Source: Bacteroidota bacterium (GTDB lineage Bacteria; Bacteroidota; Bacteroidia; JABEUT01). From it: 52,629 nt of DNA. This document shows positions 1-52,629 of the stretch, in pieces. A model generated the notes under the pieces. The model was not told where the DNA came from, made no database searches, and worked only from the letters and a program-made list of their open reading frames with translations. Position numbers and translations under genes: made by a program. The stretch lies in the NCBI GenBank assembly GCA_013289165.1, contig JABDAL010000010.1, positions 1 through 52,629 on the forward strand, written 5' to 3'. How positions within the stretch are numbered: position 1 is the stretch's first letter; every line of letters starts with the position of its first letter.

Positions 1-414
1 AAAACAGATGCGAAAGCTACTATTGGATCTGACGGGCTTATGGGGAATAAAATACTGGAGGTTATACCCGGCAACTCTGGGGGTAGGCAAGTTCAAAATA
101 ACGATTACCTGCAAACATATACCCCTACAAGTATAGATGATATTCTATCTAAATTAAAAGTTACCACGGGTAATTCAGCCAATATTTCCAGCGACTTATC
201 GGTAATTGTAAGTAACATACGCCAGGGAAAAGGCACCATTGGGAAGCTTGTTATGGACACTGCATTTGCCGAGAATATTAGTACGGCAGTAGTCAATATC
301 AAACAGGGTGCAGGCGGTTTCAAAAAAAATATGGATGCTGCGAGCCATAATTTTCTTCTGCGGGGATATTTGAAAAAGAAAGAAAAACAAAACAAAGAAA
401 AGAATTCACAATAG
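1..414 (+). CDS. MlaD/MCE-family lipid-transport protein, 5'-truncated by window edge
   Basis: The frame is open from base 1, so only the C-terminal ~137 residues are present. The visible start of the piece reads like the end of an MCE domain (KATIGSDGLMGNKILEVIPG, about residues 5-24 of the fragment). It is followed by the GKGTIGKL motif and a closing NFLLRGYLKKKEK, both usual in Bacteroidota MlaD-like proteins. MCE proteins bind lipids in the periplasm and work with an MlaE permease and MlaF ATPase. The gene converges on a truncated MlaE-like gene only 28 nt away on the other strand, whereas these genes normally share a strand. No MlaF is seen. Family call is solid; exact partner is unknown. 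Confidence 0.8.
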   Translation, partial: KTDAKATIGSDGLMGNKILEVIPGNSGGRQVQNNDYLQTYTPTSIDDILSKLKVTTGNSANISSDLSVIVSNIRQGKGTIGKLVMDTAFAENISTAVVNIKQGAGGFKKNMDAASHNFLLRGYLKKKEKQNKEKNSQ

Positions 415-442
415 AAAATGACAGGGTTTGAAAATAGGATTC

Positions 443-1159
443 TTAATCTCTCTCCCAAATGCCTTCCGGCACTATACTTTTATATCCCTTAAAACAACCT
501 ACTAAACCAATAGTGAACCCGAAGAAAAATGTTTTTATAATGGCCGGGAGCAAATCAGAAAAATCTAATGTTGCAAATACATGATAATAAAACAGGCGAA
601 AATTAATCGGGCCGGTAAGATTAACAGCAAGAAATGAACCGAATAATGCTATTGCATCGGAGTAAATAACCAGGAAAGGCACCATTAGTGTAGTCGCAAT
701 AATCCGGGTAACCACAATATATTTAAACGGATTAAGCCCGGAAACTTCCATGGCATCTATCTGCTCAGTTACCTTCATGGAAGAAAGCTCTGCACCTATT
801 CCGGACCCTGCTTTTCCCGCGCAAATTAAAGCTGTTATTACCGGGCCAATTTCCCTGATAATAGATATCGAAACCATAGCAGGTAACCATGATTCCGCCC
901 CAAATTCAGCTAATGTCGGACGTGCCTGTATAGTAAGAACAACTCCCATAATGAATCCTGTAATACCAACTAGTCCAAGTGATTTACATCCCACCGAATA
1001 ACATTGTTTAAGCACCTCTTTAAAGTCATATGGGGGAACAAGAATCTCTTTAAAAAACCTGCCTGCAAACCGGGTTATCAGGGCCACTTCTGTGAGATAT
1101 CCACCTAATGTTGGGGATATTTTTTTTATCTTCTCTGCTCCAAAAGACTCCTTGCTCAT
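443..1159 (-). CDS. MlaE-family ABC transporter permease, C-terminus missing
   Basis: This is an integral inner-membrane permease of the Mla/MCE lipid-transport type. The family core is clear: GVVLTIQARPTLAEFGAESW, IIREIGPVITALICAGKAGS, and the ELSSMKVTEQIDAMEVSGLNP cytoplasmic helix region. The protein stops at residue 238, just after GLVGCFKGYKSIVPEG. Relatives continue from this point through another 25-30 residues forming the last membrane helix, so the end looks lost. The stop lies 28 nt from the convergent MlaD-like gene, suggesting a rearrangement breakpoint. It sits 4 nt downstream of the DUF748 gene and is surely co-transcribed with it. It may be non-functional or a shortened paralogue. 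Confidence 0.85.
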   Translation of the reverse strand: MSKESFGAEKIKKISPTLGGYLTEVALITRFAGRFFKEILVPPYDFKEVLKQCYSVGCKSLGLVGITGFIMGVVLTIQARPTLAEFGAESWLPAMVSISIIREIGPVITALICAGKAGSGIGAELSSMKVTEQIDAMEVSGLNPFKYIVVTRIIATTLMVPFLVIYSDAIALFGSFLAVNLTGPINFRLFYYHVFATLDFSDLLPAIIKTFFFGFTIGLVGCFKGYKSIVPEGIWERD

Positions 1160-1163
1160 GGCA

Positions 1164-3539
1164 TTATATTTGATTATTGGTTTTTCCGGATACAGGCTTT
1201 TCGTATTTCGATTTTATAGCATTCCGTATATTTTTATATTTTCTTCGAAACCATCCTCCATTTATATCATCCATTTCCTGGTAAGCGGTTGATAATTCGG
1301 AGGGTATTTCACCATTATATTTTAATTGGTAATAGGAGAAACCATTATAAGGAATGACAGATTGGGGAGCATCTATTTTTACCTGGCTTTCCACTCCGTT
1401 TTTTTGGAAGTAATTTATAAAATAATTTTCCCTTTCTTTCATGAGCCCGGCATAATCGGCAATAACAATATTGCTATCAATAAAATGGGCGCACTTTTCC
1501 TGGATGGTGAACATCATTGGAGTTGCAACATGTTTATTTAAATACCTGGTAAAGGAGGAATCCTTCACCGACATTTTATCAACTTTTATAGAGTCGTCAG
1601 TAGTGAAAGATGCAGCATGTATATTATTTTTTATCAGGAAATATTTTTTCTTCGCTTCATAAAGAAGAATATATTCTTTTTCCTTCGCAGCATATTCAAA
1701 GGGATAGATTGTAACAGATGTTCCGGGATTTTTTTTCAGATATCCTGTTAGTTTGTCAAGGAATTTGTCTCCGCCCGGCTGTAGTTTGGCATGTTGCATT
1801 TCCCAGGGAAGCATGATGGATTTTTCTACTTCTTCATCAATCTCATTAATATGAGCGGCATAAGGAATGGTTGGAGGTTTTATGAAAATATTGCCCAGTA
1901 TATCAACAATCACATGTCGCAGGTGGAATGCAGGCTTATTAAAATTGCCTGTTACCGGTATTTCATAATCTATTACATCTCCCCGTTCCCGAACAATGGC
2001 CATTATAAGTGGAACGGGTAGCCATTTATTGCCTTTATTTTTTAAGCGGTTGGTGGTAAAGGGGTCAATTATAAGCAAATGGTTGGCACTATTTATCTCT
2101 CCTTTCCTAACAGTCCATTGTCCTGTTAATTCTAATGTTCCCCTGTCAAATGGAAATGAGGAATAGGTGATAGTGTATGGATTAAACAGTGGCAGGGGTA
2201 ACTTGCGAAGCGAATAGGTCATGTCAAAATCCGTGTAATCTTTAGGATTCATGCTTAAATACACGTATGCTGTTCCATAGGGCTTAATATTTGTTTTTAA
2301 GGACAAGTGTACTCTTTGGCGGTCTTTGTAGATAGAGTCCGAAATAATGTTTACCGGGTTAGCTTCAATAGCAAATTTTTCGGTGGGAGAGTAGTCATTA
2401 AATTGGACACTGCCATTATTAATGGCAAGGTGATTGATTTTAAAATCGCTGCTGAAAAAATTCTTTGCCAATGCTTGTGCCCAATAAGCTAAAGCAATAA
2501 GCAGGTTAAATTTAGTTTGGTCGGAATTTGCGGTTGCCACATTCGCTCCATTCTCACCAAACATTCTCTCTATATTGTCAAGGTAGTCATAGCGTTCATA
2601 AAGAAAATATGGATGAGTTGCAATTAATGAATCGAAAAAGTAAATGTGATTTTTTGGATTTAGTTTAATTATTTTGAATGTCATTTTGTCAAATGAGGCA
2701 TAATCTTCACCTTCAACCTTGCTAATATGAAAATCGTTTATCGTTATAAGCCCATTTCCATTAAGGTCGGAAGCGTCTTTAAAATTTCCTGTCGCATTAA
2801 CATTGGCATCCATGTTGGCAGTAAATTTTCCATAATTTGCCATGGTGAGCATGTATTGCTCCAATGTCTTTAAATCAAGCCGGTGTATTATTGCATTAAA
2901 CCGGTAACCCGCAGTAGCAAAATTAAAGGTCCAGCTACCATGCGCCTCTCCAGTGCCGGGGCCTGATTGAAACGAAAACTGGACATTGAGAGTATCTTTG
3001 TTCCACCATTTTCCACTCGATTCAAAGTAAGTATTTTTAATAAAGTAATTGGCCCCGACTTCTTTTTCTATATAATGGAATTCGCCATTATTAACCTTTA
3101 TATTGAGAAGATTAAAATGAGTAGGAGAAGATGAAGGGCCTTTTGATGAGAATTTATCCAGTATATCACTAAAGTTAAATGTACTCTTATTGTTTTGTAT
3201 AGCCCTTGCCCAGGGTTTATCTAATGTAATAGAAGAAATTTCGTATGTTTTTGATAATAATTTATTTATTGCAAAATCCGCACTTATCCCCTCCGATGAA
3301 AAAAATACAGTATCACTTTTGTTTTCATAAATTTTTAAATTACTAAAATAAACATGCCCTGTAAAAAGGTTTATGTATACCCAATCTACGCTTACCCGCC
3401 GCCCTGTATATTTTTCACCTAATTTTTCTGTTACATATTTGGCAATGACCGAACTGAACAGAATAACCAGTGCTATTGTTACAATAAGGGTTGTGCATGT
3501 AATAACTACTATTCTTTTAAATTTGGTATCAAGTAACAT
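1164..3539 (-). CDS. DUF748 (AsmA-like) domain protein
   Basis: A 791-residue protein with one N-terminal membrane anchor (about residues 8-32) and a long periplasmic body. The anchor is followed by YTGRRVSVDWVYINLFTGHVYFSNLKIYE, a typical DUF748/AsmA-like opening. Mid-protein AsmA-like segments (KFTANMDANVNATGNF, PLPLFNPYTITYSSFPFDRGTLELTGQW) are consistent with the beta-groove fold of bridge-like lipid-transfer proteins. The C-terminal third (about 590-760) is helical and charged, resembling the OmpA-like tail of DUF748 proteins. It lies directly upstream of the MlaE-like permease, which fits a role in envelope lipid movement. That role is inferred from family and context. Confidence 0.8.
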   Translation of the reverse strand: MLLDTKFKRIVVITCTTLIVTIALVILFSSVIAKYVTEKLGEKYTGRRVSVDWVYINLFTGHVYFSNLKIYENKSDTVFFSSEGISADFAINKLLSKTYEISSITLDKPWARAIQNNKSTFNFSDILDKFSSKGPSSSPTHFNLLNIKVNNGEFHYIEKEVGANYFIKNTYFESSGKWWNKDTLNVQFSFQSGPGTGEAHGSWTFNFATAGYRFNAIIHRLDLKTLEQYMLTMANYGKFTANMDANVNATGNFKDASDLNGNGLITINDFHISKVEGEDYASFDKMTFKIIKLNPKNHIYFFDSLIATHPYFLYERYDYLDNIERMFGENGANVATANSDQTKFNLLIALAYWAQALAKNFFSSDFKINHLAINNGSVQFNDYSPTEKFAIEANPVNIISDSIYKDRQRVHLSLKTNIKPYGTAYVYLSMNPKDYTDFDMTYSLRKLPLPLFNPYTITYSSFPFDRGTLELTGQWTVRKGEINSANHLLIIDPFTTNRLKNKGNKWLPVPLIMAIVRERGDVIDYEIPVTGNFNKPAFHLRHVIVDILGNIFIKPPTIPYAAHINEIDEEVEKSIMLPWEMQHAKLQPGGDKFLDKLTGYLKKNPGTSVTIYPFEYAAKEKEYILLYEAKKKYFLIKNNIHAASFTTDDSIKVDKMSVKDSSFTRYLNKHVATPMMFTIQEKCAHFIDSNIVIADYAGLMKERENYFINYFQKNGVESQVKIDAPQSVIPYNGFSYYQLKYNGEIPSELSTAYQEMDDINGGWFRRKYKNIRNAIKSKYEKPVSGKTNNQI

Positions 3540-3696
3540 TTACACAATTTACAGGTATCGCCCCGAAAATCCGGTTTTTTTCGATGAATGCAATTTTTTT
3601 TAGGTTGGAAAGAATTTATCCGGAGATAACCATTTTAAGAGTTGGGAGTCAATATGCCAAGCTGTTTGCCAGATAAATGATGCAGTCTATACTTTA

Positions 3697-3852
3697 TCAA
3701 TCATCGGCTGCTGAGCGAATCACTCGTAAAAGAATGGCTATTAGTGCCAATACGAGTAGGATATGAACTATCCATCCAAGATTGAAAGCAAAAAAGCCCA
3801 GTAACCAAAGGATTACAAGAATGATGGCTATTAAATAAAGAAAACGTCCCAT
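3697..3852 (-). CDS. lmo0937-family small membrane protein (DUF5670-like)
   Basis: A 51-residue protein starting MGRFLYLIAIILVILWLLGF and ending VIRSAADD. It has two closely spaced hydrophobic helices (about 4-20 and 24-43) separated by the short turn FAFNLGW. This pattern and length match the widespread lmo0937/DUF5670 family of tiny stress-associated membrane proteins with no defined biochemical role. A small basic ORF overlaps its start by 22 nt and may be co-expressed. Confidence 0.75.
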   Translation of the reverse strand: MGRFLYLIAIILVILWLLGFFAFNLGWIVHILLVLALIAILLRVIRSAADD

Positions 3853-4022
3853 AACCTATATTCCAGGCCTAAGCCCCTTTTCGATTCATTCAGATTAATT
3901 TCGCCATATCCCTTATGAGAGTGCCCTTTTTGCGCGGAGCTCTTTCTTTTGCTTCTTTGCTTTCCGCCATCGTTCGATTTTTTCGATCGGGCTACCGCTT
4001 CTTTTCTTTTTTGCGCGTTCAT
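3831..4022 (-). CDS. small basic hypothetical ORF
   Basis: A 63-residue ORF, very rich in Lys, Arg and Ser in its first half (MNAQKRKEAVARSKKSND then KQRSKRKSSAQK). No family is recognised. Its 3' end overlaps the start of the lmo0937-type gene by 22 nt in another frame. It could be a nucleic-acid-binding microprotein or a chance reading frame in the leader of the next gene. The last ~13 residues are read out of the overlap and look less protein-like. Confidence 0.3.
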   Translation of the reverse strand: MNAQKRKEAVARSKKSNDGGKQRSKRKSSAQKGHSHKGYGEINLNESKRGLGLEYRLWDVFFI

Positions 4023-4301
4023 GACTTCTATTTTTAGCTTATTTACAAAATAGCATGTGAGAATTCTTTTTTAAAATTACTCGTTACATGTCTCTTGTCC
4101 TGAAAAATTCGATAAAACGGTATTTTGAAAAGCTGAATGGGTCTTTAATCATCTTCGTACTATGAAGATACCAGAAAGAATGGGGGACCTGGTACCATAT
4201 TACGAAGGTATGGTTGGCTCCAAATAAATCATATCTTGGAGAGGAACTGACAGAACATTTTTAATTGCCAAAACAAAAGTGAGTGAATGTGAACCCTAAA
4301 G

Positions 4302-4319
4302 TGAGGTCCCGGGCGGATT
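4302..4319. repeat. att-like direct repeat of the tRNA-Cys 3' end (copy 1)
   Basis: The 18 bases here are identical to 4396-4413, which cover the acceptor 3' strand and the start of the T-arm of the tRNA-Cys gene. Duplication of a tRNA 3' end just beyond the tRNA is the classic footprint of tyrosine-recombinase integration. The copies are only 94 bp apart, so any inserted element is gone. A collapsed tandem tRNA would be the alternative. Confidence 0.6.
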
Positions 4320-4346
4320 ATCTGCGATGTTCCGCCCTTTCTCGAG

Positions 4347-4388
4347 TTGCAAACAAAAAAAGAGAAACTTTCGTCTCTCTTTTTTATA
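4347..4388 (-). terminator. probable intrinsic terminator of tRNA-Cys
   Basis: Read on the minus strand the segment gives AAAAGAGAG, a GACGAAAG turn, then TTTCTC followed by a run of T residues. A stem of A/G against T/C with a GAAA-type loop sits 10 nt past the tRNA 3' end. The stem is AT-rich and symmetric, so it could also terminate transcription from the other side. Confidence 0.5.
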
Positions 4389-4395
4389 TTTACTC

Positions 4396-4413
4396 TGAGG
4401 TCCCGGGCGGATT
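4396..4413. repeat. att-like direct repeat within the tRNA-Cys 3' end (copy 2)
   Basis: Partner of the identical 18-bp copy at 4302-4319. This copy is inside the functional tRNA gene. Confidence 0.6.
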
Positions 4414-4468
4414 TGAACCGCCGTACAAGGTTTTGCAGACCTCTGCCTAGCCGCTCGGCCACAGGACC
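4398..4468 (-). tRNA. tRNA-Cys (anticodon GCA)
   Basis: On the minus strand the 71-nt gene begins GGTCCTGTGGCCGAGCGGC. The acceptor GGTCCTG pairs with CGGGACC (one G-T), followed by discriminator T. The anticodon loop CTGCAAA gives anticodon GCA, and the T-arm GGCGG TTCAAAT CCGCC pairs perfectly. CCA is not encoded. Its 3' end is duplicated at 4302-4319, marking it as a likely integration site. Confidence 0.95.
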
Positions 4469-4512
4469 TTTTTTCAAAAGAGGCGCAAAGTTAGTAAAAA
4501 ATCAAAATGCCA

Positions 4513-4692
4513 TTAGGTTAGCTCTAACTTGCCTCTTACAATGAAAACGCTCAACACATCTTCGCGCTTAATTTCCATAGGTTCAAACTTTTCATTGGCG
4601 CTCTTCAGCAGGTACATGGTTTTGTCTGTCGGGTGGGGGTGGATGTACTTCAGCACCGAATGGTCACCAGCACTATTATATGCGGCTCCCCA
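4513..4692 (-). pseudogene. C-terminal remnant of a HTH/phage-repressor-like protein
   Basis: An open minus-strand segment of about 59 codons, bounded upstream by an in-frame TAG, with no good start until an internal ATG. It ends in MYLLKSANEKFEPMEIKRED followed by VLSVFIVRGKLELT. This resembles the C-terminal end of Bacteroidota phage-type repressors, where an LKSxNxxY..I..IYxVxGxL pattern is common. The N-terminal DNA-binding part is missing. It lies between the tRNA-Cys scar and a Cro-like ORF on the opposite strand, as expected for the immunity region of a lost element. Confidence 0.4.
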
Positions 4693-4704
4693 CTAACTAC
4701 ACAA

Positions 4705-4896
4705 ATGCGCCTTTTGACACAGCGCGACCATGACCTACAGATAGCTATAGCACAGGAAATAGGCCTGGCTGTAATCACCATATACCAGTGGGTAAAATAT
4801 TATCCCGAAAGGCTGGCAAAAAATCCTGCGGCACTAAAAGTAATCCTGAAATACATAAAAAAGTGCGGCAGGGTTAGTAAATCAAAAATAAAATAA
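4705..4896 (+). CDS. small Cro-like helix-turn-helix protein
   Basis: A 63-residue protein starting MRLLTQRDHDLQIAIAQEIG. A helix-turn-helix is visible at about residues 12-32 (IAIAQEIGLAVITIYQWVKY), followed by LAKNPAALKVILKYIKK. The ATG at 4705 is preferred over an in-frame upstream start because protein-like sequence begins there. It is divergent from the repressor remnant at 4513-4692, so the pair looks like a phage-type regulatory switch next to the tRNA-Cys scar. Function is inferred from fold and context. Confidence 0.5.
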   Translation: MRLLTQRDHDLQIAIAQEIGLAVITIYQWVKYYPERLAKNPAALKVILKYIKKCGRVSKSKIK

Positions 4897-5061
4897 TTTA
4901 TAAAATATACCAATATCATAAAAGCGTTTAAAAAACGAAGGCGATTTTCTCCTAAGCAGGTAAGCCCCACTAAGGTTACAACCAGCGCAGGGTTATACTC
5001 CACAACCCGTCCTGCCAGCATGCTTATATCAGAATTGAGCGAATTTATTATAATATTATTA

Positions 5062-5436
5062 TCACTGATAAATTGAATGCTCTCCTCCAGCGTTCCATAC
5101 ACGTTCATGATGAGTGTAAAAATGTTTCGCCATTTGATATGAAGATATTCCGGTCTTATGAGAAGAAAATAAATAGATAGCGATAAACCAATCTCGCAAT
5201 GAAATGTGCGAACCATGAAAAAGAGTATTTACTGTTACAGTGAAATTTCTATTACAACTCGTACATTTATAAGTCTTATTGTCTCTTAGTTTGTAAATCT
5301 TTTTATCAAATCCGCAAAGTGAACAAATTGGTTTTCCTTCCCATCTTAAGTATTCAATAAATTCCCTACACGTCTGTTCTTCATTAAATGTTTTTGTGAA
5401 AGAACTAAATCCTTTAAAATTGTAATAATTCTCCAT
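5062..5436 (-). pseudogene. truncated IS1595-family transposase
   Basis: The N-terminal ~107 residues are clearly ISXO2/IS1595-like: CREFIEYLRWEGKPICSLCG, then a zinc ribbon with two CxxC pairs (CSLC and CTSC), then LFHGSHISLRDWFIAIYLFS and HKTGISSYQMAK. After about residue 107 the sequence becomes unrelated (HFYTHHERVW..) and stops at 124, whereas full transposases are about 280-320 residues with a DDE-type domain. The element is therefore dead. No terminal inverted repeats were found. Confidence 0.75.
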
Positions 5437-5573
5437 AATAATCTACTATTTCCATACAATAACTTAGGTTCACTTTAAAAATAAGCATTTTTCGCCTATG
5501 TTTTACGTAAATCATTAATAATCAGTCAAATTATTTTCAATTTTTCTTTTGTTTTTACTTTATTTTTAGTTAT

Positions 5574-5603
5574 ATTACAATCTTGCAATAAGAGTATTGT
5601 AAT
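5574..5603. promoter_or_regulatory. operator-like inverted repeat ATTACAAT / ATTGTAAT
   Basis: Two perfect 8-bp arms are separated by 14 bases. The repeat ends 25 nt before a TATATTTG -7 box (5629-5636) that reads towards the small ORF at 5703. The position fits a regulator binding site, but no regulator is identified. Confidence 0.35.
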
Positions 5604-5628
5604 GGCAAATAAAGTTGCGTATAGTGCT

Positions 5629-5666
5629 TATATTTGCAAAAGAAAACCCGTAGCGGAAACTACGGG
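5629..5666 (+). promoter_or_regulatory. -7 box followed by a 5'-end RNA hairpin
   Basis: TATATTTG at 5629-5636 matches the Bacteroidota -7 consensus TAnnTTTG. A 7-bp GC-rich hairpin, CCCGTAG/CTACGGG with a CGGAAA loop, lies at 5647-5666. If transcription starts about 6-8 nt after the box, the hairpin would sit at the extreme 5' end of the mRNA. Read on the other strand, the same hairpin is followed by TTTTCTTTT and could terminate the minus-strand genes at 5761-6140. Confidence 0.4.
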
Positions 5667-5702
5667 TCGTGATTCACATTCACAACTCTTAAATTGGGAA
5701 AC

Positions 5703-5840
5703 ATGAAAGAACAAGAATATTATATTGCTAAAATAGAAATGTTTGAAAACGCTGTTCAGACTATTTGGGAGAAGTATGTAAGCGAGGAAAAGAGAGGCGT
5801 TTGTAATCTTGAGTATCAGAATACCGTTTATGAATTCTAA
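5703..5840 (+). CDS. 45-residue hypothetical protein
   Basis: A short ORF starting MKEQEYYIAKIEMFENAVQT and ending LEYQNTVYEF, acidic and helical in the first 30 residues. It has its own -7 box and leader hairpin upstream and AAATTGGGAAAC before the ATG. It overlaps the 3' part of the weak minus-strand ORF 5761-5955, so at most one of the two is likely real in that stretch. No family recognised. Confidence 0.4.
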   Translation: MKEQEYYIAKIEMFENAVQTIWEKYVSEEKRGVCNLEYQNTVYEF

Positions 5841-5955
5841 AAAAAATGGAATTCTGAAGAGAAGCTTCCGCCTCTATTAGAATTTCTTTGACAATGTGTT
5901 TTGGTATTAAAGCTATTCTTGTTTCCAATATTATTTTCTTTATCTTCTTTTTCAT
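5761..5955 (-). CDS. small hypothetical ORF
   Basis: A 64-residue basic ORF (MKKKIKKIILETRIALIPKH..). It overlaps the stop of the upstream ORF 5952-6140 in an ATGA-type junction, which suggests translational coupling. Its 3' half lies opposite the plus-strand ORF 5703-5840. No family is recognised and the call is weak. Confidence 0.25.
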   Translation of the reverse strand: MKKKIKKIILETRIALIPKHIVKEILIEAEASLQNSIFFRIHKRYSDTQDYKRLSFPRLHTSPK

Positions 5956-6140
5956 AAGGGTTTAATTTCATCACATTCTTCGCTAACAATTATATCTATT
6001 CCTTTTAAATCTGTATTTGTTAGCTTCTCATTTTCTTCTACTGACATATTGTTTTTAACTGTAACAGGATTTCCGGTTTCTTTTACTTCATTTATGCACT
6101 TCCGGTAATCTTCTACTTTTGTGATTGTTTTCATATCCAT
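5952..6140 (-). CDS. small hypothetical acidic protein
   Basis: A 62-residue ORF starting MDMKTITKVEDYRKCINEVK and ending VSEECDEIKPL. Charge and codon pattern look protein-like. There are no transmembrane segments. It is the first gene of a possible two-gene unit with 5761-5955. No function assigned. Confidence 0.4.
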   Translation of the reverse strand: MDMKTITKVEDYRKCINEVKETGNPVTVKNNMSVEENEKLTNTDLKGIDIIVSEECDEIKPL

Positions 6141-6227
6141 TTGTATTGGTTTTACTAATTTAAGGCTTTTTCTAATATGATTAACTTAGAATAGAAAATG
6201 TTATAGATTGATTTTTAAAAGACCTTA

Positions 6228-7100
6228 TTACCTAAATTGTTTATCTTGCGGACTCGGAGTAGTATCGGTATATGTAGTGAACTTATGGCTGCCTTGCAAC
6301 GGCTTGGCAGGAGTACTTTTGCGGGCTGCTTTAGGAGTATGTATAGCCTTGCTTTTTTCTGTCCTTGGAGATGCCCATAAATACTGAAGGCCGGGCAGTT
6401 CTGTTATCCTATTTATGGATGCCGGAGTTTGTAATCTTCCTGCACCTGCAAAAACATTATTGGTATTCCAACCCGGGTCTGTTCGTTCCCCTGTTTTCAT
6501 GCTCAGGTGTCCGGGCTGAATGGTGCCGGGCTCGTACTTATGAGTGGTTGAATTTAATAAATCAATAATTCCGTTAGCGGTGTCAACTCCCGTAGCTATG
6601 GCTGTATGTGCAAACCGGGCATCGGGATGCGCAGAATCATTTTTGGAAGCCTCGTTTTTCGAAAAGAACAAATAATCACCTGCTCTCACATCTTTCAAAT
6701 TTGTTATCCATTCCCCATGTGTCATTATATAACTAACCTGGTCGGGAACATAATTGGGATAATCTTTATCTCCCTTGCTGTGTTCTACTTTCTGCATGAA
6801 ATTTCCGCAGTCAGTTTCAGTAGTATTATAATCGTGTCCGTAGGTGTAAGCACTTTCCCTTTTTGCAATGCTTTTGGCAGTATCAATATGCCACTCCCCG
6901 TATGAATCTAAAGGCAGATATGAGGGTGATTTGCCAGGCAAATCTTTTTTCTTTACAAGGGCAGGCAGCGGAATTTGAAATGGGCGCAACATCCGGCTCT
7001 GCAAGGCTTGCCCGATGTCTTTTAATTGTTTCGGACTGCGCTTTGTTAAGCGCTTTGTGGGCACTGTTGCCATTTTTAGGTGCCGTATGGTATTGCCCAT
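6228..7100 (-). CDS. NlpC/P60-like (CHAP-type) cysteine peptidase/amidase
   Basis: A 290-residue protein with a basic N-terminus (about 1-60), a papain-like core and a Lys/Pro/Thr-rich tail. Core motifs are consistent with an NlpC/P60-type cell-wall hydrolase: TETDCGNFMQKV with the candidate nucleophile Cys (about residue 98), GDYLFFSKN, then FAHTAIATG with the candidate catalytic His (about 165). There is no signal peptide, which suits delivery by a tail or injection machine or by lysis rather than by Sec. It is the gene immediately downstream of one of the five shared ATTGAC-type promoters (7141-7180), linking it to the tail genes. It could instead be a housekeeping hydrolase. Substrate is unknown. 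Confidence 0.6.
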   Translation of the reverse strand: MGNTIRHLKMATVPTKRLTKRSPKQLKDIGQALQSRMLRPFQIPLPALVKKKDLPGKSPSYLPLDSYGEWHIDTAKSIAKRESAYTYGHDYNTTETDCGNFMQKVEHSKGDKDYPNYVPDQVSYIMTHGEWITNLKDVRAGDYLFFSKNEASKNDSAHPDARFAHTAIATGVDTANGIIDLLNSTTHKYEPGTIQPGHLSMKTGERTDPGWNTNNVFAGAGRLQTPASINRITELPGLQYLWASPRTEKSKAIHTPKAARKSTPAKPLQGSHKFTTYTDTTPSPQDKQFR

Positions 7101-7140
7101 AAATTAGTAAGAATGTGTATTGGCTTAGAGAACTATCCCG

Positions 7141-7180
7141 CAAAAATAGAGGAGGAATACATGGCTTTTTAAAAGTCAAT
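7141..7180 (-). promoter_or_regulatory. ATTGAC/TATTTTTG promoter (regulon site 1)
   Basis: On the minus strand ATTGAC (7180-7175) is followed after 26 nt by TATTTTTG (7148-7141). The ATG of the NlpC/P60-like gene is 41 nt further on. It has the same architecture as sites at 14110, 14544, 18738 and 39398. Confidence 0.65.
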
Positions 7181-7219
7181 AACTCTGCAATATTCCTGTC
7201 ATTTTTGAAGATGCAGTAG

Positions 7220-7630
7220 TTAACCTAAAGGGTTTAACCGCCTTATAAAGTTTTTCTTATAAAAAGGACCTATGGGAATAGGGATAGAAGTGTTATTTAT
7301 AAAAATAGTAGTATTCTCTACTACTTTTATCATATCAATTTGAACAATATAGGAACGGTGTACGCGTACAAATTTGCCGGGAGGTAATTTGTCTTCAAGA
7401 GATTTAAACGTGATGGGCAAAATAAAACGTTGGTCTTTTGTGTTTACAATTACGTAATCTCCAAACGCCCCTAACCATAAAATATCATTATGAGGGACTT
7501 TAGTAAGAATAGAATTCTTCTTAATAAAAAAATAATCCGGTCCATTACTTAATTGATCAGTTTGTTTTGTGTCGTATGTATAAGTAGTAGGTTCTTTTTC
7601 TGAAAGAGCATAGTTTGTTGCGTTTTTCAT
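7220..7630 (-). CDS. stand-alone LytTR DNA-binding regulator
   Basis: A single LytTR domain fills most of the 136-residue protein. Diagnostic segments are DYFFIKKNSILTKVPHNDIL, WLGAFGDYVIVNT, LPITFKSLEDKLPPGKFVRV and HRSYIVQIDMI. There is no receiver domain, so it is not a full two-component regulator. The ATG at 7630 (MKNATNYAL..) is chosen; an upstream in-frame start at 7687 would add 19 residues that do not look like this family. It lies upstream of the NlpC/P60-like gene on the same strand, but the latter has its own promoter. Whether it controls any neighbour is not shown. Confidence 0.75.
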   Translation of the reverse strand: MKNATNYALSEKEPTTYTYDTKQTDQLSNGPDYFFIKKNSILTKVPHNDILWLGAFGDYVIVNTKDQRFILPITFKSLEDKLPPGKFVRVHRSYIVQIDMIKVVENTTIFINNTSIPIPIGPFYKKNFIRRLNPLG

Positions 7631-7891
7631 TTTTGTTTTTTTAAGGTGTGTATGTGAACAAATTTGACGATACAAATATGCCTTCATTAATTTCAGCGAG
7701 CGTTACACAACTTTTAAAGAAAGTTACATATATCACACAATATCCTTTTAACTTAAGATACATATCCTGGATGCTTTGCCTGCTGCAAGTCTACCTCGTA
7801 CCCGCTATTTGCACCCGTCCGAACGGTCCATCCGGGCGGGCATCGTGGGTGACAAAAAAATAAGTTGTACTTATTAAGTAAAGTTTAAAAA

Positions 7892-7923
7892 GATAATTAC
7901 CCACTAAAACAAGTTAGCGGGTA
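7892..7923. repeat. interspersed 32-bp repeat (copy A)
   Basis: This 32-bp segment is the reverse complement of 25662-25693 with one mismatch. It lies in the ~270-bp gap between the LytTR gene and the 7955-8431 lipoprotein. The stretch also holds a GC-rich imperfect palindrome around 7813-7850 and nothing that looks coding. Confidence 0.6.
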
Positions 7924-7954
7924 CGGGACCTTAAGAGGGAGATGAAATTCTTCT

Positions 7955-8431
7955 CTAGTTGTATTTTATATTTGCAAAAGAACCATTTGTAATGACAGGG
8001 CCTTTTACTGATGCAGTATCCAGACTAACAGTTGCAAAACTAAAAGTTCCGGAAATTACCCCATTATTATTTGAGTTTATGGTCAAAGTTCCGATAAAAG
8101 GAGCTATGTTTGTGTAGTATGTAGTTAAGGTTCTTGGATTAGGTCCAACTGAGCACTCTGCATATCCCGGTGTTACACCTCTTGATAATGAATATGTACC
8201 AATTTCATCACTGTTAATAACAAGTCTTACAACTTGTGTAATTGATGAGGAACTATAAGTAGCTGTAAGGCCATTGATAGATGTAGGAGTAAAAGCTGTA
8301 CCATTTATGTCACAGGTAAAACTTTGCACCGCTGAAGGTGTTGGACTATCAGATTTTTTACAATCTTGGAATGAAACCAATGTAATTGCTACGGCAATAA
8401 TTACGCCAAATTTTTTCAGAGGTGTTTTCAT
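7955..8431 (-). CDS. lipoprotein, DUF6252-like
   Basis: A 158-residue protein with a lipoprotein signal (MKTPLKKFGVIIAVAITLVS, lipobox ending at Cys24) and a short polar linker. The beta-rich body opens SFTCDINGTAFTPTSINGLT, a pattern typical of small Bacteroidota DUF6252 lipoproteins. Predicted to be membrane-anchored; function unknown. Confidence 0.65.
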   Translation of the reverse strand: MKTPLKKFGVIIAVAITLVSFQDCKKSDSPTPSAVQSFTCDINGTAFTPTSINGLTATYSSSSITQVVRLVINSDEIGTYSLSRGVTPGYAECSVGPNPRTLTTYYTNIAPFIGTLTINSNNNGVISGTFSFATVSLDTASVKGPVITNGSFANIKYN

Positions 8432-8526
8432 GGTGCGTTAATTAAATAGTAAAAGATATAACAAATATACAAAATATTTAATATATCATAGGTACAAGTC
8501 TACTCCTCCTTCCCTGCCTTTTTCAT

Positions 8527-8534
8527 TATCTTTG
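8527..8534 (+). promoter_or_regulatory. -7 box TATCTTTG
   Basis: Matches the Bacteroidota TAnnTTTG -7 element and lies 47 nt before the ATG of the lipoprotein at 8582. No convincing -33 TTTG is seen at the usual spacing. Confidence 0.5.
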
Positions 8535-8581
8535 CGGATAAGTGCAAAGAGTTAGACCAATTAACAGGGAAAAATAAGATA

Positions 8582-9052
8582 ATGAAAAAAATCCTTGCGT
8601 TTCTGATAGTATTGTTCTTAGTTACCTGCCAATCTAAGAAGGCTGACTTTGCTAGAAATTTAACAAATAACAATGGAAAGTATTGGGATGTTGTAGCTAT
8701 AATTCGACATAACATTAAGTATAAATCGTCACTATGCTTTTATTTTAATAAATCTGGTCTGTTGATTAAATATTTATATTATTCTCCAACTGAAAAAAGA
8801 ATAGATGAGGATTCCTTAAAGGATAGTTTGAGTGTAAAGTATGTTATCCAGGAATCTCGCTGGAAGTATATTGATAACGATTCAATAAGTATAATGGGTG
8901 CTATTTATGATATAAGGAAATTATCCGATGATAGCTTAATAATTTCTCCAAAAGATACCCTTAATTTTGATTTTTCAATGATTTTTCTTGCTAAAAGTAA
9001 ATTTCAATCATCAAAGTATGATTCTTCGATGGGTAATATTCCAAATCATTAA
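8582..9052 (+). CDS. hypothetical lipoprotein
   Basis: A 156-residue protein with a lipoprotein signal (MKKILAFLIVLFLVTC, Cys16). The mature part has repeated Lys/Tyr/Asp-rich beta-strand-like stretches (SLCFYFNKSGLLIKYLYYSP, ESRWKYIDNDSISIMG). No family is recognised. It is expressed from its own TATCTTTG box. Confidence 0.6.
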   Translation: MKKILAFLIVLFLVTCQSKKADFARNLTNNNGKYWDVVAIIRHNIKYKSSLCFYFNKSGLLIKYLYYSPTEKRIDEDSLKDSLSVKYVIQESRWKYIDNDSISIMGAIYDIRKLSDDSLIISPKDTLNFDFSMIFLAKSKFQSSKYDSSMGNIPNH

Positions 9053-9078
9053 CTACAGGGGTAGTGTTGGGCGACAAA

Positions 9079-9588
9079 TCACTCCTCCTTCCCATTCACC
9101 CAATTAAGGCAATAGCAAAGCTGAATCCATAATTTTTCAATGCGTTCCTGGGACAGCTTGTCAGCATCTACGTGGAAATAATAACGCAGCAGGGCCGCTT
9201 TTTTCAGTGTTTCGCTGCCCTCAAAAACCTCGTAATAGCGGTCTAGTTTTTTTAGCAGGTAGCGGGCCACCCGTATAAGCTCGCCGCAATATTGTACGGC
9301 TCCCAGGTAATACGTGTCGTTGTCATTATCCTGCATAAAGACCCTCGTGTCCGATTCTTCTTTTATAACCGTTGCATCAAACATGGTAACACTGGCCTTC
9401 ATCGGGCTTTGAATGGCCAAATCCATGCACTGCATTTTCGTGAAGGTCGTCGCCGCTTTAAAGTAGACAATACAGCATTCCTCGCCCTTTTCACCGGCAA
9501 GCACAGCCATATTTACTTTGCATTTATATTTTGCCTCCAGCTCTTTTCTCTTAGCGTTTACGGGCAAAGACACCGAATCACATGCCAT
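9079..9588 (-). CDS. hypothetical protein with coding signal
   Basis: Taken from the internal ATG giving MACDSVSLPVNAKRKELEAK; the longer frame to 9648 adds residues that are complementary to a plausible plus-strand fragment. The 169-residue product is mixed alpha/beta, with four Cys in the first 60 residues (KYKCKVNM, GEECCIVYF), a hydrophobic helix LGAVQYCGELIRVARYLLKK and an acidic end. No signal peptide and no recognised family. It is near the tail cluster but lacks the shared promoter motif. Confidence 0.5.
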   Translation of the reverse strand: MACDSVSLPVNAKRKELEAKYKCKVNMAVLAGEKGEECCIVYFKAATTFTKMQCMDLAIQSPMKASVTMFDATVIKEESDTRVFMQDNDNDTYYLGAVQYCGELIRVARYLLKKLDRYYEVFEGSETLKKAALLRYYFHVDADKLSQERIEKLWIQLCYCLNWVNGKEE

Positions 9589-9710
9589 ACGCACCATTAT
9601 TGAAGAGAAATTCGATAAGTTGCCACTACCCGATAAACTTATGTACAAGCGCTACATCCAAAAGCATTTTCCCGAAGAGTCCCGGTGCTTTGAAGCGGTA
9701 GAGTGAGCGT

Positions 9711-10589
9711 TCAATACAGCCCCACTGTACGATACCAATAACAATAAAACTTTCGCCAGGAAGAGTGTAACCGGGCTAACAAAGCGGATTTGAAAATCCT
9801 TTTTCGGGTAATAATAATGTGCATGTACGCTTCGTTTGTCATTAGTACATCGAGCTTCAAATATTCCATTATCTCTTTTAAAAGAGGCATATCAAAAACA
9901 TGGTGGTGCAAAGCTCTGTTTTCAAAATTTTTCAACGACCTTGCTTTAAATTGTTCAAAATTACCTGCCTGCAAATCCATCGATAAATCGTGCAGGGAGA
10001 GTATTTCGTCTAAATGGGTTAAATCATCTTCCTGTACATCGTTTTTAAAATCTTCCAGCAAATGCGAAAAACGTGTGACAGGGCGCTTACGGTCGAAACA
10101 GTAGTCTTTATTAGGCAAAATGAGCAACAGAATGCCGCCGGAATCTACAACCGACAGCCACTCATTTAATGCTTTCAGCGGGTTTGCCACATGCTCAAGG
10201 CAGTTGGAAGATAATAAAAACCTGTAATTTTTTTTAGGTATGTCGCTAACCAGGGTAGCTTCGGCAATAAATTGGATGCCCGTTTTGTTTTCGTGGTAGT
10301 TGAATGTTTGCCCGCTGTTGATACTGCCTTCCCATATAGTGCTGGCAGAAAAATTACAGTTATCAAGCGACTTGACAATAGTATATAGCGGCAAATAATT
10401 ATTTTTCTTCCCGAATAATCCACTTGGGCCTCCTATCTCTATACCCGCTTGGCCTTTAAACAATCTTCTTACAAGGGTATAATTTGGAACAACAGGCGTA
10501 GTATAGGGTTGCTGTATGAGCACCTTGCGGAGCGCATATTTAATACCCTTCTCTTTTAATACGGCCGGTAGTCTTTTTAAACGGTTCAA
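9711..10589 (-). CDS. class I SAM-dependent methyltransferase
   Basis: A 292-residue soluble protein. The SAM-binding motif I appears as AGIEIGGPSGLFGKK (about 49-63), and the family's post-motif acidic/His region as LLSSNCLEHVANPLKALNEW, followed by GGILLLILPNKDYCFDRKRP. This subtype is common next to glycosyltransferases in Bacteroidota. Here it stands alone between a hypothetical gene and a META-like gene. Substrate is unknown. N-terminal ~45 residues are basic and helical. Confidence 0.75.
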   Translation of the reverse strand: MNRLKRLPAVLKEKGIKYALRKVLIQQPYTTPVVPNYTLVRRLFKGQAGIEIGGPSGLFGKKNNYLPLYTIVKSLDNCNFSASTIWEGSINSGQTFNYHENKTGIQFIAEATLVSDIPKKNYRFLLSSNCLEHVANPLKALNEWLSVVDSGGILLLILPNKDYCFDRKRPVTRFSHLLEDFKNDVQEDDLTHLDEILSLHDLSMDLQAGNFEQFKARSLKNFENRALHHHVFDMPLLKEIMEYLKLDVLMTNEAYMHIIITRKRIFKSALLARLHSSWRKFYCYWYRTVGLY

Positions 10590-10680
10590 TCTGTTGTTTT
10601 CTAACTTACATCAAAGATAATAAATGAACTTTCTAATCGTTTATTAAATATTGTACATTTGAATAAAGTATATAATATCT

Positions 10681-11061
10681 ATGAAAACCACACTTCTTCT
10701 ATTTTCTCTTTTTCTATTCAGCTATAGGCAGGCTCCAATAGATAAGCTTGTTGGTAAGTGGCAATTACAAAAAATTGAAATGAAAAGTGGGAAAATTTTA
10801 CACAGGGATGGTTTTGATTTTGTAAATATTAGTAAGGATGGAATTTCTTTTTATAACGGATGTAATACTTGCGGCACGCGCATTATTTCAATTGACGATA
10901 CATGCATCATATTGGACGAAGCGAAGGAGGCTTGTACCATGAGATACTGTGTTGGCCCCGATTTAATTACGATAAACTATAGCGGAAAATATGAATTGCA
11001 TGATTCCTTATTGATAATTACGAATGCCATTGGCAAGGAATATTTGAAGAGGCAAAAATAA
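10681..11061 (+). CDS. secreted META/HslJ-like domain protein
   Basis: A 126-residue protein with an N-terminal signal-like helix (MKTTLLLFSLFLFSY). LVGKWQLQKIEMKSG and GISFYNGCNTCGTRI follow; the W and GCN motifs recall META/HslJ or lipocalin-like small exported proteins. The C-terminus YELHDSLLIITNAIGKEYLK completes a beta fold. No role is known. It converges with the gp46-like gene 12 nt away. Confidence 0.55.
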   Translation: MKTTLLLFSLFLFSYRQAPIDKLVGKWQLQKIEMKSGKILHRDGFDFVNISKDGISFYNGCNTCGTRIISIDDTCIILDEAKEACTMRYCVGPDLITINYSGKYELHDSLLIITNAIGKEYLKRQK

Positions 11062-11073
11062 TTTTTCACACTT

Positions 11074-11388
11074 TCAACTACCTATAACTATATTCTGCCC
11101 ATTCACATTAATGGTGAGTGTGCCATTCGTATTCTTAGAAGCAGAAAGGGAAGTAACCGTTTTTCCATCTAGTTTTAGTTGCTGGTTAATGGTATTGCTA
11201 AGTTTTTGCCCCGTGCCCGGGGAATTGAGATAATTGGGTGCTGCACATCCTACCAGCGGAAATTCTTTCCACCAGCCCGGGTAACTCATAACGATGCTTT
11301 GAACCTCTTGCAAAGTGCTGTCGCCAATGGTAAAATCGCCGGTGGTGATAAGCAAGTCATTACCGGGATCTGTTAAAATGTCAGTCAT
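11074..11388 (-). CDS. gp46-like phage baseplate wedge protein
   Basis: A 104-residue protein matching the Mu gp46-type pattern seen in Bacteroidota prophages. DPGNDLLITTGDFTIGDSTL gives the D-G-D-F-x-I-G-D signature, followed by EFPLVGCAAPNYLNSPGTGQ and a QLKLDGKTV strand. Such proteins join the baseplate wedge to the gp47/J protein. It is the last gene of the minus-strand unit 14004-11074 and lies 13 nt after the fibre gene. Confidence 0.7.
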   Translation of the reverse strand: MTDILTDPGNDLLITTGDFTIGDSTLQEVQSIVMSYPGWWKEFPLVGCAAPNYLNSPGTGQKLSNTINQQLKLDGKTVTSLSASKNTNGTLTINVNGQNIVIGS

Positions 11389-11401
11389 GTAAAATCAATT
11401 A

Positions 11402-12229
11402 TTAATAGATGGTATCCATTATATTATAAAAGGCTTCAAAGCTAAAAGTGTCTGACACCGGTACATTTGCTCCCGACAATGTTTGAGCATTAATATTTGC
11501 TGAACGGTCAATAGTTATAATACAAACTGTTCCGCTAGTCTGTTCCCATAAAAGGAAATTACGGGGAATTTTAGGAGCATATCCTGTGGGCAGGGTTGCA
11601 ATCGTTTGGCTGCTGACGGAGACTCCTGTAGAAAAAATGCCGGATATATAAACATTACCTAAGCCGTCCATTCTGTAAGTAGAGGATGGAACTAAATGAT
11701 ATGACAGGCCACTATACCCATTTGCACCTATATAAGTTAAGGTTGTTACTGTTCCGGTATCAAGTGCAGCCGACCACACCCCGTTAGTTGACAAATCTTT
11801 CCAGTTTGCATAAGCGGGAAAGTCACCGGGCCCGGCTTCAACAAATAATATCGTGCGAATAACATGCGCATTTGCCGTTCCGGAAGTGGAGAGTGGCGTA
11901 GGGTCGGATGTAGAATAAGTAGTTGCCACATTGCAAAATGGCAATCCGCTTGTATCCTGTGTGGGAACATAATAAATTTCGCCCTGGTAGTAAATCCAGC
12001 CCTGTGCATCGAAGCCCGATGTCTGGTTCCAGAGCCAGGTCACTTTTGTATCGTCTGTAATAAGCGATTCGCATATAGCTTGTATGCATTCGTAATACGA
12101 CTGCTGCAAAAAGTCAATTCCTGCCAGTGCCGGGTCACCGTTGTTATTCATAAAATTTTTGCCCTGTGCATTTGCCAGTAATGCCAGCCAGTTGCTGTTT
12201 GTTACAGCCGATGTATCTATATTTTTCAT
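11402..12229 (-). CDS. phage tail fibre/receptor-binding-like protein
   Basis: A 275-residue protein, rich in Thr, Ser, Gly and Asn. The N-terminal ~90 residues are helical (FLQQSYYECIQAICESLITD). The middle is beta-rich, and a C-terminal module (YRMDGLGNVYISGIFSTGVS then LPTGYAPKIPRNFL) resembles tip domains of tail fibres, where an LPxGYxP turn is frequent. It lies between the gp46-like gene and an unknown structural gene. Binding target unknown; the fibre role is inferred from composition and position. Confidence 0.6.
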   Translation of the reverse strand: MKNIDTSAVTNSNWLALLANAQGKNFMNNNGDPALAGIDFLQQSYYECIQAICESLITDDTKVTWLWNQTSGFDAQGWIYYQGEIYYVPTQDTSGLPFCNVATTYSTSDPTPLSTSGTANAHVIRTILFVEAGPGDFPAYANWKDLSTNGVWSAALDTGTVTTLTYIGANGYSGLSYHLVPSSTYRMDGLGNVYISGIFSTGVSVSSQTIATLPTGYAPKIPRNFLLWEQTSGTVCIITIDRSANINAQTLSGANVPVSDTFSFEAFYNIMDTIY

Positions 12230-12252
12230 TTTATATTATTTTTACTTTATAA

Positions 12253-13134
12253 CTAATACGTTACTATATTATAACTCATTCCCGCCGCATTAATGGTATT
12301 CACAAAGGCGATTACAATCTGTGTCTTTTTTGTTGTATAGCCGGATGCCTCAGTGGTTAAGGAGTTATATACTGCCACGGGAATGTATATGGTAAAATCG
12401 GTGGAGGACAGGGCTTGTGCAACCGTAGCCATAAAATAAACTGCCGGAGGCGAAGCAGGTGCCATAAAGCTTTGGGAGTCGGGTGAAGAGGGCCCCATCA
12501 TAAACTGGGCATCTACATTATCGTTTGTATTGATGTAGATATCGGGTGTACCTGTGGGATTACCTACAGGGTCATTGCCCAGCCCGTTTGGCTGGCGGAA
12601 AGTCGTGTTGAACCAGAGGTTCAGCGCATATTCAAAAGCCAGGCAGGTGGAGTTGAAAGCTGCCCGCGAAACAGCACCGATAAAATTATCCTGCACTTTT
12701 ACCCACGAATATTGCTGCACCCATGCCAGCACAGTGGCCCAATTATAATTGGCTGCGGCTGTTACAATACTTTGGGGCGGAGTATCGGGAACTATGTTTG
12801 CAACGCTTGGAGCTGCACTTCCCGTGCTATTATTAATCCATTCATACACGGCATTATCGCCAATATTTCCATGCGTATCGTTGCATACGCCAAAAATGAC
12901 ACGGTCGCCTAAGGAATAGGAACTTGCCCCCGAAAAATAGGGTGTAGTTACCACCGGGCCGGCTCCGTTTGCGTAGCTGCCTAATACAGCATCTGCTTTC
13001 CACTGTTTCCCCGACAATAAAGCTATTCCCCATTCAAGCCATGCAGGTGTGCGCCTGTCGGGTGGTACCAGCAATTTCCATACCACATTTTGGTAATCTA
13101 TGCTGTATATGCCTATGGGTGTAGGGTAGCTCAT
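12253..13134 (-). CDS. baseplate-associated structural protein, unassigned
   Basis: A 293-residue protein starting MSYPTPIGIYSIDYQNVVWK. The N-terminal segment LLVPPDRRTPAWLEWGIALL resembles tail/baseplate adaptor openings. The body is Trp- and Tyr-rich with many Gly/Asn turns (SYSLGDRVIFGVCNDTHGNI) and a late helix TQIVIAFVNTINAAGM. It lies 6 nt after the gp47/J-like gene and before the fibre gene, so a baseplate or fibre-adaptor role is likely, but I do not recognise the family securely. Confidence 0.55.
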   Translation of the reverse strand: MSYPTPIGIYSIDYQNVVWKLLVPPDRRTPAWLEWGIALLSGKQWKADAVLGSYANGAGPVVTTPYFSGASSYSLGDRVIFGVCNDTHGNIGDNAVYEWINNSTGSAAPSVANIVPDTPPQSIVTAAANYNWATVLAWVQQYSWVKVQDNFIGAVSRAAFNSTCLAFEYALNLWFNTTFRQPNGLGNDPVGNPTGTPDIYINTNDNVDAQFMMGPSSPDSQSFMAPASPPAVYFMATVAQALSSTDFTIYIPVAVYNSLTTEASGYTTKKTQIVIAFVNTINAAGMSYNIVTY

Positions 13135-13140
13135 GGGCTA

Positions 13141-14004
13141 TTACACGGCGATGTAGGTTATGCTGTCGTCCCAGTTATAACCCGACGTTTCTATTTCTGC
13201 TACATTTCCGGCGTATGGCTGCCAGTTCCGGTTAATGATGGCATTGCTTTGAACCAGGTACGTTCCATTGCCCCACGAGGGAGGTGGGTGGATTGCATTT
13301 TCTGCTGCCGTTTGTATCCACACATTGTTCAGCACCACGTCCTGCACCCCGGCAACGGCTAGCATAGCTGCTTCCATCTGGCTTATTTCAAATGTTCCGT
13401 TAAATGGCAGGGTGGCGAAAAAGGCTGTTAAGGTAGCATCCATATTGGTGCCTATCACGGCGGAATAAGCAGCATTGTAGTAAACCTGTGCCTGTATATA
13501 AATTAAATCCGGCGAGGATGACTGCAAGGTAAATTGCGTTCCGGGTATCATCCAGGTGTTCATGTCACTCAACAAGGCATCGTATTGTGGCGTAGTTAAT
13601 GCCCCCGACGATGTAGATGCCTTAATAAGCAGGCTACGGTTGCTTACCGCCACCACAGCAGCATTGGTAATAATTTGAAGTGATGGTATTACGGTGGGAT
13701 AGCTGATGGTGAAGGGCGGAGCAGTCAGTAATGTCCTTACCTGTATGGGGCTCGATGCATATTGAAATTGCTTAAGCATAGATACTATCCAGGCGGGAGT
13801 GTAAACGGTTGCTTCGGCAATATTGTTTTCGATGGTGGCAGTAAATAAATCACACAACTGCTCAAACAGGTTTTGCCCTGCAGCCGTTATCCATAGCCAC
13901 AAGTTCCATATGCTGACCTGCGAGGCAGAGTTGAGCCCGCTTAAAGCCGGTTGGTTATTTTTTTGCTGGAGAAGCTGGGTGTATATGGTGGGAATGCTAC
14001 GCAA
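13141..14004 (-). CDS. gp47/baseplate-J-like protein
   Basis: A 287-residue protein beginning MRSIPTIYTQLLQQKNNQPA. It has a helical N-terminal part (WITAAGQNLFEQLCDLFTAT), then TYTPAWIVSMLKQFQYASSP-like sequence typical of Bacteroidota baseplate J relatives. The second half contains STSSGALTTPQYDALLSDMN and PDLIYIQAQVYYNAAYSAVI, the repeated assembly region, and ISQMEAAMLAVAGVQDVVLN near the C-terminus as in gp47/J. It is the first gene of the four-gene baseplate/fibre unit and is preceded by shared-type promoter site 2. Confidence 0.7.
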   Translation of the reverse strand: MRSIPTIYTQLLQQKNNQPALSGLNSASQVSIWNLWLWITAAGQNLFEQLCDLFTATIENNIAEATVYTPAWIVSMLKQFQYASSPIQVRTLLTAPPFTISYPTVIPSLQIITNAAVVAVSNRSLLIKASTSSGALTTPQYDALLSDMNTWMIPGTQFTLQSSSPDLIYIQAQVYYNAAYSAVIGTNMDATLTAFFATLPFNGTFEISQMEAAMLAVAGVQDVVLNNVWIQTAAENAIHPPPSWGNGTYLVQSNAIINRNWQPYAGNVAEIETSGYNWDDSITYIAV

Positions 14005-14109
14005 TTTATTATGAGTTATGAATGATAAATAATTAGTAATGAAAAATAATATATAACAAAAATTATTTACAATTTGATTACTAATTGCTAATTATTAATT
14101 TCTAATTAT

Positions 14110-14151
14110 CAAAAATAGCCGGAAGGATATGCTCGTTTATTTTAGTCAATG
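14110..14151 (-). promoter_or_regulatory. ATTGAC/TATTTTTG promoter (regulon site 2)
   Basis: On the minus strand CATTGAC (14151-14145), a 27-nt spacer and TATTTTTG (14117-14110) lead into a ~100-nt AT-rich leader before the baseplate J gene. The rest of the 14005-14108 gap holds only low-complexity TAATTA-type sequence. Confidence 0.65.
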
Positions 14152-14156
14152 ACTAC

Positions 14157-14525
14157 TCACGCTTTCGCTTCGGGCCCGAAATAGGCAAGGGCATCTTCGC
14201 CGCTCGTTGTGAAATAATGTTCAAAATACATTTCCGTTTTTTGCAAACGACTCCCTTTTTTTATGTCTACATCAAATATGCAAAGTATAGTATCATCGTC
14301 CAAATGCTCGCCTGTTTGGCGATGCGTGGCTTTATCCATGTAGGCGAAAAACTTTTCATACCACGAAGGGATGAGCGAAATAGTGCGCAGCGGAATAAAG
14401 TTATCCTGGTGAAATTTGATAGCTGCCTGTATGCAGTCAATCACTTTATTACCTGTGAGTACAATATGTTTTATAAAACGGAGTTTTTCCGTTCCGGGAA
14501 TTTTTACACCTGATTCACTTTCCAT
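14157..14525 (-). CDS. hypothetical protein of the tail cluster
   Basis: A 122-residue soluble protein, starting at the ATG at 14525 (MESESGVKIPGTEKLRFIKH). A TTG start further upstream would overlap the -7 box of its promoter, so it is rejected. The sequence contains NFIPLRTISLIPSWYEKFFA, TILCIFDVDIKKGSRLQKTE and a C-terminal AYFGPEAKA. Family not recognised. It has its own shared-type promoter (site 3) and is followed directly by site 2, tying it to the tail regulon. Confidence 0.6.
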   Translation of the reverse strand: MESESGVKIPGTEKLRFIKHIVLTGNKVIDCIQAAIKFHQDNFIPLRTISLIPSWYEKFFAYMDKATHRQTGEHLDDDTILCIFDVDIKKGSRLQKTEMYFEHYFTTSGEDALAYFGPEAKA

Positions 14526-14543
14526 ACCTGTTGGCTTTGAATC

Positions 14544-14585
14544 CAAAAGTATGGAACAGGAAAAATGCTTCTCAAAAAGTCAATG
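14544..14585 (-). promoter_or_regulatory. ATTGAC/TACTTTTG promoter (regulon site 3)
   Basis: On the minus strand CATTGAC (14585-14579), a 27-nt spacer and TACTTTTG (14551-14544) precede the ATG at 14525 by 18 nt. The spacer shares GAG, AGCA-like and ATTTTTC pieces with site 4. Confidence 0.7.
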
Positions 14586-14599
14586 ACTTATTTCTCCCC

Positions 14600-15199
14600 T
14601 CAGTGCCTCGTATTAAGATAAAGAAGCAAAACAAACCAGGCTGCCGAGCCATACCCGAAGTATGCCCATATTTTCCTTCTTTTTATTTTCCTTGCTTCAT
14701 CGCTATATCCGCGCATGTAGTCGTTGTCATGAAACAGGCTCCCGTCCCTGATTCCTAAATTTCGTACAGGGGGGCGTATGGAAGAACAAACAAGTGCTGG
14801 CACAACTCCCCCAAAAGGGCTGAATACAAAAGTGGTCAGGCCGGTTACAATGCCCCCGCTGCTTTGTGCCGTATAATATAAATGCGCATCTTTTACCCCG
14901 TCCATATAGGTTTTTTGGGGTATTTGAGTATTCAGAATAATAGGGACAGCACCTGTGACAACAACTGTACTATTAAATGCGTCCTTGTTTCCGTTTTGAT
15001 AACTAATTTTTGCCACCTCCGATTTTCTAATCGTGTACGTAGGGCTGTCGAATCCAAATTTTAAATAACTGATTTCATCCACACCCACTACCGTTATTTT
15101 AGCCAGGATTTTCTCCCCTGTCCTAAGCATAATAGTGTCCTGCGCTTTGCCCAATAAGCAAATGGAAATAAATAAGATGGCTAAAATAAATTGTTTCAA
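14600..15199 (-). CDS. secreted/membrane hypothetical protein
   Basis: A 199-residue protein with an N-terminal signal peptide (MKQFILAILFISICLLGKAQ). A small beta module follows (DTIMLRTGEKILAKITVVGV, TYTIRKSEVAKISYQNG), common in Bacteroidota exported proteins. A Gly-rich hydrophobic stretch is at about 115-140 (GGIVTGLTTFVFSPFGGVVP). A YMRGYSDEARKIKRRKIWAY segment precedes a final membrane helix (WFVLLLYL). Likely envelope-associated; function unknown. Confidence 0.65.
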   Translation of the reverse strand: MKQFILAILFISICLLGKAQDTIMLRTGEKILAKITVVGVDEISYLKFGFDSPTYTIRKSEVAKISYQNGNKDAFNSTVVVTGAVPIILNTQIPQKTYMDGVKDAHLYYTAQSSGGIVTGLTTFVFSPFGGVVPALVCSSIRPPVRNLGIRDGSLFHDNDYMRGYSDEARKIKRRKIWAYFGYGSAAWFVLLLYLNTRH

Positions 15200-15255
15200 G
15201 GGAGAGGCTGGTTTTGCAGAACAAAGATATAAAAAGCGGTTTAAAACAATCGGCC

Positions 15256-15263
15256 TATCTTTG
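15256..15263 (+). promoter_or_regulatory. -7 box TATCTTTG
   Basis: Bacteroidota-type -7 element 27 nt before the ATG of the aldo/keto reductase. No ATTGAC element at the regulon spacing, so it serves as a contrast to the five shared sites. Confidence 0.5.
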
Positions 15264-15290
15264 CGTCACAAATAATACTATTCTCTTTTT

Positions 15291-16319
15291 ATGAAATACA
15301 AATTATTAGGTAATACAGGGCTTAAAGTATCGGAACTATGCCTCGGTGCCATGACTTTTGGCGGCAAAGGATACTGGACTAATATCGGCACACTCGGGCA
15401 ACCCGAAGTGGATGGGCTGGTAGGCAAATCGGTAGAAAACGGAATCAACTTTATTGATACAGCCAACGTATATTCCGAAGGAGTGTCGGAAGAAATGACC
15501 GGCAAGGCCATCCGCAACCTGGGTTTGAATAGAGATGATTTAGTGATTGCTACCAAAGTGCGTGGCAAAATGAGTGAAGGGACTAACGGAGTAGGGCTTA
15601 GCCGTAAGCATATCTTGCACGAAGTGGAAGCCAGCCTGCGCCGCCTCAACATAGATTATATTGACCTTTACCAGATACATGGCTACGATGAAATTACTCC
15701 CATCGAAGAAACTATTGATGTACTCGACTCCCTCGTAAAAAGCGGGAAGGTTCGCTATATCGGTTGCAGCAACTTGGCAGCATGGCATATTATGAAAGCC
15801 GCAGCCTATTCACATTATAACCGCATTTCTAAATTTATTTCCCTGCAAGCATACTACACTATTGCAGGCAGAGATCTGGAGCGCGAAGTAATCCCCTTAT
15901 TGAAAGACCAGCAAATGGGCCTGATGGTATGGAGCCCCTTGGCAGGCGGGCTGCTGAGCGGAAAATATAACCGCAGCATGGAGGCCGATGCAGGCTCAAG
16001 GCGTATTAATTTCGATTTTCCCCCGGTAAATAAAGAACGGGCATTTGATATTATTGATATGTTGCAACCTATGGCACAGGAAAAGAAGGTGTCGGTGGCA
16101 CAGCTTTCGCTCGCATGGCTATTGCATCAGCGGGTGGTAACAAGTATCATCATCGGGGCAAAGAGTATTACCCAATTGGAGGATAACCTTCATTCTGTTG
16201 AGGTAACATTTACACCCGATGAATTGGATCAACTGGATGAAGTAAGCAAACTCCCCGCCGAGTACCCCGGCTGGATGATCGAACGCCAGGGTGGCGCGGA
16301 CAGGAGGAAGCAGTCTTAA
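15291..16319 (+). CDS. aldo/keto reductase
   Basis: A 342-residue NADP-dependent oxidoreductase of the AKR superfamily, cytoplasmic. The family layout is complete: NTGLKVSELCLGAMTFGG at the N-terminus, FIDTANVYSEGVSEEMTGKA with catalytic Asp and Tyr, IATKVRG with catalytic Lys, and DLYQIHGYD with catalytic His. GCSNLAAWHI and IIIGAKSITQLEDNLHSVEV form the cofactor region. Substrate cannot be read from sequence. It is a single gene with its own TATCTTTG box. Confidence 0.9.
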   Translation: MKYKLLGNTGLKVSELCLGAMTFGGKGYWTNIGTLGQPEVDGLVGKSVENGINFIDTANVYSEGVSEEMTGKAIRNLGLNRDDLVIATKVRGKMSEGTNGVGLSRKHILHEVEASLRRLNIDYIDLYQIHGYDEITPIEETIDVLDSLVKSGKVRYIGCSNLAAWHIMKAAAYSHYNRISKFISLQAYYTIAGRDLEREVIPLLKDQQMGLMVWSPLAGGLLSGKYNRSMEADAGSRRINFDFPPVNKERAFDIIDMLQPMAQEKKVSVAQLSLAWLLHQRVVTSIIIGAKSITQLEDNLHSVEVTFTPDELDQLDEVSKLPAEYPGWMIERQGGADRRKQS

Positions 16320-16334
16320 CCGAACCGCTTCTTA

Positions 16335-17081
16335 CTAGAACGAATATCCTATACCTATACTATAGCTCATCAAAGAGATGGGAACCGTGTTTGATATATG
16401 CGTATAGCTGGCATTGCCATATTGGTCAGTATATTGCTGGGTAGTATTGGCCATAACACTAGTAGTTACAAAGTCAACACCGGCCATCAGCGTTGTCCTC
16501 CAGAACCTGTAACGCAATCCCCCGCCTACATCAAAGGCAAAAGCAGAAGAGTTGCTGTGGTAAGTATCCCATTCAAAGTCGTTGGTAGCCGTCAGCGATG
16601 TGGCTTCAGCTCCATAATCCACTTCAGGCAGGGCACATAATGCCACGCCGCCCAGCACCCTGAAATCGAGCGACAGCCTCTTGGCGGGTATGGTTACATA
16701 TAATCCCCCCATAATCATATTTTCACTATATCCGTCGCGCCTTAAGGGATAATAGCTATTGGTTTGGTCCGATACCTGGATATTATCCACGTAGGTATTA
16801 ATATCATACGCATTATAGTAATAACTATACATAAAGGCTACCCCAAAATAAGAATGGTCGATAGGGACGCCAAATGAAAGGCTAAAATCATTTCCCGGAA
16901 GGGCGTATGTTCCGTAGCTGGTTCCCATTTCATTGGCAAAATGACCCATCGGCTGGGTAAGGCCCACACCTAGTTCAAAATAGCCCGTTGGTGGTGAGTT
17001 GAGATCCGATTTATCCTGGGCACCGGCAACATTCATGATGTTTACCAGCAGCCCCGCTAAAAGTACCTTCTTGGTTTTCAT
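16335..17081 (-). CDS. outer-membrane beta-barrel protein
   Basis: About 248 residues from the ATG giving MKTKKVLLAGLLVNIMNVAG (a start four codons upstream is possible). The signal peptide ends near GAQ. The mature protein alternates aromatic and polar residues in strands (FELGVGLTQPMGHF, SYFGVAFMYSYYYNAYD, AFDVGGGLRYRFWRTTLMAG) and ends in IGIGYSF, a terminal Phe as in outer-membrane barrels. Probably an 8-12-strand OmpW/porin-like barrel. Function unknown. Confidence 0.7.
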   Translation of the reverse strand: MKTKKVLLAGLLVNIMNVAGAQDKSDLNSPPTGYFELGVGLTQPMGHFANEMGTSYGTYALPGNDFSLSFGVPIDHSYFGVAFMYSYYYNAYDINTYVDNIQVSDQTNSYYPLRRDGYSENMIMGGLYVTIPAKRLSLDFRVLGGVALCALPEVDYGAEATSLTATNDFEWDTYHSNSSAFAFDVGGGLRYRFWRTTLMAGVDFVTTSVMANTTQQYTDQYGNASYTHISNTVPISLMSYSIGIGYSF

Positions 17082-17218
17082 AATGTTGAACATTTAAGAT
17101 TAGTACTCATTAAAAAAGGCTTTTATTCCTTTTCTTTCTGATGTAAACTTACACAGGTTCCCAGCAGGGTTCAGCAACTATTCGACAAAGACTATGTTAG
17201 AATGGTTATACCAGCAAA

Positions 17219-17239
17219 TCAGGAAGGTGAAGGGGGGGT
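17219..17239. repeat. short direct repeat, copy 1
   Basis: TCAGGAAGGTGAAGGGGGGG-like sequence that recurs at 17709-17730 with two extra A residues. The copies bracket the small secreted gene 17268-17720; the second overlaps its stop. It may be a slippage-prone or dispersed repeat. Confidence 0.4.
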
Positions 17240-17267
17240 AAAATATGGTATATTTGACAGACAAAGC

Positions 17268-17720
17268 ATGAAAGCCTTTTTAATAGTCATATTCCCGGTA
17301 TTGTTTTTTTCAGTTTGTAAAGCACAATCAGATAGTATTTCATTGGTATCCGACGGAGCACGGCAAGGTTTGATTTGTCGTTTAGTAATAGGAAATTGGA
17401 GTAATATAGATGACACTAATTGGTCTATAGAATTTTCAGAAGATTCTATGATAGAAAGAAACTACACTAAGGATGGGAAATACTGTACTATAATGCGATA
17501 TGCCTATAGTGTTGGATTCGGTGCACCTTCCGGTTCCCTTGCAGGCACACCGGATTTAATAAACTGGAAAGGATTTTACGTCGAAGGATGGGATGATTCA
17601 AATCCCCAAAGGGAAGAACTTAGAACATTTGCCATATTCTCCGTAAGTAATAAGTATCTTAGAATTAATCAAAATGGAGAACTTTTATTTAGAAAGAAGC
17701 TCTTCAGTTCAGGAAGGTGA
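17268..17720 (+). CDS. secreted hypothetical protein
   Basis: A 150-residue protein from the ATG at 17268, with a signal peptide (MKAFLIVIFPVLFFSVCKAQ). The upstream in-frame start is rejected because it would put 22 non-signal residues ahead of it. The mature part contains LVIGNWSNIDDTNWSIEFSE, reminiscent of small lipocalin-like exported proteins, and a closing YLRINQNGELLFRKKL. Not assigned to a named family. A short direct repeat flanks it on both sides. Confidence 0.55.
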   Translation: MKAFLIVIFPVLFFSVCKAQSDSISLVSDGARQGLICRLVIGNWSNIDDTNWSIEFSEDSMIERNYTKDGKYCTIMRYAYSVGFGAPSGSLAGTPDLINWKGFYVEGWDDSNPQREELRTFAIFSVSNKYLRINQNGELLFRKKLFSSGR

Positions 17721-17764
17721 AAAGGGGGGGAATGATAGAGGAGTACCGGAATATGGTACAGGTT

Positions 17765-18280
17765 TTATTGATGACTTCCCAAAGGATATATCTGCAAATA
17801 AATGCTGTCACCTGGAGTGGCAAGCATTATATCGAAATTGTTTGGATTATGAAAGGCTTGGTTGATGGAATGACCAGATATTCGAACAGTTTTGCCTAGT
17901 AATTTTAATTTGGCTTCAAGTTTTTCAGCATACCTATCGGGCTCAAGTTTATTATCATTAACAGTAAAAATATGTATTATTTTAATATTCATCGATTTAA
18001 TTTTAGCAACAACAGAATCAATTGGAGGTCTTTGTTCTGTTCCGTTATTTATTGTAACAGGAGCATTTGCTATGCCTTGAAAACCATTATTCGAAGCATT
18101 ATTTGTAATATTAAACATTGGAGTTTCTCTAGAACAAGTTTTATATACAATACAAAAAATACCTATTAGAATTATGCTTCCAGCAATGGTTGCTCGATAT
18201 TCCTTTTTAAAAAAATTTATAAGTCCTGCAAAATCCAAAATCAATACTAATAGTATTGCAAATATAAATATTTCGAACAT
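17765..18280 (-). CDS. membrane-anchored hypothetical protein
   Basis: A 171-residue protein with two N-terminal membrane helices (FEIFIFAILLVLILDFAGLI and GSIILIGIFCIVYKTC). An Asn-rich linker follows (FNITNNASNNGFQGIANAPV). The soluble C-terminal domain contains SMNIKIIHIFTVNDNKLEPD and KLEAKLKLLGKTVRISGHSI. No family recognised. Confidence 0.5.
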   Translation of the reverse strand: MFEIFIFAILLVLILDFAGLINFFKKEYRATIAGSIILIGIFCIVYKTCSRETPMFNITNNASNNGFQGIANAPVTINNGTEQRPPIDSVVAKIKSMNIKIIHIFTVNDNKLEPDRYAEKLEAKLKLLGKTVRISGHSINQAFHNPNNFDIMLATPGDSIYLQIYPLGSHQ

Positions 18281-18375
18281 GATATTATGAGTTTTATTAT
18301 ATACTAAAAACTTGGTTTTTAATTTTCAGGCTAAATATGATACACGGTACCAAAGAAAATTGCGGCAGCTAAAAA

Positions 18376-18588
18376 CTACCTCCCTTTCATCTTCACCCCC
18401 GTCTGTTCTTCCACAAACTTTTCATCCACTGTAAATCCTGCGCGAGATAGTGTTTCTACCAGGTTGGCAAAATCACTTTTGCGTTTGCTGTCAACTTCGG
18501 TAATTTCGTTTAATTCCGAATTGTTGGGGTAGCCATAACGTATATCCTGCGGGATATGAAAACCGAGCTTGCGCAGCTTGGGCAGCAC
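18376..18588 (-). pseudogene. C-terminal fragment of a DUF935/gp29-like phage portal protein
   Basis: A 70-residue ORF whose sequence (MLPKLRKLGFHIPQDIRYGY, then FANLVETLSRAGFTVDEKFV and EEQTGVKMKGR) resembles the extreme C-terminus of Mu gp29-like (DUF935) portal proteins of Bacteroidota prophages. The other ~380 residues are absent. It starts only 8 nt after a truncated gp36-like gene, so both look like ends of a deletion. The portal assignment is by remembered pattern, not alignment. Confidence 0.5.
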
Positions 18589-18596
18589 ATTGTCGT

Positions 18597-18710
18597 TTAC
18601 TGGGCATTTTCTTCCGCATCAGCTTGCACCAGCGGGTCGCCTTTAGTAAGTTGGTTAAGTATCGTAGATTGGATTTGCGGCAGGTAATCGCGGGCTCTTA
18701 GGAAAGACAT
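18597..18710 (-). pseudogene. truncated gp36/DUF1320-like phage protein
   Basis: A 37-residue ORF starting MSFLRARDYLPQIQSTILNQ and ending LVQADAEENAQ. It matches the opening helix of Mu gp36-like (DUF1320) proteins, which typically read M-F-L-x-x-x-D-Y ... followed by a D..R..AE helix. Full-length members are about 130-150 residues. It retains shared-type promoter site 4 and a 27-nt leader, so the control region survived while the gene was deleted. Confidence 0.5.
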
Positions 18711-18737
18711 TTTGTTTTTTAATTAGGAATCTCTGCA

Positions 18738-18779
18738 CAAAAGTAGAGCGTCGAAAAATCTGTTCCTCAAAAGTCAATG
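18738..18779 (-). promoter_or_regulatory. ATTGAC/TACTTTTG promoter (regulon site 4)
   Basis: On the minus strand CATTGAC (18779-18773), a 27-nt spacer and TACTTTTG (18745-18738) lie 27 nt before the gp36-like remnant. Confidence 0.7.
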
Positions 18780-18992
18780 ACTGTGCCGGGCAATGCCGGG
18801 CATTAGAACGAAAAATCTTTGTGAGCTTAAAGAATGATTTTCCATTTCCATTTTAATTTATAATTCCATTTTAATTTCCATTTCCCATATGTAGTATCAT
18901 ATGTTGTTGATATGATGTTGTTGATGATACTCCGTTAATTGTGATTATTATGCTTTAAAAACCAGTAGTATATACATTGCTTCTACCCATGT

Positions 18993-19022
18993 ATACACAA
19001 TCGTATACGCAATATTGTGTAT
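18993..19022. promoter_or_regulatory. compound palindromic operator candidate
   Basis: ATACACAAT (18993-19001) and ATTGTGTAT (19014-19022) are perfect inverted arms. Between them lies the palindrome CGTATACG (19002-19009). The block ends 20 nt before the TACCTTTG -7 box of the 19157-19917 gene pair. The rest of the 18780-19156 gap holds TTCCATTTTAAT repeats and a tandem ATGTTGTTGAT pair around 18900-18935, but no gene. Confidence 0.5.
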
Positions 19023-19041
19023 TTCGTACTCTTTTTCTTAC

Positions 19042-19049
19042 TACCTTTG
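19042..19049 (+). promoter_or_regulatory. -7 box TACCTTTG
   Basis: TAnnTTTG element reading towards the two-gene unit at 19157-19917, with a leader of about 100 nt. No -33 TTTG at 19-21 nt; the palindromic block lies there instead. Confidence 0.5.
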
Positions 19050-19156
19050 CAAAGTAAATAGTAGAGAATTGGGTTATGTTTTGGGCAACCCCCAATGATA
19101 AACGTCATTATTTCTTCATTTTTAGCAGAATAAATTTGTAATCCAAAATAAACAAA

Positions 19157-19333
19157 ATGGGCGCTGTAATAACCTCGAAAAAAACCAGTAAAGGGAATAA
19201 GATTAAAAGCTATAAGACAGCTAAATCTACCCGCAGGGGAGTATCATCCCTAAAAAGAGGCTTTGTCATCCTAACTAAAGAGGATGTTGAAAGAGACAGG
19301 AGCTCTGCTTATGCGTATGTAGTTACTGCATAA
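19157..19333 (+). CDS. small basic hypothetical protein
   Basis: A 58-residue protein starting MGAVITSKKTSKGNKIKSYK and ending ERDRSSAYAYVVTA. The N-terminal half is strongly basic and Ser/Thr-rich. The C-terminal half (SLKRGFVILTKEDVERDRSS) is mixed. It precedes 19339-19917 by 5 nt, so they form an operon behind a palindromic control region. The size and order recall a small partner or antitoxin followed by a larger protein, but no family supports that. Confidence 0.5.
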   Translation: MGAVITSKKTSKGNKIKSYKTAKSTRRGVSSLKRGFVILTKEDVERDRSSAYAYVVTA

Positions 19334-19338
19334 ACCCA

Positions 19339-19917
19339 ATGGGTTTAAAAGGGTATACCTACAATTCTGTAGGGGTAGGCAGAAGAAATGACCCTCCTTT
19401 AATAAAAGAACTTAAATACAGTTTTAAAAATAAGTATAATCTACAGTATATTGTAAATGTAGAGCAATATGAGTATGATATATTTGTAGTAAAATTTCAT
19501 TTGGCTGACCATAGTAATTCAAAATGGAGATATTCCCATCTCACAAATCAAAGGGATGCCAGGAGAATAATATACACCTGTGTTGATATTGGTGAAGAAA
19601 TACACTCTCAATACCCCAACGCATCTTTTGGTTTTATTGGGAATCCCACAAAAAAAGAGATAAAAACAAAGGCATTTAGGAATACAAAAAGATATAGGGT
19701 ATACCAGAATTTTGCAAAATTCTTTTTTGACCCATCGCTATTTGAACACATCTATAACATAGAAAAAAGCACGTATATTCTCTTAAACAAGAAAAAAATA
19801 GCACAAAATAAAAATCTATTGGATTGCGTAATAACAATGTTTGAAACGCATTATGATATTGATAATATCTATTCAGGATTAGTTTATGAGGTAAATAACG
19901 AGAAAAAATCAAACTAA
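19339..19917 (+). CDS. hypothetical protein, second gene of a palindrome-controlled pair
   Basis: A 192-residue, Lys/Tyr-rich, AT-rich gene. The protein reads NLQYIVNVEQYEYDIFVVKF early, then NQRDARRIIYTCVDIGEEIH and YPNASFGFIGNPTKKEIKTK, and a C-terminal SLFEHIYNIEKSTYILLNKK. This suggests a compact alpha/beta enzyme-like or nucleic-acid-related domain. No catalytic motif is recognised. Base composition is lower in G+C than neighbouring housekeeping genes, hinting at transfer. Confidence 0.6.
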   Translation: MGLKGYTYNSVGVGRRNDPPLIKELKYSFKNKYNLQYIVNVEQYEYDIFVVKFHLADHSNSKWRYSHLTNQRDARRIIYTCVDIGEEIHSQYPNASFGFIGNPTKKEIKTKAFRNTKRYRVYQNFAKFFFDPSLFEHIYNIEKSTYILLNKKKIAQNKNLLDCVITMFETHYDIDNIYSGLVYEVNNEKKSN

Positions 19918-19923
19918 TCCCAA

Positions 19924-21186
19924 TTACATCCCCCCTCCATTCTGGTTAAACAGTGGAAGCTGGGTGCGCTTCAATATGCGGCAGCATAACAGCGTAACGT
20001 CATCGGTATATTGTTTCCGGCCTTTGTAAGACATCAGTGTTTCAGCTATTTTATCATTTACTTGCTGGGCCGTCATTCCCGAATTGGCATAGGCAACAAA
20101 TAAATCGGCCAGTGTTTCGGTGCCGAATTCTTCATGTTTATCGTTTTCTACTTCCGTAACTCCATCCGTATATGCCAGTATAGATGCAGGAGTGTTAATG
20201 GCTATGATACCTTCTTTCAGGTAAGGTATTTGGTGGAGCATACCCAATGCAGGCCCTCCCGATTTTAGCAAAGTTACCATATTTTCCATCAAAAGTATCG
20301 GAGGGTAATGCCCCGCATTTACGTAATGCAACGTTTGTGTAAGGCGATTAAATTTTGCTATAAAAAACGTAATGAAGCTTTCTCCTTTTGCTGTTTCCAT
20401 TACATTTTTGTTCAGTCGGGTAATCAGTTCGGTGAGGGAGCCGGTAAGCTCAATCTGTGCATGGAGGCTTGCCTGGAAATTACTCATCAGCAAAGCCGCT
20501 GCCACTCCCTTGCCCGACACATCGGCAATACAAAAAGCAAATTCCGTTTCGTTTAACGGGATAAAGTCATAATAGTCCCCGCTTATTTCATGAAAAGGAA
20601 GATAGTAAGCCGCCACATCCAGCTCTTCATTATGCGGCAACACCGAAGGAACCAAAATAGATTGTATTTCCCTGGCAAGGTCCAGCTCATGTTTTAGTAA
20701 TGCCTGGTGAATATGGTCCTTCGCCAATTTTTTATTTTCAATGGCCACCATCAAAATGTTGGTCATAGTTTGAATGTAGGGCAAGTGTTTCAGCGCCGAA
20801 GAACCACCTTTTGGCACTTCTCCCAAATCACCCAAAAACACATGCGCCAGTGGAGTCTGCTTATGGTAAACAGGAATAAGAATATCCATCTCGGCGCCCT
20901 GTGGCCAGCCATCTTTGCTCACTTCGGTAATTTCAGCAAGGTGGGAATATCCCTTCGTTCTTTCAAAGGCAAACTCCAGGCTGCCCTGTGCAATTCCATA
21001 ACTAAGTATGCACTTCCAGTCGCTGTCATAACTCAAGAGCAGCAGCCTGCCCACATTCAGCCGGGTTTCCAGCACATCGCGGTAAATGGCAAGCAGTTCC
21101 CCCACATGGGCATTCAGGTTGATGGACTTGGTAAGCTCAAACAACGAGTTCAGTTTCTCTTCCGATATGTCAGTTACTTCTTCCAT
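19924..21186 (-). CDS. PP2C-type SpoIIE-family phosphatase with GAF-like sensor
   Basis: A 420-residue protein. The N-terminal ~170 residues form a GAF-like sensory domain (LLAIYRDVLETRLNVGRLLL..). A coiled linker ends in HELDLAREIQSILVPSVLP, the usual entry to the RsbU/SpoIIE phosphatase domain. Phosphatase motifs include ISGDYYDFIPL, FCIADVSGKGVAAALLMSNF, HYVNAGHYPPILLM and ILAYTDGVTEVEN, with metal-binding Asp residues in GDYYD and ADVSGKG. It acts on a phospho-Ser/Thr antagonist; no such gene lies in the window. Confidence 0.9.
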   Translation of the reverse strand: MEEVTDISEEKLNSLFELTKSINLNAHVGELLAIYRDVLETRLNVGRLLLLSYDSDWKCILSYGIAQGSLEFAFERTKGYSHLAEITEVSKDGWPQGAEMDILIPVYHKQTPLAHVFLGDLGEVPKGGSSALKHLPYIQTMTNILMVAIENKKLAKDHIHQALLKHELDLAREIQSILVPSVLPHNEELDVAAYYLPFHEISGDYYDFIPLNETEFAFCIADVSGKGVAAALLMSNFQASLHAQIELTGSLTELITRLNKNVMETAKGESFITFFIAKFNRLTQTLHYVNAGHYPPILLMENMVTLLKSGGPALGMLHQIPYLKEGIIAINTPASILAYTDGVTEVENDKHEEFGTETLADLFVAYANSGMTAQQVNDKIAETLMSYKGRKQYTDDVTLLCCRILKRTQLPLFNQNGGGM

Positions 21187-21326
21187 TAATCAAATTAGCA
21201 CGAAAAATAACATGCCATCATTAAGTATGAGTTAAATCCTTTACGTATAAGACGATAATTGCCTCCGGTCAGTTGGCAGGGTCAAAAGTACAATTAATCA
21301 ACTTAACTCCTAATTAAGTGCATCTT

Positions 21327-21350
21327 GGCAATGTTTCAGTTTGAAATTTA
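21327..21350 (-). repeat. 3'-end motif TTTCAAACTGA, copy a
   Basis: On the minus strand the TAA stop of gene 21348-21641 is the start of the motif, followed by ATTTCAAACTGAAACATTGC. Copies b and c lie at 21701-21724 and 22164-22187. Confidence 0.6.
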
Positions 21351-21641
21351 CTTAATTTGATGTTCCACATCAATAACGTCAGTAAATGGGTGAGTACCTC
21401 TATTACCGGGAATTGTCGGCCGTTGGTCATGCAAATCCGGAATAGTCTGTGTAGTATTATTAAAATCGGATTGAGTTTGCGCCTCTTTTATAAGTTTCTG
21501 AATATATATTGAATCTTTATGAGTTAGTATAGTTGGTGTTGTTTTTGCTTCTGTTGCCTTATTACCTGCTTTTGTATTTTGTGCAAATAATCCTACTACA
21601 CTAAAACAAAGAATATTTGTTGTTAAAATAATTCGTTTCAT
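21348..21641 (-). CDS. small secreted hypothetical protein
   Basis: A 97-residue protein with a signal peptide (MKRIILTTNILCFSVVGLFA, then QN). The mature part is Thr/Lys/Gln-rich and polar, with a short helix LTHKDSIYIQKLIKEAQTQS and the end TDVIDVEHQIK. No family recognised. Its stop codon opens the TTTCAAACTGA motif. Confidence 0.5.
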   Translation of the reverse strand: MKRIILTTNILCFSVVGLFAQNTKAGNKATEAKTTPTILTHKDSIYIQKLIKEAQTQSDFNNTTQTIPDLHDQRPTIPGNRGTHPFTDVIDVEHQIK

Positions 21642-21700
21642 GGGTAATTTTTTACGAAGTTACTAATTTAACAATATCTTCTATTTCCATACTATCATTC

Positions 21701-21724
21701 GGTAATGTCTCAGTTTGAAATTTA
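21701..21724 (-). repeat. 3'-end motif TTTCAAACTGA, copy b
   Basis: Minus strand: TAA stop of the DUF1801 gene, then ATTTCAAACTGAGACATTAC, at exactly the same position relative to the stop as copy a. Confidence 0.6.
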
Positions 21725-22153
21725 ATTTTCACTTGTAGCCTCAACCCCATATCGTATTGCCGCTTCAAGTACATCAATGTTTATCTCTTTTAGCGTTTTG
21801 AACTTAATGCAATACCCGGTCACGCTCGCCTTGCCCAGCTTTTTTCCATACGTTTGGGCTAAGTATGTCTTATCTTTGATACCGAGGATATAGACAGAGA
21901 TTCCGGTTTTGTTTGCGCTCAAACCAATTTGAAAAAAATCCCTGGTCTTTCCGTCCGCATATTTTATGGTGTAAAATCCATAGCCTATTGTAGGGTTATT
22001 AACCGTTTTATTTTCGCTGTTTTTACCGGTGTCGAACCATAATTTACAACCTGGTAAAACTTGAAGTGTGAGTTCGTGCAACGCTTGCATATCACTATGC
22101 TTTGGTTCAGGTTGGCCGGCAATATACTCTTTGATTTGTTCTTCTACGTTCAT
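21722..22153 (-). CDS. DUF1801 domain protein
   Basis: A 143-residue protein from the ATG at 22153 (MNVEEQIKEYIAGQPEPKHS). The longer frame is rejected because it reads through motif copy c. The YdhG/DUF1801 pattern is visible: ALHELTLQVLPGCKLWFDTG, TIGYGFYTIKYADGKTRDFF, IGLSANKTGISVYIL, and a C-terminal KFKTLKEINIDVLEAAIRYG. The family adopts a compact alpha/beta fold of unknown biochemical role. Confidence 0.75.
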   Translation of the reverse strand: MNVEEQIKEYIAGQPEPKHSDMQALHELTLQVLPGCKLWFDTGKNSENKTVNNPTIGYGFYTIKYADGKTRDFFQIGLSANKTGISVYILGIKDKTYLAQTYGKKLGKASVTGYCIKFKTLKEINIDVLEAAIRYGVEATSEN

Positions 22154-22163
22154 ATAAAATATG

Positions 22164-22187
22164 GGTAGTGTTTCAGTTTGAAATTTT
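22164..22187 (-). repeat. 3'-end motif TTTCAAACTGA, copy c
   Basis: Here the motif overlaps the 3' end of the 59-residue zinc-ribbon gene, whose TGA stop (22175-22173) is the TGA of TTTCAAACTGA. It shares ACACTACC-like downstream bases with copies a and b. Confidence 0.6.
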
Positions 22188-22352
22188 ATCCTTTGGTGGG
22201 ATAAACTTATTAATAGTAGGGTATTTCTCCAAGCATAAATTGCAAACGTAAAAATCAATCGGAGATTCAAATAGTACTACTTTATTGAACTCAGTTTTGT
22301 GGAAAAAAAGCTTACACATTAAACATTGCTCTATTACAGCTTCATCAATCAT
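22173..22352 (-). CDS. zinc-ribbon-like microprotein
   Basis: A 59-residue protein starting MIDEAVIEQCLMCKLFFHKT and ending KFIPPKDKISN. Two CxxC pairs (QCLMCK at about 9-14 and YVCNLCLEK at about 36-44) are separated by about 23 residues, as in a small treble-clef or zinc ribbon that binds one metal. It ends inside repeat motif copy c. Possibly a nucleic-acid-binding or adaptor protein; function unknown. Confidence 0.55.
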   Translation of the reverse strand: MIDEAVIEQCLMCKLFFHKTEFNKVVLFESPIDFYVCNLCLEKYPTINKFIPPKDKISN

Positions 22353-22442
22353 TCTACTGTTATTTCATTTGTTAATTTTACAATATCGGCAATTTTCATA
22401 ATATCACTCATTAATCCCACTTTCATAGCGTGTACTGAGGCA

Positions 22443-22721
22443 CTATCTCAGGTTCCATGCTTCGGGCTTGTTGCAAAATAATATTTTCGTTTTTGCCCAG
22501 GTTTGTTTAAACAGTTCAGAATGGCGGTAGTTTTCCAAATCCTGCTCCGATTTCCAGGTGCTGTAAGTGAAAAAAATATTTTTCGCATCCACAGAATTCA
22601 ACAACTCTAATCCGGTGCACCCTTCAAAACCGGCAATCTTTTCGCAGGTAGAATGAAACAAGTCAAGGAAAGTTTGCACCTTCTCCGGCTGAAATTCCAT
22701 CTTTACAATTCTTACTATCAT
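22443..22721 (-). CDS. antibiotic biosynthesis monooxygenase (ABM) domain protein
   Basis: A 92-residue single-domain ABM/YgiN-type protein. MIVRIVKMEFQPEKVQTFLD gives the first strand and helix, FEGCTGLELLNSVDAKNIFF the central strands, and YSTWKSEQDLENYRHSELFK the conserved W-x-S and helix. Such proteins form ferredoxin-fold dimers and often oxidise quinol-like compounds. Located 28 nt after aconitase on the same strand, so possibly co-transcribed. Confidence 0.85.
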   Translation of the reverse strand: MIVRIVKMEFQPEKVQTFLDLFHSTCEKIAGFEGCTGLELLNSVDAKNIFFTYSTWKSEQDLENYRHSELFKQTWAKTKILFCNKPEAWNLR

Positions 22722-22749
22722 ATCAGCGGAGCGTCGGGTTTAATCCCCA

Positions 22750-25014
22750 TCACGCTTTTACCTGCGACCGTATAATATTCAGCGCACCACCGGCTTTAAA
22801 CCATTCAATCTGGTTTTCGTTGTAGCTATGGTTTAGCTTTATGGTATCGCTGCTGCCATCTGCATGGTTAAGCACCATACTAAGCGGTTTTCCGGGGGCA
22901 AAGGTTGTCAGCCCGAGTACGTCAATCGTGTCATCCTCGCGCACTTTATCGTAGTCGTTTTTATCGGCAAAAGTTACTGCCAGCATACCTTGTTTCTTCA
23001 AATTCGTTTCGTGGATGCGGGCAAATGATTTCACCAATATCACACGCACACCTAAGAAACGCGGCTCCATAGCGGCATGTTCGCGGGAACTGCCTTCGCC
23101 ATAGTTTTCATCACCTACCACTACGGTGCCTATATGCCCGGCCTTGTAAGCCCTTTGCACTTTGGGTACTGAATCATACTGACCCGTAAGCTCGTTCTTC
23201 ACCGAATCCGTTTTCCCGTTGAAGGAATTAACTGCTCCAATCAGCATATTGTTCGAAATATTGTCAAGGTGTCCCCTGTATTTCAGCCAGGGGCCTGCCA
23301 TGGAGATGTGGTCGGTAGTGCATTTGCCTTTTACTTTTATCAGCAGGCGCAAATTTTTCAGGTCAATGCCCTCCCATGCAGCGAATGGGTCGAGCAATTG
23401 CAGGCGCTGCGAATCGGGCGATACCACTACTTGTACTTGACTGCCGTCTTTAGCAGGTTCCTGGTAGCCTCTGTCCTTCACGTCAAACCCCTTTGCAGGA
23501 AGCTCAATCCCTTCCGGGTCGGGCAATTTCACCTGCTCACCTTTATTATTGGTGAGGGTATCTTTCAGCGGGTTAAATGTAAGGTCTCCTGCAATAGCCA
23601 ATGCCGTAACTATTTCCGGAGATGCCACAAACGCGTGTGTATTCGGGTTTCCGTCATTGCGCTTGGCAAAGTTTCGGTTAAAGGATGTAAGAATGGAATT
23701 CTTCTTGTCCGGATTAGTGGTGTGCCTTGCCCACTGCCCTATGCAGGGTCCGCAAGCATTAGCCAGTACAATGCCTCCCAGCTTTTCAAACCATTGCAGG
23801 TAGCCGTCGCGGTCCACAGTATAGCGCACCTGTTCCGAGCCGGGTGTAACCGTATATTCCGACTTGGCTTTCAATCCGTGTTCTACGGCAAACTTAGCCA
23901 GCGATGCAGCCCTGCTAATATCTTCGTATGATGAGTTGGTGCAGGAGCCTATCAGGCCTACTTCCAGTTCCTGTGGCCAGCCGTTGTCTTTTACGGCTTG
24001 TGCAAAATCCGATATCTTCCATGCCAAATCGGGTGTGTATGGCCCGTTTACGTGGGGTTCCAGTTCATCCAGGTTTAATTCAATAACCTGGTCAAAATAT
24101 TTTTCAGGGTTTTCGTATGCTTCATGGTCACCCGTCAAGTGCCCGGCAATGCCGTCAGCAAGCCCGGCAAGGTCAGCACGCCCTGTCGCTTTCAGGTAGT
24201 CAGACATCTTTTTATCGTAAGCAAAAATAGAAGTGGTGGCTCCAATTTCCGCACCCATGTTGCATATAGTGCCTTTGCCTGTGCAGGATATGGATTCTGC
24301 TCCCGGCCCGAAATATTCCAAAATGCGGTCAGTGCCGCCTTTCACGGTCAGTATGCCCGCTACTTTTAATATTACATCTTTAGGTGAGGTCCATCCGCTC
24401 AATTTACCTGTCAGCTTCACGCCAATCAGTTGGGGAAATTTAAGCTCCCAGGGCAGCCCTGCCATCACGTCGCAGGCATCGGCTCCGCCTACGCCTATGG
24501 CAATCATGCCCAGCCCCCCGGCATTGGGGGTGTGAGAGTCTGTGCCAATCATCATTCCACCCGGAAAGGCATAATTTTCCAATATCACCTGGTGGATGAT
24601 TCCCGCTCCCGGCTTCCAAAAACCAATACCATATTTATTCGATACCGAAGCAAGAAATTCATATACTTCTTTGTTCTTAGTTATAGCGGTGTCCAAATCG
24701 GCTTTAGCACCTACTTCCGCCTGTATGAGGTGGTCGCAATGCACCGTGCTGGGAACGGCCACTTTGCTGCGCCCGGCCTGCATAAACTGCAACAGGGCCA
24801 TCTGTGCTGTAGCATCTTGCATGCCTACCCTGTCAGGCTGAAAATCAACATAATCAACTCCGCGCTTGCAGGGGCCGGGAGGTAATTCGAGCAAATGGGA
24901 ATAGAGTATTTTTTCGGTGAAGGTCATTGGCCTGCCGAGGAGTTTGCGTGCTGCTTCAATGTGCTTGGATAGGTTAGAATAAACCTTTTTAATCATATCA
25001 ATATCGTAAGCCAT
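22750..25014 (-). CDS. acn: aconitate hydratase
   Basis: A 754-residue cytoplasmic TCA-cycle enzyme converting citrate to isocitrate. It is of mitochondrial-aconitase type by opening ([40 protein letters not shown]). The [4Fe-4S] cluster cysteines are present in [15 protein letters not shown] and [12 protein letters not shown]. Other signature segments: [40 protein letters not shown] and [20 protein letters not shown]. Length and motifs are complete. An upstream TAACTTTG box (25044-25037, minus) is the likely promoter. Confidence 0.95.
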
Positions 25015-25036
25015 AACTAAGATAAATTGGTTGGCA

Positions 25037-25044
25037 CAAAGTTA
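25037..25044 (-). promoter_or_regulatory. -7 box TAACTTTG of aconitase
   Basis: TAnnTTTG element on the minus strand, about 22 nt before the aconitase ATG. No ATTGAC partner, unlike the regulon sites. Confidence 0.5.
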
Positions 25045-25215
25045 GTGAAAACGCAGGTATTAATTATAAATTATGAATTATGAATTATGAATGAGGAGGT
25101 TATCGTTTTGGGACTTGCAGGACTCTGGCAAAAAGTCATACGTGTCACGCGAGTCCCAAGTTTATTTAAAGATGGTGTTTAAGGCTAAAGCCAATTTTGT
25201 GCATTGTTCTCTTTT

Positions 25216-25245
25216 CCGTCAGCTAAAGCAGACGGCAATTGAAAA
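25216..25245. repeat. perfect 30-bp inverted repeat, left arm
   Basis: Reverse complement of 25593-25622 without a mismatch, bounding a block that contains the small ORF 25341-25589. Each arm also has internal dyad symmetry (CCGTC ... GACGG with GCT/AGC inside). The 25045-25215 part of the gap holds only ATTATGAAT-type low complexity and a GTGTCACGCGAG element. Confidence 0.75.
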
Positions 25246-25340
25246 GCTCCCAGTGGCACCATGACATAACCCTATGCTCTGAAACTAAGTAACAGTTATA
25301 TGTTTCAAGGGATATATTTTTGCTTACAAATATTTTAACT

Positions 25341-25589
25341 ATGGTATATCTTATTAATGGTCTTCCCGAAGAAATAAAGGAACAGATAACCGATGCAATG
25401 AATCATTCTAAAGATTTGTGTTTTAAAATTTGTCATGATTTCTATAAATCGCTTACCAAGCATAATATGAATGATAAAGAAATTGATTTCTTAAAGGATG
25501 CAATAGAACCTCCGAATACAGATACTTTCATATTTTATGTATTAAAACATATCATCGAAGCTTCGCCCTACCCGCGATTTGCACCTTAA
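25341..25589 (+). CDS. hypothetical protein inside an inverted-repeat block
   Basis: An 82-residue ORF from the ATG at 25341 (MVYLINGLPEEIKEQITDAM); an in-frame TTG seven codons upstream overlaps a TATTTTTG box. The product is helical and charged (DLCFKICHDFYKSLTKHNMN, DKEIDFLKDAIEPPN). The last codons (ASPYPRFAP) come from a CCTACCCGCGATTTGCACC repeat piece that recurs near 7797, so the original 3' end may have been replaced. No family recognised. It is flanked by perfect 30-bp inverted repeats. Confidence 0.45.
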   Translation: MVYLINGLPEEIKEQITDAMNHSKDLCFKICHDFYKSLTKHNMNDKEIDFLKDAIEPPNTDTFIFYVLKHIIEASPYPRFAP

Positions 25590-25592
25590 TTT

Positions 25593-25622
25593 TTTTCAAT
25601 TGCCGTCTGCTTTAGCTGACGG
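25593..25622. repeat. perfect 30-bp inverted repeat, right arm
   Basis: Right partner of 25216-25245. It starts three bases after the stop codon of the internal ORF. Confidence 0.75.
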
Positions 25623-25661
25623 ATAAAGTAAATACTGCTAATTTTGGGCTTTAGCCCCCCC

Positions 25662-25693
25662 TACCCGCTAACTTGTTTTAGTGGGCAATTATC
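25662..25693. repeat. interspersed 32-bp repeat (copy B)
   Basis: Inverted copy of 7892-7923 with one mismatch. The following ~40 bases (TTTGCTTAATTTTT) also resemble the flank of copy A loosely. Confidence 0.6.
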
Positions 25694-25823
25694 CTTATAA
25701 GCTTTGCTTAATTTTTTTTGCTTAATTTTTAAACTATATTTGGTTATTTATTAATATTATTTTAATAGGTTTTACTTAGTCTTTAAGTTTCTATTTTGTT
25801 ATCTTTGTCTAAATTTCAGCGGT

Positions 25824-25946
25824 ATGAAAAAACTACTTATAATTTCGTTTTTCATTTTTAGTTTTCCGTTTTTCACTTTTTCGCAAATCATTTCCGCCTT
25901 TGCAGGAATAAATTTATGTCACGCTGTTTTAAACAGCGTGACATAA
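25824..25946 (+). pseudogene. truncated signal-peptide fragment, possibly of an NHL/SBBP-type secreted protein
   Basis: A 40-residue ORF: MKKLLIISFFIFSFPFFTFS signal peptide, QIISAFAG, then a stop inside a palindrome. Bacteroidota beta-propeller (NHL/SBBP) proteins often begin their mature part QIISTFAGNG, so this looks like the 5' end of such a gene cut off by the palindromic element at 25915-25945. A TATCTTTG -7 box is at 25800-25807, so the stub may still be transcribed. Confidence 0.4.
25915..25945. repeat. 31-nt near-perfect palindrome
   Basis: TATGTCACGCTGTTT (25915-25929), one central T, then its exact complement. It can form a 15-bp hairpin. Part of a cluster of GTCACG elements extending to 26180. 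The 25947-26223 gap contains no gene. Confidence 0.7.
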
Positions 25947-26142
25947 CCTAGTTATAATTTACCCATCCTAACCTGTTATCTCAAAGGCTTCTTATAATCT
26001 GTCTGTCTGTAACTTACAGCCGCCTTATTTGCTATGCAATTAGCATACACTTACATCGCAAAAAGATATGTCACGATGTCCCAAAAAATACGTCACGGTA
26101 AAAAGATACTATAAGTACTTGGTTTTGTGAGCCTACTATCTT

Positions 26143-26180
26143 TATGTCACGTTGCCCATTTCGTGAAAAACCGTGACATA
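26143..26180. repeat. TATGTCACG inverted pair
   Basis: TATGTCACG (26143-26151) and CGTGACATA (26172-26180) are separated by 20 bases. Further GTCACG copies lie at 26070-26075 and 26092-26097. TGACATAACC occurs after three of the elements (25262, 25940, 26175). Confidence 0.5.
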
Positions 26181-26223
26181 ACCGTTTTTGAATTTAATAG
26201 TATTTTATCGTTTTTTCGGGCTT

Positions 26224-27540
26224 CTAAAATATCTGCCCAATGCCAAAATAGAACTGGCTGCCTTCGGGGCATAAGCCGAAATCGAAGCGGAGTATAGTAT
26301 CTTCGTTCCAGGCTATTTGTGCACCCGGCCCTGCCGAAAAACGCAGGTTCTGGAAATTGGCAACCCTGTCAAGTGTATTGCCTATTCCGCCCGCATCAAA
26401 AAAGGGAATAATATAAAAACCCAAGTGTTGTTTTAAAAAGTCAGTTTGTGCAAAGCGGTAACGCAGCTCCACATTGGCAAGCGACACTGCCGGACCTGCA
26501 AAGCGGCTTTCGTCGTAGCCCCGCAAGGTTTGTGAGCCACCCAATCCTTCCACATCGCCGATAGAGGTCCATTGGTCGAGGTATTCATAAAAGGGTGCAT
26601 TCAGCGTAGTGTAGCCTACGCCAAAGCGGAAGGCAAAAACCAATTTCTGAAACGTCCCCGGTAAAAGGCGCTGGTAATAATTGTAATGGAAAAAAGTACG
26701 GTTGTATGTAAACTGCGAGCCCAGTGCAGGCGAAGAATATTCATTGGTAAGTTCAATATAAGAACCTGCCGAAGGGTCGGCTTCCAAATCGCGGGTATCG
26801 TAGATAATTCCCAATTGCAAAAGCCCTGTATGGTTGGTTCCGTAGCCCTTTATAAGTCCCTCTTGAGCCTCTTGGTAAAGAAGGGCATTATTATCGAGCG
26901 GGGTACTGGTTTGGTAGCCTGCCAGCTCATATCCTATCAGGGTTCTCACCTTGCCCTCAAACCAGGAATGCTCCAGGGTTACATTGGCCGATGCTTCCTG
27001 TTGCTGGTAGGTGTTATAAAATTCGTCTGAATTAGTAAGGTTGCCCAAAGGCTGCAAGGTGTTTTCATTCACCCCGAAAAATAAAAAGTCAGGATTTACT
27101 GCATATTCACAACGTCCCCGCAGCCTCCACTTACTGTCGAATATATAGGGCACATCCCACACTAGTTCAAATTCCCTTTCGCTTTTGGTGGTATAAAAAA
27201 CCGAGAGGTCTATTTCGGCACGATAGGGTGTGTATGCAAAAAAAGGGTCATTGCGTTTTCCATTTATAAAAAATTGTCCTTCCACCCCCGCTCCGAAACC
27301 TGTTTGCGGGTCCGAACTTAAATCGGGTTCGGCAGTAATATATATTCCTTCTTTTTTGTCTTTCAGGTCGTCATCCGACAGGCGTTTTTCCCGGGATATG
27401 GCAAAGGGCAGCTTACCTGTATCCGCCCTGTTAGCCGAATCCTTCTTGGGTGAATCATCTGCATCCTTTGTTTGTGCAATAGAAAGCAGGCATGAAAATA
27501 GAAAATAAAACAGGGCTGCAATCTTCAGTTTCTGCTGCAT
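26224..27540 (-). CDS. BamA/Omp85-superfamily outer-membrane protein
   Basis: A 438-residue protein with a signal peptide (MQQKLKIAALFYFLFSCLLS). A short charged linker (about 25-65) is followed by a 16-strand-type barrel, with no POTRA domains visible. Barrel features: DLSSDPQTGFGAGVEGQFFI, YDTRDLEADPSAGSYIELTN, VEGLGGSQTLRGYDESRFAG (the Omp85 RGY motif in the L6 loop) and a terminal FYFGIGQIF ending in Phe. Likely a surface-antigen/Omp85-like barrel. Cargo unknown. Confidence 0.85.
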   Translation of the reverse strand: MQQKLKIAALFYFLFSCLLSIAQTKDADDSPKKDSANRADTGKLPFAISREKRLSDDDLKDKKEGIYITAEPDLSSDPQTGFGAGVEGQFFINGKRNDPFFAYTPYRAEIDLSVFYTTKSEREFELVWDVPYIFDSKWRLRGRCEYAVNPDFLFFGVNENTLQPLGNLTNSDEFYNTYQQQEASANVTLEHSWFEGKVRTLIGYELAGYQTSTPLDNNALLYQEAQEGLIKGYGTNHTGLLQLGIIYDTRDLEADPSAGSYIELTNEYSSPALGSQFTYNRTFFHYNYYQRLLPGTFQKLVFAFRFGVGYTTLNAPFYEYLDQWTSIGDVEGLGGSQTLRGYDESRFAGPAVSLANVELRYRFAQTDFLKQHLGFYIIPFFDAGGIGNTLDRVANFQNLRFSAGPGAQIAWNEDTILRFDFGLCPEGSQFYFGIGQIF

Positions 27541-27620
27541 CTCGGGGTGTTTTCTTTTAGGGGCGGCAAATATATAAATAGCATGTTACTTGCAAATTAA
27601 TCGCTATGTATATTTTGTCA

Positions 27621-27705
27621 GAGGCAGCAATTTAAAGCGTATACTATAATAATATATTTGTCGTTATAAAGAGATAATAGTTTTAATAATTTTCCATTTA
27701 GTTTG
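27621..27705 (+). promoter_or_regulatory. duplicated promoter/leader, copy 1
   Basis: TATATTTG at 27653-27660 lies in an ~85-nt block that is repeated at 28375-28459 (GAGGCAGCAA, ATATATTTGTCGTTATAAA, TTTCCATTTAGTTTG). The block runs into the TTG start, so promoter, leader and start codon were duplicated with the gene. Confidence 0.55.
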
Positions 27706-28359
27706 AAATCATACAACATAAAAAGAGGCTGGTATTATATCATACTGCTTTTTCTGTTAGGCTGTCATCAAAGCAGCAAAGTGGTTTCTACTTTTGGCAA
27801 AAGGAAATATACCGGGGGATATTATTTCCTTCCCCCTAAATCATTGCCTGCGTCGGCAACTGTCATCAGCAAGGCACCGCCCCAAAATGTCATTAAACCC
27901 CTTCCCGGAAACAGTTCAACACTCCAAGATATATCCCTCCCCGCTATAAGCCGGCATTTGCTGCCTGTTTTGAAGACACTGCCTCAAACAGTGACAAGCA
28001 AGACAATAGATATACCCGGCAATACCGTAACAACAAAAAGTGTTAATGAGGATGGTGTCCCTGACCACAATCTCAGTCAAAATACCAGGAACCATTCCCA
28101 TTATGGGGAGGTTGGATTTACCATGATAATCTTGCAAATAGTGCTAATCCTTTTAGGTGGAATTATCCCCGGATTGCTTTCTGCTACGGGTGGACTTATT
28201 TTACTTCTTCTTGTAGGGTCATCAATTTTATGTATAGCCGGCCTGGCGGTAAAAACAGAAAAATACCGGGGCTATGCCATTGCCGGCCTGGTGATTGACA
28301 TTTTAGAAATAATAGGATTTATTTTAGTCATTGCATTGCTTGTTTCATCGTGCGTGTAA
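27703..28359 (+). CDS. lipoprotein with DUF4190-like membrane domain, paralogue 1
   Basis: A 218-residue protein using a TTG start (no better ATG in frame). The lipoprotein signal ends at Cys in LLFLLGCHQSSKVV. The linker is Pro/Ser/Thr-rich (about 40-135). A C-terminal pair of membrane helices follows (VGFTMIILQIVLILLGGIIP and AIAGLVIDILEIIGFILVIA) with a short VKTEKYRG loop, as in DUF4190 domains. The first 45 residues are almost identical to the next gene, the linker is not. Function unknown. Confidence 0.65.
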   Translation: MKSYNIKRGWYYIILLFLLGCHQSSKVVSTFGKRKYTGGYYFLPPKSLPASATVISKAPPQNVIKPLPGNSSTLQDISLPAISRHLLPVLKTLPQTVTSKTIDIPGNTVTTKSVNEDGVPDHNLSQNTRNHSHYGEVGFTMIILQIVLILLGGIIPGLLSATGGLILLLLVGSSILCIAGLAVKTEKYRGYAIAGLVIDILEIIGFILVIALLVSSCV

Positions 28360-28374
28360 ATAATAATCACCATC

Positions 28375-28459
28375 GGAGGCAGCAACTTTTAGTATACACT
28401 ATAATGATATATTTGTCGTTATAAAAATTAATAGTTTTAATAAATTTCCATTTAGTTTG
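28375..28459 (+). promoter_or_regulatory. duplicated promoter/leader, copy 2
   Basis: Second copy of the 27621-27705 block, TATATTTG at 28408-28415. Confidence 0.55.
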
Positions 28460-29104
28460 AAATCATACAACATAAAAAGAGGTTGGTATCTTCTTATAGT
28501 GCTGTCTCTGTTGGGATGCCATCAAAGCAGCAAGGTGGTCTCCAGTTTTGGCAAGCGAAAATATACCAAGGGTCATTTCTTCGTGCATCCCAAATCAGTT
28601 CCTGAATCTCCTGTTATTGTTAGCAAAACTCCGAGAAAAGATATACTGAAAAATACCCCTGTTCCCGACAATACTATTATCCCTCTTTCATACAGGATTT
28701 CTCTTCCTGCTTTAAAGAACTTGCCCGGTAACGCAGTAGCAGTAACTGAAACCACTGCCGACCCGGCTCCTATTGCCCCGGTAGAAAAACAGTTTACAAA
28801 GGAGGATGGAATACCTGACCATAATCAGACTCAAGGTAACACAAATACAACTAGTTTTGGACTTATAGGATTTATATTAGCAATCGCCGTACCGGCCTTA
28901 TTGCTTCTATCTGGCGTAGCCGCTCCTTTATCATCTGTTGCGGGACTTTGTTACCTGGCATCGCTTGGCTTTTGCATAGTAGGGTTATGTGTAAAGACAG
29001 AACCATCCAGGGGATTTGCCCTCGCAGGCCTCATTATTGATATAGTCGATATACTAGTAGCTCTTTTATTTATTTTGTTGCTAGTTGCACTGCTTGGAGC
29101 ATAA
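28457..29104 (+). CDS. lipoprotein with DUF4190-like membrane domain, paralogue 2
   Basis: A 215-residue paralogue of 27703-28359 with the same TTG start and signal (MKSYNIKRGWYLLIVLSLLG). It has HQSSKVVSSFGKRKYTKGHF, a divergent Pro-rich linker, and a C-terminal DUF4190-like helix pair (IGFILAIAVPALLLLSGVAA, ALAGLIIDIVDILVALLFIL) joined by VKTEPSRG. Tandem duplication with strong sequence drift in the linker suggests selection on ends rather than on the middle. Confidence 0.65.
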   Translation: MKSYNIKRGWYLLIVLSLLGCHQSSKVVSSFGKRKYTKGHFFVHPKSVPESPVIVSKTPRKDILKNTPVPDNTIIPLSYRISLPALKNLPGNAVAVTETTADPAPIAPVEKQFTKEDGIPDHNQTQGNTNTTSFGLIGFILAIAVPALLLLSGVAAPLSSVAGLCYLASLGFCIVGLCVKTEPSRGFALAGLIIDIVDILVALLFILLLVALLGA

Positions 29105-29139
29105 TTGAGTTCACCGCCCTGCGAGATTACGGATATCTC

Positions 29140-30183
29140 TTACCAGCTATAATAAATGCTAATGTTTCCATATATACAAGGGTACACTCCCTTTAGCACT
29201 TGTGTATAATAGCTTTGCGTGAACGACATGCTGAAATGCCGGTATGCTAAAACAGGCCCGTAGGCTATATACCCGACAAAATTTTCGATAGCCTGCTTGG
29301 GTTTTTCAAAATAAATCTGGTCCCTCATATTGTCAACAGTAATAAACGTACTGACTGTAGGGGACGCACTGAATAACCCTCCCTGTAGCATAGCATTATA
29401 CAGCACATACTGTATTGCCGGCCTGATGATAAGATAAAGCTGCACGTAGTTCCAGCCTTTTTCTGAATAGGAAGTATAAAAATGGTTCATGTAGCCCTGA
29501 AAATAAGGTTGCATTTTTCCAATGCGTATCGTTGGCCCTATTTCGGCTTCATCCAGCATGGTTCCGGCACAAAGCCCTGCATCTCCTATAATTTCTATGG
29601 ATTTATTATTAGAAAACAATAGCTTTTCAGCCGAAAAATTTATATTAAATAAAACATCATCCAGGTATTGGTTGGCCCACCCGTTGGGCATGCCCGTATC
29701 GCGTATGGCATTGTGCAGCCAGCGCTGTGCCTGCTTTCCAAGTGCGGCAGGGCCCATTATTCCCGCCACTACCTCCGTTTGAAAGTCGTACTTCTTTTGG
29801 GCATTAAAAGAATAGAGGGAATACTTAGCTATATTTGCTGTTGCATACGTGTAGTCATTCGGAATGTAATAGGCTGCACTCAAATCGTTGGGTGTATACA
29901 GGATTTGCATTAAGCCTATTCCGTACGTATTTACGCTGCTGTCGCCCGCTTTGGGCAGCAAATGGTCCACAAAAAAACGGGAGGGATGGCTTTTGGCATA
30001 AAGCAAGTTGACTTGCAACCCGCTGGTATAAGCATGGTCAGTGCCTCTTCCCAGGTCGTTCAAAAAGCCATCGTTCTCGTAAGCGTGAAATATATCCGAT
30101 GGAGCAGCCGTTTGCCCAAACAGCTTTACCGCTTGAAACAATACCAGTAATAAAATAAATCCGGCGCGGGAAAATCTTGTCAT
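29140..30183 (-). CDS. LpxR-like (DUF2219) outer-membrane lipid A deacylase
   Basis: About 347 residues from the ATG MTRFSRAGFILLLVLFQAVK (a TTG five codons upstream is possible). The signal peptide ends near FGQ. The family start AYENDGFLNDLGRGTDHAYT followed by SGLQVNLLY is a clear DUF2219/LpxR signature, with the Asn, Asp and Thr-Asp positions of the calcium site. Later strands include YGIGLMQILYTPND and the end GNISIYYSW. LpxR removes the 3'-acyloxyacyl chain of lipid A. Activity here is inferred. Confidence 0.75.
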   Translation of the reverse strand: MTRFSRAGFILLLVLFQAVKLFGQTAAPSDIFHAYENDGFLNDLGRGTDHAYTSGLQVNLLYAKSHPSRFFVDHLLPKAGDSSVNTYGIGLMQILYTPNDLSAAYYIPNDYTYATANIAKYSLYSFNAQKKYDFQTEVVAGIMGPAALGKQAQRWLHNAIRDTGMPNGWANQYLDDVLFNINFSAEKLLFSNNKSIEIIGDAGLCAGTMLDEAEIGPTIRIGKMQPYFQGYMNHFYTSYSEKGWNYVQLYLIIRPAIQYVLYNAMLQGGLFSASPTVSTFITVDNMRDQIYFEKPKQAIENFVGYIAYGPVLAYRHFSMSFTQSYYTQVLKGVYPCIYGNISIYYSW

Positions 30184-30245
30184 ATAAGTATAACGCAAGT
30201 TTACGAAAAACTGGTATTTTGCCGACAGAAATGTAGCTTTGCACT

Positions 30246-31532
30246 ATGACAGAATCTATTGCCGAACGGGATAAAAAAGTAACCTGGCATCCCTTTACAC
30301 ACCAAAAGGATGCTGCCTATCCCTTGCATATTGTAAGAGGGGAGGGGGCTTACCTTATAGATGATGCAGGCAAAAAATATATAGATGCTTTTTCGTCGTG
30401 GTGGGTAAACCTGCACGGGCATGCTAATCCCTACATTGCCGAAAAGATATTTGAACAGGCTAAAACCCTTGAACAGGTTGCCTTTTCAGACTTTACCCAT
30501 TTGCAGGCAGTCACACTTGCCGAGCGGCTGCTGGAGCATTTGCCGCCAAACCAGCGTAAAATATTTTATTCCGATAATGGCTCTACAGCTATAGAGGTAG
30601 CCCTGAAAATGGCCATACAGTACCACTATAATAAAAGGGCTCCCAAACGGAAAATTATTGCCTTTGAAAATGGCTACCATGGCGATACCTTCGGCTCCAT
30701 GTCAGTAGCCGAGCGGAATGTATTCAATACCCCGTTTTCATCTTTTCTTTTTGACCCGATTTTTATACCCATCCCGGTAAAAGGAAAAGAATATAGTAGT
30801 TTTGAAAAGCTGGAAGCAGCATTGAAGGATAAGGATGTTTGTGCCTTTATCTTTGAGCCATTGGTGCAGGGCGCCGGGGGCATGGTGATGTATGAGGCAG
30901 AGCAGTTGGAGAAAATATTGAAACTATGCAAAGGCTATTCCTGCATTACCATTGCCGACGAAGTAATGACAGGCTTCGGGCGCACAGGTAAATTCCTGGC
31001 AACAGATTATATAAGTGAAAAGCCCGATATAATATGCCTCTCCAAGGGAATTACGGGAGGGTTTATGCCCCTGGGCGTAACCTCGTGTGCCGGGTTTATT
31101 TACGAGGCATTTGTGTCGCAAGATAAAACCAAAACGTTTTACCACGGGCATTCCTATACTGCCAATCCCATTGCCTGTGCGGCTGCCAATGCCAGCCTCG
31201 ACCTGCTGGAAAAAGCAGCTACACGAAAACAAATTGAAATAATTTCCTCTTTTTTTACGCAATTGCAACACAAGTATGCAAATCACCCTGCCATTTCCAA
31301 TAGCAGAAAACTGGGAACTATTTTAGCCCTCGAACTGAAATCTCCCGAAGGCACTTTTTATCTGAATGAGATGGGCAAAAAAGTAGGCACATTCTTTTTG
31401 CAAAGAGGAATCATAGTGCGCCCGCTGGGAAACATATTGTACTTTATTCCTCCCTATTGCATCAGCAAGGCACAGCTTGAGAAGTTGGAAAAATGTACCG
31501 ATGAGCTGCTATCAGTAATAGATAATTTGTAA
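30246..31532 (+). CDS. bioA: adenosylmethionine-8-amino-7-oxononanoate aminotransferase
   Basis: A 428-residue fold-type I PLP aminotransferase of biotin synthesis, cytoplasmic. Signature pieces: VTWHPFTHQKDAAYPLHIVR (BioA-specific WHPFT opening), DDAGKKYIDAFSSWWVNLHG, SDNGSTAIEVALKMAIQYHY, YHGDTFGSMSVAERNVFNTP, IADEVMTGFGRTGKFLATDY, and the PLP lysine in ICLSKGITGGFMPLG. Length is normal. The methyltransferase gene at 31538 follows 5 nt later. TAGCTTTG at 30234-30241 is the probable -7 box. No other bio genes are present. Confidence 0.95.
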   Translation: MTESIAERDKKVTWHPFTHQKDAAYPLHIVRGEGAYLIDDAGKKYIDAFSSWWVNLHGHANPYIAEKIFEQAKTLEQVAFSDFTHLQAVTLAERLLEHLPPNQRKIFYSDNGSTAIEVALKMAIQYHYNKRAPKRKIIAFENGYHGDTFGSMSVAERNVFNTPFSSFLFDPIFIPIPVKGKEYSSFEKLEAALKDKDVCAFIFEPLVQGAGGMVMYEAEQLEKILKLCKGYSCITIADEVMTGFGRTGKFLATDYISEKPDIICLSKGITGGFMPLGVTSCAGFIYEAFVSQDKTKTFYHGHSYTANPIACAAANASLDLLEKAATRKQIEIISSFFTQLQHKYANHPAISNSRKLGTILALELKSPEGTFYLNEMGKKVGTFFLQRGIIVRPLGNILYFIPPYCISKAQLEKLEKCTDELLSVIDNL

Positions 31533-31537
31533 CGCAA

Positions 31538-32155
31538 ATGGGAAGCAAAGTCTGGAAAGTAAATACCCTCGATGAGCTCCGCGAAGAAGCCAAAGCAGTT
31601 ATTAATGACAAGGCATTATTTACGGATGGGACGGCTGTAATTCATATACAGGTATTGGAAACCCCGCTTGGGAAGATGCTTGCCTGTGCCACCGGTGAAG
31701 GGGTTTGCCTGCTCGAATTTATTGACAGGCGTGCATTTGTAACCGAACTCAACGACCTGAAACGCCTTCTGCGTGCCACTCTTGAACCCGGCACCAATAC
31801 GCATTTGCAGGCATTGGAAAAGCAGTTGGATGAATACTTTAAACATGAGCGGAAAAAGTTTGATTTGCCTTTGGTTACGCCCGGAACTGAGTTTCAAAAC
31901 ACCGTTTGGAAAAAGCTGTTGGATATACCCTATGGAGAAACCCGCTCCTACAAGCAGCAATCTATTGCTGTGGGCAACCTGGGTGCTATACGTGCCGTGG
32001 GCACTGCCAACGGGGCTAACCGCATTTCCATTGTAATACCCTGCCACCGCGTAATTGGCGAAGATGGCAGCCTTACAGGCTATGGTGGGGGCTTAAAGCG
32101 CAAAAGGTGGCTGCTCGACTTTGAAAGCGGGGCACTGTCGTTGTTTGATGAATGA
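31538..32155 (+). CDS. methylated-DNA--protein-cysteine methyltransferase (Ogt/Ada C-terminal type)
   Basis: A 205-residue DNA-repair protein that removes alkyl groups from O6-alkylguanine. An N-terminal ~30-residue extension precedes the domain (IHIQVLETPLGKMLACATGE). The core shows GTEFQNTVWKKLLDIPYGET, SYKQQSIAVGNLGAIRAVGT, and the active site IPCHRVIGEDGSLTGYGGGL with acceptor Cys in PCHR. There is no Ada-type zinc/HTH domain, so it is single-function. It is in an operon with bioA. Confidence 0.92.
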   Translation: MGSKVWKVNTLDELREEAKAVINDKALFTDGTAVIHIQVLETPLGKMLACATGEGVCLLEFIDRRAFVTELNDLKRLLRATLEPGTNTHLQALEKQLDEYFKHERKKFDLPLVTPGTEFQNTVWKKLLDIPYGETRSYKQQSIAVGNLGAIRAVGTANGANRISIVIPCHRVIGEDGSLTGYGGGLKRKRWLLDFESGALSLFDE

Positions 32156-32191
32156 GTTAATAATGTAAATTTGACGAATAAATAAATCCAA

Positions 32192-32437
32192 ATGGCTGAA
32201 GATATCCACGATTATCCCCGTTGGGATACACACGAAGAATGGAAAACGAATTACGCTCCTTATGTAAGGTGGGGAATGTTTTATTGTAATAAAAATGATA
32301 AGAGACTGTGGGTTCCTAAATATAAATCGATACGGGGAAAAACAATGAATATGTCACATCCTTATGCCCCATTAGTTTGTATAGCAGCAGTGTTATTTCT
32401 CGCTGCTATTTGCACTATTCCCTTTTATATTCATTAA
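32192..32437 (+). CDS. DUF5808-like small membrane protein
   Basis: An 81-residue protein. The soluble N-terminal half has RWGMFYCNKNDKRLWVPKYK and GKTMNMSHPYA, the W-G-x-F-Y-x-N-x-x-D-x-R-x-x-V-P-K pattern of DUF5808 domains. One C-terminal membrane helix follows (PLVCIAAVLFLAAICTIPFY). Its stop is followed 3 nt later by a plus-strand copy of the TTTCAAACTGA motif. Confidence 0.6.
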   Translation: MAEDIHDYPRWDTHEEWKTNYAPYVRWGMFYCNKNDKRLWVPKYKSIRGKTMNMSHPYAPLVCIAAVLFLAAICTIPFYIH

Positions 32438-32440
32438 GGA

Positions 32441-32461
32441 TTTTTCAAACTGACTCAAACC
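32441..32461 (+). repeat. 3'-end motif TTTCAAACTGA, copy d (plus strand)
   Basis: TTTTTCAAACTGACTCAAAC starts 3 nt after the stop of 32192-32437 and reads in the same direction as that gene. Confidence 0.5.
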
Positions 32462-32518
32462 AAGTACTTATTATTTCCCTGATAAGGCATTATTTCGTAT
32501 CTTTGAAAAAAGTAAATA

Positions 32519-32734
32519 ATGAGTGCTATTCTAATAAAATCAGTGGATAAGAACCAAGAGGATTTTATATTGAAACTTGCAAAAATCCTTCATGCTCCTG
32601 TAAAATTGTTGAATGAGGACGAGGAATTGGATGCCCTATTGATTGAATCTATTGAAACGGGCATGAAATCAGGCAAAGCGTCAAAAAAAGACCTGCAAAA
32701 TTTTTTTGGCAAGCATGGAGTGCGAATTCACTAA
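32519..32734 (+). CDS. antitoxin-like small protein
   Basis: A 71-residue acidic, helical protein (QEDFILKLAKILHAPVKLLN, then DEELDALLIESIETGMKSGK). This resembles RelB/Phd-type Bacteroidota antitoxins that end with a GMKSGKxxKxxLxxFFxKHG region. It overlaps the downstream toxin-like frame by about 20 nt, a common toxin-antitoxin layout. The antitoxin assignment rests mostly on that layout. Confidence 0.6.
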   Translation: MSAILIKSVDKNQEDFILKLAKILHAPVKLLNEDEELDALLIESIETGMKSGKASKKDLQNFFGKHGVRIH

Positions 32735-32982
32735 TCAATTTCTAAAAGATTCCAGGCGTTTTCAAAAGGACAGTAAACTTGTTCACCTTCTTGGTGCAAA
32801 AATCAATGAAACAATAAAGGCAAAATCTGTTAAGTCTATAGGTGGGCTTCAGCTCATAAGGGGTACAAAAGTTCATTACCGCTTTAAAATTAAAACTGAC
32901 AAGCATGTATACCGCGTTGGGATTAAACGGTTGAGCCTGTGTTGATAATGATAAAAAGCGGTTTTATAAACGGTTTCCATAA
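32715..32982 (+). pseudogene. RelE/YafQ-type toxin, frameshifted
   Basis: From the ATG at 32715 the frame reads MECEFTNQFLKDSRRFQKDS, then IRGTKVHYRFKIKTDKHVYR and VGIKRLSLC, ending early at 32945. RelE-type toxins normally continue for about 20 residues and end in a K-x-x-Y-K-x-F-P motif. The +1 frame starting near 32930 supplies ACVDNDKKRFYKRFP before a stop at 32982. The intact gene therefore seems broken by a single-base indel near 32925-32932. A programmed shift is possible but less likely. Confidence 0.6.
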
Positions 32983-33021
32983 ATAATTGTCCCTGCAATT
33001 TTGAGACGCTAAGCAAGTTCA

Positions 33022-33045
33022 GACAGTAGCTTAGTTTGAAATTTT
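33022..33045 (-). repeat. 3'-end motif-like copy e (minus strand)
   Basis: Minus strand reads AAAATTTCAAACTAAGCTAC, one base off the common core (CTAA for CTGA). Unlike the other copies, no minus-strand gene ends here; it lies in the leader of the plus-strand gene at 33090. Confidence 0.4.
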
Positions 33046-33089
33046 CTATTTTTTATTTTAGATTTGTCCCCTAATTTAATATAAAAACT

Positions 33090-33800
33090 ATGTCATCTTC
33101 TGCTGATATTCTAAAACAACTGAAAGGCTTGGGCCAGGAATCCATAAAAAAAGTATTGCTGAAACATGGTATTAAAGAACCTTTATATGGGGTTAAGGTG
33201 GAGGAATTAAAGAAAATTCAGAAAAAAGCAAAATTCAACTATCCTCTTTCTCTTGAATTATATTCTTCAGGAATATATGATGCCATGTATTTAGCAGGAT
33301 TGATGGCAGAGCCTGAAAAAATGTCTGCAACTGATTTGCAAAAATGGGCAGAACTGGCAAATGCCCCCACACTGCATGAGTATACGGTTGCATGGGTGGC
33401 TTCGGAAAGCAATTTTGGCAAGGAAATGGCATTGAAATGGATTGAATCTCCTGATGAAGGCATAGCAAGCTCCGGGTGGGCAACCCTGTCCAGCCTGGCT
33501 GCTATTAAAGAGGATTCAGAATTAGATATTCCGCTATTGAAGCAATTGCTGGGTAGGGCGAAGAAATCAATTCATGGTAGCCAAAACCGTGTAAAACTAA
33601 CCATGAACAGTTTTGTAATTGCGGTAGGTACTCATGTTAAAGAATTGAATGAATTGGCTAAACAAACAGCAAAAGATATTGGTAAAGTAACTGCTGATAA
33701 GGGCGATACTGCCTGCAAAGTGGCTTCTGCATTAGAATATATTCAGAAAGCAGAAAGCAAAAACGCTATCGGGAAAAAGAGAAAGTCTGCCCGTTGCTAA
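33090..33800 (+). CDS. DNA alkylation repair protein (AlkD-like HEAT repeats)
   Basis: A 236-residue soluble helical protein of the AlkD/DNA_alkylation superfamily. Characteristic segments: ESIKKVLLKHGIKEPLYGVK, VEELKKIQKKAK, MYLAGLMAEPEKMSATDLQK, then paired helices ending in NSFVIAVGTHVKELNELAKQ and ADKGDTACKVASALEYIQKA. Such enzymes excise bulky or cationic alkylated bases. The exact glycosylase activity cannot be told from the sequence. It is near the Ogt-type gene but not in its operon. Confidence 0.85.
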   Translation: MSSSADILKQLKGLGQESIKKVLLKHGIKEPLYGVKVEELKKIQKKAKFNYPLSLELYSSGIYDAMYLAGLMAEPEKMSATDLQKWAELANAPTLHEYTVAWVASESNFGKEMALKWIESPDEGIASSGWATLSSLAAIKEDSELDIPLLKQLLGRAKKSIHGSQNRVKLTMNSFVIAVGTHVKELNELAKQTAKDIGKVTADKGDTACKVASALEYIQKAESKNAIGKKRKSARC

Positions 33801-33805
33801 TATTC

Positions 33806-33825
33806 AGTACCGGTCAGTTTGAAGT
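33806..33825 (-). repeat. 3'-end motif TTCAAACTGA, copy f
   Basis: Minus strand ACTTCAAACTGACCGGTACT; the TGA at 33816-33814 is the stop codon of gene 33814-34044, the same arrangement as copy c. Confidence 0.5.
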
Positions 33826-34044
33826 AGTAGCGTAATTTTTATTTGCTCTTTTCTTTTTCCGTATCAAGTACCTCAAAAAAGTACAAGACAATGCAACTAC
33901 TAAACCAATTAAAATGCTTTGAGGAAGCTCGGTAATATCTTTAAAGTGAAAGAATAAGGATTTAGTTTGTGCTCCGAGTGTACAAAAAAACCACAAAGGG
34001 ATAAAGTCCCATAGTATATCAGATTTTGTTCCTTGATAGGACAT
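33814..34044 (-). CDS. small membrane protein, hypothetical
   Basis: A 76-residue protein with two hydrophobic segments (ILWDFIPLWFFCTLGA and LIGLVVALSCTFLRYLI), then a basic tail RKKKRANKNYATTSN. It ends inside repeat copy f. No family recognised. Confidence 0.5.
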   Translation of the reverse strand: MSYQGTKSDILWDFIPLWFFCTLGAQTKSLFFHFKDITELPQSILIGLVVALSCTFLRYLIRKKKRANKNYATTSN

Positions 34045-34191
34045 GATTCTGTTTTTGATTTGCTTTTGAATAGCAAATTTAAAGTATTTATATTATCAGC
34101 TTTACAATGTTAAATTTTGTAGGGTGGCAGATTTTTAATTCCTGTTCTGCCATAATTTGTATTGCAAATCTTTTGGCAAGGTTTTTGAAGG

Positions 34192-34199
34192 TATATTTG
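34192..34199 (+). promoter_or_regulatory. -7 box TATATTTG of the grpE-dnaJ unit
   Basis: TAnnTTTG element 73 nt before the grpE ATG. The remaining 34045-34190 gap shows no gene. No CIRCE-type inverted repeat was found. Confidence 0.45.
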
Positions 34200-34272
34200 C
34201 GGGCCGATTTGAGTTATGAATTATTAATTATGAATGTTATTTGTTGTTTATCAATAGATTATATAATATAGT

Positions 34273-34818
34273 ATGAGCAAAAAAGAAACTGAAAAACCTG
34301 AAAGCCAAGAAAACGATAGCGAACAAAGCAGTAACCCGGCTGAAGCTACTGAAGCTGTTAACCCTGCCGAAGTGGTTGCCAAATTTGAAACACTGGTTAA
34401 AGAACTTAATGAAAAGTATTTGCGCTTGTATGCCGAATTTGACAACTTCCGCCGGAGGACGCAGAAAGAAAAAGCCGACCTGATAAAATACGGAGGCGAA
34501 GAAATCATTTTAAGTATCCTGCCTGTGGTAGATGATATGGAAAGGGCCCTGGCGCATCATAAAGATACGGATGACCATAAGCCCCTGCAGGAAGGACTGG
34601 ACCTTATTTGCCAAAAATTGAAAACCATACTCACTTCTAAAGGAGTGCAAGCTATGGAACCTAATGGCGAAACATTTGACCCCGAATTGCATGATGCCAT
34701 AACCAATATTCCTGCTGCTTCGCCCGATATGAAAGGCAAAGTAGCCGAGGTGGTTGAAAAGGGCTATTCACTGAACGGCAAGGTAATCCGTCATGCGAAA
34801 GTAATTGTAGCGAACTAA
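34273..34818 (+). CDS. grpE: nucleotide exchange factor GrpE
   Basis: A 181-residue cytoplasmic co-chaperone that releases ADP from DnaK. An acidic disordered N-terminus (about 1-35) leads into the long dimer helix (LVKELNEKYLRLYAEFDNFR, RRTQKEKADLIKYGGEEIIL), then PVVDDMERALAHH. The conserved C-terminal beta domain (GEVVEKGYSLNGKVIRHAKV type) ends the protein. It is 23 nt upstream of dnaJ in one operon; dnaK is not in the window. Confidence 0.95.
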   Translation: MSKKETEKPESQENDSEQSSNPAEATEAVNPAEVVAKFETLVKELNEKYLRLYAEFDNFRRRTQKEKADLIKYGGEEIILSILPVVDDMERALAHHKDTDDHKPLQEGLDLICQKLKTILTSKGVQAMEPNGETFDPELHDAITNIPAASPDMKGKVAEVVEKGYSLNGKVIRHAKVIVAN

Positions 34819-34841
34819 CAAGTAAGTGTTAAATTTCAATA

Positions 34842-35987
34842 ATGGCTAAAAGAGATTTTTATGAAGTGCTGGGTGTGGATAAGAGCGCATCGGCTGACGA
34901 GATAAAAAAGGCATACCGTCAAAAAGCATTGCAGCATCACCCTGACCGCAACCCTGGCAACAAGGAATCAGAAGAACATTTTAAAGAAGCTGCTGAAGCC
35001 TACGAGGTACTTAGCGACCCTGATAAAAAAGCCCGTTACGACCGCTATGGACATGCCGGAATAGGCAGCAGTGCCGCATCTGACGGGGGCATGGGCGGTT
35101 TTGGCAATATGGAAGACATTTTTAGCCGTTTTGGAGATGTATTCAGCGAATTTGGATTTGGCGGAGGAGGTTTTCAACAGGGAGGAAGGAGTGTTAACAG
35201 GGGTTCTAATCTTCGCGTAAAATTAAAACTCACCTTGTCGGAAATAGCCCATGGAGTAGAGAAAAAAATAAGGGTAAATAAGCAGGTATCCTGTGCAGAG
35301 TGCCAGGGCACGGGAGCTGAAAAAGGCTCGAGCTATAATACCTGCACCACCTGCCATGGCTCGGGATATGTAAACAGGGTTCAACGTACTTTTATAGGGC
35401 AAATTCAAACTACAACTCCTTGCCCCACTTGCAACGGCGAGGGAAAAATAATTACTAAAAAATGCAAGGCTTGCCATGGGCATGGCATAACGGAAGGTGA
35501 AGAAGTAGTGAGTATCAAGATACCTGCCGGGGTGGAAAACAATATGCAGTTGTCTGTCTCGGGGCAGGGCAATGCGGCAGCACGGGGAGGCATTCCCGGC
35601 GACCTGATTGTGTTAATTGAAGAGATGGAGCACGAATTGCTGAAGCGCAATGGCTCCAATCTCTATTACGACCATTATATCAATATTGCTGATGCGGCTA
35701 TGGGCATAACTATTGAAGTGCCTACCATTGACGGCAAAGCCAGTGTAAAGGTAGATGCGGGTACGCAAAGCGGAAATATTTTACGTCTTAAAGGGAAAGG
35801 GCTGCCCAGGCTGAACCAGTATGGCAAGGGCGATATCCTGGTTAATATATCTGTATGGACCCCGCAAAATCTTACCAGTGAAGAAAAGAAGGCATTAGAG
35901 TCGCTTCGCAAATCTCCTAATTTTAATCCAGACCCGGGGAAAAAGAACAAAAGTTTCTTCCAGCGGATTCATGAGATGTTCGACTAA
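34842..35987 (+). CDS. dnaJ: chaperone protein DnaJ
   Basis: A 381-residue Hsp40 with the full type I layout. The J domain has HPD ([16 protein letters not shown], about residue 34), followed by a Gly/Phe linker ([20 protein letters not shown]). Four zinc-binding CxxCxGxG repeats follow ([32 protein letters not shown]) and then a C-terminal substrate domain. It stimulates DnaK ATPase and holds unfolded proteins. Operon with grpE. Confidence 0.97.
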
Positions 35988-36044
35988 TATTTCGTACTGC
36001 GTTCCATTTATTTGTTATTTTCGTGCCGGAATTAGAAGAGCACG

Positions 36045-36980
36045 ATGGGGAATATTATTTCAGCAAAAAATATTGTTAAGCGTTACTCCAAGCACGTAGC
36101 TTTAAATGATGTAAGCTTTAATGTTCCAGAGGGGGTAATCTACGGATTACTGGGCCCTAATGGGGCAGGCAAAACTTCCATGATTCGTATTATCAATCAA
36201 ATTACGGCTCCCGATGGGGGAGAAGTGCTGTTTAATGATGAGAAACTGGTGCCAAACCATACCAAGTTTATCGGCTACCTGCCCGAAGAAAGGGGACTCT
36301 ACAAAAAAATGAAAGTAGGCGAGCAGGCACTCTACCTTGCCCGCTTAAAAGGGATGGAAAAGAATGAAGCTATTGCAAGACTGAAAGAATGGTTTATCAA
36401 ATTTGATATAATAGCATGGTGGGATAAAAAAGTGGAAGACCTTTCGAAAGGGATGCAGCAGAAGGTGCAGTTTATTGTAACCGTTTTACATGAACCTAAG
36501 CTGCTGATACTCGATGAACCTTTCAGTGGCTTCGATCCCATCAATGTGGAATTGATAAAAAGTGAGTTGTTGCGCCTGCGGAAACAGGGTGCTACTATTA
36601 TCCTGTCTACCCACAACATGGCTTCGGTGGAAGAGCTTTGCAATAACATAACCCTCATTAACCAATCGAAAGCCGTATTGGAAGGAAATGTGAATGAATT
36701 GAGGCATAATTTCAAGCAACATGCCTGGGAAGTGAAATTTGAGGGAGAAAAGGAAGCTGTAAAAAATGCATTAAGCGGCAAATTTGAACTTTTGGATATT
36801 GCACCTGAAATTAATTTCATGGTTGCAAGAATTAAAATTCCCCAGGGGCTTCCTTCCAATGACCTGATAAAAACACTGCTCCCCGTGTGCACGGTTATTG
36901 GTGTTTCTGAAATACTTCCCTCTATGAATGAAATATTTATTTCTGCCGTAAAGGGTACCTCACCAAAACAACAAGCATGA
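36045..36980 (+). CDS. ABC transporter ATP-binding protein (NatA/ABC-2 type)
   Basis: A 311-residue cytoplasmic ATPase. Walker A GLLGPNGAGKTSMIR, Q-loop area YLPEERGLYKKMKVGEQALY, signature LSKGMQQKVQFIV, Walker B KLLILDEPFSGFDP and switch His in STHNM are all present. The C-terminal ~80 residues form the DUF4162-like extension seen in NatA-type exporters. It overlaps the permease gene by 4 nt, so the two make one exporter. Substrate unknown; NatAB relatives export sodium. Confidence 0.92.
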   Translation: MGNIISAKNIVKRYSKHVALNDVSFNVPEGVIYGLLGPNGAGKTSMIRIINQITAPDGGEVLFNDEKLVPNHTKFIGYLPEERGLYKKMKVGEQALYLARLKGMEKNEAIARLKEWFIKFDIIAWWDKKVEDLSKGMQQKVQFIVTVLHEPKLLILDEPFSGFDPINVELIKSELLRLRKQGATIILSTHNMASVEELCNNITLINQSKAVLEGNVNELRHNFKQHAWEVKFEGEKEAVKNALSGKFELLDIAPEINFMVARIKIPQGLPSNDLIKTLLPVCTVIGVSEILPSMNEIFISAVKGTSPKQQA

Positions 36981-38311
36981 GCAAAATATCACTTATCATA
37001 CAGAGGGAATATACGACAAGGGTGAGGAAAAGAGCTTTCCTTGTTATTTCTATTTTGGGGCCATTGCTGTTTGCCGGAATTATGTTTGCCCCTATGTTGA
37101 TTGCTAATAGCAAAAATGAAAACCAGCGGGTGGTGGTAGTGGATGAAACCAAGACTTTATGTAACGTTTTGCAAAGCAACTCTACCGTCCATTTCGATTA
37201 TAATTATTGTAGTATCGACATCACCGCTGTAAAAAAAATATTTGCTGATTCGGGGCATGTATCGGTGCTTTATATTCCGCGTGTGGAACAAATAATCCAG
37301 GTAGAGCTTTATTCGAAAAACGATCCGGGCGATGATGTGGTTTCAGCTATAGAGTACCAATTGAACAATGTGCTTGAACGGGCTAAAATGCAGGCTGAAA
37401 ACCTTGACCAGTCTACCATTGACAAGGTTAAATCGAACGTCAGGGTGAACGATATTGTAGGCAATAAATTGTCGAATTCAAGCTATAATGCTGTGCTTGG
37501 CTATGCCTGCTCTTTTCTCATTTATATTTTTATTCTCCTCTATTCCGTGCAGGTGATGCGTGGTGTGATGGAGGAAAAAACCAGCCGCATTGTGGAAATA
37601 ATTATATCCTCGGTGCGCCCCTTTCAGCTTATGATGGGTAAGGTGATTGGTGTAGGGCTTGTAGGTTTGACGCAGTTTTTGATATGGGTCATTTTGTGCT
37701 TTGGGGCTTTCCAGGTGGGCTCGGCTTATTTTCAAAGCCAGCAAATAAACCCTAAAAATGCAGCCATAGAACAAACTATTAAATCAGGAATGCCGGTACA
37801 AAGCAATAATACTGTAACTGCAAAAACTGAACATGCGAGCGCAACTACTGTCGGTGCATTAGATAATATGGATAATATGCTAAGGGCAACTAACTGGATA
37901 CTTGTTATCGGCGGCTTTTTATTCTATTTTCTCTGCGGGTATATTTTGTATAGTGCATTGTTTGCGGCGGTGGGCTCTGCCGTCGACCAGGACACGGAAA
38001 CGCAGCAGTTCATGCTCCCCGTAACCGCTCCGCTGATACTTTCTATTATCATTATGCAGAGCATTATCACCAATCCGCATAGTAGTGTGGCTGTGTGGTT
38101 TTCTATCATTCCTTTCACCTCGCCCATTGCCATGATGGCGCGTATCCCTTTTGGAGTGCCTGCCTGGCAATTGGGCTTATCAATGGCGGTGCTGGTGGCA
38201 TCTATTTTTGGCACGGTTTGGCTGGCCGGAAGAATTTACCGCGTAGGGCTGCTTATGTATGGTAAAAAAGTTACCTACAGGGAGCTCGGCAAATGGCTAT
38301 TCTATAAATAA
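36977..38311 (+). CDS. ABC-2 type transporter permease (NatB-like)
   Basis: A 444-residue inner-membrane protein. An N-terminal membrane helix (KRAFLVISILGPLLFAGIMF) is followed by a large extracytoplasmic domain (about 45-170), then five or six further helices. MRGVMEEKTSRIVEIIISSV and PFQLMMGKVIGVGLVGLTQF carry the conserved E-x-x-x-R-x-x-E-I cytoplasmic motif of NatB/ABC2 permeases. It overlaps the ATPase gene by 4 nt. Confidence 0.9.
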   Translation: MSKISLIIQREYTTRVRKRAFLVISILGPLLFAGIMFAPMLIANSKNENQRVVVVDETKTLCNVLQSNSTVHFDYNYCSIDITAVKKIFADSGHVSVLYIPRVEQIIQVELYSKNDPGDDVVSAIEYQLNNVLERAKMQAENLDQSTIDKVKSNVRVNDIVGNKLSNSSYNAVLGYACSFLIYIFILLYSVQVMRGVMEEKTSRIVEIIISSVRPFQLMMGKVIGVGLVGLTQFLIWVILCFGAFQVGSAYFQSQQINPKNAAIEQTIKSGMPVQSNNTVTAKTEHASATTVGALDNMDNMLRATNWILVIGGFLFYFLCGYILYSALFAAVGSAVDQDTETQQFMLPVTAPLILSIIIMQSIITNPHSSVAVWFSIIPFTSPIAMMARIPFGVPAWQLGLSMAVLVASIFGTVWLAGRIYRVGLLMYGKKVTYRELGKWLFYK

Positions 38312-38319
38312 TATAGGTT

Positions 38320-39390
38320 TTGCGGATATTCGTTTCACCTTTGGACTGGGGCTTAGGCCATGCTGCAAGGTGCATTCCGCTTATCCGGTATTTACTCGAA
38401 AAAAAAGCAGAAATTGTCATAGGCGCGGAGGGTGCACATCTCACTTTTTTGAAGGAGTACTTTCCCCATCTTGAATATATTGAGTTTCCGGGGTACCGTA
38501 TTTCCTACTCTTCTCTTTTTTCTGCCGGAATTAAGGTATTGTCGCAAGTGCCACAACTTGTTTCCGCTATCAAAAATGAGCATGTGTTAGTAGCCCAAAT
38601 TATTAAAGAGAAAAAAATTGATGCAGTAATTTCAGATAATCGTTATGGCTTGTGGAATAGAAATGTTCCCTGTGTGATAATTACCCACCAATTAAATATA
38701 CAGGCAGCAGCGGGTAGCAGCTTCCTCAGCTGGATAATCTATAGCTATATTAAGCATTTCCGGGAATGCTGGATTCCGGATTATGAAGGCGAAGAAAATT
38801 TATCGGGAGTGCTTTCTCATCCTGTTCCTAAAGGGATAAATGGAAAATATATAGGCCCCCTTTCAAGGTTCGGTTCCCCTAAGGACTACTACAAGAAAGA
38901 CAAGTACGATTTATTGGTAATTCTTTCGGGCCCTGAACCGCAACGAACCAAACTGGAACAATTAGTTCTAAGCCAATTAAAGGATTTACCACATATTAAA
39001 ACAGTAATCCTGCAAGGCTTGCTGGGGGCTAAACGCAAAGATACAGGCTTGCCCCATGTGGAGATGATTCCACATGTAAGCGATGAAGAATTCCATGAAA
39101 AGGTAATGGGCAGCAATATAGTACTAAGCCGCCCCGGCTACTCTACCCTTATGGATTTGAGCGCCATAGGCTGGAAGAAATCAATTTTAATTCCTACTCC
39201 GGGACAAACAGAACAGGAATATTTAGGGAAACTGGTGCAAGAGAAAGGCATAGGTATAAGCTATCCTCAGAAAAATTTTATATTAAATAAAGCAATTCAG
39301 CAGGCGGGAAAATTAAAACCTATTCAGGCAATACACGGAAATAGCAATTATAAAAAAGTAGTGGATGATTGGTTAAGCCAAAGCCATTGA
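38320..39390 (+). CDS. GT28/MurG-like glycosyltransferase
   Basis: A 356-residue two-domain protein with a TTG start at 38320; no better ATG is in frame. The N-terminal Rossmann half opens MRIFVSPLDWGLGHAARCIP, typical of UDP-GlcNAc-type transferases acting in the cytoplasm. The C-terminal half has the nucleotide-sugar region LPHVEMIPHVSDEEFHEKVM and GSNIVLSRPGYSTLMDLSAI, then PTPGQTEQEYLGKLVQEKGI with the conserved E-Q-x-E-Y-L end. It follows the ABC exporter by 8 nt. Sugar and acceptor are unknown. Confidence 0.8.
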   Translation: MRIFVSPLDWGLGHAARCIPLIRYLLEKKAEIVIGAEGAHLTFLKEYFPHLEYIEFPGYRISYSSLFSAGIKVLSQVPQLVSAIKNEHVLVAQIIKEKKIDAVISDNRYGLWNRNVPCVIITHQLNIQAAAGSSFLSWIIYSYIKHFRECWIPDYEGEENLSGVLSHPVPKGINGKYIGPLSRFGSPKDYYKKDKYDLLVILSGPEPQRTKLEQLVLSQLKDLPHIKTVILQGLLGAKRKDTGLPHVEMIPHVSDEEFHEKVMGSNIVLSRPGYSTLMDLSAIGWKKSILIPTPGQTEQEYLGKLVQEKGIGISYPQKNFILNKAIQQAGKLKPIQAIHGNSNYKKVVDDWLSQSH

Positions 39391-39397
39391 CTTCTCA

Positions 39398-39437
39398 TTG
39401 ACCTTTTAAAAGGGCGCTTTACACGAAATTATTTTTG
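39398..39437 (+). promoter_or_regulatory. ATTGAC/TATTTTTG promoter (regulon site 5)
   Basis: Plus strand CATTGAC (39396-39402), 27 nt, TATTTTTG (39430-39437), 41 nt before the tail-terminator-like gene. A second CATTGAC lies 11 nt upstream (39385-39391), overlapping the end of the glycosyltransferase gene. Confidence 0.65.
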
Positions 39438-39478
39438 CGGCGGAAGGATAGGGGATAAATTCTCCCTTACAAAAACGT

Positions 39479-40078
39479 ATGCCTACTGCTTCATTTTTCA
39501 ACGCCATAAAAACACAACTGCAGGTTATTGATGAAACCAATAACACTCCATCGTTTGTGCAGCTATGGAACAACCAATTGGCAAGCCTTAAAGCGGTTGA
39601 TACGGAAGCAAATATCCTATACTCTTTTTCGCTGCCGGCATTTTTTATAGAATTTCTGAACCTGGAAACCGAGCAACTCGGCAACGGTAACCAGGTATAT
39701 CCCAATTTAATAGTGCGCATACATATTCTCCACCGCCTGGAGGATGCGGGGAATGGCACTATGGAGCAGGACCTTGCTGTGCTTGAACTTCGCGATGCGG
39801 TGCAAACGGCCTTGCAGAATTTCAGGCCTGCAGGTGCTTCCGAATTTACCAGGCAAAAGCAGCAAATGGATTATAGCCATAATAACATTTATCACTATAT
39901 TATAGAATACGGCTGTGCCTACATTGACACCCTTACTGCCCAGCCTGTAAATGGCATTATTGCTAATCCACCGTTCAACCTGGTGCTCGATAAGAGTTAT
40001 AATCCTCCTCCCTACATGAAACCGCCTGCCGATTTCAATTCTGAGGATTTTGATGACAACGACTTTTACACAAATTAA
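39479..40078 (+). CDS. phage tail terminator/gp37-like protein
   Basis: A 199-residue soluble protein. The first ~140 residues read like Bacteroidota prophage tail-completion proteins: PSFVQLWNNQLASLKAVDTE, FFIEFLNLETEQLGNGNQVY, LIVRIHILHRLEDAGNGTME, LAVLELRDAVQTALQNFRPA, YSHNNIYHYIIEYGCAYID. A Pro-rich, acidic tail ends FNSEDFDDNDFYTN. It is far (25 kb) from the baseplate cluster but carries the same promoter type. The next gene begins 19 nt later. Confidence 0.6.
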   Translation: MPTASFFNAIKTQLQVIDETNNTPSFVQLWNNQLASLKAVDTEANILYSFSLPAFFIEFLNLETEQLGNGNQVYPNLIVRIHILHRLEDAGNGTMEQDLAVLELRDAVQTALQNFRPAGASEFTRQKQQMDYSHNNIYHYIIEYGCAYIDTLTAQPVNGIIANPPFNLVLDKSYNPPPYMKPPADFNSEDFDDNDFYTN

Positions 40079-40097
40079 AATATATTGAACTAATATA

Positions 40098-41615
40098 ATG
40101 AAAATAAATTTTGTAACTTTACTCTTGGCTCTTAGTTCTTCACTCTTCACTCTATGTCACGCCCAAAGCCTTCCCCGTGCAGGATGCGATACCTTAATTG
40201 ATAACCAGTTGCCGAGCAATACACAATTAAAGATGTCGCAGCTCCGGCATGTTTTACATATACTGGACAGCTCCTACGCAAACAATACTACCGACACCAA
40301 TAAATTTATAGCGACCCGCCATTATGTGTTGGCAAACAAAGGTGTTGATTCATCTATACTTGTCAATACTCCACTTATTGCCATACGGAGCACTAATAAG
40401 GTCAATTTGCAGATGATTCAAAAATATGCGGATTCACTTTGGTGTAATGGTGGCAACACAATTACAACCAATGCAGTTTTTGGAACGCTCAACGATTCTG
40501 CCCTGCGCTTTATAACTGACAATACTCCCAGCGGAGTTATAGACCCCAATAATAACAATATCGTTCTGGGCTTTAGCAGTGGAACCCTGGGCGTGCAAAA
40601 TACCGGTGTCGGGAATTATGTTCTCCGCTTCAACACCGGTTCGCAATGTACAGCCGAGGGATACCTTACATTAAGTGGAAACCAAACTAGTGCATGTTGT
40701 GCGTTTGGATTTGAAACCTGTGAGGCCAACACAAATGGGGCTGTTTCTACTGCCTTTGGAACACAGGCATTGCGCTTAAATACTACCGGAAACAGTAATA
40801 CTGCTATGGGATATAATGCAATGTATAATAATTTGTTTATTATTAGAATTGTTCGATTTTTTGAGTATTTGATATCAATAATCATTATGGGTTATTTAAT
40901 GTGGTACTTCCAAAGAATAAGAAACTGGCTCAAGGGGCAAAAAGAAAAGAATCGCATTGACTTATTCACAACATTAGGAATAGTCTCATTTATCATAATC
41001 GTTGGATTTCTTATTACCCTATCATTAATTGCTCCATTACAAATATCTGATTTTGGTCCCTCTTGGATGCCTAAAATATCTTTTGTTATGAAAACAAGAT
41101 ATTTTTTGATACTAATATTTTTTATTCAAATATTTTTCTTTTTAATAATTGATGATATTTTACGCGGAGCGATAAATAGAAAGTTTGTACTTTATTTCTC
41201 AGGGTTACTTTTTGGAACAGCAATTCTTTTTAATATGATTCATTGGTCATATACAAATTATCAGTACTACTCTGGTGATGGAGCAAATTCCTTCTGGCAT
41301 ACAGGCAAATGCCAATTGACTATGCACAGCATTATTGATTCCGATGCAAAAAATAATCTTGGAGAAAATATAGTTCTAACCGCATTTAATTGGAATCTTA
41401 TAAAGGGGCCACCTTTCTTTTCATGGTCGACTAATTGGACAACAGAATTTGACTCTGTAATCACGACTGGATTACCACATACAAAACCTGTAATAATTTA
41501 TACTTTTATGCCAGATAACCCTGGGGAAAAAGAAATAAACTTTATTTCAAAATACAATCCAAAAAAGGTTTTGGAATGTAAAGAAGGTGTTTTATATAGA
41601 ATACACCTACAGTAA
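40098..41615 (+). CDS. chimeric ORF: secreted tail-fibre/Hep_Hag-type N-terminus fused to a polytopic membrane protein
   Basis: A 505-residue ORF of two unrelated halves. Residues 1-245 have a signal peptide (MKINFVTLLLALSSSLFTLC) and end in trimeric-adhesin/fibre-like repeats (TAFGTQALRLNTTGNSNTAM, then GYNAMYNN). From about residue 246 (near base 40830) the sequence turns into AT-rich membrane-protein code with four hydrophobic helices (IRIVRFFEYLISIIIMGYLM, LGIVSFIIIVGFLITLSLIA, YFLILIFFIQIFFFLIIDDI, FVLYFSGLLFGTAILF) and an extracytoplasmic C-terminal domain ending KKVLECKEGVLYRIHLQ. The fusion point cuts a fibre repeat, and the usual C-terminal chaperone domain of such fibres is missing. 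It follows the tail gene by 19 nt. Probably a recombination product, less likely an assembly join. Confidence 0.6.
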   Translation: MKINFVTLLLALSSSLFTLCHAQSLPRAGCDTLIDNQLPSNTQLKMSQLRHVLHILDSSYANNTTDTNKFIATRHYVLANKGVDSSILVNTPLIAIRSTNKVNLQMIQKYADSLWCNGGNTITTNAVFGTLNDSALRFITDNTPSGVIDPNNNNIVLGFSSGTLGVQNTGVGNYVLRFNTGSQCTAEGYLTLSGNQTSACCAFGFETCEANTNGAVSTAFGTQALRLNTTGNSNTAMGYNAMYNNLFIIRIVRFFEYLISIIIMGYLMWYFQRIRNWLKGQKEKNRIDLFTTLGIVSFIIIVGFLITLSLIAPLQISDFGPSWMPKISFVMKTRYFLILIFFIQIFFFLIIDDILRGAINRKFVLYFSGLLFGTAILFNMIHWSYTNYQYYSGDGANSFWHTGKCQLTMHSIIDSDAKNNLGENIVLTAFNWNLIKGPPFFSWSTNWTTEFDSVITTGLPHTKPVIIYTFMPDNPGEKEINFISKYNPKKVLECKEGVLYRIHLQ

Positions 41616-41666
41616 AATATCCTCCCCCTGTTCTGCATATTTTCCTTACTTTTGTGTGTAAGTAAA

Positions 41667-42041
41667 ATGCTGAAAACAATTACATTGGTAGGAATTGGCG
41701 GTGCTATAGGCAGTATGTTGCGCTATTGGATTTCTACGGGGATACAAGGTAAGTTTTTATCTGCTTTTCCTTTTGGCACTTTATGTGTAAACATTAGCGG
41801 TTGTTTTCTAATTGGAGTTATCTATGCTCTTGCTATCCGGAACAACATCAGTCCCGAATGGAGGTTCTTTCTTGCTACTGGAATATGCGGAGGCTATACT
41901 ACCTTTTCTGCTTTTTCATACGAAAGCCTTGCCCTGCTGAGGGGCGGGGAGTTGTTTTATGCCGCTGCTTATATAGGGGGCAGTGTAGTATTGGGGCTGC
42001 TTGCTACTTTTATACCCGTTATAGCCATCGAAAAACTTTAA
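41667..42041 (+). CDS. crcB: fluoride channel CrcB (Fluc)
   Basis: A 124-residue four-helix membrane protein exporting fluoride. The ATG at 41667 (MLKTITLVGIGGAIGSMLRY) is preferred to an upstream TTG. Family motifs: GGAIGSMLRYW, FPFGTLCVNISGCFLIGV, TGICGGYTTFSAFSYE. The functional unit is a dual-topology dimer. DUF190 follows 5 nt later. No fluoride riboswitch consensus is seen upstream. Confidence 0.93.
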   Translation: MLKTITLVGIGGAIGSMLRYWISTGIQGKFLSAFPFGTLCVNISGCFLIGVIYALAIRNNISPEWRFFLATGICGGYTTFSAFSYESLALLRGGELFYAAAYIGGSVVLGLLATFIPVIAIEKL

Positions 42042-42046
42042 TACCT

Positions 42047-42397
42047 ATGGAAACTATTCAAAATGCTAAACTCTTACGAATTTTTACAGGGGAATTAGAT
42101 AAAGTGGGCCACCAGCCTTTATATGAAGCTATCATATATAAAGCTAAAGAAACAGGCCTTGCCGGCGCCACTGCCATAAGGGGAATATTTTCGTTCGGTG
42201 CCAATAGCCGTGTCCATAGTGTAAAACTATTGGATATAAGCCCCGACCTTCCTATTATTGTGGAAATTGTTGATACCGAAGAAAAAGTGAATGCCTTTAT
42301 ACCCCTTGTTAAGGAACTTTTTGAAAAATCGCATTCCGGGGGGCTTATTACCCTGGAAAAAGCCGAGGTAATTATGTACCGCTCTGTTAAGAAATGA
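42047..42397 (+). CDS. DUF190 domain protein
   Basis: A 116-residue soluble protein starting METIQNAKLLRIFTGELDKV. The DUF190 pattern is clear: YEAIIYKAKETGLAGATAIR, GIFSFGANSRVHSVKLLDIS, DLPIIVEIVDTEEKVNAFIP, KSHSGGLITLEKAEVIMYRS. DUF190 proteins are PII-like and often sit next to crcB, as here. Role in fluoride response is inferred from that recurring neighbourhood. Confidence 0.9.
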   Translation: METIQNAKLLRIFTGELDKVGHQPLYEAIIYKAKETGLAGATAIRGIFSFGANSRVHSVKLLDISPDLPIIVEIVDTEEKVNAFIPLVKELFEKSHSGGLITLEKAEVIMYRSVKK

Positions 42398-42543
42398 TTA
42401 AATGTTAGCCCTTCAGTAGTTCTGCAGATGCTTCCACTATGCCTGCCTGATGGGGCTTATTATCTGTTCATTAGGTAGCTTGGATGAGCACCCGGGCATC
42501 CCCCCGCTGACTATGCCTTCCGGAAGCGTTTACTAAATTTTGT

Positions 42544-42551
42544 TACCTTTG
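42544..42551 (+). promoter_or_regulatory. -7 box TACCTTTG of the glycan operon
   Basis: TTGTTACCTTTGCCGC contains TAnnTTTG 46 nt before the wzm ATG at 42598. It is the only evident promoter for the run of genes to the window end. The box makes the upstream TTG start at 42559 unlikely. Confidence 0.55.
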
Positions 42552-42597
42552 CCGCTTCTTGCAAAGGACCCTAAGGTTTTATTACAAACAAAGCGGA

Positions 42598-43458
42598 ATG
42601 AAAGAAAAGGAAACTACCGAGCACTGGGATGTGGTTGTGGATGCTGACAAAAACAGAATATCTATAAATATCAGGGAGTTATGGAGGTATAGAGACTTGA
42701 TAATGCAGTTTGCCAAAAGAGACATTGCCACCGTATATTACCAAACCATTCTCGGCCCCCTTTGGTTTCTTATCCAGCCCTTGCTTACCTCTCTATTATT
42801 TATTGTTGTTTTTAGTAATATAGCTGGTATAAAAACTGATGGTATTCCCGGCATACTTTTTTACTTGTCGGGGCTTACCGTTTGGGGATATTTTTTAACT
42901 AGCTTCAATGCCACCTCCAATACTTTTGTAACCAACGCAGCCATATTTGGCAAAGTATACTTTCCGCGAATGGTAACACCCATATCAAAAATAATAAGCA
43001 GCCTTTTTATTTTCGGTGTACAATTTCTGCTCTTTTTAGGATTCCTGATTTATTTTATGCTGTTCAAGGGCCTTCATATGTCTGTTAATATATATATGTT
43101 GCTTATCCCCTACCTGGTATTGGTTATGGGGGGCATAGGGCTTGGGGCAGGTATCATTATATCGTCGCTCACCACCAAGTACCGCGATATTACCTTCCTG
43201 GTAACATTCGGGGTACAGCTGCTTTTATATCTTACCCCGGTTATATATCCTATGACCGAAATTGTAGGCAAAAAGAGGATGATTATTCTTGCCAATCCTA
43301 TTTCATCGGTTGTAGAAGGTTTCCGGTATGCCTTTTTCCCTGTCGGGCAATTTCCTTTTAAGCACCTGGCATATAGCAGTATTGTAATGGTTATTATGCT
43401 GTTTGCAGGCATGCTTATGTTCAATAAGATAGAGAAAAACTTTATGGATACGGTATAA
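42598..43458 (+). CDS. wzm: ABC transporter permease for surface polysaccharide (Wzm/TagG type)
   Basis: A 286-residue inner-membrane protein with about six helices that, with Wzt, moves lipid-linked glycan to the periplasm. The family opening is ELWRYRDLIMQFAKRDIATV and YYQTILGPLWFLIQPLLTSL. Later segments: YLSGLTVWGYFLTSFNATSN, KVYFPRMVTPISKIISSLFI, NPISSVVEGFRYAFFP. Start at ATG 42598 (MKEKETTEHWDVVVDADKNR). It ends one base before the Wzt start. Confidence 0.9.
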   Translation: MKEKETTEHWDVVVDADKNRISINIRELWRYRDLIMQFAKRDIATVYYQTILGPLWFLIQPLLTSLLFIVVFSNIAGIKTDGIPGILFYLSGLTVWGYFLTSFNATSNTFVTNAAIFGKVYFPRMVTPISKIISSLFIFGVQFLLFLGFLIYFMLFKGLHMSVNIYMLLIPYLVLVMGGIGLGAGIIISSLTTKYRDITFLVTFGVQLLLYLTPVIYPMTEIVGKKRMIILANPISSVVEGFRYAFFPVGQFPFKHLAYSSIVMVIMLFAGMLMFNKIEKNFMDTV

Positions 43459-43459
43459 G

Positions 43460-44755
43460 ATGAGTGATGTAGTAATACGGGTAGAAAATTTGTACAAGCA
43501 CTACCGGCTGGGGATGATTGGTACAGGAACCCTGTCGCACGACCTGAACCGTTGGTGGTATGCTATCCGCGGAAAAGAAAATCCCTACCTTAAAATCTCG
43601 GAGAAGAATGTACGTGGAGTAAAAGGCAAGTCAGACTATGTGTGGGCATTGGAAGACATAAACTTTGACGTGAAAAGAGGCGCTACGCTGGGAATAATTG
43701 GGAAAAACGGCGCCGGCAAATCTACCCTGCTTAAAATATTGTCGAGGGTTACAGGCCCTACCAAAGGAGGCTTTAAAGTAAAGGGACGAATTGCCAGCCT
43801 GCTTGAAGTAGGTACAGGCTTTCACCAGGAACTGACGGGGCGCGAAAACATATTTACCAATGGTGCCATTTTAGGCATGACCAAAGCCGAAATAAAAAAG
43901 AAGCTCGATGAAATCATTGCTTTTTCAGGAATAGAACGCTATATTGATACTCCTGCCAAACGTTACTCTTCGGGGATGTATGTGCGGCTTGCCTTTGCTG
44001 TGGCTGCTCACCTCGATTCGGAAATACTGATTGCCGACGAGGTATTAGCAGTGGGAGACGCCGAATTTCAAAAGAAATGCCTGGGTAAAATGAAAGATGT
44101 AGCCGGTTCGGGCCGTACCGTTTTATTTGTAAGCCACAACCTTGTTTCGCTGCGGGCTTTATGCACCACCTCGCTTCTTATGCAACATGGCAAATTAATA
44201 GCCTCGGGCGAAACTAACCAGATGATAAGCATGTACCTTGCGGCCAACAAGCAGATAGAAGGCGCAGCCGGTGCAGATATTCCGCAAAGTGAAAGCTCCG
44301 TTTTTACAGGAGAAGCCAAGTTTAAGAAATTATATGTACTTGATGAGAACGGAGAACCAAAAAATACCTTCTTTTTTAATGAAACAATTGTTATAGTATT
44401 GCATCTTGAAGTATACCAAAAGTTGGAAAATGTAATGAGTAACATATTTGTACTGAACCAATTTGGAGAAAGAATACTGATGGCAACAGCCAATTCCGGG
44501 TACAAGCCCTGCACCTATGAAAAAGGGGAACACGAAATAACCATAAAATTTAATGATAACCTGATGCCCGGCGAGTATTCGTTTGGGCTCTCCTTAGCCA
44601 ACTTTTTTACAGGGGCAAATATTGATTTTGTTGAAAGTTTTGGCAACTTTACCGTAGCCAAAGAAAGCAAATCGGGCGATACAGAATACCCCTGGGCTAC
44701 GGTGCACGGGTATATACAGCCTGATACCGATTGGAAAGAAAAGAAAATTAATTAA
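43460..44755 (+). CDS. wzt: ABC transporter ATP-binding protein with C-terminal glycan-binding domain (Wzt type)
   Basis: A 431-residue cytoplasmic ATPase. Walker A LGIIGKNGAGKSTLLKILSR, the Q-loop region LLEVGTGFHQELTGRENIFT, signature KRYSSGMYVRLAFAVAAHLD, Walker B ILIADEVLAVGDAEFQKKCL and switch His FVSHNLVSLRAL are intact. Residues ~275-430 form the beta-sandwich Wzt_C domain that recognises the modified end of the glycan chain. That makes terminal modification (e.g. by the two methyltransferases downstream) a plausible export signal. Confidence 0.92.
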   Translation: MSDVVIRVENLYKHYRLGMIGTGTLSHDLNRWWYAIRGKENPYLKISEKNVRGVKGKSDYVWALEDINFDVKRGATLGIIGKNGAGKSTLLKILSRVTGPTKGGFKVKGRIASLLEVGTGFHQELTGRENIFTNGAILGMTKAEIKKKLDEIIAFSGIERYIDTPAKRYSSGMYVRLAFAVAAHLDSEILIADEVLAVGDAEFQKKCLGKMKDVAGSGRTVLFVSHNLVSLRALCTTSLLMQHGKLIASGETNQMISMYLAANKQIEGAAGADIPQSESSVFTGEAKFKKLYVLDENGEPKNTFFFNETIVIVLHLEVYQKLENVMSNIFVLNQFGERILMATANSGYKPCTYEKGEHEITIKFNDNLMPGEYSFGLSLANFFTGANIDFVESFGNFTVAKESKSGDTEYPWATVHGYIQPDTDWKEKKIN

Positions 44756-44762
44756 AATCTAT

Positions 44763-45749
44763 ATGGACATAAAAGATTCAAGAATACTCGTAATCGGCGG
44801 TGCAGGCTTCATCGGGGGCTTTGTAATAGCCGAACTGCTGAAAGAAGACGTAAAAGAAGTTATCATTTACGACAACTTTGCGAGGGGTAAAATGGAAAAC
44901 ATCAGGGAGTCGCTGAAAGACCCGCGCTGCACCATCTATCCTTTCGGGGGCGACGTGCGCGAAACCGACATCCTGAATGATGCTATGAAAGGCGTAGATT
45001 ATGTCTTTCACCTTGCAGCTATGTGGCTTTTGCATTGCAAAGACTACCCGCGCACGGCTTTTGAAGTGAACATTGCCGGTACATTTAATGTATTGGAAGC
45101 TTGTGTTAAAAATAAGATTAAGAAACTGATCTACTCCTCATCGGCATCGGTGTATGGCGATGCTGTAGAAGTACCCATGACCGAAGAACACCCGTTTAAC
45201 AACAAGAATTTTTACGGGGCAACCAAAATATCAGGCGAAAGCATGTGTACCGCCTTTAATGACCGTTATGGCCTGTCGGTTATCGGGCTGCGCTATATGA
45301 ATGTATACGGCCCGGGGCAAGACCAGCACGCCGTATATAGCGGGGTTATTCCCATTATGCTTAATAAAATTGATGCCAACGAAGCACCTGTAATCAATGG
45401 CGACGGAAGCCAGGCGTATGATTTTATTTATGTGGAAGATGTGGCCCGTTGCAACGTGGCCGCTTTAACTACTGAACAAAAATTCGGCTATTATAATGTG
45501 GGTACCGAAGTACAAACCACCATCAAGCAATTGTGCGACACTATTCTCCGCTTAAAAGAATCGCACCTGAAAGTGACATACAAGCCCTATAGTGCCGACG
45601 ATGCCCGTGCCCTGGTTCAAAACCGCATTGGGTCTATTGCCAAAGCCGAAAAAGAAATCAACTTTAAATATACTTATACATTAGAGCAGGGCCTTACCCG
45701 TTTAATTGAGTGGAGAAACTACAGCAAGAAGAAAATTGCATTTATATAA
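44763..45749 (+). CDS. NAD-dependent sugar epimerase/dehydratase
   Basis: A 328-residue extended SDR. NAD motif GGAGFIGGFVIAELLKED, the catalytic SSSASVYGDAVEVPMTEE Ser region and YxxxK in NFYGATKISGESMCTAFNDR are present. LRYMNVYGPGQDQHAVYSGV and YDFIYVEDVARCNVAAL are also visible. It probably interconverts a UDP-sugar (4-epimerase-like) for the surface glycan. Substrate is not determined. It lies 7 nt after wzt and 1 nt before the aminotransferase. Confidence 0.88.
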   Translation: MDIKDSRILVIGGAGFIGGFVIAELLKEDVKEVIIYDNFARGKMENIRESLKDPRCTIYPFGGDVRETDILNDAMKGVDYVFHLAAMWLLHCKDYPRTAFEVNIAGTFNVLEACVKNKIKKLIYSSSASVYGDAVEVPMTEEHPFNNKNFYGATKISGESMCTAFNDRYGLSVIGLRYMNVYGPGQDQHAVYSGVIPIMLNKIDANEAPVINGDGSQAYDFIYVEDVARCNVAALTTEQKFGYYNVGTEVQTTIKQLCDTILRLKESHLKVTYKPYSADDARALVQNRIGSIAKAEKEINFKYTYTLEQGLTRLIEWRNYSKKKIAFI

Positions 45750-45750
45750 T

Positions 45751-46893
45751 ATGGAAAAAAGAAATATCCCCATTGCACTGCCATTTATGGGGCAGGAAGA
45801 ATGGGAAGCAACAAGAGAACCTATCTTTTCAGGCTGGATAACCCAGGGCCCCAAGGTGGCCGAGTTTGAAAAACTATTTGCACAGCGCCATAAGGTGAAA
45901 CATGCCTTGGCCGTTTCCAATTGCACCACCGCCCTACACCTGGCTATGGTTGCTTTGGGCATTAAGGAAGGCGACGAAGTGCTGGTACCCGCCTTTACGT
46001 GGGTTTCAACAGCCAATGCAGTAATGTATTGCAATGCTACTCCCGTATTTGTAGATGTAGATACCCGCACCTTTAATATAGATGTAAACAGCATCCTTAA
46101 AAAGATAAACCCTCGCACCAAAGCTATCATTCCTGTCCATTTATTTGGTTTGTGTGCCAATATAGACGAAGTTAAGCGCATTGCCCCCCACCTTAAAATA
46201 GTAGAAGACGGTGCTTGTGCCTCCGGGGCAGGCATTGGCGACAGGCCAGCAGGAAGCCTGGGCGATATCGGGTGCTTTTCTTTTCACCCACGCAAATCAG
46301 TAACAACAGGCGAAGGCGGAATGCTTACCACCAATGATGATACGCTGGCCGAACGCATCAATATGTTGCGCAACCACGGTGCCTCTATATCTGAAGAACA
46401 GCGACACAAAGGGCCCAAACCCTATATACTTCCCGAATTTGACATGGTGGGCTACAACTACCGCATGACTGACATACAGGGTGCCATAGGAGTGGTACAG
46501 TTAAAAAAGCTGGACACCTTTATTGACGAACGCCAAAAATGGGCCGATTACTATACCGAAAAACTATCTGCCGTCCCTTGGCTCAAGACCCCTTACATTC
46601 CTGAAACATATAAGCACGGCTGGCAATCGTATGTATCGTATGTAGATGAAACCAAATCTCCTATTAAGCGCAATGACCTAATGGAACACCTGCAGCAAAA
46701 AGGCATTAGCACAAGGCCGGGCACCCATGCCGTGCACATGCTGGGTTTTTATGCTAAAAAATTCAATATAAAACCTTCCGATTACCCCGGCGCTTATGCC
46801 TGCAACGAATATTCCATGTCTATCCCTTTACATAATAAAATGGTAAAGGAAGATTATGAATACATTGTAGATGCCCTGCTATCTATCAAGTAA
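45751..46893 (+). CDS. DegT/DnrJ/EryC1/StrS-type sugar aminotransferase
   Basis: A 380-residue PLP enzyme, started at the ATG directly after the epimerase stop (MEKRNIPIALPFMGQEEWEA). Signature pieces: HALAVSNCTTALHLAMVALG, EVLVPAFTWVSTANAVMYCN, VEDGACASGAGIGDRPAGSL, and DIGCFSFHPRKSVTTGEGGM with the PLP Lys in HPRKS. DMVGYNYRMTDIQGAIGVVQ closes the core. It aminates a keto-sugar nucleotide, implying an amino-sugar in the exported glycan. Confidence 0.9.
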   Translation: MEKRNIPIALPFMGQEEWEATREPIFSGWITQGPKVAEFEKLFAQRHKVKHALAVSNCTTALHLAMVALGIKEGDEVLVPAFTWVSTANAVMYCNATPVFVDVDTRTFNIDVNSILKKINPRTKAIIPVHLFGLCANIDEVKRIAPHLKIVEDGACASGAGIGDRPAGSLGDIGCFSFHPRKSVTTGEGGMLTTNDDTLAERINMLRNHGASISEEQRHKGPKPYILPEFDMVGYNYRMTDIQGAIGVVQLKKLDTFIDERQKWADYYTEKLSAVPWLKTPYIPETYKHGWQSYVSYVDETKSPIKRNDLMEHLQQKGISTRPGTHAVHMLGFYAKKFNIKPSDYPGAYACNEYSMSIPLHNKMVKEDYEYIVDALLSIK

Positions 46894-46933
46894 ACAGAGT
46901 ACTTTTTAATAATACCCCAAAAACAAAAACCGG

Positions 46934-47887
46934 ATGAATGGCGATTTATTTAAAACGGATGTAAGCATAAAGGATAATTTGATTTTTATAAAATCAAAAG
47001 CAGATGAGGCTAACCAGGCACAAACCAACAGTGCCTTCTCCGAAAAATGGGAATATACTGCCGAAAATGCTGCTGAAAAAGACTTAGACATGCTGGCACA
47101 AACCATGCACCGCAATTATTTGTCGCAATATGGGTTTGACAGTGAAGAGGCACTGGCAAAATTTTTACAAACCAAAAAAGTAATCCTCGATGCCGGCTGC
47201 GGAGGAGGGATAAAGACAGCTTGGTTTGCACAGCTGGCACCCAATTCAACGGTAATAGGCATGGACTTTTCGGAAGGGTGTATGATAGCAGCTAAAAAAT
47301 ATGCCGCCCTCAAAAACCTTTATTTTATCCGGGGCGATATTGCCGATACTCCTTTTAAACCGGGAGTTGTAGACTATGTAAACTGCGACCAGGTAATTCA
47401 TCATACTGAAAATCCACCGAAAACATTTGCCCACCTTACATCGCTTATAGCACCCAATGGCGAATTTGCCTGCTATGTGTATGCCAAAAAGGCCCTGCCC
47501 CGTGAATTGCTCGATGAATATTTCCGCACCCATGTACATAATTCCACCAAAGAGCAGATATGGGAACTCTCCAAGCAAATGACACAATTGGGGAAAATAT
47601 TGACCGATTTACATATAAATATTACAGTACCCGATATTCCGATGCTGCAAATAAAAGGCGGGGAATACGATTTACAACGCTTCCTTTACTGGAATTTTCT
47701 GAAATGCTACTGGAACGCCGAGCTGGGAGAAGAGGTATCGAACATTATCAACTTCGACTGGTGGGCGCCCAGCAATGCCTATCGTTATTCGGAAGAAGAA
47801 TACAAAAAAATAATTGCCGACAATAACCTGAAAATAATCTTCTTCCATAGTGAAGAAGCCTGTTACTCCGGAAGGTTTGTAAAGTAG
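46934..47887 (+). CDS. class I SAM methyltransferase, tandem copy 1
   Basis: A 317-residue soluble protein. SAM motif I VILDAGCGGGIKTAWFAQLA (about 84-103), motif II STVIGMDFSEGCMIAAKKYA, post-motif GDIADTPFKPG, and VNCDQVIHHTENPPKTFAHL are clear. The C-terminal half (FACYVYAKKALPRELLDEYF, ... KGGEYDLQRFLYWNFLKCYW) is shared with the next gene. The tandem copies suggest two related O- or N-methylations, or methylation of two positions, on the glycan or its amidated sugar. Confidence 0.88.
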   Translation: MNGDLFKTDVSIKDNLIFIKSKADEANQAQTNSAFSEKWEYTAENAAEKDLDMLAQTMHRNYLSQYGFDSEEALAKFLQTKKVILDAGCGGGIKTAWFAQLAPNSTVIGMDFSEGCMIAAKKYAALKNLYFIRGDIADTPFKPGVVDYVNCDQVIHHTENPPKTFAHLTSLIAPNGEFACYVYAKKALPRELLDEYFRTHVHNSTKEQIWELSKQMTQLGKILTDLHINITVPDIPMLQIKGGEYDLQRFLYWNFLKCYWNAELGEEVSNIINFDWWAPSNAYRYSEEEYKKIIADNNLKIIFFHSEEACYSGRFVK

Positions 47888-47933
47888 GCATATGAATAAA
47901 TTAATAAGTATGAAGTATTTAAAATAGTATAAA

Positions 47934-48893
47934 ATGAATGCGGTAAATCATTTATTTCAGGACGAGGATGTTGCTATTGAAGAAAACTTGATTCGAGTGT
48001 CGAGCAACTCAGCATTCACTAACCAGGAACAAACCAACCAGGTTTTTTCTGAAAAATGGGGCGAGGTTAATAAAGAGGAGGAAGATGTAGAAAAAATGAT
48101 AGACATGCAGTTAAAATGGTATCTCAAGCTGTATGGTTTTTCTTCCAATGATGATTTAGCTGCATTTCTTTGCCGGCAAAATGTAATATTGGATGCCGGA
48201 TGTGGCTTAGGCTATAAAGCAGCCTGGTTTGCAACACTGGCACCCGACTCTACAGTTATTGGCATGGACTTTTCGGAGGCTGCTATTTTAGCTGCAAACA
48301 GGTATAAGCACATAAAGAATTTATTTTTTGTAAGAGGAGATATTGCCAATACCCCGCTAAAAAAAGGTAGTATCGGTTATGTTTCCTGCGACCAGGTGAT
48401 TCATCATACAGAGAAACCTGCTGAAACGTTTAAACATTTGGCTTCTCTCCTGGCACCTGGTGGCGAACTTGCCTGCTATGTATATGCTAAAAAAGCCCTG
48501 CCACGGGAACTGGTTGACGATTACTTCAGGGAATATTCCAAAAAATTGACCCACCAGCAATTATGGGAATTATCGGAACAGCTTACCGAGCTTGGCAAGA
48601 ACCTTACTAAATTAAAAGCTTCTTTCCATTGTCCTGATATTCCTGCATTGGGCATAAAAGGAGGAGAATATGATGTACAACGGTTCCTTTACTGGAATTT
48701 TCTGAAATGTTTTTGGAGGGAAGACAGTAGCGATAAATTATCTGTAGCTACCAATTTCGATTGGTATGCGCCCAGCAATGCAGCCCGCTACAGTCTGGAA
48801 GAATTTAACCAATGGGGCATTGATAATAAACTGGAAAAAGTTTTCTCCCATTCCGAAGAAGCTTGCCACACCGGAAGGTTTAAAAAGAAATAA
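47934..48893 (+). CDS. class I SAM methyltransferase, tandem copy 2
   Basis: A 319-residue paralogue of the preceding gene: VILDAGCGLGYKAAWFATLA, STVIGMDFSEAAILAANRYK, VSCDQVIHHTEKPAETFKHL, ACYVYAKKALPRELVDDYFR, KGGEYDVQRFLYWNFLKCFW. The paralogues diverge mostly in the first ~70 residues and around substrate-side loops. It lies 46 nt after copy 1 and 2 nt before the asparagine-synthase-like gene. Confidence 0.88.
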   Translation: MNAVNHLFQDEDVAIEENLIRVSSNSAFTNQEQTNQVFSEKWGEVNKEEEDVEKMIDMQLKWYLKLYGFSSNDDLAAFLCRQNVILDAGCGLGYKAAWFATLAPDSTVIGMDFSEAAILAANRYKHIKNLFFVRGDIANTPLKKGSIGYVSCDQVIHHTEKPAETFKHLASLLAPGGELACYVYAKKALPRELVDDYFREYSKKLTHQQLWELSEQLTELGKNLTKLKASFHCPDIPALGIKGGEYDVQRFLYWNFLKCFWREDSSDKLSVATNFDWYAPSNAARYSLEEFNQWGIDNKLEKVFSHSEEACHTGRFKKK

Positions 48894-48895
48894 AA

Positions 48896-50788
48896 ATGTG
48901 CGGAATAGCAGGTGTTTTTAATATTGGCGGAGAATCGGTAGCGTTACGCACCATCAAGGCAATGACACAGCGTATTGCCCACAGGGGGCCTGACGGAGAT
49001 GGTTTCTTTGTGGAGGATAATATAGCATTAGGCCACAAAAGGCTGGCTATTTTGGATGTTTCTGATAAAGGGGCCCAGCCTATGCAATCGAGGGATGGCA
49101 AATGGGTAGTTGTTTTTAACGGGTGCATTTATAATTACCTGGAACTAAAAGCAGAACTAAGAGCATTGGGGCACAGTTTTGTCTCTTCTACCGATACGGA
49201 AGTTATTACCGAAGGATTATCTGAATTCGGAACGGATTATTTTGAACGCTTTAATGGTATGTTTGCTATTGCTGCCTGGCATAGGCCCAGCAAAACGCTC
49301 TATTTAAGCCGCGACCGGTATGGTATTAAGCCACTCTACTATTATCAGAAAGGGAACCTCCTTTTATTCAGTTCCGAAATAAAGGCATTTATGGAGCACC
49401 CGGAATTTAAAGTGGAACTGAACCCTTCTGCCCTAAACGAGTATTTTACTTTTCAGAATATATTTACCTATCAAACACTTTTTGGAGGAGTAACCATGCT
49501 TCCGCCTGCTAATACGGTAAAAGTTAACATCTCTTCTCCCCTGCGCCACCACTCTTGGTGGGATTATGACTTTTCGGCACCCGATGAAAAGATGACCGTA
49601 GGAGAGGCAAAAGAAGAAACCGAGCGCCTGTTTAAACAGGCTGTAATAAGGCAAATGCTTTCCGATGTTCCGGTGGGCTCTTATTTATCGGGGGGCATGG
49701 ATTCCGGTTCCATAACAGCTATTGCCAGCAAGCATGTACGAAGGCTTGCTACATTTACGGCTGGTTTCGAGCTTTCGGAAGTGGATGGGGTGGAAGCCGG
49801 CTACGATGAACGGATTGATGCCGAGTTGATGGCTAACCACTTTAAAACCGAGCACTATGAACAGGTAATAAATGCAGGCGATTTGAGCTGGTCGCTTCCA
49901 AGGGTTGTATGGCATTTGGAAGACCTGCGTGTAGGGATGAGTTACCCCAATTATTATATCAGCAGGCTGGCATCGAAGTTTGTAAAAGTGTGCCTGCAGG
50001 GCACCGGAGGTGATGAACTTTATGGAGGTTATCCCTGGAGGTACTATAGGGTATTCCAGTCGCTTGACCAGAATTCATTTTTTAACAACTATTATGGTTT
50101 TTGGCAGAGACTGGTGCCGGATGAGCAAAAAAAAGAAGCCTTTTCGTCCGGAATATATAGCCATATGGACCTGGGCGAGCCCCGAACAGTATTTGAACGG
50201 GTATTTACCTTTAATAAAAAACTGAAATACGACACTCCTGAACAGCATATTCAAAACAGCCTATACTTTGAAATAAAAACTTTTTTACCAGGTTTGTTAT
50301 TGGTGGGCGATAAGCTTTCCATGGCAAACGGGCTGGAAGAACGCTTCCCTTTTCTCGATAATGATTTGGTTAATTTTGCACAAAAAATACCCGTAAGATA
50401 TAAATTGGGGAACCTGGAGCAAATGAAAAAAATTGATGAAAATACAGTAGGGAATAAAAAACATGCTTACCAGCAGTTTGATGATGGTAAAAACGTATTA
50501 CGCAAGGCCATGGCAGACTTTCTTCCCGAAAAAATCATCAACCGTAAGAAGCAGGGCTTCTCTGCCCCTGACGAGTCATGGTACAGGGGCGGAAATGCAG
50601 CCTATATAAAAGAACTCTTATTAAACAAAAAAACCATATCCTCCGAGTTTATCAATCCGGCTTATATACAAAAAATTGTAGACGAGCATGTCAATAAGCG
50701 CATCAACCACCGCCTGCTTATATGGTCGTTTATGAACTTTGAGTGGTGGTGCCGGATATTTTTAAATAATGAGAAAATTGGAGACTGA
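48896..50788 (+). CDS. asparagine synthase (glutamine-hydrolysing)-like amidotransferase
   Basis: A 630-residue protein with the N-terminal class II glutaminase domain (MCGIAGVFNI, nucleophile Cys2, then AHRGPDGDGFFVEDNIALGH) and a C-terminal synthetase domain (SDVPVGSYLSGGMDSGSITA, the SGGxDS ATP loop, and LQGTGGDELYGGYPWRYYRV). In glycan clusters such enzymes amidate uronic acids rather than make asparagine. The neighbourhood of export, epimerase, aminotransferase and methyltransferase genes favours that here. It overlaps the next gene by 1 nt. Substrate is inferred, not shown. Confidence 0.88.
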   Translation: MCGIAGVFNIGGESVALRTIKAMTQRIAHRGPDGDGFFVEDNIALGHKRLAILDVSDKGAQPMQSRDGKWVVVFNGCIYNYLELKAELRALGHSFVSSTDTEVITEGLSEFGTDYFERFNGMFAIAAWHRPSKTLYLSRDRYGIKPLYYYQKGNLLLFSSEIKAFMEHPEFKVELNPSALNEYFTFQNIFTYQTLFGGVTMLPPANTVKVNISSPLRHHSWWDYDFSAPDEKMTVGEAKEETERLFKQAVIRQMLSDVPVGSYLSGGMDSGSITAIASKHVRRLATFTAGFELSEVDGVEAGYDERIDAELMANHFKTEHYEQVINAGDLSWSLPRVVWHLEDLRVGMSYPNYYISRLASKFVKVCLQGTGGDELYGGYPWRYYRVFQSLDQNSFFNNYYGFWQRLVPDEQKKEAFSSGIYSHMDLGEPRTVFERVFTFNKKLKYDTPEQHIQNSLYFEIKTFLPGLLLVGDKLSMANGLEERFPFLDNDLVNFAQKIPVRYKLGNLEQMKKIDENTVGNKKHAYQQFDDGKNVLRKAMADFLPEKIINRKKQGFSAPDESWYRGGNAAYIKELLLNKKTISSEFINPAYIQKIVDEHVNKRINHRLLIWSFMNFEWWCRIFLNNEKIGD

Positions 50789-51783
50789 TGGAGCCGGCAG
50801 GAACAGAAAGGGTCAAGAAAATAATTGAACAGGTTATCTCAACTCTTCAAATTGATTTATCCGGTTTAACTGTATTAACCGAAGCAGGCAGCGGCCTTTT
50901 CGTATATACCCCTCTTATTGCCGCCCGGGCAGGAGCAACGCAGGTATTTGTCTGGACCCGCGACTCGTCCTATGGCAAAGCCTCCGATATTATTGAACGC
51001 TGTAAGCAGCTTGCCCATAGCTTTGGCGTACCTGATGTAATGGTGTTTGCCGAAAACAACCGCCCTACAGAGCATATTGAAAAAGCAGACATTATAACCA
51101 ACCTGGGATTTGTGCGTCCGCTTAACGAAGAGTTTCTTAAAAAGGTGAAGCATGGAACTGTTATACCCGCCATGTGCGAAGCATGGGAGGTGAGAGAAAA
51201 AGATATTGACGTTACATATTGCAAAAAGAAAAATATACCTCTTGCCGGAACCTGGGAAAATTTTCCTGCTATTGAGGTTTTTAATTATAGCGGCCCCCTC
51301 GCTGTAAAACTCGCACATGAAGGCGGCTTCGAGGTGTTTAAAAACAATATCGTAGTATGGTCAGACGATCATTTTGGGCAGGTTATATCGGAAACATTTA
51401 AGAGATTTGGAGCAAAAAATGTGATTATGACCACCTCGGTCGAGCAGTTGTATGAAAACAGCTCCGGCTTGGATTTTGTGTTTTTATGCGATTACAGCGA
51501 ACAAGCTACCCTGCTGGGAAAAGACGGAATAATAGACATTGCCAAAATAAAAGAATGGAACCCCTCCTGCGGCTTCATACACCTGTATGGAAAAGTGGAT
51601 AGCGCTTTTTTGCGGGAAAACAATATTTCTTTTTACCCCCAAAAAGATGGATATGCTTCCGTTATGTCGCACACGCTTGCATACTTGGGGCCTGCTCCTG
51701 TTATCAATCTTCATGCTGCCGGCTTGAAGGTGGGTGAATGCCTGAAAAAAAACGTGGAACACGAGTTGGTCCAGAAAATGTAA
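50788..51783 (+). CDS. Rossmann-fold protein of the glycan cluster, unassigned
   Basis: A 331-residue protein. The N-terminal region AGTERVKKIIEQVISTLQID and VLTEAGSGLFVYTPLIAARA leads into VFVWTRDSSYGKASDIIERC, a nucleotide-binding-like strand/helix pattern. Next come HIEKADIITNLGFVRPLNEE and KKVKHGTVIPAMCEAWEVRE, reminiscent of dinucleotide-dependent dehydrogenases. The C-terminal half has a second alpha/beta unit. No family is recognised. The one-base overlap with the asparagine-synthase-like gene implies coupled function, perhaps in making or handling its substrate. Confidence 0.6.
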   Translation: MEPAGTERVKKIIEQVISTLQIDLSGLTVLTEAGSGLFVYTPLIAARAGATQVFVWTRDSSYGKASDIIERCKQLAHSFGVPDVMVFAENNRPTEHIEKADIITNLGFVRPLNEEFLKKVKHGTVIPAMCEAWEVREKDIDVTYCKKKNIPLAGTWENFPAIEVFNYSGPLAVKLAHEGGFEVFKNNIVVWSDDHFGQVISETFKRFGAKNVIMTTSVEQLYENSSGLDFVFLCDYSEQATLLGKDGIIDIAKIKEWNPSCGFIHLYGKVDSAFLRENNISFYPQKDGYASVMSHTLAYLGPAPVINLHAAGLKVGECLKKNVEHELVQKM

Positions 51784-51789
51784 TATGCC

Positions 51790-52629
51790 ATGATTACCGA
51801 AAAAAATATTACAGAACTTCTGGGAACATACAAAGGGCCTTCTTTCAACTGTTCTATTCCGGGCATGGCCAATTCTATAACCCCGGACACTATTTCGTTT
51901 TTGGATACTGAAACATTTTTGCCCCAGCTTAACCGGAACGAAAATATTACCGTTGTTTTCACTACGCCTGAATTTGCCACCCGGTTAAGGCAAGGACTTA
52001 TTTCAATAGTAGTAGATGACCCCCGGTACTATTTTTATTTGCTAATAAACCGGAACCTGGAGGCTACCTATATAAAGACTCCTTCCGTTATTGCACCCAC
52101 AGCCAATATACACCCCCGTGCTTTTGTATCGGAATACAATGTAATCATTGGGGAAAATGTACTTATTGAGCCTAATGCAACCATCCTGCCCGATGTGGAA
52201 ATTGGGGATGATTCAGTGATAAGGGCAGGAACCGTAATAGGCTGTGAAGGATATGAACATAAAAAAACATCGAAGGGGCTATTATCCGTCAAGCATGATG
52301 GAAAAGTGATTATTGGCAAAAAGGTTGTAATTGGTTCCAATACCTCAATATGCAAAGGCTTTTCATTCCGGCAAACCATTATTGGCGATGACACCCGGAT
52401 AGATAACCTGGTGAACATTTCACATGGGGTTCAAATAGGAAAAGAATGTTTCATTGTTGGCTGCACAATGCTGTCAGGTTCCTGCACCATTGGAAACAAT
52501 GTTTGGCTGGGCCCCAATTGCAGTATTATTGCCCAAGTAGTTATAGAAGATAATGCATTCATTACGGTAGGCTCCGTGGTAGTGAAGAATGTGAAGAAAG
52601 GTGAATGGGTTACCGGTAATTTTGCTGTA
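51790..52629 (+). CDS. LpxD-like hexapeptide acyltransferase, 3'-truncated by window edge
   Basis: At least 280 residues from the ATG at 51790 (MITEKNITELLGTYKGPSFN); the frame is open at the last base. The N-terminal ~95 residues resemble the substrate-binding domain of LpxD/FdtC-type acyltransferases. Left-handed beta-helix repeats follow from APTANIHPRAFVSEYNVIIG, through VLIEPNATILPDVEIGDDSV and RAGTVIGCEGYEH, with NISHGVQIGKECFIVGCTML near the catalytic His. It probably N- or O-acylates the amino sugar made upstream. An UDP-GlcNAc-type lipid A role is less likely in this context. Confidence 0.8.
   Translation, partial: MITEKNITELLGTYKGPSFNCSIPGMANSITPDTISFLDTETFLPQLNRNENITVVFTTPEFATRLRQGLISIVVDDPRYYFYLLINRNLEATYIKTPSVIAPTANIHPRAFVSEYNVIIGENVLIEPNATILPDVEIGDDSVIRAGTVIGCEGYEHKKTSKGLLSVKHDGKVIIGKKVVIGSNTSICKGFSFRQTIIGDDTRIDNLVNISHGVQIGKECFIVGCTMLSGSCTIGNNVWLGPNCSIIAQVVIEDNAFITVGSVVVKNVKKGEWVTGNFAV

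Follow-up and report, generated by a model that had tools for sequence, protein, structure and literature searches.

The five promoter sites described here, which lie in a stretch of 52,629 nucleotides (the window) from the genome of a Bacteroidota bacterium, are best explained as activator-type promoters of one regulon that is controlled in trans, dispersed over the chromosome and dedicated to a Mu-like particle with a contractile tail. We put the probability of this reading, which includes an old origin and a likeness to gene transfer agents (GTAs) or domesticated phages, at roughly 0.65. The regulon would comprise gp36, portal, head protease, virion protein, tail, baseplate and lysis genes as well as TerL and small-terminase-like (TerS-like) proteins. 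The dyad GTCAWTGAC, at about -44, would be the binding site of a dimeric activator that recruits RNA polymerase to otherwise weak promoters with only the sigmaA -7 box TAYNTTTG left; co-induction of the scattered genes, production of a particle and packaging of host DNA are likewise predicted. The gene set would have been inherited vertically within one part of the genus and partly decayed in the genome of the window, and would be closer to a GTA or a domesticated phage than to an active phage.

The pattern ATTGAC-N25..28-TAYTTTTG has exactly five matches in the window (Table 1), at the places and with the spacings (26 nt once, 27 nt four times) of the original prediction. Only 0.02 matches are expected in the shuffled window, and five were reached in none of 100 shuffles. 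It also proved correct that no other ATTGAC in the window has the box at this distance, since none of the remaining words (15 per strand) is followed by TAnnTTTG at that spacing. Beyond these five there is no exact match in the window's own genome (G000; 2,215,062 bases, 116 contigs, 70% complete), and the reversed pattern, used as a control, has no match in it at all. Site 5 possesses an additional ATTGAC 11 nt upstream. Once degeneracy is allowed, more sites appear in G000, including one on contig C63; two TerS-like genes (C48 and C67) have a promoter with a variant -7 box, and TerL (C46) is preceded by a promoter that varies in both elements.

Table 1. Promoter sites and genes in the window; G numbers denote genomes of the same genus
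Feature	Position	Strand	Remarks
Site 1	7141..7180	-	spacing 26; upstream of 290-aa gene
Site 2	14110..14150	-	spacing 27; upstream of baseplate operon
Site 3	14544..14584	-	spacing 27; upstream of conserved unknown 122-aa gene
Site 4	18738..18778	-	spacing 27; upstream of gp36/portal deletion remnant
Site 5	39397..39437	+	spacing 27; upstream of 199-aa terminator-like gene
Relative of G005 gene adjoining spike-like gene	4800..5216	-	62% over 52 aa
290-aa gene, possible cell-wall hydrolase	6228..7100	-	no profile match
LytTR-domain protein	7220..7687	-	adjoins site 1; distribution does not follow that of the motif
Relative of G005 L042:2051 and G007 L046:1730	9079..9648	-	G007 gene has the promoter
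104-aa gene, baseplate operon	11074..11388	-	conserved in G005 (70%) and G007 (76%)
275-aa gene, tail-fibre or minor-tail-like	11402..12229	-	weak phrog_3285 match, E 0.048
293-aa gene, baseplate operon	12253..13134	-	conserved in G005 (35%) and G007 (41%)
Baseplate wedge (J-like) protein	13141..14004	-	PHROG matches
Unknown protein, ~122 aa	14157..14546	-	76% identical in G005 and G007
Aldo/keto reductase, host gene	15291..16319	+	within phage cluster in window and G005, beside it in G007
gp36/portal remnant	18376..18710	-	first 37 gp36 codons to stop, then last 70 portal codons
Terminator-like protein, 199 aa	39479..40078	+	phrog_6911; 74% to G005, 72% to G007

The gene labels originally proposed are supported in part. 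Matches to phrog_6 (E 1.4e-5) and phrog_38413 (E 1.7e-20) speak for the baseplate J operon, and the gp36-like remnant is backed by its homolog in G005. For the 290-aa gene labeled NlpC/P60-like, no Pfam or PHROG match was found at E≤0.1. The tail-terminator-like label derives from the position in the cluster and from phrog_6911, but this family is itself of unknown function and the structure model of the protein (pLDDT 47.5) is too poor to use, as is that of the 122-aa protein (44.1). The 275-aa gene has three tandem relatives in G005.

Among 11 genomes of the genus, a profile of the motif (R1) gave 82 matches at E≤0.001, 24 of them training sites and 58 not, and all lie in four genomes (42 in G002, 20 in G007, 14 in G005 and 6 in G000), with none at this threshold in the other seven. 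Motif clusters in the GTDB r220 contigs occur only in MAGs that match three of these four genomes. The promoter is present on several contigs per genome, MAGs so fragmented that distances between the loci cannot be read from them, and in G005 a single contig of 41 kb has eight of the 18 matches at E≤0.1 (binomial p 9e-12). Viruses could be discarded as carriers of the promoter: only five IMG/VR contigs matched, three of them with one identical sequence, every site lies within a coding gene or spans the junction of two genes, and the phages concerned have at most a 27%-identical protease in common with the regulon.

The phage-type genes behind the promoter are not confined to the tail. Scattered among host genes, it stands before gp36/portal of Mu type and before genes for head protease, tail, lysis, TerL and TerS-like proteins. 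The 41-kb contig of G005 contains portal (PF06074, 4.8e-47), gp36, head protease, virion protein, sheath (PF10758), hub and endolysins, with host-type genes interspersed. That one architecture marks dispersed phage-type genes is supported, and it recurs before homologous genes in related genomes. In G002 and G007, most classified sites precede hairpin/array elements instead of phage structural genes.

The promoter also precedes TerL in G005 and TerS plus TerL in G002. TerL orthologs at E ~1e-299 were found only in G000, G002 and G005, and are 71% identical across the three; motif-free G003 has a distant TerL (E 2e-57) and G010 a weak match (7e-12). In both G000 and G005 TerL and the particle genes are located on separate contigs. 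A LytTR response regulator, different from the one in the window, adjoins TerL in G005. In the searches made, no portal, sheath or terminator gene was detected in G002 (98% complete, 57 R1 matches at E≤0.1). At the window locus of G000 both gp36 and portal are disrupted, and no second portal was found in the 70% of the genome available; this species may therefore have lost the ability to make a particle that packages DNA.

Strong members (E<1e-30) of the TerS-like HTH family are present only in the four motif genomes. All four tested match phrog_4044, a terminase small subunit, at E 4e-5 to 6e-4. Among the 12 strong copies only the one on C81 of G002 stands directly before TerL, the place expected of a small terminase gene. 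In viral contigs a TerL match was found at 59 of the 80 HTH-gene loci kept out of 283, and among the matches listed TerL follows within ~155 nt in 20 of 30 loci. An IS1595 transposase adjoins a TerS-like gene in G007.

How old this gene set is bears on the alternative that we take most seriously, namely that an ordinary temperate phage of Mu type, which encodes its own Mor/C-type activator, uses the sites as late promoters and is left in scattered, decaying prophage copies. The Mu-type gene content, the decay of gp36 and portal in G000 and an integrase-family gene that adjoins TerL in G002 are in line with it, and the Mu late promoters with their dyad activator site provide a precedent. The gene in question is a tyrosine recombinase of the Phage_integrase family (PF00589, 1.4e-46), which could also be the host XerC/D, and no integration or replication genes were found among the G005 ORFs scanned. 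We nevertheless consider decaying prophages unlikely, since synonymous divergence is near saturation while protein change is constrained: in particle-gene comparisons dN was 0.04-0.56 and dS at least 0.97 or not computable, and dN/dS, computable in nine of 22 comparisons, was 0.04-0.25, rough ratios at saturated dS. Moreover, the same host gene, the aldo/keto reductase, is found in or beside the phage cluster in three species (window, G005 and G007), TerL is conserved in three genomes and lies apart from the particle-gene contig in two of them, and a peptide-pattern scan of IMG/VR revealed nothing related to the terminator or the baseplate protein. Because of the constrained protein change, the almost saturated synonymous sites and the shared host gene, the data suggest an old, vertically inherited, GTA-like system, perhaps a former virus put to use by its hosts. 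The integrase-family (G002) and transposase (G007) genes weaken this reading somewhat.

A different view arises from the sites that precede no structural gene. Of 78 classified sites, 50 head an element of ~260 nt that consists of a hairpin and an array with a period of 11 nt, and one genome alone has 39 classified copies of this family. The elements contain a word repeated with the 11-nt period and an inverted copy of it in the hairpin. Autocorrelation peaks at 11, 22-23 and 33-34 nt occur in the 50 array elements and in none of 26 others, a division made by eye ahead of the periodicity and permutation tests. A hairpin is detectable in 40 of the 50; the observed sum for the hairpin word in its own array was reached in none of 20,000 permutations, with five of the 40 chosen words scoring 0 in their own array. 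A word-count shuffle test of the arrays was mostly not significant because the words are T-rich. A short ORF runs through many of the arrays, but its reading frame differs between copies. Rfam at gathering thresholds found only two tRNAs in 12 array-element sources, and neither Rfam nor the literature searched provided a described counterpart. The motif might therefore belong mainly to these elements as a mobile or repeat family and have come to be shared only secondarily with the phage genes, a minority of the regulon; G002, which retains dozens of arrays and in which structural genes were not found, fits this assumption. It is quite improbable, as the classified sites of G000 (five) and G005 (11) showed no array element, and particle and terminase genes are among those served.

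Within a dispersed particle regulon, the array elements could be pac-like start sites or packaging RNAs, by which a GTA-like system would load many chosen places of the chromosome, the transcribed arrays being read by different TerS-like proteins. Phage pac sites resemble the arrays in that they, too, adjoin TerS-type genes and contain words repeated about once per helical turn; by contrast, the arrays, as putative sites, exist in dozens of dispersed copies with their own promoters and differing word classes. A DUF5681 (TerS-type) gene follows the array in five elements. In viral contigs this family has a TerL match within 3-kb flanks at 31 of the 80 loci kept out of 95, and none of the five copies in the genus is known to adjoin TerL. 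We regard such programmed packaging as distinctly doubtful.

The original prediction had assigned the promoters to a tail-particle regulon. Since the intact phage-type genes of the window are of tail type, possibly also of lysis type, a tail-only particle such as a tailocin or an extracellular injection system might come to mind, but it is very improbable: head, portal, protease, virion protein, terminase and lysis genes carry the same promoter or stand behind one in relatives, and in G000 itself the promoter serves TerL and TerS-like genes.

The ATTGAC word had been ascribed to a dedicated activator or sigma factor. As read from 22 sites with spacing 27, out of 25, in four genomes, the conserved upstream element is [AG]GTC-ATTGAC-TTTT, which is longer than first noticed and contains the dyad GTCA-W-TGAC; the fuller element is the dyad (A/G)GTCAWTGACTTTT, the center of which lies ~32 nt before TAYNTTTG, and the spacer includes weaker AAA and CTTTTT blocks. 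Usual sigma70-type spacers are about 10 nt shorter than the spacing found here. The box has been correctly recognized as the Bacteroidota -7 box of sigmaA type, with variants at several sites before TerS-like genes that lack an exact TAYNTTTG; according to the part of PMC9723704 covered, this box lies at -12 to -5. The promoters share it with ordinary Bacteroidota sigmaA promoters and differ from these in the conserved dyad and the partly conserved spacer. An alternative sigma factor that recognizes ATTGAC together with the downstream box would explain the strict spacing of 26-27 nt, but it is very unlikely because that box is an ordinary sigmaA one (PMC9723704, in the part covered) and because the element upstream forms a dyad at a distance of 27 nt, more than is usual. 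A dimeric activator near -44 would fit the dyad better.

The TerS-like HTH and XRE-type HTH proteins are candidates for the regulator only. For a 77-aa HTH_3 (XRE-type) protein the dyad is nearby in G005 and G002; its best match in G000 is just 47% identical at a locus without the motif, and G007 has none. The LytTR gene of the window was ruled out as the dedicated activator by its distribution: its sole close relative in motif genomes is in G007 (72%), the best in G002 and G005 reach 34% and 53%, and four motif-free genomes have relatives of 63-67%.

In phage Mu, the C protein acts at the late promoters, where a dyad activator site has a fixed place upstream of weak lysis, head and tail promoters, as the dyad described here would have. 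In contrast to Mu, the dyad is a different one, the box is the Bacteroidota -7 box and the sites are scattered among host genes. If our reading is right, the one promoter is a sequence signature for finding scattered parts of such systems, and the ties of the array family to small-terminase-type genes make the choice of particle DNA a directly testable question. The Bacteroidota would also join the small number of lineages in which GTA-like systems occur; the part of the GTA literature covered contains none from this phylum. RcGTA and other GTAs have phage-derived head, tail and terminase genes at several loci, a shared control signal and vertical maintenance. Head, tail and terminase genes are all found in G005. 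According to the covered part of PMC12946183, GTAs consist of multiple genome-dispersed operons and have no autonomous replication machinery. The RcGTA TerS has no specific DNA-binding domain, as far as the covered part of PMC7947584 goes; unlike RcGTA, the putative system presented here has a Mu-like portal and gp36 and several TerS-like genes that encode an HTH domain.

The promoter is a real and unusually clean regulatory signature. All five sites of the original prediction were found in the window where they had been placed, with a spacing of 27 nt in four of them and 26 nt in one. Dinucleotide-preserving shuffles of the window led to an expectation of 0.02 matches, and five matches, the number observed, were reached in 0 of 100 shuffles. 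A whole-genome pattern search detected no sixth exact match in the window's own genome. The alignment of the sites with those of related genomes resulted in a fuller motif, [AG]GTC-ATTGAC-TTTT, weak AAA and CTTTTT blocks and TA(T/C)NTTTG, with GTCA-W-TGAC forming a dyad within the upstream element. Since the -7 box is placed at -12 to -5 in Flavobacterium psychrophilum, according to PMC9723704, the centre of the dyad would be located near -44.

The exact pattern (ATTGAC-N25..28-TAYTTTTG) was matched in 31 of 60 surveyed genomes (the window's own, 10 of the genus and 49 of the class). Nine matches were found in G007, seven in G002 and six in G005, all three being congeneric relatives, and five in the own genome, with at most three in every other genome of the survey. 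Judged by their sequence, two of these matches, one each in G005 and G007, look like chance occurrences. A reversed control pattern matched twice in G002 and never in G005, G007 or the own genome, with as many as 4 matches in genomes outside these four. A sequence profile of the promoter (R1, 50 positions, built from 24 sites) yielded 82 matches at E ≤ 0.001 across the genus (11 genomes), with 42 in G002, 20 in G007, 14 in G005, 6 in the own genome and none in the others; they comprise the 24 training sites and 58 non-training sites. Relaxing the threshold to E 0.1 resulted in six matches in the other seven genus genomes, of which the strongest has E 0.0023. With a stricter pattern, 43 stretches were matched in GTDB r220 contigs, a search from which the window's own genome was possibly left out: 32 of them belong to three uncultured Bacteroidetes MAGs (CAIPDV 23, JABDCH 5, CAIWVW 4) and the remaining 11 are single matches elsewhere. 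In IMG/VR the stricter pattern matched five contigs; each site falls within or spans coding genes, and the phages concerned are different in other respects.

In order to see what the promoter serves, 78 sites were sorted by eye, namely 25 exact-pattern sites in extracted loci and 53 further profile matches; the rest of the 110 profile matches (E ≤ 0.1, four genomes), mostly but not all weaker ones, lie outside this classification. Of these, 17 stand before genes of the particle or genes associated with its clusters (among the latter, the genes at loci L043 and L097 lack a phage profile), five before TerS-like (small-terminase-like) HTH genes and 50 (G002 39, G007 11) before array elements. The remaining six are other sites or truncated at the end of a contig. 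In G005, a single 41-kb contig carries 8 of 18 matches (binomial p 9e-12), and its particle cluster also includes homologues of the baseplate, terminator-like and 122-aa genes of the window. In G005 the promoter precedes the large terminase gene (TerL), and in G002 it heads a TerS-like gene with TerL behind it; in the own genome, a variant promoter precedes TerL, and the dyad is located upstream of both TerS-like copies together with a variant -7 box. Since the promoter precedes TerL and TerS-like genes, the regulon covers DNA packaging and not tails alone. The proposal of a dispersed regulon with a common promoter was right in kind, but its restriction to tail genes was too narrow, as head, portal, TerL and TerS-like genes are included.

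Features of the window and of related loci
Feature	Location	Match or remark
CATTGAC copies in tandem at site 5	window 39386-39402	spacing 11 nt
Tandem paralogous genes, two pairs	window 27703-29104 and 46934-48893	48% and 58% identical
Mu gp36-like adaptor	G005 41-kb contig	PF07030
Mu portal	G005 41-kb contig	PF06074, E 4.8e-47
Head maturation protease	G005 41-kb contig	phrog_94, E 2.7e-41
Virion protein	G005 41-kb contig	phrog_11320, phrog_20525
Tail sheath	G005 41-kb contig	PF10758, phrog_907
Tube-like protein, baseplate hub, endolysin, GH108 lysozyme	G005 41-kb contig	
LytTR response regulator adjoining TerL	L233:49-795 (G005 C72)	parallel to the LytTR gene next to site 1 in the window
Words such as CGTGACAT or TGTGTCAG, inverted and direct repeats	loci L206, L213 (G000, own genome), L211, L212, L140	upstream of TerS-like and XRE-type gene promoters
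Array elements, dispersed	loci L036-L051 and L086-L139 (G002, G007), e.g. L103, L102, L126, L050	

Strong matches of the TerS-like HTH family (E < 1e-30) occur only in the four motif genomes (own genome 2, G002 3, G005 3, G007 4), and weak ones, near 1e-10, in four of the seven remaining genus genomes. The dyad is present upstream of 11 of these 12 genes, once with one mismatch, and the twelfth begins at a contig edge; one dyad-bearing gene in G007 looks broken, and the exact TAYNTTTG box is missing at several. Among the best 80 of 283 viral loci of the family, 59 have a TerL match, and TerL lies within about 155 nt behind the HTH gene in 20 of the 30 loci listed. By this neighbourhood, the family is a small-terminase family; it is also a candidate regulator. 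PHROG terminase-small-subunit matches are weak but consistent, and the best Pfam match is HTH_Tnp_1_2. A second candidate, an HTH_3 protein of 77 aa, is preceded by dyads in G005 and G002; it has a 47% match in the own genome and none in G007. The LytTR gene beside site 1 failed as a candidate regulator in a test of co-distribution with the motif. As LytTR genes are common here, the position of one of them next to TerL in G005 is possibly coincidental.

The array elements are a surprising companion family of the phage-particle regulon. A stretch of about 260 nt downstream of the promoter contains a hairpin and, some 60 nt further on, an array in which the word of the hairpin is directly repeated about 3-8 times; the class of this word varies by element (ATTGC, TGTTA, ATAGT and ATATTA types). 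The mean autocorrelation of the 50 elements peaks at lags 11, 22-23 and 33-34, and no such peaks were seen in 26 sites of other kinds whose length allowed the test. A perfect hairpin is detectable in 40 elements, and its word fits the own array better than others (sum 157 vs. ≤ 118 in 20,000 permutations, a difference that related copies could inflate), but five of these 40 elements have an array that lacks the chosen word altogether. A DUF5681-like gene directly follows five elements, and apparent remnants of the start of such a gene were recognized by eye behind a few. Viral contigs contain 95 relatives of DUF5681, and 3-kb flanks of the best 80 include a TerL match in 31 cases. Rfam, at gathering thresholds, gave no match in 11 element loci except one tRNA outside the element. 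In the motif-free genomes G003 and G004 (L226, L227, L229), DUF5681 relatives likewise have ATTGTTATTATCAATA-like hairpins upstream, and the hairpin association may therefore predate the promoter. It is a guess that the elements are pac-like sites or packaging RNA.

The G005 cluster is interleaved with host-type genes (an aldo/keto reductase and proteins that carry type IX sorting domains), and the last particle genes are followed by an amino-acid permease. The reductase lies within the cluster in both the window and G005, and it adjoins the cluster in G007. In 22 pairwise comparisons of particle genes, dS was at least 0.97 or not computable, with dN of 0.04-0.22 for most, 0.31 for the sheath and 0.36-0.56 for two faster baseplate genes, and dN/dS of 0.04-0.25 in the nine comparisons where it was computable; the host reductase shows dN of 0.13-0.16 and dN/dS of 0.03-0.11. 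TerL has at least 506 relatives in IMG/VR (the best 80 at 32-54% identity), and a peptide-pattern scan found none there for the terminator- and baseplate-type proteins. Two observations speak against a purely domesticated system: in G002 an integrase-family gene adjoins TerL, and in G007 an IS1595 transposase is next to a TerS-like gene. Others speak against a functional particle in the species of the window: site 4 runs into gp36 (37 codons), a stop and the last 70 portal codons, which is a deletion remnant, and a second portal was not found in the own genome (70% complete). G002 (98% complete) possesses TerS and TerL, and searches for portal, sheath and terminator genes found none of these in it.

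No such regulon was found among the papers listed on gene transfer agents, DUF5681 and pac-site repeats, subscription papers and preprints aside, nor in the available parts of PMC12946183 and PMC7947584. Taken together, we most likely deal with an old, activator-driven and dispersed phage-particle regulon of the gene-transfer-agent type.
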